In this document: positions 1 through 46,467 of the stretch, in pieces
How the letters are laid out: each line of letters opens with the position of its first letter
How positions within the stretch are numbered: the first letter of the stretch is position 1
NCBI GenBank assembly: GCA_017554235.1
Contig: JAFZIV010000029.1
Span: forward strand, 1-46,467
Direction: 5' to 3'
Source of the DNA: Selenomonadaceae bacterium
GTDB lineage: Bacteria > Bacillota > Negativicutes > Selenomonadales > Selenomonadaceae
Length of the DNA: 46,467 nt
The notes under the pieces: model-generated
Told to the model about the DNA's origin: nothing
Databases searched by the model: none
What the model saw: the letters and a program-made list of their open reading frames with translations, nothing else
Program-made: the position numbers and the translations under genes

Positions 1-183
1 CCTATGTCAAGATGAATCGGACAGACCTCGCGATTCTGTCTTACTGTTTCCTCGTGTCCGTTCTCGGCTTACCTACTAACGTTTGCTGTAACACTCCACA
101 GTCGTGAATTCCCGGCGAGCCATCGGTATTAAAACTTTTTTATTCAGCTTGGTTCTCGCTGATAGGTACATTTTAGACACCAT
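1..183 (-). mobile_element. possible remnant of an IS605/IS1341-type tnpB 3' end
   Basis: On the minus strand a short frame (183 down to 76, 35 codons plus stop) contains a segment reading ARREFTTVE. This resembles the C-terminal tail (REFTPVE-like) of many IS605/IS1341 OrfB/TnpB proteins. The GC-richer sequence after it (positions 1-75) would be the element's right end or guide-RNA scaffold. Nothing upstream on that strand encodes the rest of a transposase, so it would be a truncated relic. It is not the same subgroup as the intact tnpB at the other end of the window, whose tail differs. Recognition rests on a short motif, so this is tentative. Confidence 0.4.
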
Positions 184-302
184 GTATATTTTTGTCAATG
201 TTTTGGGTTACTGTTTAAAACTCCTTCAGAAGTTAGAATTTTTGTTGCAGATATTATAGCACAAATTGCTTTAAATTTTTACGAAAATAAGCGGATATTT
301 CG

Positions 303-334
303 AGAAAAAAATAGAGGGGCGTTGTAAACCCCAC
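303..334 (-). terminator. rho-independent terminator after the minus-strand modification genes
   Basis: Read on the minus strand, a GTGGGG / CCCCTC stem with a 9-base loop is followed by a run of T residues. It lies about 20 bases after the stop of the oxidoreductase gene and would end the three-gene minus-strand transcript. The rest of 184-356 holds no gene. Confidence 0.6.
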
Positions 335-356
335 TTGATAAAATTAAAAAAAGTTT

Positions 357-1538
357 TTAAACACAAACACTATGTCCGATTTCAGCTGATTTATATGTTG
401 CATAAATAATTTTTATCGTTTCGTAAGCGATATTAAATCCTGACTGCGGTTCCCTGTCAAAATAAATACATTCCATAAAGTCTTTCATTTCATCAGCATA
501 GCCGCGAATAACTTCATCATCAAGTGCAACTTTATTCCAACCTAAATTTGAAGGCAACATTTCAGACAAATAAAGATTGCCTATTCCTTCTTCGTCAAGA
601 AAATATGTCTCCATTAAATCACTCATTGTCAATCTGCAATTTATGACGGCATCATTACAATACAGTTGAACATAATTTTTACTTCCACCAAGTAACGTAT
701 CAGTTGCCATTATTACAGCTTTCGTTTTATCGGAAAATGTCAGCACAGATAAACCAAAATCTTCAACATCTGTAGGACGCGCCGCAATATGTCTGTGTTC
801 GCGTTCGTTTAATTGTGGTGTCATTCGTGAAGTATCTCCTAAAACGCTCTCAACGAAAATTTTTTCTCCGCGTACTTTAGCTTCAATCTGTTTAAGCCAA
901 AGAATGGCTGAAAGAGGATGTGCGCCCGTTCGCAAGAATGTCCCGCCGCCTGTTTTATTCCATTCCCCAGCAACGCGTGAACTTGAGCCTTTCAAACTTT
1001 CTTCGCCTTTAGCAAATAATATCTTCGACTTCTTTTTTTCAAGAATCTCAGCGGCTTTCCGCACAGCTGGAGCGTAGATAAAATTTTCAGCATACATAAA
1101 TTTTTTTGAGGAATATTCAACAGCGTTACGAATTTTTTCTAACGACTTCATTAACTCGTCAAACATTATACTTTTACTAAGTGTGTTGCCGATATTTTCA
1201 TTTTCACCCTCTACCCCAAAATAGCCGCTTAAAGGCTTTTCACAAATTACATGTTTGTCAGCCTTAAGCGCATCAATTATCATCTTTTCGTGCAAATACG
1301 GAGGCGTACAAATATCTATAACATCAATTTCAGGATCGTTCAGTAAATTTTCAAAATTAGTCGAAGCACGCTGAAACCCGTATTTAACCTTAGCGGCGTT
1401 TACTTGTTCACTGCGTCTGGCAATTATATGTTTATTGCAAATTCGCAGACCGCCGAATCTTTTTAAAGCGTTCATATGCAATTCCGTTGCTCTGCCTGCG
1501 CCTGCCATTCCTATGCAAATTTCTCCTTTTTGGTTCAT
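357..1538 (-). CDS. Gfo/Idh/MocA family oxidoreductase
   Basis: 393 aa NAD(P)-dependent sugar-type dehydrogenase. The Rossmann start GMAGAGRAT lies at about residues 10-18. The family block DVIDICTPPYLHE, followed by CEKPLS with the conserved lysine, lies at about 75-105. The C-terminal half is the alpha/beta substrate domain. It is the last gene of a three-gene minus-strand set, 14 bases after the ATP-grasp gene, with GAGG upstream of the ATG. With the ATP-grasp and FkbM neighbours next to a motility operon, a role in making or modifying a surface or flagellar glycan is inferred. The substrate cannot be read from the sequence. The protein is slightly longer than typical members (about 330-380 aa) and looks intact. 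Confidence 0.9.
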   Translation of the reverse strand: MNQKGEICIGMAGAGRATELHMNALKRFGGLRICNKHIIARRSEQVNAAKVKYGFQRASTNFENLLNDPEIDVIDICTPPYLHEKMIIDALKADKHVICEKPLSGYFGVEGENENIGNTLSKSIMFDELMKSLEKIRNAVEYSSKKFMYAENFIYAPAVRKAAEILEKKKSKILFAKGEESLKGSSSRVAGEWNKTGGGTFLRTGAHPLSAILWLKQIEAKVRGEKIFVESVLGDTSRMTPQLNEREHRHIAARPTDVEDFGLSVLTFSDKTKAVIMATDTLLGGSKNYVQLYCNDAVINCRLTMSDLMETYFLDEEGIGNLYLSEMLPSNLGWNKVALDDEVIRGYADEMKDFMECIYFDREPQSGFNIAYETIKIIYATYKSAEIGHSVCV

Positions 1539-1552
1539 GGCTTAACCTCGAT

Positions 1553-2734
1553 TCATTTAAAATCAATTCTTACAAGGTTATTAAAATTTTTTAAAGTATT
1601 GTTCATATCACTAAAATTATCAAATTCCAAGAATAAAATTCCCGCCTTATACGTCAAAAAATTTTCTACTTCGTCTCCAGATTTCGCCCATATCATTTTG
1701 CAAATTATTTTATTTTCAAGTTTTGAATCAATGAAAATGTCATCAATAATTCCACAACGATTCGCCATTATACACTCACGTGCAATAAATCTGTGTGTCA
1801 GCTGATTGCCAATTTCAACTTTTAATCCCGATTCAGACAAAATAATTTCTTTAGCACAATTAAACCCGCTTGAATGTTCAACCAATCTCACATAAAGATC
1901 GCCGGGAGCACGGCGGCAAGGATCAATTAAAATCGGCGTGCCGTCACTTGTCACCATAAATTGAACATGAAAAATTCCGTCGACAAGTTTTAAATATTTC
2001 GCAATTTTTTCAACATATAAAATAACTTCAGCCATAGTGAATTGGCGTAAACTTGACGGTGAACTGGCACCCGATACAAGATATTTATTTCTATAGTATT
2101 GCTCGTCGTCGAAAAAAGCACGTAAAACTTTTTGATCCTGTATAAAAAAATTGGCGGCGTGATTACTGCCATCAATAAATTCTTCCAACAATATTGAAGT
2201 TTTGCGTGTGACTTTTTGGGCAGTCTTAAATGCCGTTTCAAGTTCGGATAAATTTTTACAGACGCTGACTCCTTTACCGCCCGTTAAATCTGTAGGCTTG
2301 ACTATTAACGGAAATTTTATTTTTTCGCAGGCAACGGGCAGTTCATCGACCAAATTACACACTAAAAATTTTGGCGTGGGCAAATCCAAAATCTTCATAA
2401 CGTCACGGAAATTTTTTTTATTGTGAATAATGCAAGCGTTTTCATATGAATCGTGTCCACGCAGATTAAGTTTTTCGCAGGCATAAGCCGTCGATATGTA
2501 TGCAAAATCATTACAGCTTGAAATAATTGCGTCGACTCTCAAACTTTTTGCCAAATCGTAAACAAACTCGCAATCGGAATAATCTCCAAAAATATTTTCG
2601 TCTGCGTATGGATGTCCAATTCCAACCCTGTCATTACCTGTTGTCGTGACATGCCACCCAAATTTTTTAGCCTCAACAATCATTGGAATTTCTGCATGAC
2701 TTCCGTTAAGCAATAATAATTTTTTTCTATTCAA
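1553..2734 (-). CDS. ATP-grasp domain carboxylate-amine/thiol ligase-like protein
   Basis: 393 aa if translation starts at the TTG at 2734, which has GGAGGTG six bases upstream. The reading frame is open 19 codons further, but that part lies inside the preceding gene. The pre-ATP-grasp domain starts KKLLLLNGSHAE. The ATP-grasp fold follows, with FPLIVKPTDLTGGKGV at about residues 145-160 (the ATP-binding lysine and Gly loop), LLEEFIDG at about 185 and the metal-site ILIDPCRRAPGD in place of the usual DxNxRxGG-like block. It would ligate a carboxylate to an amine with ATP, with unknown substrates. It sits between FkbM and oxidoreductase genes, 14 bases after the FkbM stop, so a modification role is inferred. 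Confidence 0.85.
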   Translation of the reverse strand: MNRKKLLLLNGSHAEIPMIVEAKKFGWHVTTTGNDRVGIGHPYADENIFGDYSDCEFVYDLAKSLRVDAIISSCNDFAYISTAYACEKLNLRGHDSYENACIIHNKKNFRDVMKILDLPTPKFLVCNLVDELPVACEKIKFPLIVKPTDLTGGKGVSVCKNLSELETAFKTAQKVTRKTSILLEEFIDGSNHAANFFIQDQKVLRAFFDDEQYYRNKYLVSGASSPSSLRQFTMAEVILYVEKIAKYLKLVDGIFHVQFMVTSDGTPILIDPCRRAPGDLYVRLVEHSSGFNCAKEIILSESGLKVEIGNQLTHRFIARECIMANRCGIIDDIFIDSKLENKIICKMIWAKSGDEVENFLTYKAGILFLEFDNFSDMNNTLKNFNNLVRIDFK

Positions 2735-2748
2735 TATCACACCTCCAA

Positions 2749-3732
2749 TTAAGAAATTGCGTATAAAACCAGCTCTGTTTCCGCTATGCATGTATGCTTG
2801 CGGAGATAAAGTTTGTAATCGGCATGGAGACTTTTTATAAACTGCGGAATTGTAATTAAATCTTCCGCCTTATGATATGCGCAAATTGCCAGCATAGGTT
2901 TATCTCGTTTAATAGTTTCCGTTGCACCGCGCAGAGCGTTCAATTCGCTACCTTCAATGTCCATTTTTATAAATCCAATCTTCGTATCGCCGACAATATC
3001 GTCAATTTTTTCAGCATCAATCGTAACGTTTCCTTCATCTGATACGGAGGAGCTTGTTTCGTTATCACTGCTGAAAGTTATTTTTGTCCTTTCATTCCAT
3101 ACGCCGCAGTTTAAAGTTGAAACATCGCGATAATTTTTTTCACGCACAAATTTTTCAAGTGCATCAAAATTATTTTTATCGGCTTCAATGGCAAAAACTT
3201 TTGTATAATTACCGCCGCTCCAATTTATGAATTTTTCTACAGTGTCACCGTTGTACGCGCCGCAATCCACGTACCCCCCCCCGTTCAGGGTTGAAGTCAA
3301 TTCATTAAAATATTGATTCGGATCGTATACAGGGAAATTGTATGAAGGATTGCCCGTGATTTTTGCCTTAAGGTAGGCAATCATTGTTTGCCTTGATAAA
3401 TCGTCGCTCAGTATTTCAAAAGTATCAGCAAACTCATAACGCCGTGCAGAAATATATTCATAATCAATCGTCGCTAATTCCCACGTTAAAACGTATCTAA
3501 TAATCTTTTTGTCTTTAAAAAATTTAATGGCACGCTCTTCATCAGTTGTTCCTAAAACAAAAACGTATTTGTCGTGTTGCTTTGAAAGTTCCTCAAAATT
3601 GTAAACGGGCTTGCCGAGAAATTTCTTGTTAGGTTGAAAATATTTTTCATCGACCGCGTAACCGTCCACTTCAACGCCGAATCTTGAAAGTTCATTGCTA
3701 AAACGCTTTGCATTGTGTGCCGCGCCCAACAT
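2749..3732 (-). CDS. FkbM family methyltransferase, 5' end frameshifted, internal poly-G tract
   Basis: SAM-dependent methyltransferase of the FkbM family, 327 aa from the ATG at 3732. An N-terminal Rossmann-like segment (GAAHNAKRFSNEL) precedes the methyltransferase domain. That domain has the SAM motif YVDCGAYNGDT at about residue 155, the acidic FAIEAD strand and the family block IGFIKMDIEGSE at about 250. A run of nine G (C on plus, 3274-3282) encodes the Gly-Gly-Gly just before the SAM motif. The homologous frame continues upstream of the ATG with hydrophobic, family-like residues but is cut off by a frameshift (see 3733-3838). The gene therefore either starts late at a poorly supported ATG or is a frameshift variant. 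Methylation of a surface or flagellar glycan is inferred from context. Confidence 0.8.
   Translation of the reverse strand: MLGAAHNAKRFSNELSRFGVEVDGYAVDEKYFQPNKKFLGKPVYNFEELSKQHDKYVFVLGTTDEERAIKFFKDKKIIRYVLTWELATIDYEYISARRYEFADTFEILSDDLSRQTMIAYLKAKITGNPSYNFPVYDPNQYFNELTSTLNGGGYVDCGAYNGDTVEKFINWSGGNYTKVFAIEADKNNFDALEKFVREKNYRDVSTLNCGVWNERTKITFSSDNETSSSVSDEGNVTIDAEKIDDIVGDTKIGFIKMDIEGSELNALRGATETIKRDKPMLAICAYHKAEDLITIPQFIKSLHADYKLYLRKHTCIAETELVLYAIS
3274..3282 (-). repeat. poly-G tract (G9) inside the FkbM methyltransferase gene
   Basis: Nine consecutive C on plus, G on the coding strand, encode three glycines immediately before the SAM-binding motif. Runs of this length are slippage-prone. 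A one-base change would truncate the protein before its catalytic domain, the usual design of a contingency (phase-variable) gene. Variation itself is not shown here. Confidence 0.75.
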
Positions 3733-3838
3733 AATTACAGGCCAACCGTGACTTTTAATTTTTTCACAAGTCTTAACGCGTGCGTTCGTCTTTTAAACTT
3801 TCAAATTTCTGCAGAACCATTTCAAAATTTTTATCCAA
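3733..3838 (-). pseudogene. out-of-frame 5' part of the FkbM methyltransferase gene
   Basis: On the minus strand, a TTG at 3838 preceded by GGGGTGA opens a 21-codon frame (MDKNFEMVLQ...) that stops at 3773. The FkbM frame, open from about 3790, reads KTCEKIKSHGWPVIM directly into the annotated ATG. Joining the two at about 3775-3781 (within ACGCGTT) by one extra base gives one smooth N-terminus with a proper ribosome-binding site. The natural start was therefore probably 3838, and the sequenced copy carries a one-base deletion or a sequencing error. Confidence 0.6.
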
Positions 3839-3865
3839 TCATTTCACCCCTTAAATTTGCGCACG

Positions 3866-3905
3866 AAAAAACCGCCAAATCAAAATCAACTTTTGAAATG
3901 ACGGT
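3866..3905 (-). terminator. terminator-like hairpin in the leader of the FkbM operon
   Basis: On the minus strand, arms of 15 bases (ACCGTCATTTCAAAA and its near complement; 12 Watson-Crick pairs, one G-U and two mismatches by eye) enclose a 5-base loop and are followed directly by T6. It sits between the short poly-G frame and the FkbM ribosome-binding site, as in an attenuator. It could also simply end an upstream transcript. Confidence 0.5.
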
Positions 3906-3934
3906 TAAATATTTGTATGATAAATTAGAGAGAC

Positions 3935-3979
3935 CTACCCCCCCCCCTTGTGGAAGGCGTACCCGCACTTACTTTTCAT
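3935..3979 (-). CDS. 14-codon leader-like reading frame ending in a poly-G tract
   Basis: An ATG at 3979, with AGGAG 11 bases upstream, opens a frame for MKSKCGYAFHKGGG and then stops at TAG right after a run of ten G (3938-3947). With eleven G the frame would continue for 49 aa and end at 3831, overlapping the TTG start of the FkbM frame. That is the geometry of translational coupling. With nine G it stops within a few codons. Translation is unproven, and the product matches nothing I recognise. It may be a leader peptide, a phase-off small gene or a relic. Confidence 0.3.
   Translation of the reverse strand: MKSKCGYAFHKGGG
3938..3947 (-). repeat. poly-G tract (G10) upstream of the FkbM gene
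   Basis: Ten consecutive C on plus (G on minus). This is the second long homopolymer within 670 bases, on the same coding strand as the one inside the FkbM gene. In an AT-rich genome two such runs at one locus are unlikely by chance and suggest slippage-based variation. Confidence 0.75.
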
Positions 3980-4272
3980 AACTTTTGCATCTCCTATCCT
4001 TCAAAAAATTTCTCAATACCAAATCAAATTTTTATTTAATTTATCATAAACGACCGGCTTTTTCAAGCCCCCTCAATTTAAATGGAAAAATTTCTTTAGA
4101 CATTACCGATATTTTGTTTCCTAAAATTTTTCACAATATGAAGGAACTTTGCTAAGTCGGGCGAATATTTAATTGATTTAAATTCGGTAAAACGCATAGA
4201 GCATTGAAAAGTTACAAGGAAATTTTTTGAGCAGTCTTTAACATAAGGTTGCGAAAAAGAGGAGTGACGCTA
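3980..4272. other. intergenic region between divergent modification and chemotaxis genes
   Basis: AT-rich sequence between the minus-strand FkbM set and cheB. It must hold promoters for both directions. On the minus strand TTGAAA and TAAATT 17 bases apart (around 4030-4060) are a possible but imperfect promoter. For cheB no convincing sigma-70 or sigma-28 promoter could be picked. No conserved gene or known riboswitch motif was recognised here. Confidence 0.5.
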
Positions 4273-5430
4273 ATGATTCGTGTATTGATTGCTGACGATT
4301 CGGCGTTTATGCGGAAAGTACTTTCAGATTTATTTGCCAAACAAAGTGACTTTCAAGTAATAGGCACAGCAATCAATGGGAAAGATACTGTTGATAAGGT
4401 TAAAAAACTTAAGCCGGACTTGCTGACTTTAGATGTGTTGATGCCGGTAATGAACGGACTCGACGCGCTGGCAATAATTATGGACAATAATCCGTTGCCG
4501 GTCGTAATGGTAAGCAGTATGACGCAAGAAGGTTCGGACGCCACAATACGCGCACTTGCATTGGGCGCAGTTGATTTTGTCGGTAAAGCAGGCGGACCAA
4601 TTTCAAAAATCGACACGATAGAAGATGAAATTCTAAGGAAATGTCGAGACGCGGCACAGGCACACGTTTTTAAAACTCGTCCATTAGCAGATTCAAAGCC
4701 CATTGTATATACACCTAAGCCGAAAAAGCCCGACCCGCCGGTTATGCGCAGAATTGAAGTTAAACGGCGTTCAGGTTATGTACCGGGACAAAAGCCGGAG
4801 ATTGTTAAAATTCCTGCCGCAAATGTTCCCAAGCCTGTTTATGCTCCAAGTGTCAGCGGAAAAAAATTGGTTGCCATAGGAACTTCGACTGGAGGACCTC
4901 AAGCCCTTCAATCTGTCGTAACGCGCTTACCTGCCAATCTTCCCTGCGGCGTTGTGATTGTTCAACATATGCCTGCGGGTTTCACAAAATCTCTTGCAGA
5001 TCGTCTTGATTCAATCAGCGAAATTGCAGTTAAGGAAGCCGAGCACGAAGAAATTATCCGCGCAGGTCAAGTTTACATAGCACCGGGAAATTATCATTTA
5101 AGGGTTGCTAACGTTGCAGGTGGCGGCAAGAAAATTTTACTTAGTCAAGAACCTCCTGTAGGAAATCATCGCCCCGCAGTTAATGTTATGTTTGATTCGG
5201 TTGCGCAATTCGGTAATGACTTAGTGTCCGTGATTATGACGGGTATGGGTGCTGACGGTTGCGAGGGTATGAAAAAAATTAAAGCTAACGGCGGTTATTC
5301 CATAGCGCAGGATGAAAAAAGTTGCGTCGTTTACGGTATGCCTAAAGCAGTTGTCGACGCGGGACTTGCTGACGAAATATGCCCTCTTAATAAAATTGCT
5401 GAAGCTATCGTTGAGGCTGTTAAACGTTAA
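4273..5430 (+). CDS. cheB: chemotaxis response regulator protein-glutamate methylesterase
   Basis: 385 aa from the ATG at 4273, with GAGGAG eight bases upstream. The frame is open eight codons further to a TTG that lacks a site. An N-terminal receiver domain (LIADDSAFMRK; phosphoacceptor Asp in TLDVLMPVMNG at about residue 53; AVDFVGK) is joined by a proline-rich linker to a CheB methylesterase domain. The domain carries the catalytic Ser in GTSTGGPQAL at about 206, His in VIVQHMPAGFT and Asp in IMTGMGADG. It removes methyl groups from (and can deamidate) methyl-accepting chemotaxis proteins when phosphorylated by CheA, giving adaptation. It is the first gene of the chemotaxis cluster. Confidence 0.97.
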   Translation: MIRVLIADDSAFMRKVLSDLFAKQSDFQVIGTAINGKDTVDKVKKLKPDLLTLDVLMPVMNGLDALAIIMDNNPLPVVMVSSMTQEGSDATIRALALGAVDFVGKAGGPISKIDTIEDEILRKCRDAAQAHVFKTRPLADSKPIVYTPKPKKPDPPVMRRIEVKRRSGYVPGQKPEIVKIPAANVPKPVYAPSVSGKKLVAIGTSTGGPQALQSVVTRLPANLPCGVVIVQHMPAGFTKSLADRLDSISEIAVKEAEHEEIIRAGQVYIAPGNYHLRVANVAGGGKKILLSQEPPVGNHRPAVNVMFDSVAQFGNDLVSVIMTGMGADGCEGMKKIKANGGYSIAQDEKSCVVYGMPKAVVDAGLADEICPLNKIAEAIVEAVKR

Positions 5431-5482
5431 TTTTGAATGGGCTACAATTATATAAATTATTCGACTTGTAAGGAGGTGAAAT

Positions 5483-5658
5483 CCGTTACTGATAAATTTT
5501 TATGTTGACTTATCTAACAAACACCGTATAATCTAATTAGTTCTTATTTTTAGACATACGGTTTACAAAAAATTTCCGCGCAGAAACGCAAATTTGTAGA
5601 AAATAATGCAAGCGTGCAACATAAAAATTTATACTTTTAAAAAGTTTTTCAGTAACGG
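5483..5658. repeat. inverted-repeat-bounded insert between cheB and cheA
   Basis: Left arm 5483-5507 begins CCGTTACTG and ends TATGTTG. The right arm is its exact complement in two pieces, 5617-5632 and 5650-5658 (CAGTAACGG), separated by a 17-base palindromic A/T insert. The outer bases are therefore 25-bp inverted repeats around about 110 bases of non-coding DNA. A perfect AAGGAGGTG lies just left of the element, while cheA, eight bases right of it, has no ribosome-binding site of its own. It looks like a small MITE-like insertion or a structured leader. Confidence 0.6.
5505..5532 (+). promoter_or_regulatory. sigma-70-type promoter upstream of cheA
   Basis: TTGACT and TATAAT are separated by 16 bases, a near-consensus promoter. 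It lies inside the inverted-repeat element and overlaps the end of its left arm, so the element may supply its own promoter for cheA and the genes after it. Confidence 0.65.
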
Positions 5659-5665
5659 TATTTGA

Positions 5666-7792
5666 ATGGAAACTAATCAATATATGGAGATGTTTCTGGA
5701 CGAATCGCACGAACATTTGCAGTCTCTGAACGACGGTCTTCTTGGTCTTGAAGATAACGCCGAAGATTTATCCGTACTCAATGAGATTTTCCGAAACGCC
5801 CATACTTTGAAGGGTATGTCAGCGACAATGGGCTATACCAAAATCGCTGAACTTACTCACGAAATGGAAGACGTACTCGATATGCTCCGCAAAGAACAGC
5901 TCAAAGTCAGCGAAGACATTATCGACACGCTTTTCAAATGCGTTGACTCCCTCGAACAGATGATTGATAACGTCGGTAACGGTGAATCCGAAGATTTAAT
6001 CGACGTATCGGCACTTGTATCGAAGTTGTCAGCAATCTTAAGCGGTAAAGCCGCTCCCGCCGCAGATGCCGCCGCATCAGCTCCTGCGCCTGCACCTGCT
6101 ACGTCCGCACCTTCACCTGCTCCCGCCGCTAAATCTGTCGCAAAATCTTTTGACTTGACGGAATCCGAAAAATCCGTTATCCAAGAGGCAACCAGTAGCG
6201 GTCTTCGCGGTATTCATTTAACCGTAACTTTGGCGGAAACTTGCTTGCTGAAATCTGCGCGGTCTTACATGGTTATGAACGCACTCGACGAAGTTGGCGA
6301 AGTTATTAAGACTATCCCGCCCGCCGAAGATTTAGAGCAAGAAAAATTTGAACGTAGTTTTGAAGTTCTGTTGGTTTCTCCCGCAGAAGAAGCGGCGATT
6401 AAAGAAGCCGTTATGAACATTTCTGAAATTGAAAAGGCGGAGACTGAAATTATTGATTTAAATGCTAAACCTGAACCTGCACCTGAAGTTAAGTTGGAAA
6501 AACCTGTAGCTCCTCCACCTCCTCCCGTAACATCTTCAGCTGCCGCAAATTCCCCTGCGCCTGTAGTCAATAAAGCACCAGTTACATCGAAATCTGCACC
6601 TCCTCCAGTTCAATCCGGTGGTGCCGGTGCATCCAAGAAAGCGCATGCAAGTCAGTCTGTCCGCGTCGACATTGATAAACTTGATACGCTGATGAACTTG
6701 ATGGGAGAACTCGTTGTAAACAAAGTTCGTCTTGAACAGATTGGACAAACTCACAGACTTTCCGAACTTACTGAAACTCTTGAGCAGATGGACAGAGTTA
6801 CCACCGACCTTCAAAACATCGTTATGAAAGTCAGAATGGTTCCTGTCAGTCAAGTATTTAACCGTTTTCCGCGTATGGTTCGCGACGTTACTAAGGAACT
6901 CAACAAAGAAATTAACTTGACTATCGAAGGTGAAGAGACAGAGCTTGACCGTACCGTTATTGACGAAATCGGCGATCCTATCATGCACTTGCTTAGAAAT
7001 TCGTTGGATCACGGTGTAGAAATGCCGGAAGATCGCGTTAAGAAAGGCAAGCCACGTGTTGGTGAAGTTAAGCTGATAGCGCGTCACGAAGGTAACAACG
7101 TTGTCATAATGGTTACTGACGACGGTAAAGGTATTGACGCTGATGTAATTCGTCGCAAGGCTGTTGAAAAGGGACTGTTCACACAGGACGAAGTTGAACG
7201 CATGGACGACGCGGATGCGGTTAGAATTATTTTCTTGCCCGGTTTCTCGACAGCTGAAAAGATTAGTGATATTTCAGGGCGCGGCGTCGGTATGGACGTT
7301 GTGCGCAGTAAAATTGAATCGTTAAGCGGTCACGTCGACGTTGAAACGCATGTAAATGAAGGTTCAGTTTTCAAAATTAAATTGCCGTTGACTTTGGCAA
7401 TTATTCAAGCAATGCTCGTCAAAGTTCAAGAAGAAGTTTACGCAGTACCGCTCGGCTCAATCGACAGCACGATTAATATTCAGCCGGATGAAATTAAAAC
7501 GGTTCAAAATCACGAAGTAATTGTCCTGCGCGGTGAAATTATTCCTATAATTCGTATGGAACAGACATTGTTTGTGCCGCACGTTAAAGACTCTGAAGAA
7601 CTCTTTGTAGTCGTCGTACACGCCGGCGAATCAAAAGCAGGTATTGTTGTAGACAAGCTGATTGGGCAACAGGAAATCGTTATAAAGACGCTGGGCAATT
7701 TGTTTATGGGTCTGAAAATGTTCTCGGGCGCAACGGTACTTGGTGACGGACGTATTGCGCTGATTCTCGACGTTGCTACGATGTTGAACTAA
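5666..7792 (+). CDS. cheA: chemotaxis sensor histidine kinase
   Basis: 708 aa CheA. An HPt domain has the phospho-His in NAHTLKGM at about residue 46. Two Ala/Pro-rich linkers (about 130-155 and 270-330) flank a P2-like region. Then come the dimerisation helices (LDTLMNLMGELVVNK), the HATPase with H/N box LLRNSLDHGVE, DDGKGID and SGRGVGMDVV, and a C-terminal CheW-like domain. It phosphorylates CheB and CheY in response to receptor state. The ATG at 5666 gives the expected family N-terminus, but no Shine-Dalgarno is visible in front of it (only AACGG). The nearest good site is about 180 bases upstream, across the inverted-repeat element. Confidence 0.97.
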   Translation: METNQYMEMFLDESHEHLQSLNDGLLGLEDNAEDLSVLNEIFRNAHTLKGMSATMGYTKIAELTHEMEDVLDMLRKEQLKVSEDIIDTLFKCVDSLEQMIDNVGNGESEDLIDVSALVSKLSAILSGKAAPAADAAASAPAPAPATSAPSPAPAAKSVAKSFDLTESEKSVIQEATSSGLRGIHLTVTLAETCLLKSARSYMVMNALDEVGEVIKTIPPAEDLEQEKFERSFEVLLVSPAEEAAIKEAVMNISEIEKAETEIIDLNAKPEPAPEVKLEKPVAPPPPPVTSSAAANSPAPVVNKAPVTSKSAPPPVQSGGAGASKKAHASQSVRVDIDKLDTLMNLMGELVVNKVRLEQIGQTHRLSELTETLEQMDRVTTDLQNIVMKVRMVPVSQVFNRFPRMVRDVTKELNKEINLTIEGEETELDRTVIDEIGDPIMHLLRNSLDHGVEMPEDRVKKGKPRVGEVKLIARHEGNNVVIMVTDDGKGIDADVIRRKAVEKGLFTQDEVERMDDADAVRIIFLPGFSTAEKISDISGRGVGMDVVRSKIESLSGHVDVETHVNEGSVFKIKLPLTLAIIQAMLVKVQEEVYAVPLGSIDSTINIQPDEIKTVQNHEVIVLRGEIIPIIRMEQTLFVPHVKDSEELFVVVVHAGESKAGIVVDKLIGQQEIVIKTLGNLFMGLKMFSGATVLGDGRIALILDVATMLN

Positions 7793-7797
7793 TTATT

Positions 7798-7865
7798 AAG
7801 GGCTGAGGTCTAAGGGCTAAGGGCTAAGCAAAATCCCTATTCCCTATTCCCTATTCCCTAAAAGG
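7798..7865. repeat. 7-base-period tandem repeats between cheA and cheW
   Basis: About two copies of aagggct followed by three copies of attccct, both with period 7. The two blocks are partly complementary (AGGG/CCCT), so a stem can form. One of several such intergenic repeats in the window. Non-coding. Confidence 0.7.
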
Positions 7866-7879
7866 GGGCTTAAAGTTTT

Positions 7880-8356
7880 ATGGCAAAAGATAAAGTTGCT
7901 AATGATCATAGCGATGATCAATCTATGGATGCCGGTATACAAGTCGTTGCCTTCAAATTGCGCGACGAAGAGTATGGAGTAAATATTTTTCAGGTACAGG
8001 AAATTCGTAATTTGGTAGACATTACGCGCGTACCTTTTTCCGCCAACTACATTAAGGGCGTTATCAATCTGCGCGGAAGCGTTTTGCCTGTTATCGACTT
8101 GAAAAAGCGTCTCGGTCTTGAGCAAACTCCTTACACGGACAAAACCAGAATCGTTACGGTAAAAGTCGGCGATTTGCCCGTAGGAATGCTCGTTGACGCC
8201 GTGACGGAAGTTTTAACTATCACGACAAAATTGGTTGATACTAAAAAAGCTATCAGCGAAAAGGATATTGGAAAATTTGTAAGCGGCATAGGGAATATGG
8301 ACGGGCGTCTTGTCATTATGCTGAACTTAGAGGAAATTGTAGGGTTGCCGGTGTAA
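7880..8356 (+). CDS. cheW: chemotaxis coupling protein CheW
   Basis: 158 aa single CheW domain. It carries the SH3-like core landmarks VVAFKLRDEEYGV near residue 15, IFQVQEI, FSANYIKGVINLRGSVLPVIDL at about 50-70 and the closing MLNLEEIVG. It bridges membrane chemoreceptors and CheA. AAAGGGGG lies about 15 bases before the ATG. The gene lies between cheA and cheC in the same orientation, with a heptamer-repeat hairpin upstream that may adjust its level relative to cheA. Confidence 0.96.
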   Translation: MAKDKVANDHSDDQSMDAGIQVVAFKLRDEEYGVNIFQVQEIRNLVDITRVPFSANYIKGVINLRGSVLPVIDLKKRLGLEQTPYTDKTRIVTVKVGDLPVGMLVDAVTEVLTITTKLVDTKKAISEKDIGKFVSGIGNMDGRLVIMLNLEEIVGLPV

Positions 8357-8388
8357 GTGACCCGCCTGTAGACAGGAGGTCTATTTAT

Positions 8389-9003
8389 ATGATTGATGAA
8401 TTTGACTTGACGCCTATACAAATGGACGCACTCAGGGAAATTGGCAACGTTGGCGCGGGCAATTCGGCAACGGCTCTTTCGCAGATTATCAATAAGCGCA
8501 TTGATATGAATGTACCGAAAGTTGCACTGGTTCCGATTGAAAGCGTACCCGACCTTGTAGGCGGTCCCGATACTATTGTTGTAGGTGTGTTCCTGCGCGT
8601 TTACGGTAAAGCACCGGGCAATATTCTCTTTCTTATGCCGCAGAAAAGTGCATTTTATCTCGTCGATACACTGATGGGCAGAGAACACGGTACGACGCAA
8701 AAGTTGGACTTTATGGACGAATCTGCGCTTATGGAAATTGGAAATATCCTTTCCGGCGCGTACTTAAACGCCTTCTTTAACTTCACACACATCTCAATGT
8801 TGCCGTCAATTCCCGCGTTGGCAATGGATATGGCGGGCGCAATTTTAAATATCGTCTTGGTACAGCTTGGTCAAATGGGAGATCAAGCAATGGTAATCGA
8901 AACAGAATTTTTAGCGGAGGACGACGGAATTAACGGACACTTTTTCTTAGTACCAGATCCCGGTTCACTCGGCACTTTGATTAAGGCAGTGGGAGTTGAA
9001 TAG
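8389..9003 (+). CDS. cheC: chemotaxis protein CheC (CheY-P phosphatase, CheD partner)
   Basis: 204 aa. Two copies of the CheC/FliY phosphatase signature are visible: LREIGNVGAGNSATAL at about residue 15 and LMEIGNILSGAYLNAF at about 115, each keeping the catalytic Glu and Asn. It dephosphorylates CheY-P and binds CheD, giving a feedback adaptation loop in Firmicutes and Thermotoga. AGGAGG precedes the ATG, and two bases separate its stop from cheD, consistent with coupled translation of the two partners. Confidence 0.96.
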   Translation: MIDEFDLTPIQMDALREIGNVGAGNSATALSQIINKRIDMNVPKVALVPIESVPDLVGGPDTIVVGVFLRVYGKAPGNILFLMPQKSAFYLVDTLMGREHGTTQKLDFMDESALMEIGNILSGAYLNAFFNFTHISMLPSIPALAMDMAGAILNIVLVQLGQMGDQAMVIETEFLAEDDGINGHFFLVPDPGSLGTLIKAVGVE

Positions 9004-9005
9004 TT

Positions 9006-9491
9006 ATGGCGGACCTTATAAAAGTCGGCATGGCTGACTACAAGGTCGGTCGTAGCCCGTCCACTCTTATAAGCTACGGGTTGGGGTCTTGTATCGGCGT
9101 ATCCCTGTACGACCCTCAAAAGAAAGTCGGCGGCTTACTTCATATTATGTTGCCAGACAGTACGCAGGCAAGAGCAAGCGATAATCCCGCGAAGTTTGCT
9201 GATACAGGTATACCGCTGATGCTTAGTGATGTTATGGCGTTGGGAGCGTCGAAAAGCCGCCTTGTAGCTAAATTGGCGGGCGGCGCGCAGATGTTCGCCT
9301 TTGCCAATGCAACTGATATTATGCGTGTCGGTACACGTAATGCCGAAGCGGTGAAAAGCATTTTGCGACGTAACGGAATAAAGGTTATTGCGGAAGATAC
9401 CGGCGGCAATTATGGGCGTACTGTCCAAATCGATCTCAACACGGGTGCTTACAAAGTTAAAACCATTGATCGCGGCGAAAAAGAAATTTAG
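9006..9491 (+). CDS. cheD: chemoreceptor glutamine deamidase CheD
   Basis: 161 aa CheD. The catalytic Cys sits in YGLGSCIGVSLYDP at about residue 30 and the His in GGLLHIMLPDS at about 48. The GGAQMF block follows at about 95. It deamidates receptor glutamines and is sequestered by CheC. It starts two bases after cheC. Confidence 0.96.
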   Translation: MADLIKVGMADYKVGRSPSTLISYGLGSCIGVSLYDPQKKVGGLLHIMLPDSTQARASDNPAKFADTGIPLMLSDVMALGASKSRLVAKLAGGAQMFAFANATDIMRVGTRNAEAVKSILRRNGIKVIAEDTGGNYGRTVQIDLNTGAYKVKTIDRGEKEI

Positions 9492-9561
9492 GATAGCTTT
9501 TAGGGATTAGCTTTTTGGAAAAATTCAACACCTAAAAGCTAACACCTAAAAGCTAATAACT
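9491..9561. repeat. inverted heptamer-type repeat after cheD
   Basis: Two copies of tagctttt(a)gg are followed by two copies of cctaaaagcta about 15 bases later. The four units are spaced in multiples of about 7 bases, and the two halves can pair over roughly 25 bases. Non-coding. It could act as an mRNA processing or attenuation hairpin between cheD and the small membrane gene. Confidence 0.7.
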
Positions 9562-9574
9562 GAAGGTGATAACC

Positions 9575-9898
9575 TTGACTAATGCAACGATAATGTTTGC
9601 GGCGTTTATAGTGAGTGCCGTTTCAGTAATAATAGTTTTTGTCGCGGGTATGACTAGCGGCGTTGTTCGGACAACTACTTTGTTGACGCGGACTTTTTAT
9701 GCTTTTTTTATGACAGGCGCGGCTAGTTATTTCATCCTCATGATATTTGATTGGTATTACGAAAAAAAACATAAAGAATTTATTTCGGGAAAAGTTGCCG
9801 ATGATGCGCAAACTGATTCTAAAGAAGAGAATAAAGCTCCCGAAAATAAACAGGAAGGCTTTAAGCCTATTAATGCTAACGAATTACCGAAAGCGTAA
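9575..9898 (+). CDS. small two-helix membrane protein in the chemotaxis operon, function unknown
   Basis: 107 aa if started at the TTG at 9575 (AAGGTG six bases before). A GTG at 9566 overlaps that site and is less likely. Two hydrophobic segments are visible, roughly residues 5-25 (TIMFAAFIVSAVSVIIVFVA) and 32-54 (ending in FDWYYEKKH). A charged Lys/Glu/Asn-rich tail of about 50 aa follows, presumably cytosolic. I do not recognise a family. The position between cheD and the sigma factor in the same orientation suggests a motility role, but nothing in the sequence assigns one. Heptamer-repeat hairpins flank it on both sides. Confidence 0.75.
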   Translation: MTNATIMFAAFIVSAVSVIIVFVAGMTSGVVRTTTLLTRTFYAFFMTGAASYFILMIFDWYYEKKHKEFISGKVADDAQTDSKEENKAPENKQEGFKPINANELPKA

Positions 9899-10035
9899 AT
9901 TAGTGAATAGTAAATAGATCATTAGATCGCTAGTTACTAATGATCTAACGATCTACAAGCTGGCAACTTAGTTAAGAGATCATTAGATCACTAGCAATTT
10001 ACTAATGATCTAACGATCTACTAACTAACAACTAA
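9899..10035. repeat. duplicated palindromic repeat upstream of the sigma-factor gene
   Basis: A unit containing agatcattagatc, then ctaatgatct and aacgatctac, occurs twice (about 9920-9957 and 9980-10022). Each copy is itself an inverted repeat (agatcattag / ctaatgatct). Edge sequences (gtgaata gtaaata) show the same 7-base period as the other repeats in the window. Non-coding. Confidence 0.7.
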
Positions 10036-10050
10036 AAGGTGGTGACGACT

Positions 10051-10803
10051 ATGGAAAGCAACGGAAAAAATATTGATGTGACAGAACTTTGGAGACAATA
10101 TAAAGTAAATAAAACAGTAGCAGTAAGAAACAGATTGGCGGAAATATATCTGCCGTTGGTAAAAATCGTCTGCGGGAGGCTTGCCGTAAGTCTGCCGCCG
10201 CATTTGGATAGAGACGACCTTTTAAGTAGCGGATTTTTCGGACTCCTTGACGCAATAGACAGATTTGATATAGATCGTAACGTAAAATTTGAAACTTACG
10301 CAGGAGTAAGAATACGCGGTGCAATGCTGGACTATCTGCGCTCAAAAGATTGGATACCCGTTACAATGCGTCAAAAAATTAGACGCTATGAACAAGCGGT
10401 TTACAAACTTGAAACGGAACTCGGCAGGAGCGCGACCGATAAAGAACTTGCAGCGGCATTGGGAATTTCTGTAGATGAACTTCAAGTGCTGGTAAGTCAA
10501 TGTAACGCGGCAACCGTAATTCCGCTAGAAGAATATATAAAAGCCGATACGCCGGAAGCTGTTGACGCTAATCCTTCAAGTACGGCGGAATTTTTGGAGT
10601 TGAAGGATACCCTTGCACGAGCCATAGATCTTTTGCCGGAAAAAGAAAGAATTGTCGTCTCTCTTTATTATTACGAAGAATTGACGCTAAAAGAAATCAG
10701 CTTGATTCTTAAACTTAGTGAGGCAAGAATTTCCCAACTTCATACAAAGGCAATTTTTAGAATGCGCGGATATTTGGCGCGTTCAAAGGAAAATTTAGTT
10801 TGA
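10051..10803 (+). CDS. fliA: FliA/WhiG-type (sigma-28) RNA polymerase sigma factor
   Basis: 250 aa from the ATG at 10051, with AAGGTGGTG at proper spacing. The frame is open four codons further to a GTG inside that site. Sigma-70 region 2 shows DLLSSGFFGLLDAIDRF and the FETYAGVRIRGAMLDYLR stretch typical of FliA/WhiG. Region 3 follows, and region 4 ends in LTLKEISLILKLSEARISQLHTKAI, the -35-binding helix-turn-helix. It would direct transcription of late flagellar and chemotaxis genes. Its place downstream of cheD and ahead of a FapA-type gene matches Firmicute motility operons. The call between fliA, sigD and whiG is nomenclature only. Confidence 0.93.
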   Translation: MESNGKNIDVTELWRQYKVNKTVAVRNRLAEIYLPLVKIVCGRLAVSLPPHLDRDDLLSSGFFGLLDAIDRFDIDRNVKFETYAGVRIRGAMLDYLRSKDWIPVTMRQKIRRYEQAVYKLETELGRSATDKELAAALGISVDELQVLVSQCNAATVIPLEEYIKADTPEAVDANPSSTAEFLELKDTLARAIDLLPEKERIVVSLYYYEELTLKEISLILKLSEARISQLHTKAIFRMRGYLARSKENLV

Positions 10804-10865
10804 TAGACAAATAAATTTTTCGATAAATTTTAACGATAAAATCTAAAGGAAAGGTGGGACGCAAA

Positions 10866-12545
10866 GTGGGGGATAAAAACGATTATCCTAAATTAGGAGG
10901 TAAAGACGCAGGATATTTATTTGAATTTAAAGAAGACGGCGTATATTTGACGATATACCCCAACACGGCGGATTCTCTCCTTTTTGAGCTTTCGGATATG
11001 CGCCAAATCTTACGAGAAAGCGGCGTACCAAATTACGATGTGGCAACTTTGTCAAGAACAGTTCGCGAGGCATCGGGTAATGCTCAAAAAATTGCCGATC
11101 CCGTCGCTGTCAGTGCGGAACAGCTCGAAAAAGTCGGTACTGAATATGCCGAAGCGTCTATGGCGGGAATGGACGACGTTTCGGAGACTTACGCCAAAAT
11201 CATCGTCGATGTAAGCCGCGATAAGATGAAGGCTACTGTCAGATACGATACGAAACACGGCACAAAAATCCCTACGTTTGAAATGATTCTCGAAACACTT
11301 AAGTCAATGAAAATTACTGTCGGCATTGATGAAGATGAAATTCGCAGGAATTATACGCGGATGAAACCTTTTGTTGCCGCTATCGGTCAATCGCCCGTTA
11401 CCGGTGACAATGCTTACATTGACAGGAAATTCGACTTAAGCACAAAAGGGCGTCCCGTTGTCGACGAATACGACCGTGTCAATTATAAGGATATGAACTT
11501 ATTCGTCCTCGTCAAGGCTAATGAAACTTTAGCAATTAGGATACCGCAGACTAAAGGCAAACCCGGAAAAAATATTTTTGGTGAAATTGTTCCCGCACAA
11601 AATGGGCGTCCTATTCCTATGCCCGCCGGTAAAAATACAAAAATCATCGGCGAAAATCAACTTGTAGCAACGATTAACGGACAGATTGTCGACACGGGAA
11701 ATAAAATCAGCGTTGACCCGCGCTTAGAAATTCAAAGTTCGGTAGGCGTCGGTACAGGTAACATTGACTTTGACGGAACTGTTACGATTGCGGGAGACGT
11801 TAATCAGGGCTTTTCCGTAAAGGCAACGGGCGACATTGAAATTAAAGGAAGTATTAACGGCGCGGAAGTCACAGGACGAAATATCGTTGTAGGCGGCGGC
11901 TTGACGGGTGCCGAACGCGGTAAAATTCAAGCACAAGAGAATGTAACAATCTCTTTTGTTGAAAATGCTGTCATTGAAGCCGGCGGAGATATTACGATTA
12001 TGAAGTTTGCCTTGCACTCAACATTACGCGCAGGTAAACGAATTACTCTTGAAGGTAAACAGGGACAACTGACGGGCGGAATTGCTACTGCCGGTGAAGA
12101 AGTTTCTGCGCGGTATATAGGTAATAGTGCTCACGTAGTTACTCGCGTTGCCGTAGGTGTTGATCCTAATCTTCAAAAAGAATATCACGAAGTTTGCAAG
12201 AATTATAAAGAAGGCAAGAAAAAACTTCTTCATATTACGCAAACGCTGAATACCCTTGCAAAAATTGATATTAATACTTTGCCGCAAAGTCGCGTAGATC
12301 AGATTAATTCCTTGACGCGTTCACAATTCCCTATTGCCGGACAACTTAAACGTGATGAGAAAAAGATTAAGGAACTTGAAGAAAAATTAGCCGAAATGAA
12401 ACATGGTAAAGTTCGTGTAGACGATACGATTTTTCCGGGTGTTCGTCTTTCCATAAATAGCATGGTTAAAAATGTTCAAGAAGTTTATAAACACTGCACG
12501 ATGTACCTTGATTCAAACGGCGAAGTTGCTTTAGGACCTTTCTAA
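10866..12545 (+). CDS. FapA (DUF342) family polymer-forming-like protein
   Basis: 559 aa from the GTG at 10866; an alternative GTG lies four codons earlier, too close to the AAAGG. An N-terminal region of about 230 aa is followed by a DUF342/FapA domain. This has TKGKPGKNIFGE at about residue 240 and a right-handed beta-helix of GDV/GSI repeats (TIAGDVNQGFSVKATGDIEIKG at about 310-330). A C-terminal coiled coil lies at about 440-520. Family members are often encoded in flagellar operons of Firmicutes, and their biochemical role is poorly known. It lies 60 bases after the sigma factor, in the same direction. Confidence 0.85.
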   Translation: MGDKNDYPKLGGKDAGYLFEFKEDGVYLTIYPNTADSLLFELSDMRQILRESGVPNYDVATLSRTVREASGNAQKIADPVAVSAEQLEKVGTEYAEASMAGMDDVSETYAKIIVDVSRDKMKATVRYDTKHGTKIPTFEMILETLKSMKITVGIDEDEIRRNYTRMKPFVAAIGQSPVTGDNAYIDRKFDLSTKGRPVVDEYDRVNYKDMNLFVLVKANETLAIRIPQTKGKPGKNIFGEIVPAQNGRPIPMPAGKNTKIIGENQLVATINGQIVDTGNKISVDPRLEIQSSVGVGTGNIDFDGTVTIAGDVNQGFSVKATGDIEIKGSINGAEVTGRNIVVGGGLTGAERGKIQAQENVTISFVENAVIEAGGDITIMKFALHSTLRAGKRITLEGKQGQLTGGIATAGEEVSARYIGNSAHVVTRVAVGVDPNLQKEYHEVCKNYKEGKKKLLHITQTLNTLAKIDINTLPQSRVDQINSLTRSQFPIAGQLKRDEKKIKELEEKLAEMKHGKVRVDDTIFPGVRLSINSMVKNVQEVYKHCTMYLDSNGEVALGPF

Positions 12546-12564
12546 AAATTGGAGGTGTTTTTAT

Positions 12565-12882
12565 ATGTCAGATTTTGCACCTGTCGGAGTACAGATGACT
12601 TTTGCAAATTCAAGCAATGTCAGTCAGGTACACCAAAATTTGAATAACGCTATAGCTTTACAACAGGATATTGAGACCGGTCGTCAAAAGAAAGATGATG
12701 AGCTTAAACAGTCGCAGGTTCGTAATAAAGATGATTCTGAAGGCGGCACGATTCAAGATGATCCCGACCGCAGAAGTCGTAACGGTTATTACTATCGCGC
12801 GTCTCAACGTCAAGAAGATGATGAGGAAGAATCTTTTGCTGTCGATCCTAAAAGAGGACGTCTGTTGGATTTTTCTATCTGA
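12565..12882 (+). CDS. small hydrophilic protein of the motility operon, function unknown
   Basis: 105 aa, with GGAGGTG before the ATG, 19 bases after the FapA-like gene. It is highly charged (Asp/Glu/Arg-rich second half: RRSRNGYYYRA, then DDEEESF), with no signal peptide or membrane segment, and ends RGRLLDFSI. I do not recognise the family. A strong terminator follows, so it is probably the last gene of the main chemotaxis transcript. Confidence 0.75.
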   Translation: MSDFAPVGVQMTFANSSNVSQVHQNLNNAIALQQDIETGRQKKDDELKQSQVRNKDDSEGGTIQDDPDRRSRNGYYYRASQRQEDDEEESFAVDPKRGRLLDFSI

Positions 12883-12910
12883 AATGTTTCGTAAAATTTT
12901 AAAATACTTT

Positions 12911-12941
12911 GTCGCCGTAAGATAAACAGCGGCGACTTTTT
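12911..12941 (+). terminator. rho-independent terminator ending the chemotaxis transcript
   Basis: GTCGCCG and CGGCGAC form a perfect 7-bp GC-rich stem with a 12-base loop, followed by T5. It lies about 30 bases after the stop of the small charged protein. Confidence 0.85.
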
Positions 12942-12949
12942 AATTGCTA

Positions 12950-12978
12950 TTGTAAAAATTTTTCTTTTTTGATATACT
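12950..12978 (+). promoter_or_regulatory. promoter for the DUF6115-like gene and rqcH
   Basis: TTGTAA and TATACT, 17 bases apart, follow the terminator directly and lie about 40 bases before the TTG start of the next gene. Confidence 0.55.
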
Positions 12979-13018
12979 TCATTAAATTTATCTGAATTTC
13001 AAAGCAAAGGTGAAGTAA

Positions 13019-14248
13019 TTGATTACCGAATTGATGATTGTGCTGATAGCTGTCGGCGCAGGAATTATTTTTATTGTCTGGCTAAATTCAAGAAGGCGTC
13101 AGAATAGCGAACTCGATCAGCAAGATATTGAGGATTCAACCAATAAGTTTAAAAAAGATTTGGAGAATACCGCTAACGAAATTATTGGGCGTATGCAGGA
13201 GCAGGCGTCGAATTTGGAAAACCTTTTGGATCATTCTGAAAGAAACCGTACACAACTTGAAGGGCGCGTCTCCGAACTTAAAAAACTCCTCAAAAAAAGT
13301 GAAGGGCAATCAACGGAAATTCGTGATCTCTTAGCGCGATTAGATGAAGCAGTTGACGACGTAAACGTTATGCAACAACAAATGGATTTAGTCGAACGTA
13401 AACTCAACGCGGCAATCAGTATGCCAATGCAAGCAATGCCTCAAATGGTACCGCCGCCGTTGCTTAACTCCATGATGCAGGCACAACCCGCACTTCAACA
13501 AGCTATGGCGCGTCAACAAATGCCGCCGCAACCTCTCAATCCGCGTCAAAGTAACCTCGTGCCGTCGATAATGTTAAAAACTCCGCAAGCACAAGCCGCC
13601 GCACAAATGGTTCAAGCTCCCGAAACGTCAGAAGAATTTGCAAAAGTTTTGGCACAATCTATGGGCGCGGGCGTCCGTCAACCTGTACCACAGCCCGACC
13701 AAAATTCTGTACGACTTACACAAAAAACTAATCGCCAAGTTCGTATGGTAAATTCTCCGCCTGTACAAGTCGGCGGTAATCCTGCCGCTAATTCCACGCA
13801 GTCGCCTTCAAATTTGAGTTCACTCGAAAGACGTTCAAGACTTTTGGCGGAAAGATTATCTGCGATGAAAGGCGGCAGTCCCGCGTCTACACCAGCTCCA
13901 ACTAATAAACCTATTCAGACGGGAATTTCAACCGCTCAATCAACCGATGTCAGACGCGCCGCACTTGACGCTATCAGCCGTGTTAATGATAATCGTCCCG
14001 CACAAACTACGCCTTCTGCTCAAAATCCCGCCGGTACTTATTCGCCGCCGCGTAAAACTCCACAACCTTCTGCTAATCCTCAAACTGCTCAAACTGCCGC
14101 GCAGGCTCAAGCTAACGAAACTGCAATTATTAAAAGTATGTTGCTTGCCGGTATGACTGTTGAAGAAATTGCGCGTGAAACAGGTATTGGGCGCGGTGCT
14201 ATTGAACTTGTTCAACAAATTATGCGTCTTCAACTTGGTAGAAAATAA
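13019..14248 (+). CDS. membrane-anchored coiled-coil protein with C-terminal helix-turn-helix (DUF6115-like)
   Basis: 409 aa from a TTG preceded by AAAGGTGA. One N-terminal membrane helix (residues 3-22) is followed by an Arg-rich stop. A long coiled coil runs from about 35 to 135, then a Gln/Pro/Ala-rich low-complexity linker of about 220 aa. The C-terminal module SMLLAGMTVEEIARETGIGRGAIELV is a helix-turn-helix-like segment resembling the DUF6115 domain found near flagellar genes. Function is unknown. Anchoring with an HTH-like end suggests a scaffold or local regulator. It has its own promoter after the che terminator. Confidence 0.75.
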   Translation: MITELMIVLIAVGAGIIFIVWLNSRRRQNSELDQQDIEDSTNKFKKDLENTANEIIGRMQEQASNLENLLDHSERNRTQLEGRVSELKKLLKKSEGQSTEIRDLLARLDEAVDDVNVMQQQMDLVERKLNAAISMPMQAMPQMVPPPLLNSMMQAQPALQQAMARQQMPPQPLNPRQSNLVPSIMLKTPQAQAAAQMVQAPETSEEFAKVLAQSMGAGVRQPVPQPDQNSVRLTQKTNRQVRMVNSPPVQVGGNPAANSTQSPSNLSSLERRSRLLAERLSAMKGGSPASTPAPTNKPIQTGISTAQSTDVRRAALDAISRVNDNRPAQTTPSAQNPAGTYSPPRKTPQPSANPQTAQTAAQAQANETAIIKSMLLAGMTVEEIARETGIGRGAIELVQQIMRLQLGRK

Positions 14249-14251
14249 TTT

Positions 14252-14333
14252 TAGTGAATAGTGAATAGTAAATAGTTAAGAGTAAGGAGTACTTTTCGCT
14301 GTTCACTCTTTACTTTTAACTCTTCACTAAAAA
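14252..14333. repeat. inverted heptamer repeat before rqcH
   Basis: gtgaata occurs in near-perfect tandem (period 7) and is followed, after a short loop, by complementary units (actcttta, ttttaact, cttcactaa). The two halves can pair over about 30 bases with mismatches. Same repeat class as 7798, 9491, 9899 and 38519. Confidence 0.7.
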
Positions 14334-14347
14334 AATGAGGAATTTTT

Positions 14348-16057
14348 ATGAATTTAGATGGTTTTTCCATGCGTCCGTTGACTGCGGAACTTAAAAATTT
14401 GCTTGTCGGCGGGCGCATTGACAAAATTACTCAACATAATAAAGTTAATTTTACTTTTACAATTAGACAGCCGGGCGAAACTTACAAATTGAAAATTTCC
14501 GTCGCTCCGCAAAGTCCTGCAATTTATGTCGCAAAAAATTCTTTGGAAAATTTGCCCGAACCTCCTACTTTTTGTATGGTGCTAAGAAAAAATCTTGAAA
14601 ACGGGCGCGTCGTCGATATTCGTCAACATGAACTTGACCGAATTATTTTCATTGACGTTGACACTATCGGCGCAGGCGGAAAAATTATTACCGTCACGCT
14701 TTCAGTTGAACTTATCGGTAAATACAGTAACATTATTTTAGTTTGTGATGAAAAAATTATCGACGCGCTTAAAAAAATCGGTACAAATTCAAGCCGTGTC
14801 CGCACCGTCCTGCCTAATCAGATTTATCAACTTCCTCCCACGCAGAATAAGCTTGATATTTTTTCGGAAAATATTTCAGAGATTATAGAAAAAATTAAAT
14901 CTGATTCGACCGCACGAATTGATAAAGCCGTTATGAATGTTTGTCAAGGTTTTGGTCCGCAGACTATTAAGCAAGTAATTTTTGCCGCTAATCTTTCCTG
15001 CGATGCGAAAATTGATTCTCTCGACGAAAATAATTTTGTAAATCTAAAAAATTCTTTGGAAAAAATTCGTGACGCCGCTAAAAATCCCGCGCCTTGCTTA
15101 GTTGAGGACGCGGGTAAAATTTTGGCTGTTTCTGCCGTTACGTTGAATTATTTTTCGCAAGGTCAAGTAAAAATTTTTGAAACAATTTCTGAAATGCTTG
15201 AAGTTGCCGACGAAATCGCAGGAAGTTATACTCCGCCTGATAAAGAAAAATTTTTAAAACTTGTCAAAAATGAATTTCGACGCGCTACAAATAAAATTTC
15301 TGTCCTTGAAAATGAACTTGCCGCCGCTGAAAATGCCGATGATTGGAGAATTTTTGCTGATAATCTTTCAACTTATCGCTATCAATTTCAAGACCATGCC
15401 GACGATTTTATTACAGTTCAAAATATTTACAGCGAAATTGGCGAAGAAATTAAAATTCCTCTCGACAAAAAAATTACAATCAATGCCAATGTTCAAACTT
15501 TTTATAAAAAATATGACAAGCTTAAACGTTCCGCACATCATATTTTGGAACAAATTGATAAATGTCGCGCAGAAATTTTATATCTTGAGAGTGTCGAACA
15601 TTCTTTAGCGTCGAGTGAAACTCTTGCCGAGATTGACGAAATCCGCGCAGAATTGATGAACGGCGGCTATTTAAAGGAAATTCGTAAAAAAACTGCGTCA
15701 AGTAAAAAATCTGAACCGTTTAAATTTTTTGCGCCTGACGGGACGGAAATTTTAATTGGGAAAAATAATTCGCAAAATGACAGATTAACTTTCAAAATTG
15801 CCGAGCCGAATGATATTTGGTTGCACACGAAAGAAATTACAGGTTCGCACGTGATTATACGTTGCAACGGAATTTTTCCGAGCGATGAAACTTTGCTTTA
15901 TGCGGCGCGACTTGCCGTAAAATTTTCTAAGGCTGCAGGTTCATCAAAAGTTCCCGTTGATTACACGCTTTGCAAATTTGTTAAAAAACCTTCCGGCGCG
16001 AAACCTGGCTTTGTAATTTTCACGAATCAAAAAACCGTTTATGTCAACGACGATTAA
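14348..16057 (+). CDS. rqcH: Rqc2/NFACT homolog, ribosome-associated quality control protein RqcH
   Basis: 569 aa. The N-terminal NFACT-N domain begins DGFSMRPLTAEL with GGRIDKITQ at about residues 20-30. A fingers/helical section and coiled coil follow at about 300-440. The C-terminal NFACT-R domain is recognised by KNNSQNDRLTFK and DIWLHTKEITGSHVII at about 475-505. The family binds stalled 50S subunits and recruits Ala-tRNA to add C-terminal alanine tails. Older annotation is fibronectin-binding protein (FbpA-like). Intact and of usual length. GAGG precedes the ATG. Unrelated in function to the motility genes upstream. Confidence 0.93.
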   Translation: MNLDGFSMRPLTAELKNLLVGGRIDKITQHNKVNFTFTIRQPGETYKLKISVAPQSPAIYVAKNSLENLPEPPTFCMVLRKNLENGRVVDIRQHELDRIIFIDVDTIGAGGKIITVTLSVELIGKYSNIILVCDEKIIDALKKIGTNSSRVRTVLPNQIYQLPPTQNKLDIFSENISEIIEKIKSDSTARIDKAVMNVCQGFGPQTIKQVIFAANLSCDAKIDSLDENNFVNLKNSLEKIRDAAKNPAPCLVEDAGKILAVSAVTLNYFSQGQVKIFETISEMLEVADEIAGSYTPPDKEKFLKLVKNEFRRATNKISVLENELAAAENADDWRIFADNLSTYRYQFQDHADDFITVQNIYSEIGEEIKIPLDKKITINANVQTFYKKYDKLKRSAHHILEQIDKCRAEILYLESVEHSLASSETLAEIDEIRAELMNGGYLKEIRKKTASSKKSEPFKFFAPDGTEILIGKNNSQNDRLTFKIAEPNDIWLHTKEITGSHVIIRCNGIFPSDETLLYAARLAVKFSKAAGSSKVPVDYTLCKFVKKPSGAKPGFVIFTNQKTVYVNDD

Positions 16058-16089
16058 AATAAAAGTTTTTTTAAGGAAGTGAAATTTGT

Positions 16090-19000
16090 TTGTATTCGCT
16101 TGAAAATCTATTCGCTAACTCAAGTCATAAAAAATCTATCTTCACGCAGGAAGAAATTAATTTCGTCGAAGAAAAAATTTATACCAAAACTGTAAAAGAA
16201 AAAGAATCTCCTTACATTAAATGCGCTGTCCGCAATAAAGAAATTAAACTTACGCCGGAAGAAGCTGTCCGACAACTTTTTATCTATCGCCTTTGCAAAG
16301 TTTACGGCTACAATCCCGCGCAGATTAAACTTGAACACGAAATTACTTTTGGTCGCGAAAAAAAACGCGCTGATATTGTAATTGTTGAGGAAAATCGTCC
16401 GACCGTTGAATATATTATCGTCGAAGTTAAAAAGCCCAAACTTTTGGAAGGCAAGGAACAACTGAAATCTTATTGCAACGCAACCGGCGCAACTATGGGC
16501 GTTTGGACGAACGGCGAAAAAATTTCCTTCTATCACCGTAAAGAACCAAATTATTTTGAAGATATTCCCGACATTCCGCGCCGTTGGCAAAAACTCAAAG
16601 ATATTCTTCAAGAACATTGGACTATTGATGACCTTATCGCCAAAGACAAACTCATTACCGAGCGCAAAACTTTAGCCGACCTTATCGAAGAAATGGAAGA
16701 TGAAGTTTTAGCCAATGCAGGTGTCGACGTGTTCGAGGAAGTTTTCAAGCTGATTTATACAAAACTTTATGATGAAATGATGAGCGGACGCGATAAATCC
16801 CGCTACTTGGAATTTAGAAATTACGGAGACACTGACGCAGATTTAAAGGAAGTTATTCAAAATCTTTTCAACCGCGCCAAAAAGAAATGGCAAGGCGTTT
16901 TTTCTAAAGACGATAAAATTAAACTTACTCCTTCACATTTGGCTATTTGTATTTCGTCACTTCAAAACGTTAAGCTTTTCAATTCCAACCTTGACGTGAT
17001 TGATGACGCCTTTGAATATCTTATGAGCAAGTCGCAGAAGGGCGAGAAAGGACAATTTTTTACGCCGCGCTACGTTATCGATATGTGCGTTAAAATGTTG
17101 AATCCTAAAAAATCTGAAACGATGATTGACACGGCAGCGGGTTCTTGCGGGTTCCCTGTCCATACAATTTTCTACGTCTGGAAAAATATTTTAACTGAAC
17201 TCGGCATTAAACAATCTCATCTTTTAACCGCCGAACCAAAGCCGCTTGAATGTGAAGATTATGTAAACGAAAAAGTTTTTGCTATCGACTTCGATGAAAA
17301 AGCCGTCCGCGTCGCACGTACTTTAAACCTTATCGCCGGTGACGGTAAAACTAATGTCCTGCACCTTAACACCCTTGATTATGAACGTTGGGAAGAAATT
17401 ATTGACCAAGACTGGCTTGATATTTATAACGATGGCTGGAAAAATCTGCGTAACCTGCGCGGCAACCAAAAAAGTAATCGTGACTTCAACTTTGATATTG
17501 TTATGGCTAATCCGCCCTTCGCAGGTGACATCAAGGAAAGCCGCATTATCGCCAAATATGAACTCGGTAAAAATTCTAAAGGCAAGTATCAATCCAAAGT
17601 CGGGCGCGATATTCTTTTCATTGAACGTAATCTGCAATTCCTCAAGCCCGGCGGTCGTATGGCTATTATCCTTCCTCAAGGTCGCTTTAACAATTCCAGT
17701 GATAAATATATTCGTGACTTTATCGCTGAACGTTGCAGAATTTTAGCTGTCGTCGGTCTTCACGGAAATGTTTTCAAGCCTCACACCGGCACTAAAACTT
17801 CCGTACTCTTCGTTCAAAAGTGGGACGATAAACTTTGCCCGCGCAGAGATGATTATCCGATTTTCTTTGCTACTATGCAGAAACCTTCCAAAGATAATTC
17901 CGGCGACAAAATTTATTTGCTCTGTGACGACGGAAAATTTCTGCTCGACAAACATAAACACTTAATTGTTGACCACGATTTATTCAACCACGATGGCTTT
18001 ACTCACGACGGCATTGCGGAAGCTTTCATTGAATTTGCCAAGAAAGAAAATTTAAGTTTTTTTGATTCAAGCTCCTTTGATGAAGTGAAATATAAAAATT
18101 TGTCGGAGGAGCTCGAATGTACAGAAATTTTGTTGTCTGAAATTGAAAATGAAAATAGAATCGACGCAGAATTTTTTTCCAAAATTGCAATATCAACAGA
18201 TAATTTTATTAGGTCGAAGAAACATTTTTATTTGAAAGAAAATTATGTTGTAAGCGGTCCATTTGGTTCTACTTTGAAAAGTTCATCATATCTTGAAAAA
18301 GGAGATATTGCATTTGTCAGAATTGAAAATATCAAAGGCGGTTTTTATATAAATACAACAGAAATTATATACATTTCTAATAAAGATAATTTAAGGATTT
18401 CAAATTCTCAATTATTCACAGACGATATAATTTTATCAAAAGTCGGAAATTCTATTGGTTTTTTTGCCAGAGTTGACGAAGAATTATCTACTTGTAATAT
18501 CAGCGAAAATAATATAGGAATAAAGCTTAATAATTTTATTAAAGCTGAAAAACATTTTATTCTTACATATTTAAATTCAGAATTTGGACAGATTTTAATT
18601 TTACGCCGTCGCAGTGGAAATGCCCAACCAAAATTAAATATTGGTGATGTTTGCAAAATACCAATTCCAATTTTGCCAAAAAGTTTTCAAGAAAAAATTT
18701 CTGAACTGGTGCAAGCTTCACACGAAAAATTACAGCAAGCACAAGATACATATCACGCGGCAGAAAAAATTTTGTCGGCTGAATTAGGACTTGAAAATTT
18801 TAAGCCCTCAACTGAAAATGTTGCAGTGAAAAGTTTTTCTTCGTCATTTGGCAGTACAGGTCGCCTTGACGCAGAATTTTATCAGCCAAAATATGACGAC
18901 TTGAAAAATTTATTGGATTCATTGACAACACGCAGACTTGATGAAATTGTAAATATTTTTAAGTCAATAGAGCCGGGCAGTGATTTTTACGACACGGAAG

Positions 19001-19512
19001 GCATACCTTTTATACGTGTCAGTGACGTAAATAAATTTGAAATTGCCGAGCCTGAAATAAAACTTTCAATACAAGTTGATGAACAACTTTTTCCGCGCAG
19101 AGATACAATATTATTTTCTAAAGATGGTAGCGTTGGAATAGCTCACAAAGTCCGCGCAGATATGAAGGCTATTACATCGGGTGCATTGCTACATTTGAAG
19201 ATAAAAAATAAATCAGATATTTTGCCCGATTATTTGACTTTGGTGTTAAATTCTAAAGTCGTGCAAATGCAGGCTGAAAGAGATTCAAGCGGTGCAATAA
19301 TCCAACATTGGAAACCGTCAGAAATTGAAGAAGTTATCGTTCCAATTTTGCCAATGGCAGTGCAAGAAAAAATTTCCGCGCAGGTTGAGGAAAGTTTCAG
19401 ACTGCGTAGCGAATCGAAAAGGTTATTGGAGCTTGCGAAAAGAGCTGTAGAAATTGCGATAGAAAGCGGAGAAGATTACGCATTGAAAATTTTTGAAGGT
19501 GAGAACTTATGA
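16090..19512 (+). CDS. single-chain restriction-modification enzyme (nuclease-methylase-specificity fusion)
   Basis: 1140 aa from a TTG preceded by AAGGAAGTG. The N-terminal HsdR_N-like nuclease has the PD-(D/E)xK pattern RADIVIV (Asp at about 95) and IIVEVKKPK (about 112-116). The central N6-adenine methylase has FTPRYVIDMCV, SAM motif I DTAAGSCGF at about 347 and NPPF at about 474. The C-terminal HsdS-like part has two target recognition domains, about 680-900 and 930-1115, each followed by a helical spacer. This R-M-S order in one polypeptide resembles type IIB/IIG enzymes such as AloI and the BcgI A+B subunits. It would methylate and cleave at a bipartite site. No separate hsdR/M/S genes are nearby. 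Codon use is more AT-rich across the first recognition domain. Confidence 0.88.
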   Translation: MYSLENLFANSSHKKSIFTQEEINFVEEKIYTKTVKEKESPYIKCAVRNKEIKLTPEEAVRQLFIYRLCKVYGYNPAQIKLEHEITFGREKKRADIVIVEENRPTVEYIIVEVKKPKLLEGKEQLKSYCNATGATMGVWTNGEKISFYHRKEPNYFEDIPDIPRRWQKLKDILQEHWTIDDLIAKDKLITERKTLADLIEEMEDEVLANAGVDVFEEVFKLIYTKLYDEMMSGRDKSRYLEFRNYGDTDADLKEVIQNLFNRAKKKWQGVFSKDDKIKLTPSHLAICISSLQNVKLFNSNLDVIDDAFEYLMSKSQKGEKGQFFTPRYVIDMCVKMLNPKKSETMIDTAAGSCGFPVHTIFYVWKNILTELGIKQSHLLTAEPKPLECEDYVNEKVFAIDFDEKAVRVARTLNLIAGDGKTNVLHLNTLDYERWEEIIDQDWLDIYNDGWKNLRNLRGNQKSNRDFNFDIVMANPPFAGDIKESRIIAKYELGKNSKGKYQSKVGRDILFIERNLQFLKPGGRMAIILPQGRFNNSSDKYIRDFIAERCRILAVVGLHGNVFKPHTGTKTSVLFVQKWDDKLCPRRDDYPIFFATMQKPSKDNSGDKIYLLCDDGKFLLDKHKHLIVDHDLFNHDGFTHDGIAEAFIEFAKKENLSFFDSSSFDEVKYKNLSEELECTEILLSEIENENRIDAEFFSKIAISTDNFIRSKKHFYLKENYVVSGPFGSTLKSSSYLEKGDIAFVRIENIKGGFYINTTEIIYISNKDNLRISNSQLFTDDIILSKVGNSIGFFARVDEELSTCNISENNIGIKLNNFIKAEKHFILTYLNSEFGQILILRRRSGNAQPKLNIGDVCKIPIPILPKSFQEKISELVQASHEKLQQAQDTYHAAEKILSAELGLENFKPSTENVAVKSFSSSFGSTGRLDAEFYQPKYDDLKNLLDSLTTRRLDEIVNIFKSIEPGSDFYDTEGIPFIRVSDVNKFEIAEPEIKLSIQVDEQLFPRRDTILFSKDGSVGIAHKVRADMKAITSGALLHLKIKNKSDILPDYLTLVLNSKVVQMQAERDSSGAIIQHWKPSEIEEVIVPILPMAVQEKISAQVEESFRLRSESKRLLELAKRAVEIAIESGEDYALKIFEGENL

Positions 19513-20471
19513 TAAACATTGCTGTACTTGGCACGGGAAAAATTATTCCTGAAGCGATTGAAGCTATACAAGCGTCTGAAAAATTTAATGTCGCGGTAAT
19601 TTGGGCGCGTCCGCACAGTGCAGAAAAAGCAAAAACTTTAGCGGAAAAATTTCACGTCGAAAGAATTTCTACAGACTTGGACGAAATTTTAAACGACTCA
19701 ACGATTGATTTTGCATATATCGGACTTGTAAACAGCGTTCATTATGAATACGCGAAAAAATTTTTGGACGCAGGAAAAAATGTTATCGTCGAGAAACCTT
19801 TCACTACGACTTACGACGAAGCTAAAAAAATTGCTGACATTGCGATTGCGAAAAAACTTTATTTATTTGAAGCGGTTACAAATTTACATCTGCCGAATTT
19901 TTTTGCGGTACAAAATGCGCTTAAAGATTTGGGCGAAATTAAATTTGTTCAAGCGAATTATTCCCAATATTCCAGTCGCTATGACGATTACAAAATTGGA
20001 AAAGTTGCACCTGCGTTTAATCCTGAAATGTACGGCGGCGCGTTGCGTGACTTGAACGTTTACAATATAAATTTGGTTGCTAAACTTTTTGGATTTCCGC
20101 GCAGGTTAATTTACAAAGCAAATTACGGTTTTAACGGCGTTGACACGTCGGGAATTTTACTTTTGGAGTACGAAAATTTTTTGGCGAGTTGCATAGCGGC
20201 TAAAGATTCGGAAAGCCCGTCTTACTTTTTGATACAAGGCGAAAACGGCTACATTAAAATTGATTCCGCGCCAAATGTTTTTAACAGCGTTGAAATAAAT
20301 CTGCGCGGCGAAGAAGTTAAACGTTTTAATCTGAATCAATTTGAAAATCGTATGGTCAGCGAGTTTATAGACTTTGGAAAAATTTTTGAGACGGGCGATT
20401 ATTCAGCAGTTGAAGAGTACTTAAAAACTTCTCTTGACGTAATGAAAATTATTGACGAGGTATCTTTATGA
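19509..20471 (+). CDS. Gfo/Idh/MocA family oxidoreductase
   Basis: 320 aa NAD(P)-dependent dehydrogenase. It has a Rossmann start AVLGTGKIIPEAI, then DFAYIGLVNSVHYEYAKK and VEKPFTTTYDEA with the conserved Lys at about residue 97. Family block LFEAVTNLHLPNF lies at about 118. This looks like the dihydrodiol dehydrogenase/YceM-like subgroup rather than the paralog at 357-1538. The ATG overlaps the stop of the restriction-modification gene by four bases (ATGA), so translation may be coupled although the functions are unrelated. It ends in a second four-base overlap with the DUF4405 gene. Confidence 0.9.
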   Translation: MINIAVLGTGKIIPEAIEAIQASEKFNVAVIWARPHSAEKAKTLAEKFHVERISTDLDEILNDSTIDFAYIGLVNSVHYEYAKKFLDAGKNVIVEKPFTTTYDEAKKIADIAIAKKLYLFEAVTNLHLPNFFAVQNALKDLGEIKFVQANYSQYSSRYDDYKIGKVAPAFNPEMYGGALRDLNVYNINLVAKLFGFPRRLIYKANYGFNGVDTSGILLLEYENFLASCIAAKDSESPSYFLIQGENGYIKIDSAPNVFNSVEINLRGEEVKRFNLNQFENRMVSEFIDFGKIFETGDYSAVEEYLKTSLDVMKIIDEVSL

Positions 20472-20704
20472 AGAAAAATTTTTGGCTAGACGTGATACTT
20501 TTTGTTAGCGGACTAATTTGTATTGTAACGGGTATAATGATGGATTTTCATTTGACGCCGGGCGGACGTGAAGTAAGATATTTTGTAAGATATGCGCACA
20601 CTTACACGGGATATATTATGGCGGTCGGAATAATTTTTCATATAATTTGGCACGGCGGCTGGATTAAGTCTGCGGCAAAAAATATCTTCAGTAAAAAATC
20701 TTAA
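20468..20704 (+). CDS. DUF4405-like small membrane protein, probable haem-binding
   Basis: 78 aa. Two membrane helices (about residues 5-25 and 41-62) carry histidines at positions expected for cytochrome b-type ligation: FHLTPGG between the helices, HTYTGY at the start of helix 2 and HIIWHGG at its end. This resembles the DUF4405 family related to cytochrome b561/formate dehydrogenase gamma folds. The electron-transfer role is inferred. It overlaps the preceding gene by four bases. Confidence 0.7.
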   Translation: MKKNFWLDVILFVSGLICIVTGIMMDFHLTPGGREVRYFVRYAHTYTGYIMAVGIIFHIIWHGGWIKSAAKNIFSKKS

Positions 20705-20719
20705 TTTGGAGGATTTAAT

Positions 20720-21697
20720 TTGAATCGCATTTTGAAAAATTTTGTGTCAGACGGCGTAAAAAATTGCAAAGTTTTAGTTGTCGGCGATGTTATGTTGGAC
20801 AAATATTATTTTGGAGAGGTTACGCGCATTTCGCCGGAAGCTCCCGTGCCGATTAATCACGTTACGAAGGTTAAGGAGACTTTAGGCGGCGCGGCGAATG
20901 TTGCCCATAATTTATCTTTGCTTGGCTGTAAAACTTCATTAATTGCACAGATTGGCAAGGAAAATCACGGCGATGTTTTTTTGAGTAAATTAAAAAATTG
21001 TGGCGTTGACGGTTCAAAAATTCTCCACGCAGATAAACCTACAACTACAAAAATTCGCGTCATAAGCGGTCATCAGCAAATGTTGCGTCTTGACTTTGAG
21101 GACACGACGGAAATTAGCGGTAATGATTCTGAAATTTTTTTGTCAAATGTTTATGAAAATCTTAAAAATGTTGACGCGGTTATAATTTCAGATTACGGCA
21201 AGGGAATTTGTACTTACGAAATTTGTCGAAAAATTATTGATAAGTGTCGCGAACTGAAAAAAATTGTGACTGTTGATCCGAAAGGCAACGATTGGATTAA
21301 ATATAATGGCGCAAATTTTATCACGCCTAACTTGAAAGAATTTAACGAGGTTTTGACGAAAAAAATTTCCAATGTCGATTCTGAAGTTGAGAAATCTGCG
21401 CGGAAGGTTATAGACGAATTTAATTTAAGCGGCTTAGTTGTTACGCGCTCGGCGGAAGGCTTAACGTTAATTTACGGCGAAAAAGTTTCACACATAAGGG
21501 CGCGGGCGCAAGAAGTTTTTGACGTGTCAGGCGCAGGCGATACGGTTATAGCTGTTTTCACTTTGGCATTGGCAGGCGGACTTGAATCGGAGTTGGCGGC
21601 TTATCTTGCAAACGTAGCGGCGGGCGTCGTGGTTGCAAAGGTCGGAACTTACGCTGTCAGCAACGATGAACTTTTAACCGCGTTGGAAAAAGTTTAA
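20720..21697 (+). CDS. rfaE1: D-glycero-beta-D-manno-heptose-7-phosphate kinase
   Basis: 325 aa PfkB-family kinase matching the N-terminal domain of HldE (RfaE domain I). It has VVGDVMLDKYYFGEVTRISPEAPVP at about residues 20-45, LGGAANVA at about 55, DYGKGI at about 160, the substrate/ATP segment DPKGNDW at about 185 and the catalytic DVSGAGDT at about 270. It phosphorylates heptose-7-phosphate at C1 for ADP-heptose and LPS core synthesis. The nucleotidyltransferase domain is absent, so an rfaE2 gene is expected elsewhere. TTG start with GGAGG upstream. Presence of this gene supports an outer membrane. Confidence 0.9.
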   Translation: MNRILKNFVSDGVKNCKVLVVGDVMLDKYYFGEVTRISPEAPVPINHVTKVKETLGGAANVAHNLSLLGCKTSLIAQIGKENHGDVFLSKLKNCGVDGSKILHADKPTTTKIRVISGHQQMLRLDFEDTTEISGNDSEIFLSNVYENLKNVDAVIISDYGKGICTYEICRKIIDKCRELKKIVTVDPKGNDWIKYNGANFITPNLKEFNEVLTKKISNVDSEVEKSARKVIDEFNLSGLVVTRSAEGLTLIYGEKVSHIRARAQEVFDVSGAGDTVIAVFTLALAGGLESELAAYLANVAAGVVVAKVGTYAVSNDELLTALEKV

Positions 21698-22668
21698 TGA
21701 AGGTTACAAAAATAATTTTATTCGCGGTAATTGCTACTGCGGGATTTTTTTTTAGCTTAATGAACGGCTCGGTAGAAGTCGGCGCGTGGGAAGTTTTTCA
21801 ACATTTTTTAGGAGAAAGTTCACTCGACGAAACAAATAAACAAATTTTAGAAAATATCCGTTTACCGCGCACAATCGCCGCAATGTTGGTCGGAATAAAT
21901 TTGGCATTGTCGGGAGCGATTTTGCAAGCCGTTATGAAAAATCCTTTAGCAGACCCGCACATAATCGGAATATCATCAGGCGCGGGATTATTCGGGATTT
22001 TTGTCATGCTGATATTCAATGACGCGGGCGCACTGGTAACACCGGCGGCATTTATCGGAGCAATGTTGGCGGCAGTGCTGATTTATATTTTGGCTTGGAA
22101 AGACGGCATTAAACCAATACGAATAATTTTAGCAGGCGTGGCAGTCAGTGCATTTTTAGGAGCGGGAATTTCGGCGTTGCTAATCTTTCACAGCGAAAAA
22201 GTTCACGGCGCGTTAATGTGGATGGTCGGCGGCTTTTCTGCGCGAAGTTGGATTCACGTAAAAATTTTATATCCATACACTATTTTTGGAACGTTACTAA
22301 CATTTTTGGCGGCGCGACATATGAATATTTTGCAACTTGGCGACGAAGTAGCAAAAGGCTTGGGCTTACGGGTTCACTTGACGCGAACTATTTTAACGGC
22401 ATTGGCGGCACTTTTAGCGGCGTCAGCAGTTTGCGTAGCAGGGCTTTTAGGATTTGTGGGATTAATAATTCCGCACACTGCAAGATTATTAATAGGCTCG
22501 GACTACAAATTTTTGTTACCGGCGACGGCGTTTTTAGGCGCGGCAGTTGTAATTTTCAGCGATACTTGCGCACGAATAATTTTTGCACCGATTGAATTAC
22601 CCGTCGGAATTTTAATGGCGGCATTAGGCGCACCGTTTTTCTTGTATCTGTTGCGTAAAGAAATTTGA
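21697..22668 (+). CDS. FecCD/BtuC family ABC transporter permease
   Basis: 323 aa with about nine to ten membrane helices. Family landmarks are LRLPRTIAA-like NIRLPRTIAAMLVG at about residue 52, GAILQAVMKNPLADPHIIGISSGA at about 70-95 and the C-terminal GLLGFVGLIIPHTARLLIG at about 250. It would import iron-siderophore, haem or cobalamin. The ATG overlaps the rfaE1 stop by one base. No ATPase or binding-protein gene lies next to it, which is unusual for this family. The partners must be encoded elsewhere. Confidence 0.92.
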   Translation: MKVTKIILFAVIATAGFFFSLMNGSVEVGAWEVFQHFLGESSLDETNKQILENIRLPRTIAAMLVGINLALSGAILQAVMKNPLADPHIIGISSGAGLFGIFVMLIFNDAGALVTPAAFIGAMLAAVLIYILAWKDGIKPIRIILAGVAVSAFLGAGISALLIFHSEKVHGALMWMVGGFSARSWIHVKILYPYTIFGTLLTFLAARHMNILQLGDEVAKGLGLRVHLTRTILTALAALLAASAVCVAGLLGFVGLIIPHTARLLIGSDYKFLLPATAFLGAAVVIFSDTCARIIFAPIELPVGILMAALGAPFFLYLLRKEI

Positions 22669-22707
22669 TTGAAGAGTAAAAAATTTTGTGGCAGATTTTT
22701 AGGCTGA

Positions 22708-22736
22708 TTGAAGATTTTTTCTGTACGTGATAAAAT
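22708..22736 (+). promoter_or_regulatory. promoter upstream of ftsQ
   Basis: TTGAAG and TAAAAT are separated by 17 bases, 28 bases before the chosen ATG of ftsQ. This makes transcription independent of the permease gene likely. Confidence 0.55.
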
Positions 22737-22763
22737 ACGAAAAAAATATTTTTGGTGAGTTCT

Positions 22764-23507
22764 ATGGTTGAGATAAAAAGACAACGTCGACGTAGCGGCA
22801 AGCGATTAGTTAAGGGAGTAATTTTTCTTTTTATATGCGGCGCGATTTTAGGCGCGGTAGTTTACTTGCCGATTTTCACGTTGCAGAAAGTCAAGCTTAC
22901 GGGCGCGACTTACTTAACCGTCGAGGACATTTTAAAAGTTGGTGACATTTACATTAATGAGCCGCTGTTTCAGTTGGAGACAGACAAAGTTGCAGGGCGT
23001 CTGCTGAATGATGTTCGCATAGAAGATGTAACTGTTCGCCGTGAACTTCCGCATACTCTTGAAGTCATTGTTACGGAGCGTCATCCAATCGCAACGGTTG
23101 CTTGTAATTACGGCTACCTTGACATTGACAAGCACGGAAAAATTTTGGACAGCTACAAAAATCTGCGTGCAATGGAAATTCCTATGATAACCGGCGCACT
23201 CATCAAAGATTTGTATATTGGCGACGACGTAGAAGATCCGATGGTATTAAAAATTTTAGAGTTCCTGCAGATGCTGGACGCCGAGTCACTCAATAAAATT
23301 TCTGAAGTTGCGATTGTTGAGGAAAATTATGTAGTTGCTTACACGACGACTGAAAGACCTGTACAAATTCGTATAGGTGCGCTTGAAAGGCTTGAAGAGA
23401 AAGTTCATTTGACGGAAGATTTTCTGCGCGACTTAGATAAAAATCCAAATGCGGTGGAGTACGTCGACTTCAACTATACTGCGCCGTTCATTAAGTTATA
23501 TCAGTGA
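22764..23507 (+). CDS. ftsQ: cell division protein FtsQ/DivIB
   Basis: 247 aa from the ATG at 22764, with GGTGAG just before it; the frame is open to TTG and GTG codons within 12 bases upstream. It has a short basic N-terminus (KRQRRRSGKR), one membrane helix at about residues 17-37, then a POTRA domain (LQKVKLTGATYLTVEDIL) and the FtsQ domain (VTVRRELPHTLEVIVTERHPIA). It acts in the divisome at the septum with FtsL and FtsB. The usual mur/fts neighbours are absent here. Confidence 0.88.
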   Translation: MVEIKRQRRRSGKRLVKGVIFLFICGAILGAVVYLPIFTLQKVKLTGATYLTVEDILKVGDIYINEPLFQLETDKVAGRLLNDVRIEDVTVRRELPHTLEVIVTERHPIATVACNYGYLDIDKHGKILDSYKNLRAMEIPMITGALIKDLYIGDDVEDPMVLKILEFLQMLDAESLNKISEVAIVEENYVVAYTTTERPVQIRIGALERLEEKVHLTEDFLRDLDKNPNAVEYVDFNYTAPFIKLYQ

Positions 23508-23525
23508 AAAGTGGTCAGTGGTCAG
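23507..23525. repeat. short heptamer repeat after ftsQ
   Basis: gtgaaaagtggtcagtggtc shows two gtcagtg-type units at period 7. It is the same unit as the longer hairpin at 38519-38590, without a complementary arm. Confidence 0.4.
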
Positions 23526-23552
23526 AAAAAATATAATGGAGGATAAAAATTT

Positions 23553-24992
23553 ATGCAATATGAAGCTGTAATAGGCTTGGAAATTCACAGCGAATTAAAG
23601 ACGGCTACAAAAATTTTTTGTGGCTGTCAAACTACTTTCGGCGCGGAGCAAAATACGCACACTTGTCCCGTATGCTTGGGACTGCCTGGGGTTTTACCCG
23701 TCGTAAATAAAAAAGTTGTCGAGTTTGCGATTAAGGCGGGACTTGCCACAAACTGCAAGATTAATCGCTACAGCAAATTCGACAGAAAAAATTATTATTA
23801 TCCCGACCTTCCCAAAAATTGGCAGACTTCACAATATGATTTGCCGATAGCTTACGAAGGACACGTTGACATTGAAGTTGACGGCGTGAAAAAAACTATT
23901 CGCTTAACTCGCATTCATATGGAAGAGGACGCGGGTAAATTAGTTCACAGCGGCACGACAATTAAAGATTCTGCAACTTCCAACGTCGATTATAACCGCA
24001 CGGGTGTGCCGCTGATTGAAATTGTTTCTGAACCTGATATGCGCTCCGCAGCCGAAGCTCGCGCCTATATGGAAAAAATTAAATCGATTCTTGAATATAT
24101 CGACGTTTCAAATTGCCGTATGGAGGAAGGCAATCTCCGCGCAGATATAAATGTTTCGTTGCGTCCTGTCGGCAGTGACAAGCTCGGCACGCGTACCGAA
24201 ATGAAAAATATTAATTCGTTTAAATCCCTCGAAGACGCGATTAATTACGAAATTGAGCGGCAGGCAGATATTTTAGATGACGGCGGAAAAATTATTCAAG
24301 AAACGCGTACTTGGAATCCTGAAAAGGGAATTACTCAATCAATGCGTTCAAAGGAGGACGCGCACGATTATCGCTATATGCCTGAACCAGATTTGCCGCC
24401 GATTGTGACGACTGATGAAGAAATTGAGGCTTTCAGAAAATCTTTACCCGAACTGCCCGACGCTCGCCGCGAAAGATTGATTAAAGATTTTGGCTTGTCT
24501 GAATACGACGCGGGAATTATCACGAGTTCAAGAGCTATGGCTGAATACTTCGACGCGGTTGTAAATTACGGTGCGGACGCGAAGTCTGCCGCCAACTGGA
24601 TTATGAGCGATCTTTCTAAAAATCTTAACGCGGATGGCTTGACGATAGAAAATTCTCCCGTCGATTCAAAACGCCTTGCAGAAATGATTTTGCTGATAGC
24701 TAAAGGAACAATCTCCGGCAAAATTGCTAAAACTGTTTTTGCTGAAATGTGGACTTCTAAAGATTCACCTGAAAAAATTGTTAAGGATAAAGGTCTTGTG
24801 CAAATTACTGACACAAGCGCGATTGAAGGCGTTGTCGCTGAAGTTATTGCGAATAATCCTAAAGCTGTTGAAGAATACCGCGCAGGTAAGAAAAAAGCGT
24901 TGGGTGCGCTTGTCGGTCAGGTTATGAAGTTGACGAAGGGAAAGGCTAATCCGCAACTTGTCAATCAGTTGCTTACTAAAAATTTGGGTTGA
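23553..24992 (+). CDS. gatB: Asp-tRNA(Asn)/Glu-tRNA(Gln) amidotransferase subunit B
   Basis: 479 aa GatB. It begins [15 protein letters not shown], and the zinc-binding cysteines lie in FCGCQ and [11 protein letters not shown] at about residues 22-45. The kinase-like domain contains [16 protein letters not shown] and HMEEDAGK. The C-terminal helical YqeY-like tail ([21 protein letters not shown]) binds tRNA. It phosphorylates and helps transamidate mischarged tRNA. gatC and gatA are not adjacent. GGAGG precedes the ATG. Its last 17 bases overlap the convergent cobS gene. Confidence 0.96.
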
Positions 24993-25767
24993 AATTTAAA
25001 GCCGTAAATAAAAAAATAATTAATACAATTAATTCGACGAGCGTTGAAACCGCGCCGTAAATGTCGCCGGTTACGCCGCCGATTTTTTTTATTGCAAAAT
25101 TTCCAAAGTAGAATGTAAAGCCTAAAGAAATTATCGCCGCAAAAATTACCGTCAAAAATATTTTCACGTCGAAAAATATTAATGGTACAAAAATTAAAAC
25201 CGTTTCAATCAGCGCAAAAAAAATTGTCCGTCGCGTCGTGTACTTTGCAAACGCTTTTCCCATGCCTTCGCGTCTTGCGTATGGAAATTTTCCTATCGTT
25301 ACAACCATCATTAACCGCGAAATTATTGGCGCAGAAAATATCGCCGCCAAACTCCATACGATTGAAAGTTGCAGTAATTCAATTAGTGTTGCAACTTCCA
25401 ACGTCGCTAATAAAACTAATCCAACTGCGCCGAATGCTCCAACGCGGCTATCTTTCATTATCTCCAAAATTTTTTCGCGCTCACGTCCGGAAAATAATCC
25501 GTCAACCGAATCCATAAAGCCATCACAGTGTATTCCGCCCGTTATGATTATCGGCAAAGTGAAGGCGATTGCGCCCGCCAATATTGGTAACTTTCCGCCA
25601 GTTACCACGAAAAAAAATCCCGTCAACGCGGCTGCAATTAATCCTACAACCGCGCCAATTAACGGGAAATATTTTACTGATTTACCAAAATTTTCTTCTG
25701 TCCACTCTGTTTGAGTTTTGATTGTGATTCGCGTCAAAAATTGCAGACCGATTAAAAACGCGTCCAT
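24976..25767 (-). CDS. cobS: adenosylcobinamide-GDP ribazoletransferase (cobalamin synthase)
   Basis: 263 aa polytopic membrane protein. The family motif [17 protein letters not shown] and KDSRVGAFG lie at about residues 80-115, and about six hydrophobic helices follow. It joins adenosylcobinamide-GDP and alpha-ribazole (phosphate) in the last step of B12 assembly. It starts directly after the serC stop on the minus strand and ends with a 17-base tail-to-tail overlap with gatB. No other cob genes are in the window. Confidence 0.93.
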
Positions 25768-25768
25768 A

Positions 25769-26857
25769 TTAACCTTTATTTTTGCGTTGGAACTTTTTCA
25801 TAAATTCGGCTAAAACTTCCGCGCCTTCAAGCGGCATTGCATTATAAATCGACGCACGCATACCGCCAACGAGCCTGTGACCTTTAACGCCGCTGATATT
25901 ATTTTCAAGAGCCTCTGCGATAAATTTTTTCTCAAGTTCATCATTCGGCAAACGGAAAGTTACGTTCATCAACGAGCGGCTATCCTTCTGCGCGTGTCCC
26001 TTGTAAAAACCGTCTGATTCGTCAATAATGTCATAAATAATTTGCGCCTTCTTAAGATTGCGTTGCGCCATAACCTTAAGCCCGCCGTTATTTTTAATCC
26101 ACTGCGCGACTTTACCTACAACGTAAATACTAAACGTCGGCGGCGTGTTGTACAGAGAATTTTTCTTATAAAAAGTATCGTAACGCAACATCGTGGGCAA
26201 AGTATCTAAACTTTTTTCAATCATAGATTTTTTTGCAACAACGATAACAACGCCTGCAGGACCGAGATTTTTTTGTACGCCCGCATAAATTAACGAAAAT
26301 TTTTTGAAGTCAAGCGGACGACTCAACATATCGGACGACATATCAGAAATTAACGGGACTTCGCCAACTTCAGGGACATAATGATATTCAGTGCCGTAAA
26401 TCGTATTGTTACAGCAGTAATGAAAATAAGCGGCGTTGCTGTCGATTTGAAGTTCATCTTGACGAGGGACGCGTGAAAAATTTTCTGATTCGGTCGACGC
26501 GGCAACTTTACCTACGCCCAAAATTTTTGCTTCCTTATAAGCATTGTTGGAAAAAATTCCGCTAAGTGCGTAGTTACCAAGTTTTTCCTTTGACGCAAAA
26601 TTCATCGGAATCATAGCAAATTGTAAAGACGCGCCGCCTTGTATAAATAAAACTTCGTAATCGTCGCCCAAATTCATCAGTTCAAGAATATCTGCCTTAG
26701 CTTGATTATGAATTTTATCGTAAGATTTAGCACGGTGACTAGTCTCAACAATCGACATACCTGTTTCATCAAAATCTAAAAATTCTGCCTGCACTTCCTT
26801 TAAAACGTCAAGCGGTAAAGTTGCAGGACCCGGATTAAAATTATAAACTCTTTTCAA
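25769..26857 (-). CDS. serC: phosphoserine aminotransferase
   Basis: 362 aa from the TTG at 26857, with GGAGGTG five bases upstream. The open frame extends 18 codons further but crosses the promoter. Starts KRVYNFNPGPATLP and shows the PLP lysine in YAGVQKNLGPAG at about residue 190 and GHRLVGGMRASIYNAM near the end, all SerC landmarks. It makes phosphoserine from phosphohydroxypyruvate and acts in pyridoxal phosphate synthesis. Normal length (about 360 aa). Confidence 0.96.
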   Translation of the reverse strand: MKRVYNFNPGPATLPLDVLKEVQAEFLDFDETGMSIVETSHRAKSYDKIHNQAKADILELMNLGDDYEVLFIQGGASLQFAMIPMNFASKEKLGNYALSGIFSNNAYKEAKILGVGKVAASTESENFSRVPRQDELQIDSNAAYFHYCCNNTIYGTEYHYVPEVGEVPLISDMSSDMLSRPLDFKKFSLIYAGVQKNLGPAGVVIVVAKKSMIEKSLDTLPTMLRYDTFYKKNSLYNTPPTFSIYVVGKVAQWIKNNGGLKVMAQRNLKKAQIIYDIIDESDGFYKGHAQKDSRSLMNVTFRLPNDELEKKFIAEALENNISGVKGHRLVGGMRASIYNAMPLEGAEVLAEFMKKFQRKNKG

Positions 26858-26882
26858 AGTTACACCTCCAATATTAGATATA

Positions 26883-26911
26883 ATTATATTTTCTTTAGGC
26901 TTACTTGTCAA
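26883..26911 (-). promoter_or_regulatory. consensus sigma-70 promoter for serC-cobS
   Basis: On the minus strand TTGACA and TATAAT are separated by exactly 17 bases, a perfect consensus, 26 bases before the serC TTG. Confidence 0.85.
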
Positions 26912-26948
26912 AATTTGTAACTCGTAAAAAATTTAATCGTGAAAAAAA

Positions 26949-26977
26949 TTGACGGATATAAAATTTTCCATTACAAT
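26949..26977 (+). promoter_or_regulatory. promoter for the D,D-carboxypeptidase gene
   Basis: TTGACG and TACAAT, 17 bases apart, end 35 bases before the chosen TTG start. Together with the serC promoter it makes a divergent pair. It also shows that a longer reading frame beginning at 26949 is not the real start. Confidence 0.75.
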
Positions 26978-27011
26978 TCTTTTTGAAAAAATTTTGGAAG
27001 GAGTTTTTATT

Positions 27012-28220
27012 TTGGTAAAAAAATTTTCTCTATCAATTTTCGCCGTAGTCTTTTTTATAACTTCGCTTGTAAGTGCCGCACCTTCTCCGTCAATTCAAGT
27101 TACGGCAGATTCGGCAATATTGGTTGAGGCGTCGACTGGCAGAGTTATTTACGAAAAAAATGCTGACGTAGTAAGACCGCCTGCCAGCCTTACAAAAATG
27201 ATGACTTGTATTATAGGATTGGAAAAATTTTCGCCGTTCTCTGATGTTGTAGCTTCTCAAAATGCGGCGTCTACGGATTTTTCAACTTTAGCACTTAACA
27301 GCGGCGATATAGTAAATTCTTATGAACTTTTAACAGGTATGATGCTTGTATCTGATAACGGCGGCGCGGTTGCCGTTGCTGAAAATATTGCCGGTAGTGT
27401 TCAAAACTTCGCGCAGATGATGAACGATAAGGCTCGCGAAATTGGTTGCGAATACACAAATTTTGCTAACCCTCACGGTCTGCCGAATCCTAACCACGTT
27501 TCAACTGCGCGGGATATGTCGAAAATCGCAATGTACTGCATGAAAAATTTAAATTTCCGTCAAATTGTTTCGACGCAGAAAATGACTATGAATTGGAAGA
27601 ATCCTGCAGGACGTACTATCCTTTGCGAAAATACAAATGAACTCCTTTACAAAGATGACAGGTCGCGAATCAATGTGCCGTACAATCCCGCAGAAATTAC
27701 AGGAATCAAGACGGGCTATACTGACGCGGCTGGTCCTTGTCTGGCGGCAGGCGCAAAACGTAACGATGTTGAATTAATTGCAGTCGTTTTGCATTGTGAA
27801 ACTCATGATTCAAGATTTGATGACGCCGCTAAACTTCTTAACTACGGACTTGAAAACGTCCGAATGATGCGTCAAACCGTAAAAGATCACGTTGAAAATA
27901 TTAACTTTGCAAACAATGGCAAAAAGGCTACCCTTCGCGTTGGTGCAAATGAAGAAATTGTTTTTGCAATGCTTTCAAGTGAAAATATAGAAAATTTTTC
28001 TATCGAGTATGAAGTGCCGAAAACTTTTGACGAAAATATTGAGCGTGGACAAGTTGTCGGACAAGCCGTTTTGAAATATGCCGGTGAAAAAATTGCAAGT
28101 GTACCCTTATTTGCTCGTGAACGTGTCACTAAAGAAATTAGTATCACCAACAAAATTACCGGCTGGACTATGCCTTTTTTCTCAACGCTTAAAAACTTTT
28201 GGATGGAATATTTTGGTTGA
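27012..28220 (+). CDS. D-alanyl-D-alanine carboxypeptidase (penicillin-binding protein 5/6, DacF-like)
   Basis: 402 aa from the TTG at 27012, with AAGGAG upstream. A signal peptide (KKFSLSIFAVVFFITSLVSA, cleavage near residue 22) precedes a serine peptidase S11 domain. The domain has SxxK in PASLTKMMT at about 63, SDN in LVSDNGGAV at about 118 and KTG in GIKTGYTDAAG at about 237. A C-terminal PBP5-like beta domain and a hydrophobic or amphipathic end follow. It trims the terminal D-Ala of peptidoglycan stem peptides in the periplasm. Confidence 0.94.
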   Translation: MVKKFSLSIFAVVFFITSLVSAAPSPSIQVTADSAILVEASTGRVIYEKNADVVRPPASLTKMMTCIIGLEKFSPFSDVVASQNAASTDFSTLALNSGDIVNSYELLTGMMLVSDNGGAVAVAENIAGSVQNFAQMMNDKAREIGCEYTNFANPHGLPNPNHVSTARDMSKIAMYCMKNLNFRQIVSTQKMTMNWKNPAGRTILCENTNELLYKDDRSRINVPYNPAEITGIKTGYTDAAGPCLAAGAKRNDVELIAVVLHCETHDSRFDDAAKLLNYGLENVRMMRQTVKDHVENINFANNGKKATLRVGANEEIVFAMLSSENIENFSIEYEVPKTFDENIERGQVVGQAVLKYAGEKIASVPLFARERVTKEISITNKITGWTMPFFSTLKNFWMEYFG

Positions 28221-28252
28221 GACAATGTATCCTCAAAATTTTATAGAATTTC

Positions 28253-28957
28253 TTAATTTGTCAGCTGAATAAAAATTTCTTCAAGCGATTTACCGTTACA
28301 AAGATTTTTCGTAGTGTCAAGTGCAACTAATTTTCCGACGTTCATAATTGCCACGCGATCGCATAAAAATTCAGCTTCCTCAATGTAATGCGTAGTCAAA
28401 ATTATTGTAATTCCTTGCGACTTAAGATTTTGAATCAGTTCCCAAATTTTTCTTCTGACTTGCGGGTCTAATGCTACGGTCGGTTCATCTAAAAATAAAA
28501 TTTTCGGCTCGTGAATCAGCGCACGAATTATCAATAATCGCCGCTTCATTCCGCCAGATAAACTTTTTACGAAAGAATTTTTAACTTTTTCCAATTCAAC
28601 GAAGTTTAAAAGCTCGTCGATTTTTTTTTGACGCAAATTTTTAGGTAAATGGTAAAGCCGCGCATGAAGTTCTAAATTTTCATAAACCGTTAAATCTTGG
28701 TCGAAATTTAAATGTTGAGGTACGATACCGATTAAATTTTTTATCGCAATTTCATTACCCTGCGGCAATTTATCTTCAAAAAAAATATGCCCTGCAGTCG
28801 GATTTAACTGCAGAGTCAACATTTTTATCGTAGTAGTTTTACCCGCGCCGTTTTTGCCCAATAATCCAAAAATTTCTCCGCGCAGAATCTCAAAACTTAA
28901 ATCATTTACTGCGATTATCTCTCCGAATTTTTTTGTAACATTTTTAAGTTTTATCAT
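28253..28957 (-). CDS. ABC transporter ATP-binding protein, orphan
   Basis: 234 aa from the ATG at 28957 (TAGGA upstream). Walker A GKNGAGKT lies at about residues 38-45, signature LSGGMKRRL at about 133 and Walker B ILFLDEP at about 152, followed by the switch His in LTTHYIEEAE. It resembles the ATPases of ABC-2 exporters of the daunorubicin/NodI type. No permease gene lies in either direction: the next gene is convergent (dac) and the upstream one is the GGDEF gene eight bases away. It may therefore be cotranscribed with c-di-GMP genes, and its partner is unknown. Confidence 0.9.
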   Translation of the reverse strand: MIKLKNVTKKFGEIIAVNDLSFEILRGEIFGLLGKNGAGKTTTIKMLTLQLNPTAGHIFFEDKLPQGNEIAIKNLIGIVPQHLNFDQDLTVYENLELHARLYHLPKNLRQKKIDELLNFVELEKVKNSFVKSLSGGMKRRLLIIRALIHEPKILFLDEPTVALDPQVRRKIWELIQNLKSQGITIILTTHYIEEAEFLCDRVAIMNVGKLVALDTTKNLCNGKSLEEIFIQLTN

Positions 28958-28965
28958 AAAATTTC

Positions 28966-30831
28966 CTAACTTTTTATCAAATCCCAAAGTTTTTCTTTTT
29001 CTACGAAGTCAATGATAAACACGTAAAAAATATCGCCGTCCAACCTTGAATGAACTAATCTGCCAAAATCTTCAATAGTTTTAATGTTACCTTTCGCCGT
29101 CTTTATTCGATAGCGAACGTAATCATAACCTGCAGAAACTTCAATTTGCTCATAAATAGTTTTCTGAACTTTTTCCCAATCGTCGGGATGAACGCAACCT
29201 TGAAAACTATTTCCGGTAAATTTTCTAAATTGCTCTAAAGATTCGCACTCATAAATTTTCACAAGTCGCTTATTGGCATACAAAATTTCAAAGTTTTCAT
29301 TATCGTAGTAAAGTAAAAATCCGCCGGGCATTCCTTCAGAAATTTGCGACAAACTTACGCCGAGTTGTGCGCGATTATCATAAATCATTTGAGGCGAAAA
29401 TTTTTTATAACCATTTCTGCCTGCCATTTTCACTTCATACAAAGCCATATCGGCATTTTGATAAAGCTCACCGTAATTTTTGCCCTGATTCGGAAAAAGT
29501 GAATATCCTATCGACATCGTATAATTTACTTGCTGATTTTTATATTCTATCGATTTTGGCATAAGACTGAAATTTTTTAAACGTGTTTCGACTTCATCAA
29601 CAGTATTATCTGACAAAATTACAAGAAATTCATCTCCGCCTAAACGTGCAATAATTCCATTTTCACTGAAATTTTTTGTCATTCTTTCTGCCGCGTCTTT
29701 AATAATTTTATCGCCGCAATCGTGTCCGAATCTGTCATTAATTTGCTTAAAATTATCCAAATCGAGAATTATAAACGCAAATTTATTTTCTTCAGCTAAA
29801 AATTTATCCATCATATTTACAGCCGTTCTGCGATTATAAAGCCCCGTCAAATTATCGCGTTCAATCAAAGAAATTATTTCATCATTTGTTCGGCGATAAG
29901 CATCAATATCAAAAATCAAGAAAAATGCAAGCACTTCGTTTAATTCCGAAGACTCTTTAATTTGATATGCGGCGTGTAACCAACGCGGATTAGAATTTGT
30001 ATCAGAACGTCTTAAAAATTCAGTTTGTGCAAAAATTTTTCCATGCTCGTATTCTTGCCGCAATCTTTCTATGCTAAAAAAATGTTGAATTTCTTTTTGC
30101 GATTCATCAACGACCGTATTTGAAATAACATCGCTTATAATTTCGCTGTAACTCATTGACATATAATCTAAATTAGTACTGAGATTTCCTTGTTTACCGA
30201 GATTCATATATAAAATTTTGTCTGAAGTCAGGCTAACTTCAAAATAAAATGAGTTATTCAAAAATTTTTCAAAGGAACCGTAGCCGAGAATTGAAGTAAA
30301 AGAACGACTTGCGAGCAACAAAAAATTCGGATTTCCGGGCATATCGTAATATTCCGTACCGTTATTATCAATTTCCGGCAAACGTTTTGTTCTTTCAGCA
30401 TGAACTTTTCTTGTACAGCAGAGATAATATTTTTCTCCGTTAAAAATAAGCGGAATAATACCGTACATTTTCCAAGAAAAATTTTGATGCTTATTTTTTG
30501 TTCTAAAATAATCTATTATGGAATTTCCGCCATTTTCCTGAATTCTTTTTTCGAGCGTTTCAAAATCAAAAAATTTTTTAAATTTAGTTCTGTCCTCAAC
30601 GTGGATATTTTTTTCTATAAAAATTTTTATAGATTGCTTAAAAGAACCTTTTGAGAAAGGATCAAAAGGATTTACGGAATTTGAGTAAATATTTTTAAAT
30701 TCTGTTCCGTCGGCTTTTACCAAATCGACTCGATTATAAAGAGTATATAAAGATTTCAGAGAAACATCTGTAAGTGTATCTTTCATAATAGGGGAAAAAT
30801 CTCCCGAAATGTGATGAACAATTTCACTCAA
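28966..30831 (-). CDS. diguanylate cyclase with N-terminal sensory region and C-terminal PAS domain
   Basis: 621 aa, soluble by eye. About 320 N-terminal residues form PAS/sensor-like folds. A GGDEF domain (DNLTGLYNRRTAVNMMD at about residues 330-345; active site RLGGDEFLVIL at about 396-406) follows. A C-terminal PAS-like domain (GGFLLYYDNENFEILYANKRLVKIYE ... HPDDWEKV) ends the protein. It should make c-di-GMP. The RxxD inhibitory site usually five residues before GGDEF is absent, so feedback inhibition is not expected. A sensory domain after the GGDEF domain is less common. It starts four bases after the EAL gene and forms one operon with it. Confidence 0.9.
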   Translation of the reverse strand: MSEIVHHISGDFSPIMKDTLTDVSLKSLYTLYNRVDLVKADGTEFKNIYSNSVNPFDPFSKGSFKQSIKIFIEKNIHVEDRTKFKKFFDFETLEKRIQENGGNSIIDYFRTKNKHQNFSWKMYGIIPLIFNGEKYYLCCTRKVHAERTKRLPEIDNNGTEYYDMPGNPNFLLLASRSFTSILGYGSFEKFLNNSFYFEVSLTSDKILYMNLGKQGNLSTNLDYMSMSYSEIISDVISNTVVDESQKEIQHFFSIERLRQEYEHGKIFAQTEFLRRSDTNSNPRWLHAAYQIKESSELNEVLAFFLIFDIDAYRRTNDEIISLIERDNLTGLYNRRTAVNMMDKFLAEENKFAFIILDLDNFKQINDRFGHDCGDKIIKDAAERMTKNFSENGIIARLGGDEFLVILSDNTVDEVETRLKNFSLMPKSIEYKNQQVNYTMSIGYSLFPNQGKNYGELYQNADMALYEVKMAGRNGYKKFSPQMIYDNRAQLGVSLSQISEGMPGGFLLYYDNENFEILYANKRLVKIYECESLEQFRKFTGNSFQGCVHPDDWEKVQKTIYEQIEVSAGYDYVRYRIKTAKGNIKTIEDFGRLVHSRLDGDIFYVFIIDFVEKEKLWDLIKS

Positions 30832-30834
30832 TTT

Positions 30835-33777
30835 TTAACTAACTCCAGACATAGCTTCGGCGACTTCAGCATTTCTTTTTTCAAAGAAGGCTATAAAATC
30901 GTCAACAGGCATAGGTTTTGCATTTAAGTAACCTTGACCGTAGCGGCATCCCAGACTCAGTAATAAATTTTCTTCTTCAACAGTTTCAATTCCTTCACAA
31001 ATTACGTTCATTCCGAGTGATTGACCAAGTTCAATAACTTTACCGAGTATTTTTTTCATTTTGGGCGAACTGTCCGCACCGGTCAAAACAGATCTGTCAA
31101 TTTTCATTATGTCCATAGGCAAAGAGCTTAACAAACTGAATGACGAATAGCCCGCGCCGAAGTCGTCAACTGAAATTGAAAATCCCAAATCTTTCAGACC
31201 ATTGATAATTCTTTCCGCATTTTGCCGCGCAGATTTTTGGTCGAAATCTCCGAACATTGTTTCCGTTATTTCAAGTTCAATTAAATTTGGCGGTAACTGG
31301 TACTTAACGACAATGTCACGCATTTTTTCAAGATAACCTTTTTCTGTCATATGCAAGCGCGATTGGTTTACAGAAATTGGGACGACCTTTTGACCGTTCG
31401 CAAGCCGCAACATTTGCATTTGGCAAGTTTTTTCCAAAATGTAATAGTCAACTTGAATTATAAAGCCATTTTGCTCAAACAGCGGAATAAATTTGCCGGG
31501 CGGCATAAATCCCATTGTCGGACTAATCCAACGCACTAAGGCTTCCGCGCCGATAATTTCACGAGTTTTAATATCATATTTCGGCTGATACCACGCTTTG
31601 AACTCGTCATTGTTCAGCGCGTCAATCATCTGATTTTCAAGCTCGTGTTCCGTCTTTAAAATCTCGTCCATTTTTTCATCAAAGAATTTTACGTCGTTGT
31701 TTGAAATTTGTCTGCAAGCGTTGATTGAACGGCTGATTGATTGACGAACAGTCAAATTTTCATCATATTCACTAAGTCCGGCTTTCATATGAATAACAAT
31801 TTTTGCTCCTGCGTCGGCTGTGTCCATGTAGCTGTATTTTTCGATAAACTTTGCCGCCCAAGCAGAAATTTCCTCATTGCTTTTAGCCTTACAAAAGCAA
31901 ATCAAATGTCCCATATCGATTCCTGCCGCAGTAAGTATTTCTTTATCAGAATCTCGCAAGCCTTCCGCAAGTTTATGAAATTGTTTATTAACAATGTTAT
32001 AGCCGACGTTTTCAGTAATAATTGCGTCGCTTACCATTGCAAAGACAGCAAAAAAAAGTTTTTCGCCTGAATTTTCATCTTTGAAATTTTTTAAAGCCTC
32101 CGGAAATTTCATTTCAAACCATGCAACGTTCGGCAAATTGTATCGTGAATCTGTGTAAGCTATATGCTGAACAAGTGCAAAATTTTCTTTGTTCATTTTT
32201 CTCTTGTAAATAAAAATTCCAATCGACAAAATTAAAATTCCTAACAACAAAATTATTGCGAAGATATTGTCATAGATTAATTTTTTAAGGCTGAAATGCG
32301 GTACAAGTTGCTGATGCTTAGTAAGCATACCGCGAACCCAACTTACATCAATGTGATTAACTTCCTTGTTGAGAATATGCCAAAGACGTAAATCACCGTT
32401 GGAGAGTGAACCGAGACTGATTAATTCGCTGTAAGCGGCAACGGCACCAATTTCTAAATCATAAACTCCTGCCGAATCCATTATTGCATGAACCGAATCA
32501 CGATAAATGTAGGAAACGTCTGCGCGACCGTCATTAACGGCTTGTAAGGTTTCCTCAAGGGTAGGAAGATAGATGATATTTTCTTTTGGAAAATTTTGTT
32601 CTATAAAATCCGTCGTGTACAACAGACCTTTACAGCAAGCAACGGTTTCTTTTCCGGAAGAATCGGGCGTATAATTTTGACGGGTAATGGGGACATAATC
32701 CCTTTTAAAATAGCTTTGAGTAGGGCTGATATTATATTTTTCCGCCCAGCTGAAATCGCAAACCGCATCAGCTACGAAATCAATTTCGCCTTTTACCATT
32801 AACTCTCTTGTTTCGTCAAACGAATGAGTTTCTACAATTTCAATTTCCATATTTAAATCTTTGGAAATTCTGTTAATAATGTCGGGAATAACGCCGACCA
32901 AATTTCCTTTGCTGTCATGGTAAGCGTAGGGATGTTCATATAAGAAAATTGCTGTACGAAGTTTTTTCTTTTCCGCCAAAAACTCTCTTTCGTTATGGCT
33001 TAAGAGTAACGGAAAACCTTCTTTAAGAAAATATTTTCTTTTCAAAACGTCACGAATATCGGACTGATCCATTAAAAGTCTGTCCATCGCCAAATTCAAT
33101 CGATTTAAAAGATCTGTTCTGTCAGCACGAACCGAAAGGCGATAATTTTGCCTGTCAAAGACTGCATAAGTAGGTTTTGATTTATTATAAAAAAGCATCG
33201 CGTCAACATATCCGTCAACCGCGCCGCTTGCATAAGCGTTTAAAATTTCTTGGTAAGTTTTGTAATTTACTAAGTTGTATTTAAAACCTTCTTCGCGAGC
33301 AACTTCATCAAGTCCGGGCGTGTCATAATTTGTTCGGACGCGAGCCAAATTTATTTGCGGCTTAATTTGATCAGGACGAATAACCAATTCCATAGGGAAA
33401 CGTCCTACAACGTGATCTGTGGATTTTGCATTGACAAGCCATTTGTGATCGCCCGGCACATTCGGAATAATATCAATTTCGCCGGTGTTCAGTTTATCCA
33501 AAAGGTCTGTCCAATCGTTGAAAACTATGTACTCAAATTTACAGGGGACATAATTTTTAAGAAATTCCATGTACTCGTAGCCGTAGCCTACGGTATGTCC
33601 CGGTCTGTCTTCCGCCATAAAACTTGTATTGACGACATAACCGACTTTCAAAACTCCGTAATCTCTGTTCACGGCTCCGGCAGCTTCAACAAAATTTTTC
33701 CCACAAAAAATATTAGCTAAATTTACTGTAGCGATAATAAATGCTGTTACTAAAAAGAATTTGCTTCTCCCTACCAT
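30835..33777 (-). CDS. periplasmic-binding sensor with degenerate GGDEF and active-type EAL domain
   Basis: 980 aa. A signal/membrane segment at residues 7-25 precedes two tandem SBP_bac_3-like solute-binding domains (about 40-260 and 270-500). A membrane helix (AIILLLGILILSIGIFIY) lies at about 510-530. The GGDEF domain has its active site replaced (GIDMGHLICF), and an EAL domain follows from about 720. The EAL domain keeps EALVRW at about 746, the NQSR metal-site Asn, ELEITET, SVDDFGAGYSSF, MKIDRS and CEGIETVEE, so c-di-GMP hydrolysis is expected, possibly tuned by the degenerate domain. It probably senses a small periplasmic ligand and opposes the adjacent cyclase. Confidence 0.92.
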   Translation of the reverse strand: MVGRSKFFLVTAFIIATVNLANIFCGKNFVEAAGAVNRDYGVLKVGYVVNTSFMAEDRPGHTVGYGYEYMEFLKNYVPCKFEYIVFNDWTDLLDKLNTGEIDIIPNVPGDHKWLVNAKSTDHVVGRFPMELVIRPDQIKPQINLARVRTNYDTPGLDEVAREEGFKYNLVNYKTYQEILNAYASGAVDGYVDAMLFYNKSKPTYAVFDRQNYRLSVRADRTDLLNRLNLAMDRLLMDQSDIRDVLKRKYFLKEGFPLLLSHNEREFLAEKKKLRTAIFLYEHPYAYHDSKGNLVGVIPDIINRISKDLNMEIEIVETHSFDETRELMVKGEIDFVADAVCDFSWAEKYNISPTQSYFKRDYVPITRQNYTPDSSGKETVACCKGLLYTTDFIEQNFPKENIIYLPTLEETLQAVNDGRADVSYIYRDSVHAIMDSAGVYDLEIGAVAAYSELISLGSLSNGDLRLWHILNKEVNHIDVSWVRGMLTKHQQLVPHFSLKKLIYDNIFAIILLLGILILSIGIFIYKRKMNKENFALVQHIAYTDSRYNLPNVAWFEMKFPEALKNFKDENSGEKLFFAVFAMVSDAIITENVGYNIVNKQFHKLAEGLRDSDKEILTAAGIDMGHLICFCKAKSNEEISAWAAKFIEKYSYMDTADAGAKIVIHMKAGLSEYDENLTVRQSISRSINACRQISNNDVKFFDEKMDEILKTEHELENQMIDALNNDEFKAWYQPKYDIKTREIIGAEALVRWISPTMGFMPPGKFIPLFEQNGFIIQVDYYILEKTCQMQMLRLANGQKVVPISVNQSRLHMTEKGYLEKMRDIVVKYQLPPNLIELEITETMFGDFDQKSARQNAERIINGLKDLGFSISVDDFGAGYSSFSLLSSLPMDIMKIDRSVLTGADSSPKMKKILGKVIELGQSLGMNVICEGIETVEEENLLLSLGCRYGQGYLNAKPMPVDDFIAFFEKRNAEVAEAMSGVS

Positions 33778-33897
33778 AATTTTCTCTCCATGAAAAAATT
33801 TTTTACCACATCATAACAGAATAATCTGCAAAAAGATATATCAATGAAATTTGTTTCGCCTCCATACAAATTTTTTTACAATGCTAAAAATTAATTT

Positions 33898-33926
33898 AGT
33901 ATAGAAAGATTTAAAAAAAAAGTCAA
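33898..33926 (-). promoter_or_regulatory. promoter of the c-di-GMP operon
   Basis: On the minus strand TTGACT and TATACT are separated by 17 bases. It lies about 120 bases before the EAL gene and just downstream of the duplicated 19-bp site. Confidence 0.75.
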
Positions 33927-33930
33927 GTTG

Positions 33931-33974
33931 AACTTTCTACATCTGGTATCCTACAAACTTTCTACATCTGGTAT
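33931..33974. repeat. two identical 19-bp direct repeats upstream of the c-di-GMP promoter
   Basis: ATACCAGATGTAGAAAGTT (minus strand) occurs at 33956-33974 and 33931-33949, 25 bases centre to centre. The inner copy ends four bases from the -35 of the minus-strand promoter. Identity and placement fit a tandem activator site. It could also serve the divergent gene at 34066. I do not recognise the regulator. Confidence 0.6.
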
Positions 33975-34065
33975 TCAATACAACAAATGCTTGAATTTAA
34001 AATTAGTAGACAAAAAGAAATTTTTATGTTAATTTATACTTGAAAAAATTTAGCAGGAGACGCTT

Positions 34066-35052
34066 ATGAACGTCGTAATAGAACTTCCTATGGAAGAGAT
34101 GAGGACTTTTTTCTACGAGATAACAGAAAATCCCGAATGGCTTTACCTTTTCGCACCGTATAGCATAGGAGATTTTCTGATTGCCGGAGGTCTTTCCTAC
34201 GCCGTGCAAGCCAAAAAAAATAAAAGTGCTACCGTCTTAATCGCGCAGGATAGAATGAAAAATCTTGATGTCAGCTACGAAAATGTTATCGGTACAATTT
34301 ACGTTCCTGTTGATTTGATTAAAGCAGCGAACGCTTTCATACACGAAACCGAAATTTACGAGCGTGATAATTTCATCTATGGAAATTTCCATGCGGGAGA
34401 TAATCACGCCTACGACGATACTTTAACCGCCGTTGACAGATTTAAAAAATACGTCTTTGATTTGCCGATTGACACGCCGATTGTCTACCCTACAATCAAG
34501 GCTCTGGATTATGAAAGTATTTCTAATCTGCGCGGAAAATATATTTTAAATAAAAAGCGAACCATTATTCTTTTGCCGCAAGCTAAAACTTTTAAAAATC
34601 TTGACGAAAATTTTTGGATAAAAATGGCAAAAATTCTGGACGAAAAAAATTATATTGTCTATACCAACGTTGCTGATGACGAAAAGCCTGTAGAAGGAAC
34701 TTGGCCGATTACTACAAATTTTTCAGAGTTGTATTATATTACTGATAAGGTAAAATGTTTTATAGGTATGCGTAGTGGAATTTTTGATTTTCTTGCAATG
34801 ACGGACGCAAAAATTTTTAACATAATTGATTTTCCCAGATGGGATTGGGACATTAAATTTAACTATCCGAATTGCGATGCGCAGACTTTTTATGACGCCG
34901 TGCAATATCGAGAGCCGCTTGAAAATAAATTAAAGTCGCAGGGATTGCCGCCAAAAATTGAACTGAATCACGAACACATTGCTATGAAAGATATTTATTT
35001 TTCTTACGAAGATATTTTAGGCGCAATTATTAACGCCATAGAAAAAATTTAG
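34066..35052 (+). CDS. GT-B/GT9-like putative glycosyltransferase, paralog 1
   Basis: 328 aa, with AGGAG before the ATG. It has an N-terminal APYSIGDFLIAGGLSYAVQ segment resembling the GD loop of heptosyltransferase-type GT-B enzymes. The C-terminal half reads RTIILLPQAKTFKNL at about residue 168, a Rossmann-like strand NYIVYTNV, then [25 protein letters not shown] at about 228-252, similar to the nucleotide-sugar-binding half. The next gene is a clear paralog with the same landmarks. Glycosyl transfer in surface polysaccharide synthesis is inferred from fold and the neighbouring gmd and DUF4254 genes. Acceptor and donor are unknown. Confidence 0.7.
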   Translation: MNVVIELPMEEMRTFFYEITENPEWLYLFAPYSIGDFLIAGGLSYAVQAKKNKSATVLIAQDRMKNLDVSYENVIGTIYVPVDLIKAANAFIHETEIYERDNFIYGNFHAGDNHAYDDTLTAVDRFKKYVFDLPIDTPIVYPTIKALDYESISNLRGKYILNKKRTIILLPQAKTFKNLDENFWIKMAKILDEKNYIVYTNVADDEKPVEGTWPITTNFSELYYITDKVKCFIGMRSGIFDFLAMTDAKIFNIIDFPRWDWDIKFNYPNCDAQTFYDAVQYREPLENKLKSQGLPPKIELNHEHIAMKDIYFSYEDILGAIINAIEKI

Positions 35053-35064
35053 AGGAGTGAAATT

Positions 35065-36066
35065 ATGCCGGAACAACAACAAATTACGCTCGAATCTGTG
35101 AAAAATTACATTAAAGAGTTGACACCAAAAAAAGATTTACTTTACATAATTCAGCCCTGTAGTGTTGGAGATTTCTTTTACACGGGAGGATTATCTCTCG
35201 CCGTTCAGAAACGTAAAAATAAACGCGCCACTGTTTTAATCGTCAAGGATCGTATGAAAAATCTCGGTGTCACTTACAAAAATTTTGAAGATATTGTTTA
35301 CATTCCAAATGACACGATGAATATTGTAATGCAATATTTTTATGTTAGCGGTGACTACGAAGGTGACAATTACATTTATGGACACTTCCACAAACCTACA
35401 CAAGGCGGAAATTTTATTTGGGACGAAACTTTACATTTGATTGACCGCTACAAAAAAGATGTTTTCAAAATTCCTATGGATACTCCATACGCTAAGCCTG
35501 TCGTGCCGAAAATTTCCAATGAGAATATCGCCGAACTTCATGAAAAATATATTATCGATAAGAATCGCACGATTATCATCACGCCTTACACTCACTCCAC
35601 TAAGCAACTTGATATGCGTTTTTGGATGTTTTTATCTATGGTGCTTATGGAAAAAAATTATATCGTCTATACAAATGTAGATGGAATTTCAGAACAAGCC
35701 GTACCCGGTACAGCCCCCATCACTACAAATATGCGCGAACTTTATTATATTGCTGACAAAGTGAATTGCTTTATTGGTGGACGCGTTGGAATTTTTGATT
35801 TTCTTGCAATGACGGACGCTAGGACATTTACCATTAATACTTTTCCCGATTGGCTTTGGGATGTAAGCGAACTCTATCCGCATTTCAATAATCATAGTTT
35901 TTTTAACGCAATAGATTATGTTCAACCGGCTACAAATTATTTTAAAGAAAAAGATGTTTCCGCGCAGATTAAACTTTCACATTCGCACATAAAAAATGAG
36001 GACATTGTTTATTCCTATGAAGAAATTTTTAATAAAGTTTTAAATGGTGTAATCAATATAAATTAA
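35065..36066 (+). CDS. GT-B/GT9-like putative glycosyltransferase, paralog 2
   Basis: 333 aa, 12 bases after its paralog, with GAGGAG before the ATG. Shared blocks include the [14 protein letters not shown] loop, [40 protein letters not shown] and [25 protein letters not shown]. The two proteins align end to end by eye, so the pair arose by tandem duplication. The Arg-Ser of the first copy's GMRSG is GGRVG here, which might change donor or acceptor choice. Function is inferred as for the first copy. Confidence 0.7.
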
Positions 36067-36086
36067 AATTTAAAGGAGAGATTTTT

Positions 36087-37121
36087 TTGAAAGTCGCACT
36101 TATTACAGGAACGACGGGACAAGACGGCTCATATTTGTCCGAATTACTTTTATCGAAAGGCTACGAAGTTCATGGGATTCTTCGTCGCCACAGCACCAGT
36201 GGAACTGAAAAAATTGACCATATTTTAAACGACAAAAATTTTGCAGGGAAATTTTTTCTGCATTACGGCGATTTAACGGACTCAAATAATTTGACGACAT
36301 TGGTTAGAAAAATTTTGCCTGACGAAGTTTACAATTTAGCCGCGCAGTCTAATGTAGGAACGTCATTTGAAATTCCTGAGTACACGGCGGAAGCTACGGG
36401 CGTTGGGGCAGTAAGATTGCTTGAGGCGATTCATCAAATTAAGCCTACAGCAAAATTTTATCAAGCCTCGACTTCTGAACTTTTTGGCGGCTTACCTGAT
36501 ACCGCCCCACAAAGTGAAAAAACTCCTTTTCACCCCAGAAGTCCTTATGCGGTGGCAAAACTTTATGCTTATTGGATAACCGTCAACTATCGCGAATCTT
36601 ACGGGCTTTTTGCTTGCAACGGAATTTTATTCAATCACGAATCGCCAAGACGCGGTGCAGATTTTGTTACTAGGAAAATTACTCTTGCCGTTGCAAAAAT
36701 TATGGCGGGCAAACAGGAAAAACTTTCTCTCGGCAATTTAAATTCTAAACGCGATTGGGGATTTGCGGGCGATTATGTCGAAGGTATGTGGCGTATTTTG
36801 CAACAGGATAAGCCTGATGATTATGTTTTAGCGACTGGAGAAACGCATACAGTTCGCGAATTTGTCGAGGCGGCATTTGAGCAAGTCAACGTAAAAATTC
36901 GTTGGGAAGGTGAAGGCGTCGACGAAAAAGGTTACTGTGAAAAAACCGGCAAATTACTCGTTGATGTTAATCCTGAATTTTTCCGTCCTGCCGAAGTCGA
37001 TTTACTTTTGGGTGATCCCACGAAGGCTGAAAAAAATCTTGGCTGGCATCGCAAAGTTTCTTTTAAAGATTTGGTAAAAATTATGGTTGAATCTGATTTG
37101 AAAAAGTTTGGAGTGAGGTAA
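36087..37121 (+). CDS. gmd: GDP-mannose 4,6-dehydratase
   Basis: 344 aa extended short-chain dehydrogenase. It starts [27 protein letters not shown] and keeps the catalytic STSELFG (Thr/Glu) at about residue 130 and YAVAK at about 155. The Gmd-specific [16 protein letters not shown] lies at about 187. It converts GDP-mannose to GDP-4-keto-6-deoxymannose, precursor of GDP-fucose, rhamnose or perosamine sugars. The next pathway enzyme (fcl, rmd or per) is not in the window. TTG start with GGAGAG upstream. It sits between the GT-like pair and the DUF4254 genes. Confidence 0.96.
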
Positions 37122-37448
37122 TTGACAGCTGAAGAAATTGCAACGCTGATTCGTAAGACTATAGCTGATTGGCACGTAGAAAACGAAAATCGCCCGCTTG
37201 ACTACGTTGTAGTGACGGACGAGATTAGGCGCATTAAACCTTTGAATGAACACAGAGACAATTTGTCCGAAGTCGTAAAAGATTTGGCGTTGACGAATAT
37301 TGAAATTTGGCATCAAGAGGACATTGCGCGTACAAATCTTGACGAAAATGTTGTGAGGGCAAAACGTAACATTGACCCGCTTAATCAGCACCGCAACGAT
37401 TTAATGGAAGAGATTGACGAAATTTTTTTGGACAAAGTGAAAGGTTGA
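37122..37448 (+). CDS. DUF4254-like protein, N-terminal half
   Basis: 108 aa from a TTG immediately after the gmd stop, with GAGTGAGG upstream. ADWHVENENRP, then NIEIWHQEDIARTNLDE and AKRNIDPLNQHRNDLMEEIDE match the first half of the DUF4254 family (WH...N, LWxxEDxAR, AKRxID..NQxRND). The family is found beside GT9 glycosyltransferases in polysaccharide loci, and its role is unknown. The usual second half is encoded by the next gene in the same frame after a single TGA, so the protein appears split. Confidence 0.65.
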   Translation: MTAEEIATLIRKTIADWHVENENRPLDYVVVTDEIRRIKPLNEHRDNLSEVVKDLALTNIEIWHQEDIARTNLDENVVRAKRNIDPLNQHRNDLMEEIDEIFLDKVKG

Positions 37449-37460
37449 GGTGAAATTTTT

Positions 37461-37724
37461 ATGGAGACGGTTGGAAGTTTGGTCGACAAGCTTAGCATTA
37501 ACGAGTTGAAAATTTTTCATATGGAAGAGCAGAATCGCCGCACGGACGTTGACGAAAAATTTCACGATGACTGCGAATTGAGACTGAATATTTTGCGCGT
37601 ACAGCGTGACGATTTGACGGAAGAATTGCAGACGTTAATGGACGACGTTTTGGCGGGCAGGAAAAAATTTAAGCTTTATCGCCAAATGAAAATGTACAAC
37701 GATAAAAAATACAGAAAAAATTAG
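37461..37724 (+). CDS. DUF4254-like protein, C-terminal half
   Basis: 87 aa. GSLVDKLSINELKIFHMEEQ and the end FKLYRQMKMYND match the second half of the DUF4254 family. The frame is the same as that of the preceding gene, separated by one TGA and four sense codons. GAGGTGA placed eight bases before this ATG would allow independent initiation. Either a stable gene fission or a nonsense mutation rescued by a restart site. Confidence 0.65.
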   Translation: METVGSLVDKLSINELKIFHMEEQNRRTDVDEKFHDDCELRLNILRVQRDDLTEELQTLMDDVLAGRKKFKLYRQMKMYNDKKYRKN

Positions 37725-37734
37725 GCAGAACGTC

Positions 37735-37765
37735 TGAAAAAAAATAAACGCCCAATTTAGGCGTC
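37735..37765 (-). terminator. terminator of the minus-strand secreted-protein gene
   Basis: On the minus strand ACGCC and GGCGT form a stem around a short A/T loop, followed by a T-rich run. It lies about 50 bases after the stop of the gene at 37815-38504. Confidence 0.6.
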
Positions 37766-37782
37766 ACAAATATAATTACATT

Positions 37783-37813
37783 CCTTCCAGAATTTTTGGA
37801 GGGATTTTTTTAT
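37783..37813 (+). terminator. terminator of the gmd/DUF4254 operon
   Basis: CCTTCC and GGAGGG (one G-T pair) enclose a 9-base loop and are followed by T7, about 60 bases after the DUF4254 C-terminal gene. Paired with the opposite terminator it separates convergent operons. Confidence 0.65.
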
Positions 37814-37814
37814 T

Positions 37815-38504
37815 TTAACGTATTCGCGTAGAAGTACTTGTCCTGCGTCTGTTAATGGTAGAATTTTTGTCGTCGTCTTTGTCCTTATCTTCCTCAAGTT
37901 CTTCCTTCGGTAAATCGCCCGGCAGAGTAATTTTATTTATCGGATAATCTTTAGGATTAAGTTTAGCATCTCTTCTGCTGAGTTTACCTTTCGAACGCTC
38001 AATCAAAGTGTCGGTGTTGAATCGCGCCCAAATTAAAATTGTGCGGTAAAAGCGACACATTACACTGGTACGCGGAATTTCTGACATCTTAACAGGTTCA
38101 CCGGAAATATCGCTGTCCAACTCCGTGAAAGTATCGTCAAGGTCAACGCGCCGCGTAATTTGTACCGTGCCGTTTCTTAAATCGAAAGTCAAATAATCTG
38201 CGCGTCCAGCCAAAATGTTGTAACCTTCAAGCGATTGATTTTTCCAACGGCGTTTCTGAATTACGTCTTGAATCTGAATATCGTCGTAGGTGCAAAGCGT
38301 CGGCACGTTCAAAGTATAAAGGTCAATCGTACCGTCATAATTTACACCGTAATTCATCTGCTCTATGTTGAAAAAATAATTGCCACGTGAAGTTGACTGA
38401 ACCCACATAAAAATATTTTCGGGAACATGTACTTCTTTAGCAAAAGTTACAGGCGATGTTGAAAGAATCATCGCTGCCAAAATTCCAATTAAAAATTTTC
38501 TCAA
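37815..38504 (-). CDS. secreted protein of unknown function
   Basis: 229 aa. A clear signal peptide (RKFLIGILAAMILSTSPVTFA, residues 2-22) precedes a beta-rich domain with several Tyr/Trp residues (FMWVQSTSRGNYFFNIEQM). The C-terminal tail is highly charged (EELEEDKDKDDDKN, then Arg/Thr-rich). It would be periplasmic or outer-surface. I do not recognise the family. A heptamer-repeat hairpin separates it from metA. Confidence 0.7.
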   Translation of the reverse strand: MRKFLIGILAAMILSTSPVTFAKEVHVPENIFMWVQSTSRGNYFFNIEQMNYGVNYDGTIDLYTLNVPTLCTYDDIQIQDVIQKRRWKNQSLEGYNILAGRADYLTFDLRNGTVQITRRVDLDDTFTELDSDISGEPVKMSEIPRTSVMCRFYRTILIWARFNTDTLIERSKGKLSRRDAKLNPKDYPINKITLPGDLPKEELEEDKDKDDDKNSTINRRRTSTSTRIR

Positions 38505-38518
38505 AAAATCTTCTCCTT

Positions 38519-38590
38519 CATTAGTTAGTGGTCAGTAATCAGTGGTCAGTGTTCAGTTAAAAAATTCTGATCACTTTTCACTGATCACTT
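38519..38590. repeat. inverted heptamer repeat between metA and the secreted-protein gene
   Basis: Four imperfect tandem copies of gtcagtg/atcagtg (period 7) are followed by complementary copies (gatcact, ttcact, gatcact) about eight bases later. The halves can fold into a hairpin of about 30 bases per arm. Same class as the repeats in the chemotaxis operon. Confidence 0.75.
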
Positions 38591-38595
38591 TATTT

Positions 38596-39513
38596 CTATC
38601 CAATAGAATCAATCTCATAAGGTGTCTCTTGATAGACGTAATAGTTTAACCAATTCGCAAAAAGTAAATGCGCAACCGACCGCCATTTTACAACGGGTTC
38701 ACGTGACGGATCATCATTAGGATAATAATTTTGCGGAATGTTGGGATTAAGCCCCGCCTTAACGTCGCGCTCGTATTCACTCTTCAAAGTGTACGGATCA
38801 TATTCAGCATGTCCCGTTATGAAAAATTGCCGCTTGTCCAAATTCGCAATCGCATAAATCCCCGCGTCGTCCGATTCTGCTAAAATTTTCAGTGCCGGAA
38901 CTTTTTCTAAATCTGCGCGGCGAACTTCTGTATAACGTGAATGCGGAACAAAAAATTCATCATCGAATCCGCGAAAAAGTTTTTCATGTCGCACGCACAA
39001 TTTATGACGATAGACGCCGGAAATTTTCTCGTCCAAAGTAAATTTCGGTATGCCGTAATGATAATAAAGACCCGCTTGCGCTCCCCAACAAATATGGAAT
39101 GTCGACCAAACATTTTTTTTGCTCCACTCCATAATTTCTTTGAGTTCATTCCAATACGCAACATCTTCAAAATCTAACAACTCAATTGGCGCACCCGTTA
39201 TTATCAAGCCGTCGTATTTTTTATTACGAACGTCATTGAAAGTTCCGTAAAATTCCGTGAGATAATTTCTTGACGTATGCGTTGGAATGTAAGTTGCTGT
39301 GTAAATAAAATCTACTTCAACTTGCAACGGCGTATTTCCCAAAAGTCTCAAAAGTTGTGTTTCAGTTACTGATTTTATCGGCATTAAATTCAAAATCAAA
39401 ATTTTAAGCGGGCGTATGTCTTGCGTATAAGCTCTGTCCGCGTCCATTACAAAAATATTTTCGCTTTCCAAAATGTTCGTTGCAGGTAAGTTATTTGGAA
39501 TTTTTATCGGCAA
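38596..39513 (-). CDS. metAA: homoserine O-acetyltransferase of the MetA family
   Basis: 305 aa from the TTG at 39513, with GAGGTGA seven bases upstream, giving the family start [11 protein letters not shown]. MetA-type transferase: catalytic Cys142 in [12 protein letters not shown], His in FITGHAEYD. Codon 111 encodes Glu ([10 protein letters not shown]). Glu at 111 marks acetyl-CoA users and Gly marks succinyl-CoA users in this family, so the product is predicted to be O-acetylhomoserine for methionine synthesis. The numbering fits exactly when the TTG is residue 1. It follows hemC on the minus strand. Confidence 0.93.
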
Positions 39514-39525
39514 TAATATCACCTC

Positions 39526-39562
39526 AATTTTTAGGGAATAGGGATTAGGGAATAGGGAAGAA
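39526..39562. repeat. 7-base-period repeat between hemC and metA
   Basis: Four near-copies of agggaat/agggatt in tandem (period 7). A complementary atccctaa lies about 20 bases away at the end of hemC, so a small stem can form. Unit equals the complement of the attccct block at 7798-7865. Confidence 0.6.
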
Positions 39563-39566
39563 AATT

Positions 39567-40475
39567 CTAAGTCATAATCCCTAAAATTTCTCGTCCGCCG
39601 TTTGCTAAAAGTTTTTCGGCAAAATTTTTTCCGAAGTTATCAAGATTTTCAATCGTATCAACGGCAGTATCCTTAACAAAATTTTTCCCGTCAAGCGATG
39701 CGATAACTGCACGAGCAAAAATTTTATCTCCGTCAACTTCAGCAAAAATGCCGACGGGAATTTGACAACCTCCACCCACGACTTGAAGAAAATCACGTTC
39801 AACTTTTACTTCCGCGCAGGTTTCGTAATCATTCAAAAATTTTATGGCGTCAAAAGTTTTACTGTCATCTGCGCGAATTTCTACAGCAATAGCACCTTGC
39901 CCAGCCGCAGGAATTATCTGCGTTAAAGTCTGATTTATTCGCGAATCATAGCCAAGACGTTTAAGACCAGCCGCCGCCAAAATTACCGCGTCAAATTCTC
40001 CGGCGTCAAGTTTTTTCAATCGCGTATCGACGTTACCACGTAAATTTTTTATTGTCAAGTCAGGACGCAAAATCAAAATCTGCGCGGCACGTCTCAAGCT
40101 TGAAGTCCCGACAATCGCGCCTTGCGGAAGTTCATCAAAATTTGAAAATTTATTGCTTACAAAGGCGTCAAAAGGATTTTCGCGCCGAGCTATAACGGCG
40201 ATTTTAAATTTTTCGTCAAGTTCCGTCGGTACGTCTTTCAAGCTGTGTACTGCAATATCAATCTTTCCCGACAAAAGTTGAAGTTCCAATTCCTTCGTGA
40301 ATAAACCCTTGCCGCCAATTTTTGCAAGCGGTGCGTCCAAAATTTTATCGCCCTGCGTCTGAACCTTGACGAGTTCAACTTCAATGTTCGGATTATTTTT
40401 TACAATCTCCGCCGCAATAAAATTTGATTGCCATAAAGCTAACTTACTGCCGCGAGTTCCAATTTTAATTTTCAT
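39567..40475 (-). CDS. hemC: porphobilinogen deaminase (hydroxymethylbilane synthase)
   Basis: 302 aa from the ATG at 40475, which overlaps the end of thrC by 11 bases; an in-frame TTG five codons upstream is possible. [23 protein letters not shown] at about residue 80, [10 protein letters not shown] at about 125 and the dipyrromethane-cofactor Cys in GGGCQIPVG at about 236 are visible. It condenses four porphobilinogens to hydroxymethylbilane for haem, sirohaem and B12. No other hem genes are adjacent. Confidence 0.96.
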
Positions 40476-41982
40476 TTTTATTTGCCGCAAACGTCAAAAC
40501 TCTGTCGGTCATTTCTTCTTTTTCGCAAACATCTTCATGTAAAATTTTTGCGCCGTTAAGTTTCGCCAAATTTTTGGGTATTCGCTTTTTCGCAATAATT
40601 TCAAGTTTATCAAGTTGCTTAAGATCATCAATACCGTCAATATTTTCACCCAACGCCGTCAAAACCGAACTTGTAAATTTAAACGCGCTGGCAGTCGACG
40701 CAATTATTATCGGCGTCATATCGCGAGTATCACGACGATAATTGCTCAAAACTTTCAAGGCAACGGCTGTGTGCGGATCAACAATATATTTGAAATGCCC
40801 GAACACTTCTTTAATCATATTGGCGGTCTCTTCTTCGGTTGCAAAGTCCGCGTAAAAAATTTTATCCAACTTTTTCTTAAGCGGCGTGTCAATTTTATAT
40901 TTACCCGTCGTGTTGAGTTGCGTCATAAATCTTTTAATTTGGTCAGTATGTCCCGCCTCATGATAAAGAAGACGTTCAAGGTTGCTTGAAATTAAAATGT
41001 CCATCGAAGGGCTAATCGTTTTATGAAATTCGCGATTGCGATTGTAAACACCCGTGCGGAAAAATTCCGTCAAAACATTATTGACGTTAGACGCGCAGAT
41101 TAAACGCTTGACGGGAAGTCCCATACGTTTTGCGTAATAGGCGGCAAGAATATTTCCAAAATTACCAGTCGGCACAACGATATTAACCACGTCGCCGAGT
41201 TTAAGTTGATTCGACTTGACAAATTCCGCGTAAGATGAAAAATAGTAAGCAATTTGCGGCACAAGACGCCCCCAATTAATGGAGTTTGCGGAACTTAATT
41301 TTATATTTGCGGCGGCAAGTTGTTCACGAATTTTTTCATCGCTGAAAATTTTCTTAACGCCGGTCTGCGCATCATCAAAATTTCCATTGACTGCAGTCAC
41401 GTTGACATTATCGCCGACTTGCGTAACCATTTGCAAGCGTTGAATTTTACTTACGCCGCCGTTGGGATAGAAGACCATAATTTTTGTCTGCGGAACGTCT
41501 GCAAATCCTGCCAACGCCGCCTTACCTGTATCGCCGGATGTTGCAACTAAAATTAAAATTTCTTTAGTCTCGCCCGTCTTACGTAGTGCATAAGTCATAA
41601 GGCGCGGCAAAATCTGTAACGCCAAATCTTTAAACGCATATGTCGGACCGTGCCAAAGTTCAGCAACGCCGATTGGGAATTTAGGATTTTTAGGATCGTT
41701 TACCAAAATCGACAGCGGAACTTTCGCGGAAACGTCGAACCAATTATAGGCAAGCTCGGCGCATTCAAAAAGCTCATCTTCGGTATAATCCGTCAAAAAT
41801 TTTTGCAGAATAATTCCCGCGCATTTGGCGTAAGGAAGTCCTACAAGTTTTCCAATTTCTTCAAGTTTCATTTTAGGGATTGATTCCGGCACAAAAAGCC
41901 CGCCGTCAGGTGCTAACCCTTGCAGAATCGCTTCCGCTGAATTTACGGGCTTAATCTTTGAACGTGTGCTTATATATTTCAA
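40465..41982 (-). CDS. thrC: threonine synthase
   Basis: 505 aa, fold-type II PLP enzyme. It starts KYISTRSKIKPVNSAEAILQGLAPDGGLFVPE. The PLP Lys sits in TYAFKDLALQ at about residue 115, and the phosphate/cofactor loops are ATSGDTGKAAL at about 148 and PTGNFGN at about 265. It converts O-phosphohomoserine to threonine. It is the first gene of a minus-strand unit thrC-hemC-metA; thrC and metA both use the homoserine branch point. Confidence 0.96.
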   Translation of the reverse strand: MKYISTRSKIKPVNSAEAILQGLAPDGGLFVPESIPKMKLEEIGKLVGLPYAKCAGIILQKFLTDYTEDELFECAELAYNWFDVSAKVPLSILVNDPKNPKFPIGVAELWHGPTYAFKDLALQILPRLMTYALRKTGETKEILILVATSGDTGKAALAGFADVPQTKIMVFYPNGGVSKIQRLQMVTQVGDNVNVTAVNGNFDDAQTGVKKIFSDEKIREQLAAANIKLSSANSINWGRLVPQIAYYFSSYAEFVKSNQLKLGDVVNIVVPTGNFGNILAAYYAKRMGLPVKRLICASNVNNVLTEFFRTGVYNRNREFHKTISPSMDILISSNLERLLYHEAGHTDQIKRFMTQLNTTGKYKIDTPLKKKLDKIFYADFATEEETANMIKEVFGHFKYIVDPHTAVALKVLSNYRRDTRDMTPIIIASTASAFKFTSSVLTALGENIDGIDDLKQLDKLEIIAKKRIPKNLAKLNGAKILHEDVCEKEEMTDRVLTFAANKNEN

Positions 41983-42037
41983 AAAAATTTTCCCCTTTCA
42001 CAAATTCTGAATGAGAATTTTTTATTGTAGTTTGTAA

Positions 42038-42067
42038 ATTATAATCTCAAACAAAGGTTAGGGTCAA
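42038..42067 (-). promoter_or_regulatory. promoter for thrC-hemC-metA
   Basis: On the minus strand TTGACC and TATAAT are separated by 18 bases, 55 bases before the thrC ATG. No riboswitch-like fold was recognised in the short leader. Confidence 0.7.
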
Positions 42068-42101
42068 GCGTTGAAAATTCTGTGCAATAAAAAATTAAAT
42101 G

Positions 42102-42110
42102 TGATATAAT
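42102..42110 (+). promoter_or_regulatory. extended -10 promoter element for coaX
   Basis: TGATATAAT carries the TGn extension and a consensus -10. No good -35 is visible. It lies 50 bases before the coaX start. Confidence 0.4.
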
Positions 42111-42159
42111 TAATTTAATATTTGTGTAAAATTTTTTTATGTGCAGAGGAGTTAAAGAA

Positions 42160-42933
42160 TTGCTTTTAGTAATCGATATTGGCAACAGTAATATTGTAAT
42201 GGGAACTTACAAAGAAAAAACGCTGATTAATCATTGGCGAATTTCCACTGACAGACAAAAAACCGGCGACGAATATGGTATGCTGATTAATGATTTATTT
42301 CGTTATCAAGGCGTAAGTATCGGCGACGTTGATGACATAATTATTTCTTCGGTTGTGCCGCCGCTTATAGTTCCTATAGTGAAAATGTGCGAGAGATATT
42401 TTAAAATTCATCCGTTAGTTGTCGGACCGGGCATTAAGACAGGCATAAAATTAAATTATGAAAATCCTCGTGTAATTGGCGCGGATAGAATTGTAAATGT
42501 TGTAGGCGCGTATGAACTTTACGGCGGACCGCTGATTGTTATCGACATTGGAACTGCGACAACTTTTGATGTTGTAGCTGATAACGGAGATTTTTTAGGT
42601 GGAGTCATTGCGCCGGGTATTACCGCAAGTGCCGAATCTCTTTTCAGTTCAACAGCTAAACTTCCCAGAATTGAACTTGTTCCGCCTAAAAATGTTATCG
42701 GTCGAAATACTATTAGTTGTATGCAGTCAGGAATTATTTACGGTTACGTTGGACAAATTGACGCGATTGTTACAAAAATTCGCGAAGAAATGGGCGAAAA
42801 TTGGAAAGCTCAAGTTATTGCAACAGGCGGGCTTGCGCGTATGATTTTCAAGGAATCTAATACGATTGATAAGATTGACCATTTCTTGACGCTTAGCGGT
42901 CTGCGTGTCCTGTATGAAAGAAATAAATCTTAA
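42160..42933 (+). CDS. coaX: type III pantothenate kinase
   Basis: 257 aa from the TTG at 42160 (GAGGAG upstream), giving MLLVIDIGNSN; the frame is open seven codons further to an ATG before the ribosome-binding site. ASKHA-fold kinase: phosphate loop DIGNSNIVMG, PRVIGADRIVNVVGA at about residue 105, IDIGTATTFDVV at about 128 and TGGLARMI at about 230. It phosphorylates pantothenate in the first step of CoA synthesis and typically uses a monovalent cation. Confidence 0.95.
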   Translation: MLLVIDIGNSNIVMGTYKEKTLINHWRISTDRQKTGDEYGMLINDLFRYQGVSIGDVDDIIISSVVPPLIVPIVKMCERYFKIHPLVVGPGIKTGIKLNYENPRVIGADRIVNVVGAYELYGGPLIVIDIGTATTFDVVADNGDFLGGVIAPGITASAESLFSSTAKLPRIELVPPKNVIGRNTISCMQSGIIYGYVGQIDAIVTKIREEMGENWKAQVIATGGLARMIFKESNTIDKIDHFLTLSGLRVLYERNKS

Positions 42934-42976
42934 CGGGAATGTTGGTAGACAAAATTGAGTACACATTAAAATTTTG

Positions 42977-43005
42977 TTGATAAAACTTTCGATTCGGTTT
43001 ATAAT
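42977..43005 (+). promoter_or_regulatory. promoter for the DUF1858 gene
   Basis: TTGATA and TATAAT separated by 17 bases, 45 bases before the start of the DUF1858 gene. Confidence 0.7.
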
Positions 43006-43007
43006 CT

Positions 43008-43034
43008 CTTAAAAGCTTAAAGCTATAAGCTGAA
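43008..43034. repeat. short period-7 repeat in the DUF1858 leader
   Basis: aaagctt, aaagcta, taagctg in tandem, 15 bases before the start codon. The gctt/aagc units can pair with each other. A short member of the heptamer-repeat class. Confidence 0.4.
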
Positions 43035-43049
43035 ATGGAGTGAAACTTT

Positions 43050-43280
43050 TTGAAAATAACCAAAGATATGAACATTACCGAAGTTGTACAAAAATTTCCA
43101 GATACTTTACCCGTTTTTATGTACGCCGGTATGGGTTGCGTCGGCTGTATGGCAGCACAATTTGAAAATATTGAACAGGGAGCGATGGCTCACGGAATTG
43201 ACGTTGACGCTCTCGTTGACGCACTTAACGAAATCATAAACGCGCCAGATTTAACCGAAGAAAATTTAACGGCAGAATAA
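43050..43280 (+). CDS. DUF1858 domain protein
   Basis: 76 aa from a TTG with GGAGTG upstream. ITKDMNITEVVQKFPDTLPVFMYAGMGCVGC matches the DUF1858 domain, a small helical module with a GC-x-x-C pair at about residues 29-33. It occurs alone or next to hybrid-cluster/redox proteins. The cysteines suggest a metal or redox site. Function unknown. It has its own promoter and a terminator, so it is monocistronic. Confidence 0.85.
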   Translation: MKITKDMNITEVVQKFPDTLPVFMYAGMGCVGCMAAQFENIEQGAMAHGIDVDALVDALNEIINAPDLTEENLTAE

Positions 43281-43310
43281 AATTTTTTCTTTAAAAATTT
43301 GTAAAAAAAT

Positions 43311-43338
43311 TATCCCGATGATTGGTCGGGATTTTTTT
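43311..43338. terminator. bidirectional terminator
   Basis: ATCCCGA and TCGGGAT form a perfect 7-bp stem around a 7-base loop, with T7 on the plus strand and an A7 run before it, so it can end both the DUF1858 transcript and the convergent gene at 43354. Confidence 0.8.
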
Positions 43339-43353
43339 ATTGAAAAATTGTTT

Positions 43354-43761
43354 TTATAAATTGTAGCGTTCAAGTTCAGTGACTTCGACATTTTCTGATT
43401 TAATTTTTAAATTCCAGTAAATATCATCACAATCTGAATCAGAAATTGTTTCGACAGAAAAAATTACAAAATTTCCGTCTTCGTCAATGTCAGCAGAATA
43501 AATTTCGCTGTCGAGTTCATTTGAAAAAATTTTTTCTGAAATATTTTCGTCGTATTCAAGAAACGAAACATTTTCAAAAGTTACGGAAATTTTTCCATTA
43601 GTAGGCTCATCATTTTTGTACCAATTTTGCATCCAAAAACAAAATTCAATCGTCAGCGTAAGATTTTTAGTTTTTTCGTCGAAATTAATTTTTTCAATGT
43701 TGCTGTCGTGCAAATAATATTTTTCCGCAAATTCTGTAATTGTCAATTCAATCATCCTCAT
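43354..43761 (-). CDS. small acidic protein of unknown function
   Basis: 135 aa, acidic, soluble. It starts IELTITEFAEKYYLHDSNIEK; a YxLHDSxI block near residue 16 followed by alternating beta strands (NLTLTIEFCFWMQNW, GKISVTFENVSFLEY) is seen in several uncharacterised small proteins. I cannot assign it. The start at 43761 has only a weak site; a second ATG two codons later is equally possible. It is on the opposite strand to both neighbours and more AT-rich than them, perhaps acquired. Confidence 0.65.
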   Translation of the reverse strand: MRMIELTITEFAEKYYLHDSNIEKINFDEKTKNLTLTIEFCFWMQNWYKNDEPTNGKISVTFENVSFLEYDENISEKIFSNELDSEIYSADIDEDGNFVIFSVETISDSDCDDIYWNLKIKSENVEVTELERYNL

Positions 43762-43881
43762 TTCTTTTTTGAAATAATGCGTGATTCATCAGAACCTTTT
43801 CTAATTCTGTCTTACTTCATGATATTTTTCAAGGTGTTCAACTTATTCTTGCAATCCGCCAAAAATTTTGGCGTTATAAAA

Positions 43882-43911
43882 TTGTGGACAAAATCCCTGC
43901 CACGTTATAAA
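43882..43911 (+). promoter_or_regulatory. possible promoter for corA
   Basis: TTGTGG and TATAAA, 18 bases apart, about 50 bases before the corA start. Confidence 0.4.
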
Positions 43912-43958
43912 ATAATTTAGAAATTATTTTTAGTTTTGTACGGGAGGAGGCGCGAAAT

Positions 43959-44912
43959 TTGCTCGAAATTTATAAATCGCAGGAATCAGGACATCTTGAG
44001 GAATTGACGCTGAAAACTCTTGAAAAAGGTGCGTGGATAAATATCATTGATCCAACACCTTATGAATTAAAGGAAGTAAGCGCGGCTACAAATGTTGAGC
44101 CGGATTTTTTGCGCTCCGCATTGGACGACGAAGAACGCTCTCACATTGACGTTGAGGAAGAATCAATAATGATTTTGACGAATGTTCCGATTGTCTACGA
44201 CGAGGAAAGTTACGATACTTTGCCGCTTTCTGTCATACTAACTAAAAAATATATCATAACGGTTTGCCTTGAAGAAACTCCCGTCATTGCCAGTTTTAAT
44301 CAACGAACTGCGCGGCTCTTCCACACGTATAAGCGTACGCAATTTCTTTTTGAAATTTTGTACCGCTCGGCGACTTTTTATTTGCGCTACCTTCGACAAA
44401 TTAATAAACTCTCTGATGAAATTGAAGATCAGCTTAGAGAGTCTATGAAAAATAGCGACATACTCCGCCTTATGGAATTGCAGAAAGGCTTAACGTATTT
44501 CAATGCGGCTTTGCGCTCCAATGACGCAGTGCTGGAAAAAATTATGCGCCTTCGCAGTAACAAAACTGTTGACGGTATTTTGGAAATGTACGAAGAAGAT
44601 GAAGACCTGCTTGAAGATGTTATCATAGAAAATAAACAGGCGCGTGAGATGGTTGAAATGTACAGCCAAATTCTTTCGCAAATGGCGGATATCTTTTCTT
44701 CGATAATTTCTAACAATCAAAATAAAGTTATGAAATTTCTTGCGGCAGTCACAATTATTATCGCCGTTCCGACAGTCATAGCAAGTTTTTTCGGAATGAA
44801 TGTCCCCGTGCCAATGGAGGGCAACGATTACGGATTTATGATTGTCATGGTAATTGCTTTTATAGCGTCAACAATCGCCTCATACTTCTTTTGGAAAAAT
44901 CGAATGTTTTAG
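43959..44912 (+). CDS. corA: CorA family magnesium/divalent cation transporter
   Basis: 317 aa from a TTG preceded by GGGAGGAGG. A cytosolic alpha/beta domain and long stalk helix precede two C-terminal membrane helices. The first ends in the signature GMN (ASFFGMNVPVP at about residue 280), and the second ends with a basic tail (FFWKNRMF). Pentameric Mg2+/Co2+ channel in the inner membrane. Single gene. An insertion element follows 19 bases after its stop. Confidence 0.95.
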   Translation: MLEIYKSQESGHLEELTLKTLEKGAWINIIDPTPYELKEVSAATNVEPDFLRSALDDEERSHIDVEEESIMILTNVPIVYDEESYDTLPLSVILTKKYIITVCLEETPVIASFNQRTARLFHTYKRTQFLFEILYRSATFYLRYLRQINKLSDEIEDQLRESMKNSDILRLMELQKGLTYFNAALRSNDAVLEKIMRLRSNKTVDGILEMYEEDEDLLEDVIIENKQAREMVEMYSQILSQMADIFSSIISNNQNKVMKFLAAVTIIIAVPTVIASFFGMNVPVPMEGNDYGFMIVMVIAFIASTIASYFFWKNRMF

Positions 44913-45007
44913 ATTAGGTCACCGAAAACGCGCCGCCGGAAACCCCCTGCTTTAGCTGTGGGGAGGAAGGCGGCGTATCCTTCCTTTCTTAATTTTTCCA
45001 AAACATA

Positions 45008-45036
45008 TTGGCTTATCTGTTCAATGGTTGTATAAT
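45008..45036 (+). promoter_or_regulatory. promoter of tnpB
   Basis: TTGGCT and TATAAT separated by 17 bases, ending 24 bases before the tnpB start. Confidence 0.65.
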
Positions 45037-45060
45037 CTCCTCGATAGTGAGGTGATTATT

Positions 45061-46167
45061 TTGCTTTATACTATTAAAATCCTTTTATATCCTTCCTCTG
45101 AACAGTCCTTACAGCTTTTAAAAACTATGGAAAGATTTAACGCCTCTTGCAACTTCATCAGCAAAATTGCTTTTGATAACAAAACTTTCGGCAAGATTAA
45201 ATTGCAACAACTTTGCTATTATAAAGTCCGTGAGGAGTTCAAACTTTCCGCTCAAATGGTTGTTCGTGCCATCGGTAAAGTCGCTGAATCTTATTCAGAT
45301 AAGAATAAACGCGACAGTCAACATACTTTCAAGCCACACGGCGCGATTGTTTACGACGACAGGATTTTAACGGTTAAATCTATTGACACGGTATCAATCT
45401 TGACGCTTGACGGACGTATTTTTGTGCCTATATCAGTATGCGAATATCATTCAAGCATAATCAATAATGCGCTTAGAGTTCGCGGACAAGCCGATTTAGG
45501 ATACATCGACGGCAAGTTTTATTTATTTCTTGTCGCCGAGTTACCCGATAAACCCGAAAATACACACGAAGGATTTTTGGGCGTTGACTTAGGCATTGCC
45601 AAGATTGCAACTACTTCTGACGGCAAATATTATTCCGGTGCTAAGGTTAAAAATCTTCGACGCAGAAATTTCAAGTTGCGTCAAAAGTTGCAAGCAAAAG
45701 GGACAAAATCAGCGAAACGGTTGCTGAAACGTCGCCGCCGTAAAGAATCAAGATTTGCAACCGATGTCAATCATTGTATCTCAAAAAGATTAGTTCAAGT
45801 CGCAAAAGGCACCCACCGCGCCATTGTCCTTGAAGACCTTAAAGGTATTCGCGAAAGGGCAAAGAAAGGCACGAGGAAAACGGTTAATAAAACAATGCGA
45901 CAAGCTCTGTCTAGTTGGTCATTTTATCAACTGCGTCAATTCATAGAGTACAAGGCGAAGGCGGCAGGTGTTGCTGTAATATATGTAGACCCGCGAAATA
46001 CGTCGCGTACTTGTTCAAAATGTGGACACGTAGATAAGAAAAGCCGAAAAGACCAAGAACATTTTGTCTGTACGGCGTGCGGACACACGCTTAATGCAGA
46101 CATCAATGCCGCGATTAACATTGCTAATCGTGGGGCTGAAGTCAGTCAGCCGTACGCGGTGGCTTAG
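45061..46167 (+). CDS. tnpB: TnpB/OrfB RNA-guided nuclease of an IS605-family element
   Basis: 368 aa from the TTG at 45061, with GAGGTGA upstream. The frame is open 11 codons further, across the promoter -10. An N-terminal HTH_OrfB-like region precedes a split RuvC nuclease: Asp in LGVDLGIAKIATT at about 175, Glu in VLEDLKGIRE at about 256 and Asp in LNADINAAINIA at about 346. A zinc ribbon CSKCGH...CTACGH lies at about 318-342. All catalytic residues are present, so it should be an active ancestor-type Cas12-like nuclease guided by an omega RNA from the element's right end. Confidence 0.93.
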   Translation: MLYTIKILLYPSSEQSLQLLKTMERFNASCNFISKIAFDNKTFGKIKLQQLCYYKVREEFKLSAQMVVRAIGKVAESYSDKNKRDSQHTFKPHGAIVYDDRILTVKSIDTVSILTLDGRIFVPISVCEYHSSIINNALRVRGQADLGYIDGKFYLFLVAELPDKPENTHEGFLGVDLGIAKIATTSDGKYYSGAKVKNLRRRNFKLRQKLQAKGTKSAKRLLKRRRRKESRFATDVNHCISKRLVQVAKGTHRAIVLEDLKGIRERAKKGTRKTVNKTMRQALSSWSFYQLRQFIEYKAKAAGVAVIYVDPRNTSRTCSKCGHVDKKSRKDQEHFVCTACGHTLNADINAAINIANRGAEVSQPYAVA

Positions 46168-46205
46168 GCTAACTGCAAGCCCCCGCCTTTAGGCGTGGGG
46201 TTACT
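46050..46205 (+). ncRNA. predicted omega (guide scaffold) RNA region
   Basis: In studied TnpB systems the guide RNA scaffold overlaps the end of tnpB and reaches the right end, and the guide is the flanking DNA. The corresponding region here ends at the right-end hairpin 46180-46200. No structural model was computed, so both position and existence are inferred. Confidence 0.3.
46180..46200 (+). repeat. right-end hairpin of the tnpB element
   Basis: CCCC, then GCC-ttta-GGC, then t and GGGG: an imperfect stem 13 bases after the tnpB stop. It resembles the inner left-end hairpin at 44943-44963. Confidence 0.7.
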
Positions 46206-46233
46206 GACTAGGAATTTTTAAGGAGTTGTTTTC

Positions 46234-46374
46234 ATGGAGAATTGGGAAGAAAGTAAACAAATTTTTATCAGCAAGCTACGGAAAACCGATGAAATGTTTG
46301 ACGAAATTTTTAACGTTGACAGCGGCGAATTAGAGCGTGTTCACACTATTGCAATAGATAGGGTTAAGCAGTAA
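46234..46374 (+). CDS. 46-aa protein upstream of an IS5-like transposase gene
   Basis: MENWEESKQIFISKLRKTDE... is short, acidic and helical, preceded by AAGGAG. It ends ten bases before the transposase start and is probably the small accessory frame of the same insertion sequence. I cannot name its function. Confidence 0.5.
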   Translation: MENWEESKQIFISKLRKTDEMFDEIFNVDSGELERVHTIAIDRVKQ

Positions 46375-46383
46375 GATATAATT

Positions 46384-46467
46384 ATGAAAATCACACAAGA
46401 ACAATACGAAAAAATTGCAAGGCATTTGCCAAGACAACGTGGTAACGTCAGAATTACCAATATTCAA
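46384..46467 (+). CDS. IS5-family-type transposase, N-terminal part (cut by the window end)
   Basis: The first 28 codons (MKITQEQYEKIARHLPRQRG...) match the usual N-terminus of IS5/IS4-type DDE transposases (EQYxxIxxxLPxQRG). The rest lies outside the window, so completeness and family cannot be judged. With the tnpB element it makes a run of two mobile elements after corA. Confidence 0.6.
   Translation, partial: MKITQEQYEKIARHLPRQRGNVRITNIQ

Follow-up and report, generated by a model that had tools for sequence, protein, structure and literature searches.

Copies of the Word in the Window and in the Genome

The window, by which we mean the whole stretch of 46,467 nt analyzed here, carries gatB, a type I restriction-like ORF and 30 exact copies of the octamer CCGCGCAG, 18 on the forward and 12 on the reverse strand (table 1). 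A third-order Markov model predicts 2.0 copies, and by this measure the word ranks first among the window 8-mers with at least eight copies; A or G follows it in 27 of the 30 cases. The original prediction, made from the letters of the window, had claimed about 28 exact copies in both orientations, one of them intergenic, and at least ten more that differ at the first base. Our counts bear this out, with 14 such first-base variants, the places it had named included, among 44 copies of the inner CGCGCAG. Its claim of over-representation also stands, although its expectation of fewer than one copy was slightly low, and its guess of a source in the Negativicutes agrees with the window GatB, whose nearest named relatives are from uncultured Selenomonadaceae (90–92%).

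Table 1. Positions of CCGCGCAG and of associated features in the window
Feature	Position	Strand	Basis or remark
CCGCGCAG	2927..2934	+	exact match
CCGCGCAG	5058..5065	+	exact match
CCGCGCAG, intergenic	5576..5583	+	exact match; between ORFs 4249-5430 and 5666-7792
CCGCGCAG	6255..6262	-	exact match
CCGCGCAG	7526..7533	-	exact match
CCGCGCAG	8069..8076	-	exact match
CCGCGCAG	12106..12113	-	exact match
CCGCGCAG	14097..14104	+	exact match
CCGCGCAG	15643..15650	+	exact match
CCGCGCAG	16316..16323	+	exact match; in type I restriction-like ORF
CCGCGCAG	17455..17462	-	exact match; in type I restriction-like ORF
CCGCGCAG	17839..17846	+	exact match; in type I restriction-like ORF
CCGCGCAG	19093..19100	+	exact match; next copy 59 bases away, same orientation
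CCGCGCAG	19152..19159	+	exact match
CCGCGCAG	19376..19383	+	exact match
CCGCGCAG	20097..20104	+	exact match
CCGCGCAG	20301..20308	-	exact match
CCGCGCAG	21396..21403	-	exact match
gatB	23553..24992	+	Pfam GatB_N and GatB_Yqey
CCGCGCAG, in gatB	24137..24144	+	exact match; word or T variant at same place in 10/30 genus members
CCGCGCAG, in gatB	24878..24885	+	exact match; word or T variant at same place in 4/30 genus members
CCGCGCAG	27505..27512	-	exact match; no A/G next
CCGCGCAG	28878..28885	+	exact match
CCGCGCAG	31225..31232	+	exact match
CCGCGCAG	34528..34535	-	exact match
CCGCGCAG	35960..35967	+	exact match
CCGCGCAG	36340..36347	+	exact match; no A/G next
CCGCGCAG	38913..38920	-	exact match
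CCGCGCAG	39812..39819	+	exact match
CCGCGCAG	40080..40087	-	exact match
CCGCGCAG	44308..44315	-	exact match; no A/G next
First-base variants of CCGCGCAG	9284, 15566, 22238, 27410, 41092		among places named in the original prediction

The 2.27-Mb genome to which the window belongs contains 1508 copies of CCGCGCAG, about 660 per Mb, divided almost evenly between the strands (755 forward, 753 reverse), against 194 (91 + 103) for the reversed word, which served as the control. In 365 kb of readable DNA from this genome, 270 copies compare with 16.6 expected by the third-order Markov model. The known uptake sequences (DUS and USS) are likewise marked by copy numbers in the hundreds or thousands that greatly exceed expectation. 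An artifact of composition or codon usage would be favored by the GC-richness of the word and by the frequent residues that it encodes in some of its frames (LRG, AAQ, SAQ). The 252 coding copies, however, stand against 11.5 ± 3.2 in 200 synonymous-codon shuffles (maximum 19), every one of the six reading frames is enriched (14- to 36-fold), and by a second-order Markov model intergenic DNA is enriched as much as coding DNA (19-fold and 18-fold), indicating, as for DUS and USS, a signal at the level of DNA and beyond codons. Moreover, when 150 of the 280 words of the same letters were tested, the median count was 2, and the highest (95) belonged to GCCGCGCA, which overlaps the word. Against these null models the artifact, to which we assign next to no probability, does not hold, and the over-representation of CCGCGCAG is real.

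Shape, Orientation and Spacing of the Motif

The motif combines a sharp core with an asymmetric extension on both strands (consensus TTCCGCGCAGRTT), as DUS and USS do; conservation fades about three bases past the core, ruling out spread as a long repeat. An RT follows the word in 30–70% of copies in five of the six frames and in 60% of the intergenic copies, compared with 16% in the sixth frame and 19.5% after other GCAG. Among the 24 single-base neighbors the largest excess is seen at position 1 (T, 68 vs. 12.8; A, 33 vs. 14.0), and the other 22 reach at most 2.2-fold (CCACGCAG, 8 vs. 3.6). Orientation inside genes is uneven (151:101), and in known uptake sequences, too, one orientation is the commoner in genes (PMC2346458). 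The last 90 nt of genes hold 9 copies and the first 90 nt hold 21, with 21 expected for each.

Several Chi words are GC-rich. Chi words are also over-represented oligomers (PMC4390886), and a Chi-like recombination hotspot, or another polar word of chromosome maintenance such as a KOPS-like one, would be expected to show a strong leading-strand bias. The copies in our sample from this genome are split 92:72, that is, 56% lie on the presumed leading strand, as inferred from the GC skew of stretches rather than from a closed genome; this leans in the direction of such a word, but the split does not differ significantly from an even one (p = 0.14), and the 95% interval of 0.48–0.64 excludes strong polarity. 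In addition, the palindrome of two sister species (see below) has no direction, and the variants change between relatives, where a word of this kind would be expected to be stable. We consider this explanation quite improbable.

Copies occur throughout the sample, and close pairs are mildly depleted (5 at less than 60 bases, 12.6 expected), as might follow if the word were bound by an abundant nucleoid-associated protein, or by another DNA-binding protein of the cytoplasm, and were selected for spacing. Apart from this deficit, however, the spacing comes close to random (CV 1.08), the equal enrichment of intergenic and coding DNA gives no hint of regulation, and the restriction to one genus with one-base dialects would be left unexplained, and we give this possibility very little credence. 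Inverted pairs that act as terminators are frequent among known uptake sequences, though not essential to them; none of the five close pairs in the sample is inverted, and no terminator hairpin was found among them. The longest word-free gap among the matches listed contains a giant ORF, of which the part examined matches RTX repeats weakly, and the second in length within the sample covers ATP synthase genes and small paralogs; the contents of these two gaps do not support a reading of word-free gaps as foreign islands.

Distribution and Dialects across the Genus

The extended word CCGCGCAGRT reaches at least 100 copies at five times the control in 38 of 66 members of one Selenomonadaceae genus, and none of 123 genomes from 29 other Selenomonadaceae genera reaches 100 copies; many of the genomes compared are fragmented drafts. 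Ten more members of the genus show an excess of the shared inner core. In stretches of three genomes (G010, G124, and G017) at 45–53% GC, no 8-mer ranks above CCGCGCAG. It should be noted that a small number of genomes from other families carry the plain 8-mer at 4- to 8-fold the control (214 vs. 46 in G054, 60 vs. 8 in G055, 92 vs. 12 in G056) and that the 9-mer GCGCAGRTT exceeds the control in other genera, so the genus may not be a sharp limit of the signal.

Variants of the word occur within the genus. The palindrome TCCGCGCGGA, one base from TCCGCGCAGA, is found at 592 and 841 sites in G036 and G132, respectively, and at 0–25 sites in the other 64 members. A PilT tree built from 25 members (one gene, midpoint-rooted) puts the 15 word-bearing ones into one clade of 17 (100/100) with the palindrome pair adjoining, and the CTGCGCAG dialect of G121 is placed among the CCGCGCAG species; the common inner core of the dialects, GCGC(A/G)G, agrees with this tree. 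Two word-poor members strongly avoid GCGC: 82 kb of G013 contain none, and 26 kb of G008 contain 6 sites. Restriction-site avoidance was rejected as a cause of the word because avoided sites are depleted, not enriched; the word is enriched, and it is GGCC, and GCGC in G013 and G008, that are avoided.

The palindrome of G036 and G132 resembles HIP1 and the other iterated palindromes of the Cyanobacteria, which are octamers of similar density (around 500–2500 per Mb), differ from species to species, show most deviation at the first and last base, and occur together with a putative methylase that could act on them (PMC4390886). By analogy, a DNA methyltransferase and mismatch repair could bias mutation toward the word, or the word could have a function linked to methylation, in either case with no role in uptake. 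Enrichment of first-position off-by-one copies, seen for the word of our genome and for the palindrome, matches what is reported for HIP1 and, like the palindrome itself, counts against an uptake sequence. However, the HIP words named in that work are palindromes (PMC4390886), whereas CCGCGCAG is not and has an asymmetric flank, RTT, both inside and outside coding DNA. We regard a HIP-like origin as unlikely.

The orthologous marker with which we identified relatives, built a tree, and followed the turnover of sites was gatB. Its word sites are kept no more than other GC-rich 8-mers (74 of 315 retained vs. 0.299) in 22 of 30 species, the eight word-poor or variant species being left out, and at the gatB PAQI sites there was no excess of flank identity as expected of recombination blocks. 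Motif residues were not significantly more variable between orthologs (0.324 vs. 0.237 at 244 sites; sign test, p = 0.11), and of five control sets, only the one overlapping the word showed an excess (0.292 vs. 0.240). An earlier pooled comparison (0.32 vs. 0.18) is not relied on because it included repeated gatB loci.

Competence Genes and a Probable Uptake Sequence

Like the hosts of DUS and USS, the genus encodes competence and type IV pilus machinery. ComEC was found in 35 of 37 members searched (and in 10 of 14 control genomes, Escherichia coli included), PilT above its curated cut-off in 54 of 66 and with any match in 65, and T2SSF in all ten members searched, in nine of them at the size of PilC. 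A FimT-like pilin of near full length is present in 58 of 66 members; of the other eight, four have a short N-terminal match alone, one a fragment, and three none, word-rich drafts being among them. Across the 66 genomes, word-rich and word-poor members are not distinguished by the presence of this pilin, and PilT is found in word-poor members as well. The pilin assignment is weak by Pfam, and solved structures are also weak matches (best E 0.025); the C-terminal GRxR, the conserved DNA-binding motif of FimT (PMC8897410), is seen in 10 of 12 pilin rows, the pilin of our genome having GRWS. Our genome encodes ComEC, PilT, T2SSF (PilC size), T2SSE, and the weakly assigned FimT-like pilin, and a candidate pilin operon of four genes.

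We consider it probable (about 0.68) that CCGCGCAG forms the core of a DNA uptake sequence specific to this genus; the original prediction had suggested a possible uptake sequence. Most of the checks proposed with it speak in its favor: the genome-wide count, which far exceeds both Markov and codon-usage expectations, the lack of significant replication polarity, and the concentration of the extended word in a single genus whose sister species show related variants. The competence and type IV pilus genes of that genus point the same way. Two other checks, for enrichment in terminator hairpins and for extra conservation across orthologs, gave no support. Against uptake count the palindrome, the machinery of word-poor members, and the lack of extra conservation at gatB sites, and also the lack of terminator pairs and of an intergenic excess over coding DNA, in which our word differs from the known cases.

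If the word serves uptake, a pilus-borne receptor, for which the FimT-like pilin or a partner in the four-gene operon is a candidate, would bind it on free DNA; pilus retraction and ComEC would next draw word-bearing fragments into the cell, and recombination of this DNA could have spread the word through the genome by drive. A change of receptor would shift the preferred word and give rise to dialects, and a restriction system cutting GCGC would erase the word.

The DUS of the Neisseriaceae (such as AT-DUS) is also a short asymmetric word of similar length with at least many hundreds of copies, and its dialects share an inner core, as do those found here, and follow the species tree (PMC3630211). 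It is recognized by the minor pilin ComP, whereas here the receptor would be a candidate pilin or operon partner, and our word is unrelated, lacks hairpin pairs, and belongs to another phylum (Bacillota, Negativicutes). The USS of the Pasteurellaceae, with Hin and Apl types, likewise joins a GC-containing core to an AT-rich 3' extension and is commoner in genes in one orientation (PMC12616744, PMC1939737, PMC2346458); the word itself differs, and no excess at gene ends was seen here. Among the matches listed in a literature search for CCGCGCAG, titles concerned unrelated topics only.

Veillonella parvula belongs to the same class, the Negativicutes. It is transformable and favors genomic DNA over PCR product, and the genomes of DSM 2008 and UTDB1-3 were reported to have no word of at least 10 bases at 100 copies, shorter words being left open (PMC5397411). 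According to a 2025 paper, the Neisseriaceae and Pasteurellaceae are the only families known to select DNA by a short word during uptake (PMC12616744). At slightly under even odds, we propose that a third origin of uptake sequences, the first outside the Proteobacteria, lies in this gut genus of the Negativicutes, where single-base drift of one ancestral word would have produced four or more dialects (CCGCGCAG, TCGCGCAG, CTGCGCAG, and the palindromic TCCGCGCGGA) that would act as mating barriers between sister species, GCGC-cutting restriction having purged the word in some lineages. If true, this third case in another phylum would imply that self-recognition at uptake evolves repeatedly, and dozens of sister species with differing dialects would be at hand for tracing the joint change of word and receptor. 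We know of no natural transformation in this genus, and such a case would suggest that it is frequent there. The question of an uptake word raised by the Veillonella competence study (PMC5397411) would thereby become testable in a relative.

Over-representation of the word in the window and the genome

The word CCGCGCAG is found in 30 exact copies in the window (46,467 bases, 39% GC), 18 in plus and 12 in minus orientation, against 2.0 expected under a third-order Markov model; the shorter CGCGCAG is found 44 times. The over-representation noted in the original prediction stands, although its count of 28 copies was slightly low. It also holds against a genome-wide background: the complete assembly (65 contigs, 2,274,839 bases, with the window as contig 24) encodes 755 forward and 753 reverse copies, or 663 per Mb, compared with 91 and 103 copies of the reversed word, and a sample of 20 stretches plus the window (367,319 bases, 364,653 readable) contains 270 copies versus 16.6 expected. 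Two of the 24 single-base neighbors tested were clearly raised, TCGCGCAG (68 vs. 12.8) and ACGCGCAG (33 vs. 14.0), with the remaining 22 at most 2.2-fold. Conservation fades in the flanks of the core, which show T-rich bases on the 5' side and (A/G)TT on the 3' side. Other features observed in the genome are listed in the table.

Features observed in the window and in sampled stretches (L-numbers) of the genome
Feature	Position	Observation
1140-residue ORF	window 16090-19512	HsdR-like, N6-methylase and specificity domains; six word copies in 3.4 kb, densest of five window genes counted
2356-residue ORF	L093:12406-19476 (minus)	Weak RTX-repeat match; inside a word-free gap of ~18.5 kb, the longest among the places listed
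Six successive ORFs of 226-234 residues	L094:8904-13383	Located upstream of a gene of the ATP synthase alpha/beta type; no Pfam match for the two ORFs searched
Second over-represented word ACTATTCACT	L096:2893 and 18355 (forward)	33 copies vs. 0.3 expected in the genome sample; L096 has two among the six stretches listed

Codon usage, which the original prediction named as an expectation that could refute it, does not account for the excess. Using 289 genes from a simple gene caller (85% coding), 252 coding copies were found, whereas 200 synonymous-codon shuffles gave 11.5 ± 3.2 (maximum 19), and the enrichment is 14- to 36-fold in every one of the six reading frames. Intergenic DNA is enriched at about the same ratio as coding DNA (20 vs. 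1.03 and 252 vs. 14.0, respectively; second-order Markov model). The frequency of RT directly after the core is 30-70% in five of the six frames, 60% between genes, and 16% in the remaining frame, which holds 19 copies; after other occurrences of GCAG it is 19.5%. Relative to genes, 151 copies lie on the same and 101 on the opposite strand (P = 0.002). Replication polarity is not significant, with 92 leading versus 72 lagging copies (P = 0.14, interval 0.48-0.64) on stretches with a GC skew of at least 0.03, to which the assignment was restricted. The suggested enrichment in terminator hairpins was not seen, as none of the five pairs less than 60 bases apart in the genome sample is inverted; spacing in this sample is near random.

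Distribution, dialects, and turnover in the Selenomonadaceae

The Selenomonadaceae belong to the Negativicutes (Bacillota), and the GatB of the window shares 91%, 92%, and 90% identity with uncultured members from red deer, rumen, and sheep omasum, respectively, and about 80% with Selenomonas, Mitsuokella, and Anaerovibrio. We counted CCGCGCAGRT in 189 genomes of the family, 66 in the genus (this one included) and 123 in 29 other genera. Of the 66, 38 reach 100 copies together with an at least fivefold excess over the reversed control; the 123 all stay below 100 copies, with a maximum of 94. Among the other 28 genus members, ten have the shared core GCGCAGRTT in at least 200 copies at 4-fold or more over control ("core-only"), two carry a palindrome, and 16 fall under neither rule, some with a weaker excess (e.g., genome G131, 77 vs. 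3). GCGCAGRTT also exceeds its control in other genera (e.g., 52-167 vs. 3-18 in genus g42), and the plain 8-mer is 4- to 8-fold over control in a few of 23 genomes from other families (214 vs. 46 in G054, 60 vs. 8 in G055, and 92 vs. 12 in G056). These two results, which may reflect either codon effects or weakly related words, make the genus border of the word less sharp.

Word discovery in sampled stretches returned CCGCGCAG as the top 8-mer in genomes G010, G124, G017, and, in one run, G120 (45-53% GC). The first bases of the core-only dialects were read in two of the ten such members: the top 8-mer was TCGCGCAG in G034 (only 19-23 kb sampled), and the top words were TCTGCGCA/CTGCGCAG in G121, where ACTGCGCAG occurs 172 versus 29 times genome-wide. 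In the palindrome species G036 and G132, the top word is TCCGCGCGGA, one base away from TCCGCGCAGA, with 592 and 841 sites versus 0-25 in the 64 other genus genomes; it is sharp, with an off-by-one excess chiefly at the first base, and present in all three frames. In a midpoint-rooted PilT tree of 25 members, with word labels assigned by us, 15 word-bearing members form one clade of 17 with the word-poor G013 and the weak G131 (support 100/100); the palindrome pair adjoins this clade and six further word-poor members lie outside. The G003 branch of this tree is very long, and support is weak at many inner forks.

GCGC is absent from 82 kb of G013 and occurs six times in 26 kb of G008 (observed/expected 0.00 and 0.06), and ranges from 0.42 to 1.14 in 25 other members with at least 15 kb sampled. 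A word containing GCGC could therefore hardly persist in these two genomes, and we infer a GCGC-cutting system as the putative cause. GGCC is almost missing from all 27 members sampled to this extent (0.00-0.26), and many show strong avoidance of GATC. Such avoidance, observed in stretches of this genome and of relatives (e.g., L117-L120, L213, and L219 of G013), points to widespread restriction pressure.

The gatB genes of 30 members carry the word or its T variant at just four homologous places. At one of these (alignment position 1216), six species encode PAQI with the full CCCGCGCAGATT and 24 encode PEKI, a difference of at least four base changes for which intermediates are absent from the 30 species. 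The six are spread over three parts of the gatB tree, and the pattern is consistent with the whole word having been gained at once; flank identity gave no sign of recombination around the site. Conservation across orthologs, another check proposed at the outset, showed no extra retention in gatB: the word was retained in 74 of 315 ordered comparisons between 22 species, below other GC-rich 8-mers (0.299).

Competence genes and the uptake interpretation

A search of 37 genus genomes found ComEC in 35; as this protein family also matches 10 of 14 control genomes, ComEC by itself is little proof. PilT scores above the curated cut-off in 54 of 66 genomes (65 with any match, some being related ATPases), and T2SSF is found in all ten genomes searched, nine with the two-domain size of PilC (G125 is the exception). 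The genome of the window encodes ComEC, PilT, a T2SSE ATPase, and PilC, as well as a four-gene operon of pilin-like genes (contig 48), with relatives in G017, G124, and partly elsewhere. Pfam matches N_methyl to the first gene and TadE to the third, both below cut-off, and nothing to the fourth. We designate the first pilin FimT-like, based on its size, N-terminus, and tail; its profile matches near full-length in 58 of 66 genomes, with one fragment, four short N-terminal matches, and three genomes without a match. GRxR, described as a conserved C-terminal motif of DNA-binding FimT (PMC8897410), ends 10 of the 12 aligned sequences, those of the two palindrome species among them; the protein of this genome has GRWS. 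Judging from these sequences, the pilin is a candidate receptor for the word. Since binding by Legionella FimT was taken by its authors as not sequence-specific (PMC8897410), it provides a lead to a receptor rather than evidence of specificity.

Among the open-access papers listed, no title deals with uptake words in this family. No paper was found that combines DNA uptake sequences with Negativicutes, the single one for Selenomonas is on Streptococcus phages, judging by its title, and four were found for Veillonella, among them PMC5397411. The main rival would be a methylase-linked repeat with no role in uptake, because highly over-represented cyanobacterial words are reported to come with a putative cognate methylase (PMC4390886). 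The lack of terminators and of site conservation sets the word apart from the known uptake sequences without contradicting this reading. Taken together, the density, asymmetry, sharp core, frame indifference, and absence of strong polarity of the word, its concentration in a single genus whose dialects differ by one base, and the presence of competence genes are best suited by an uptake sequence.
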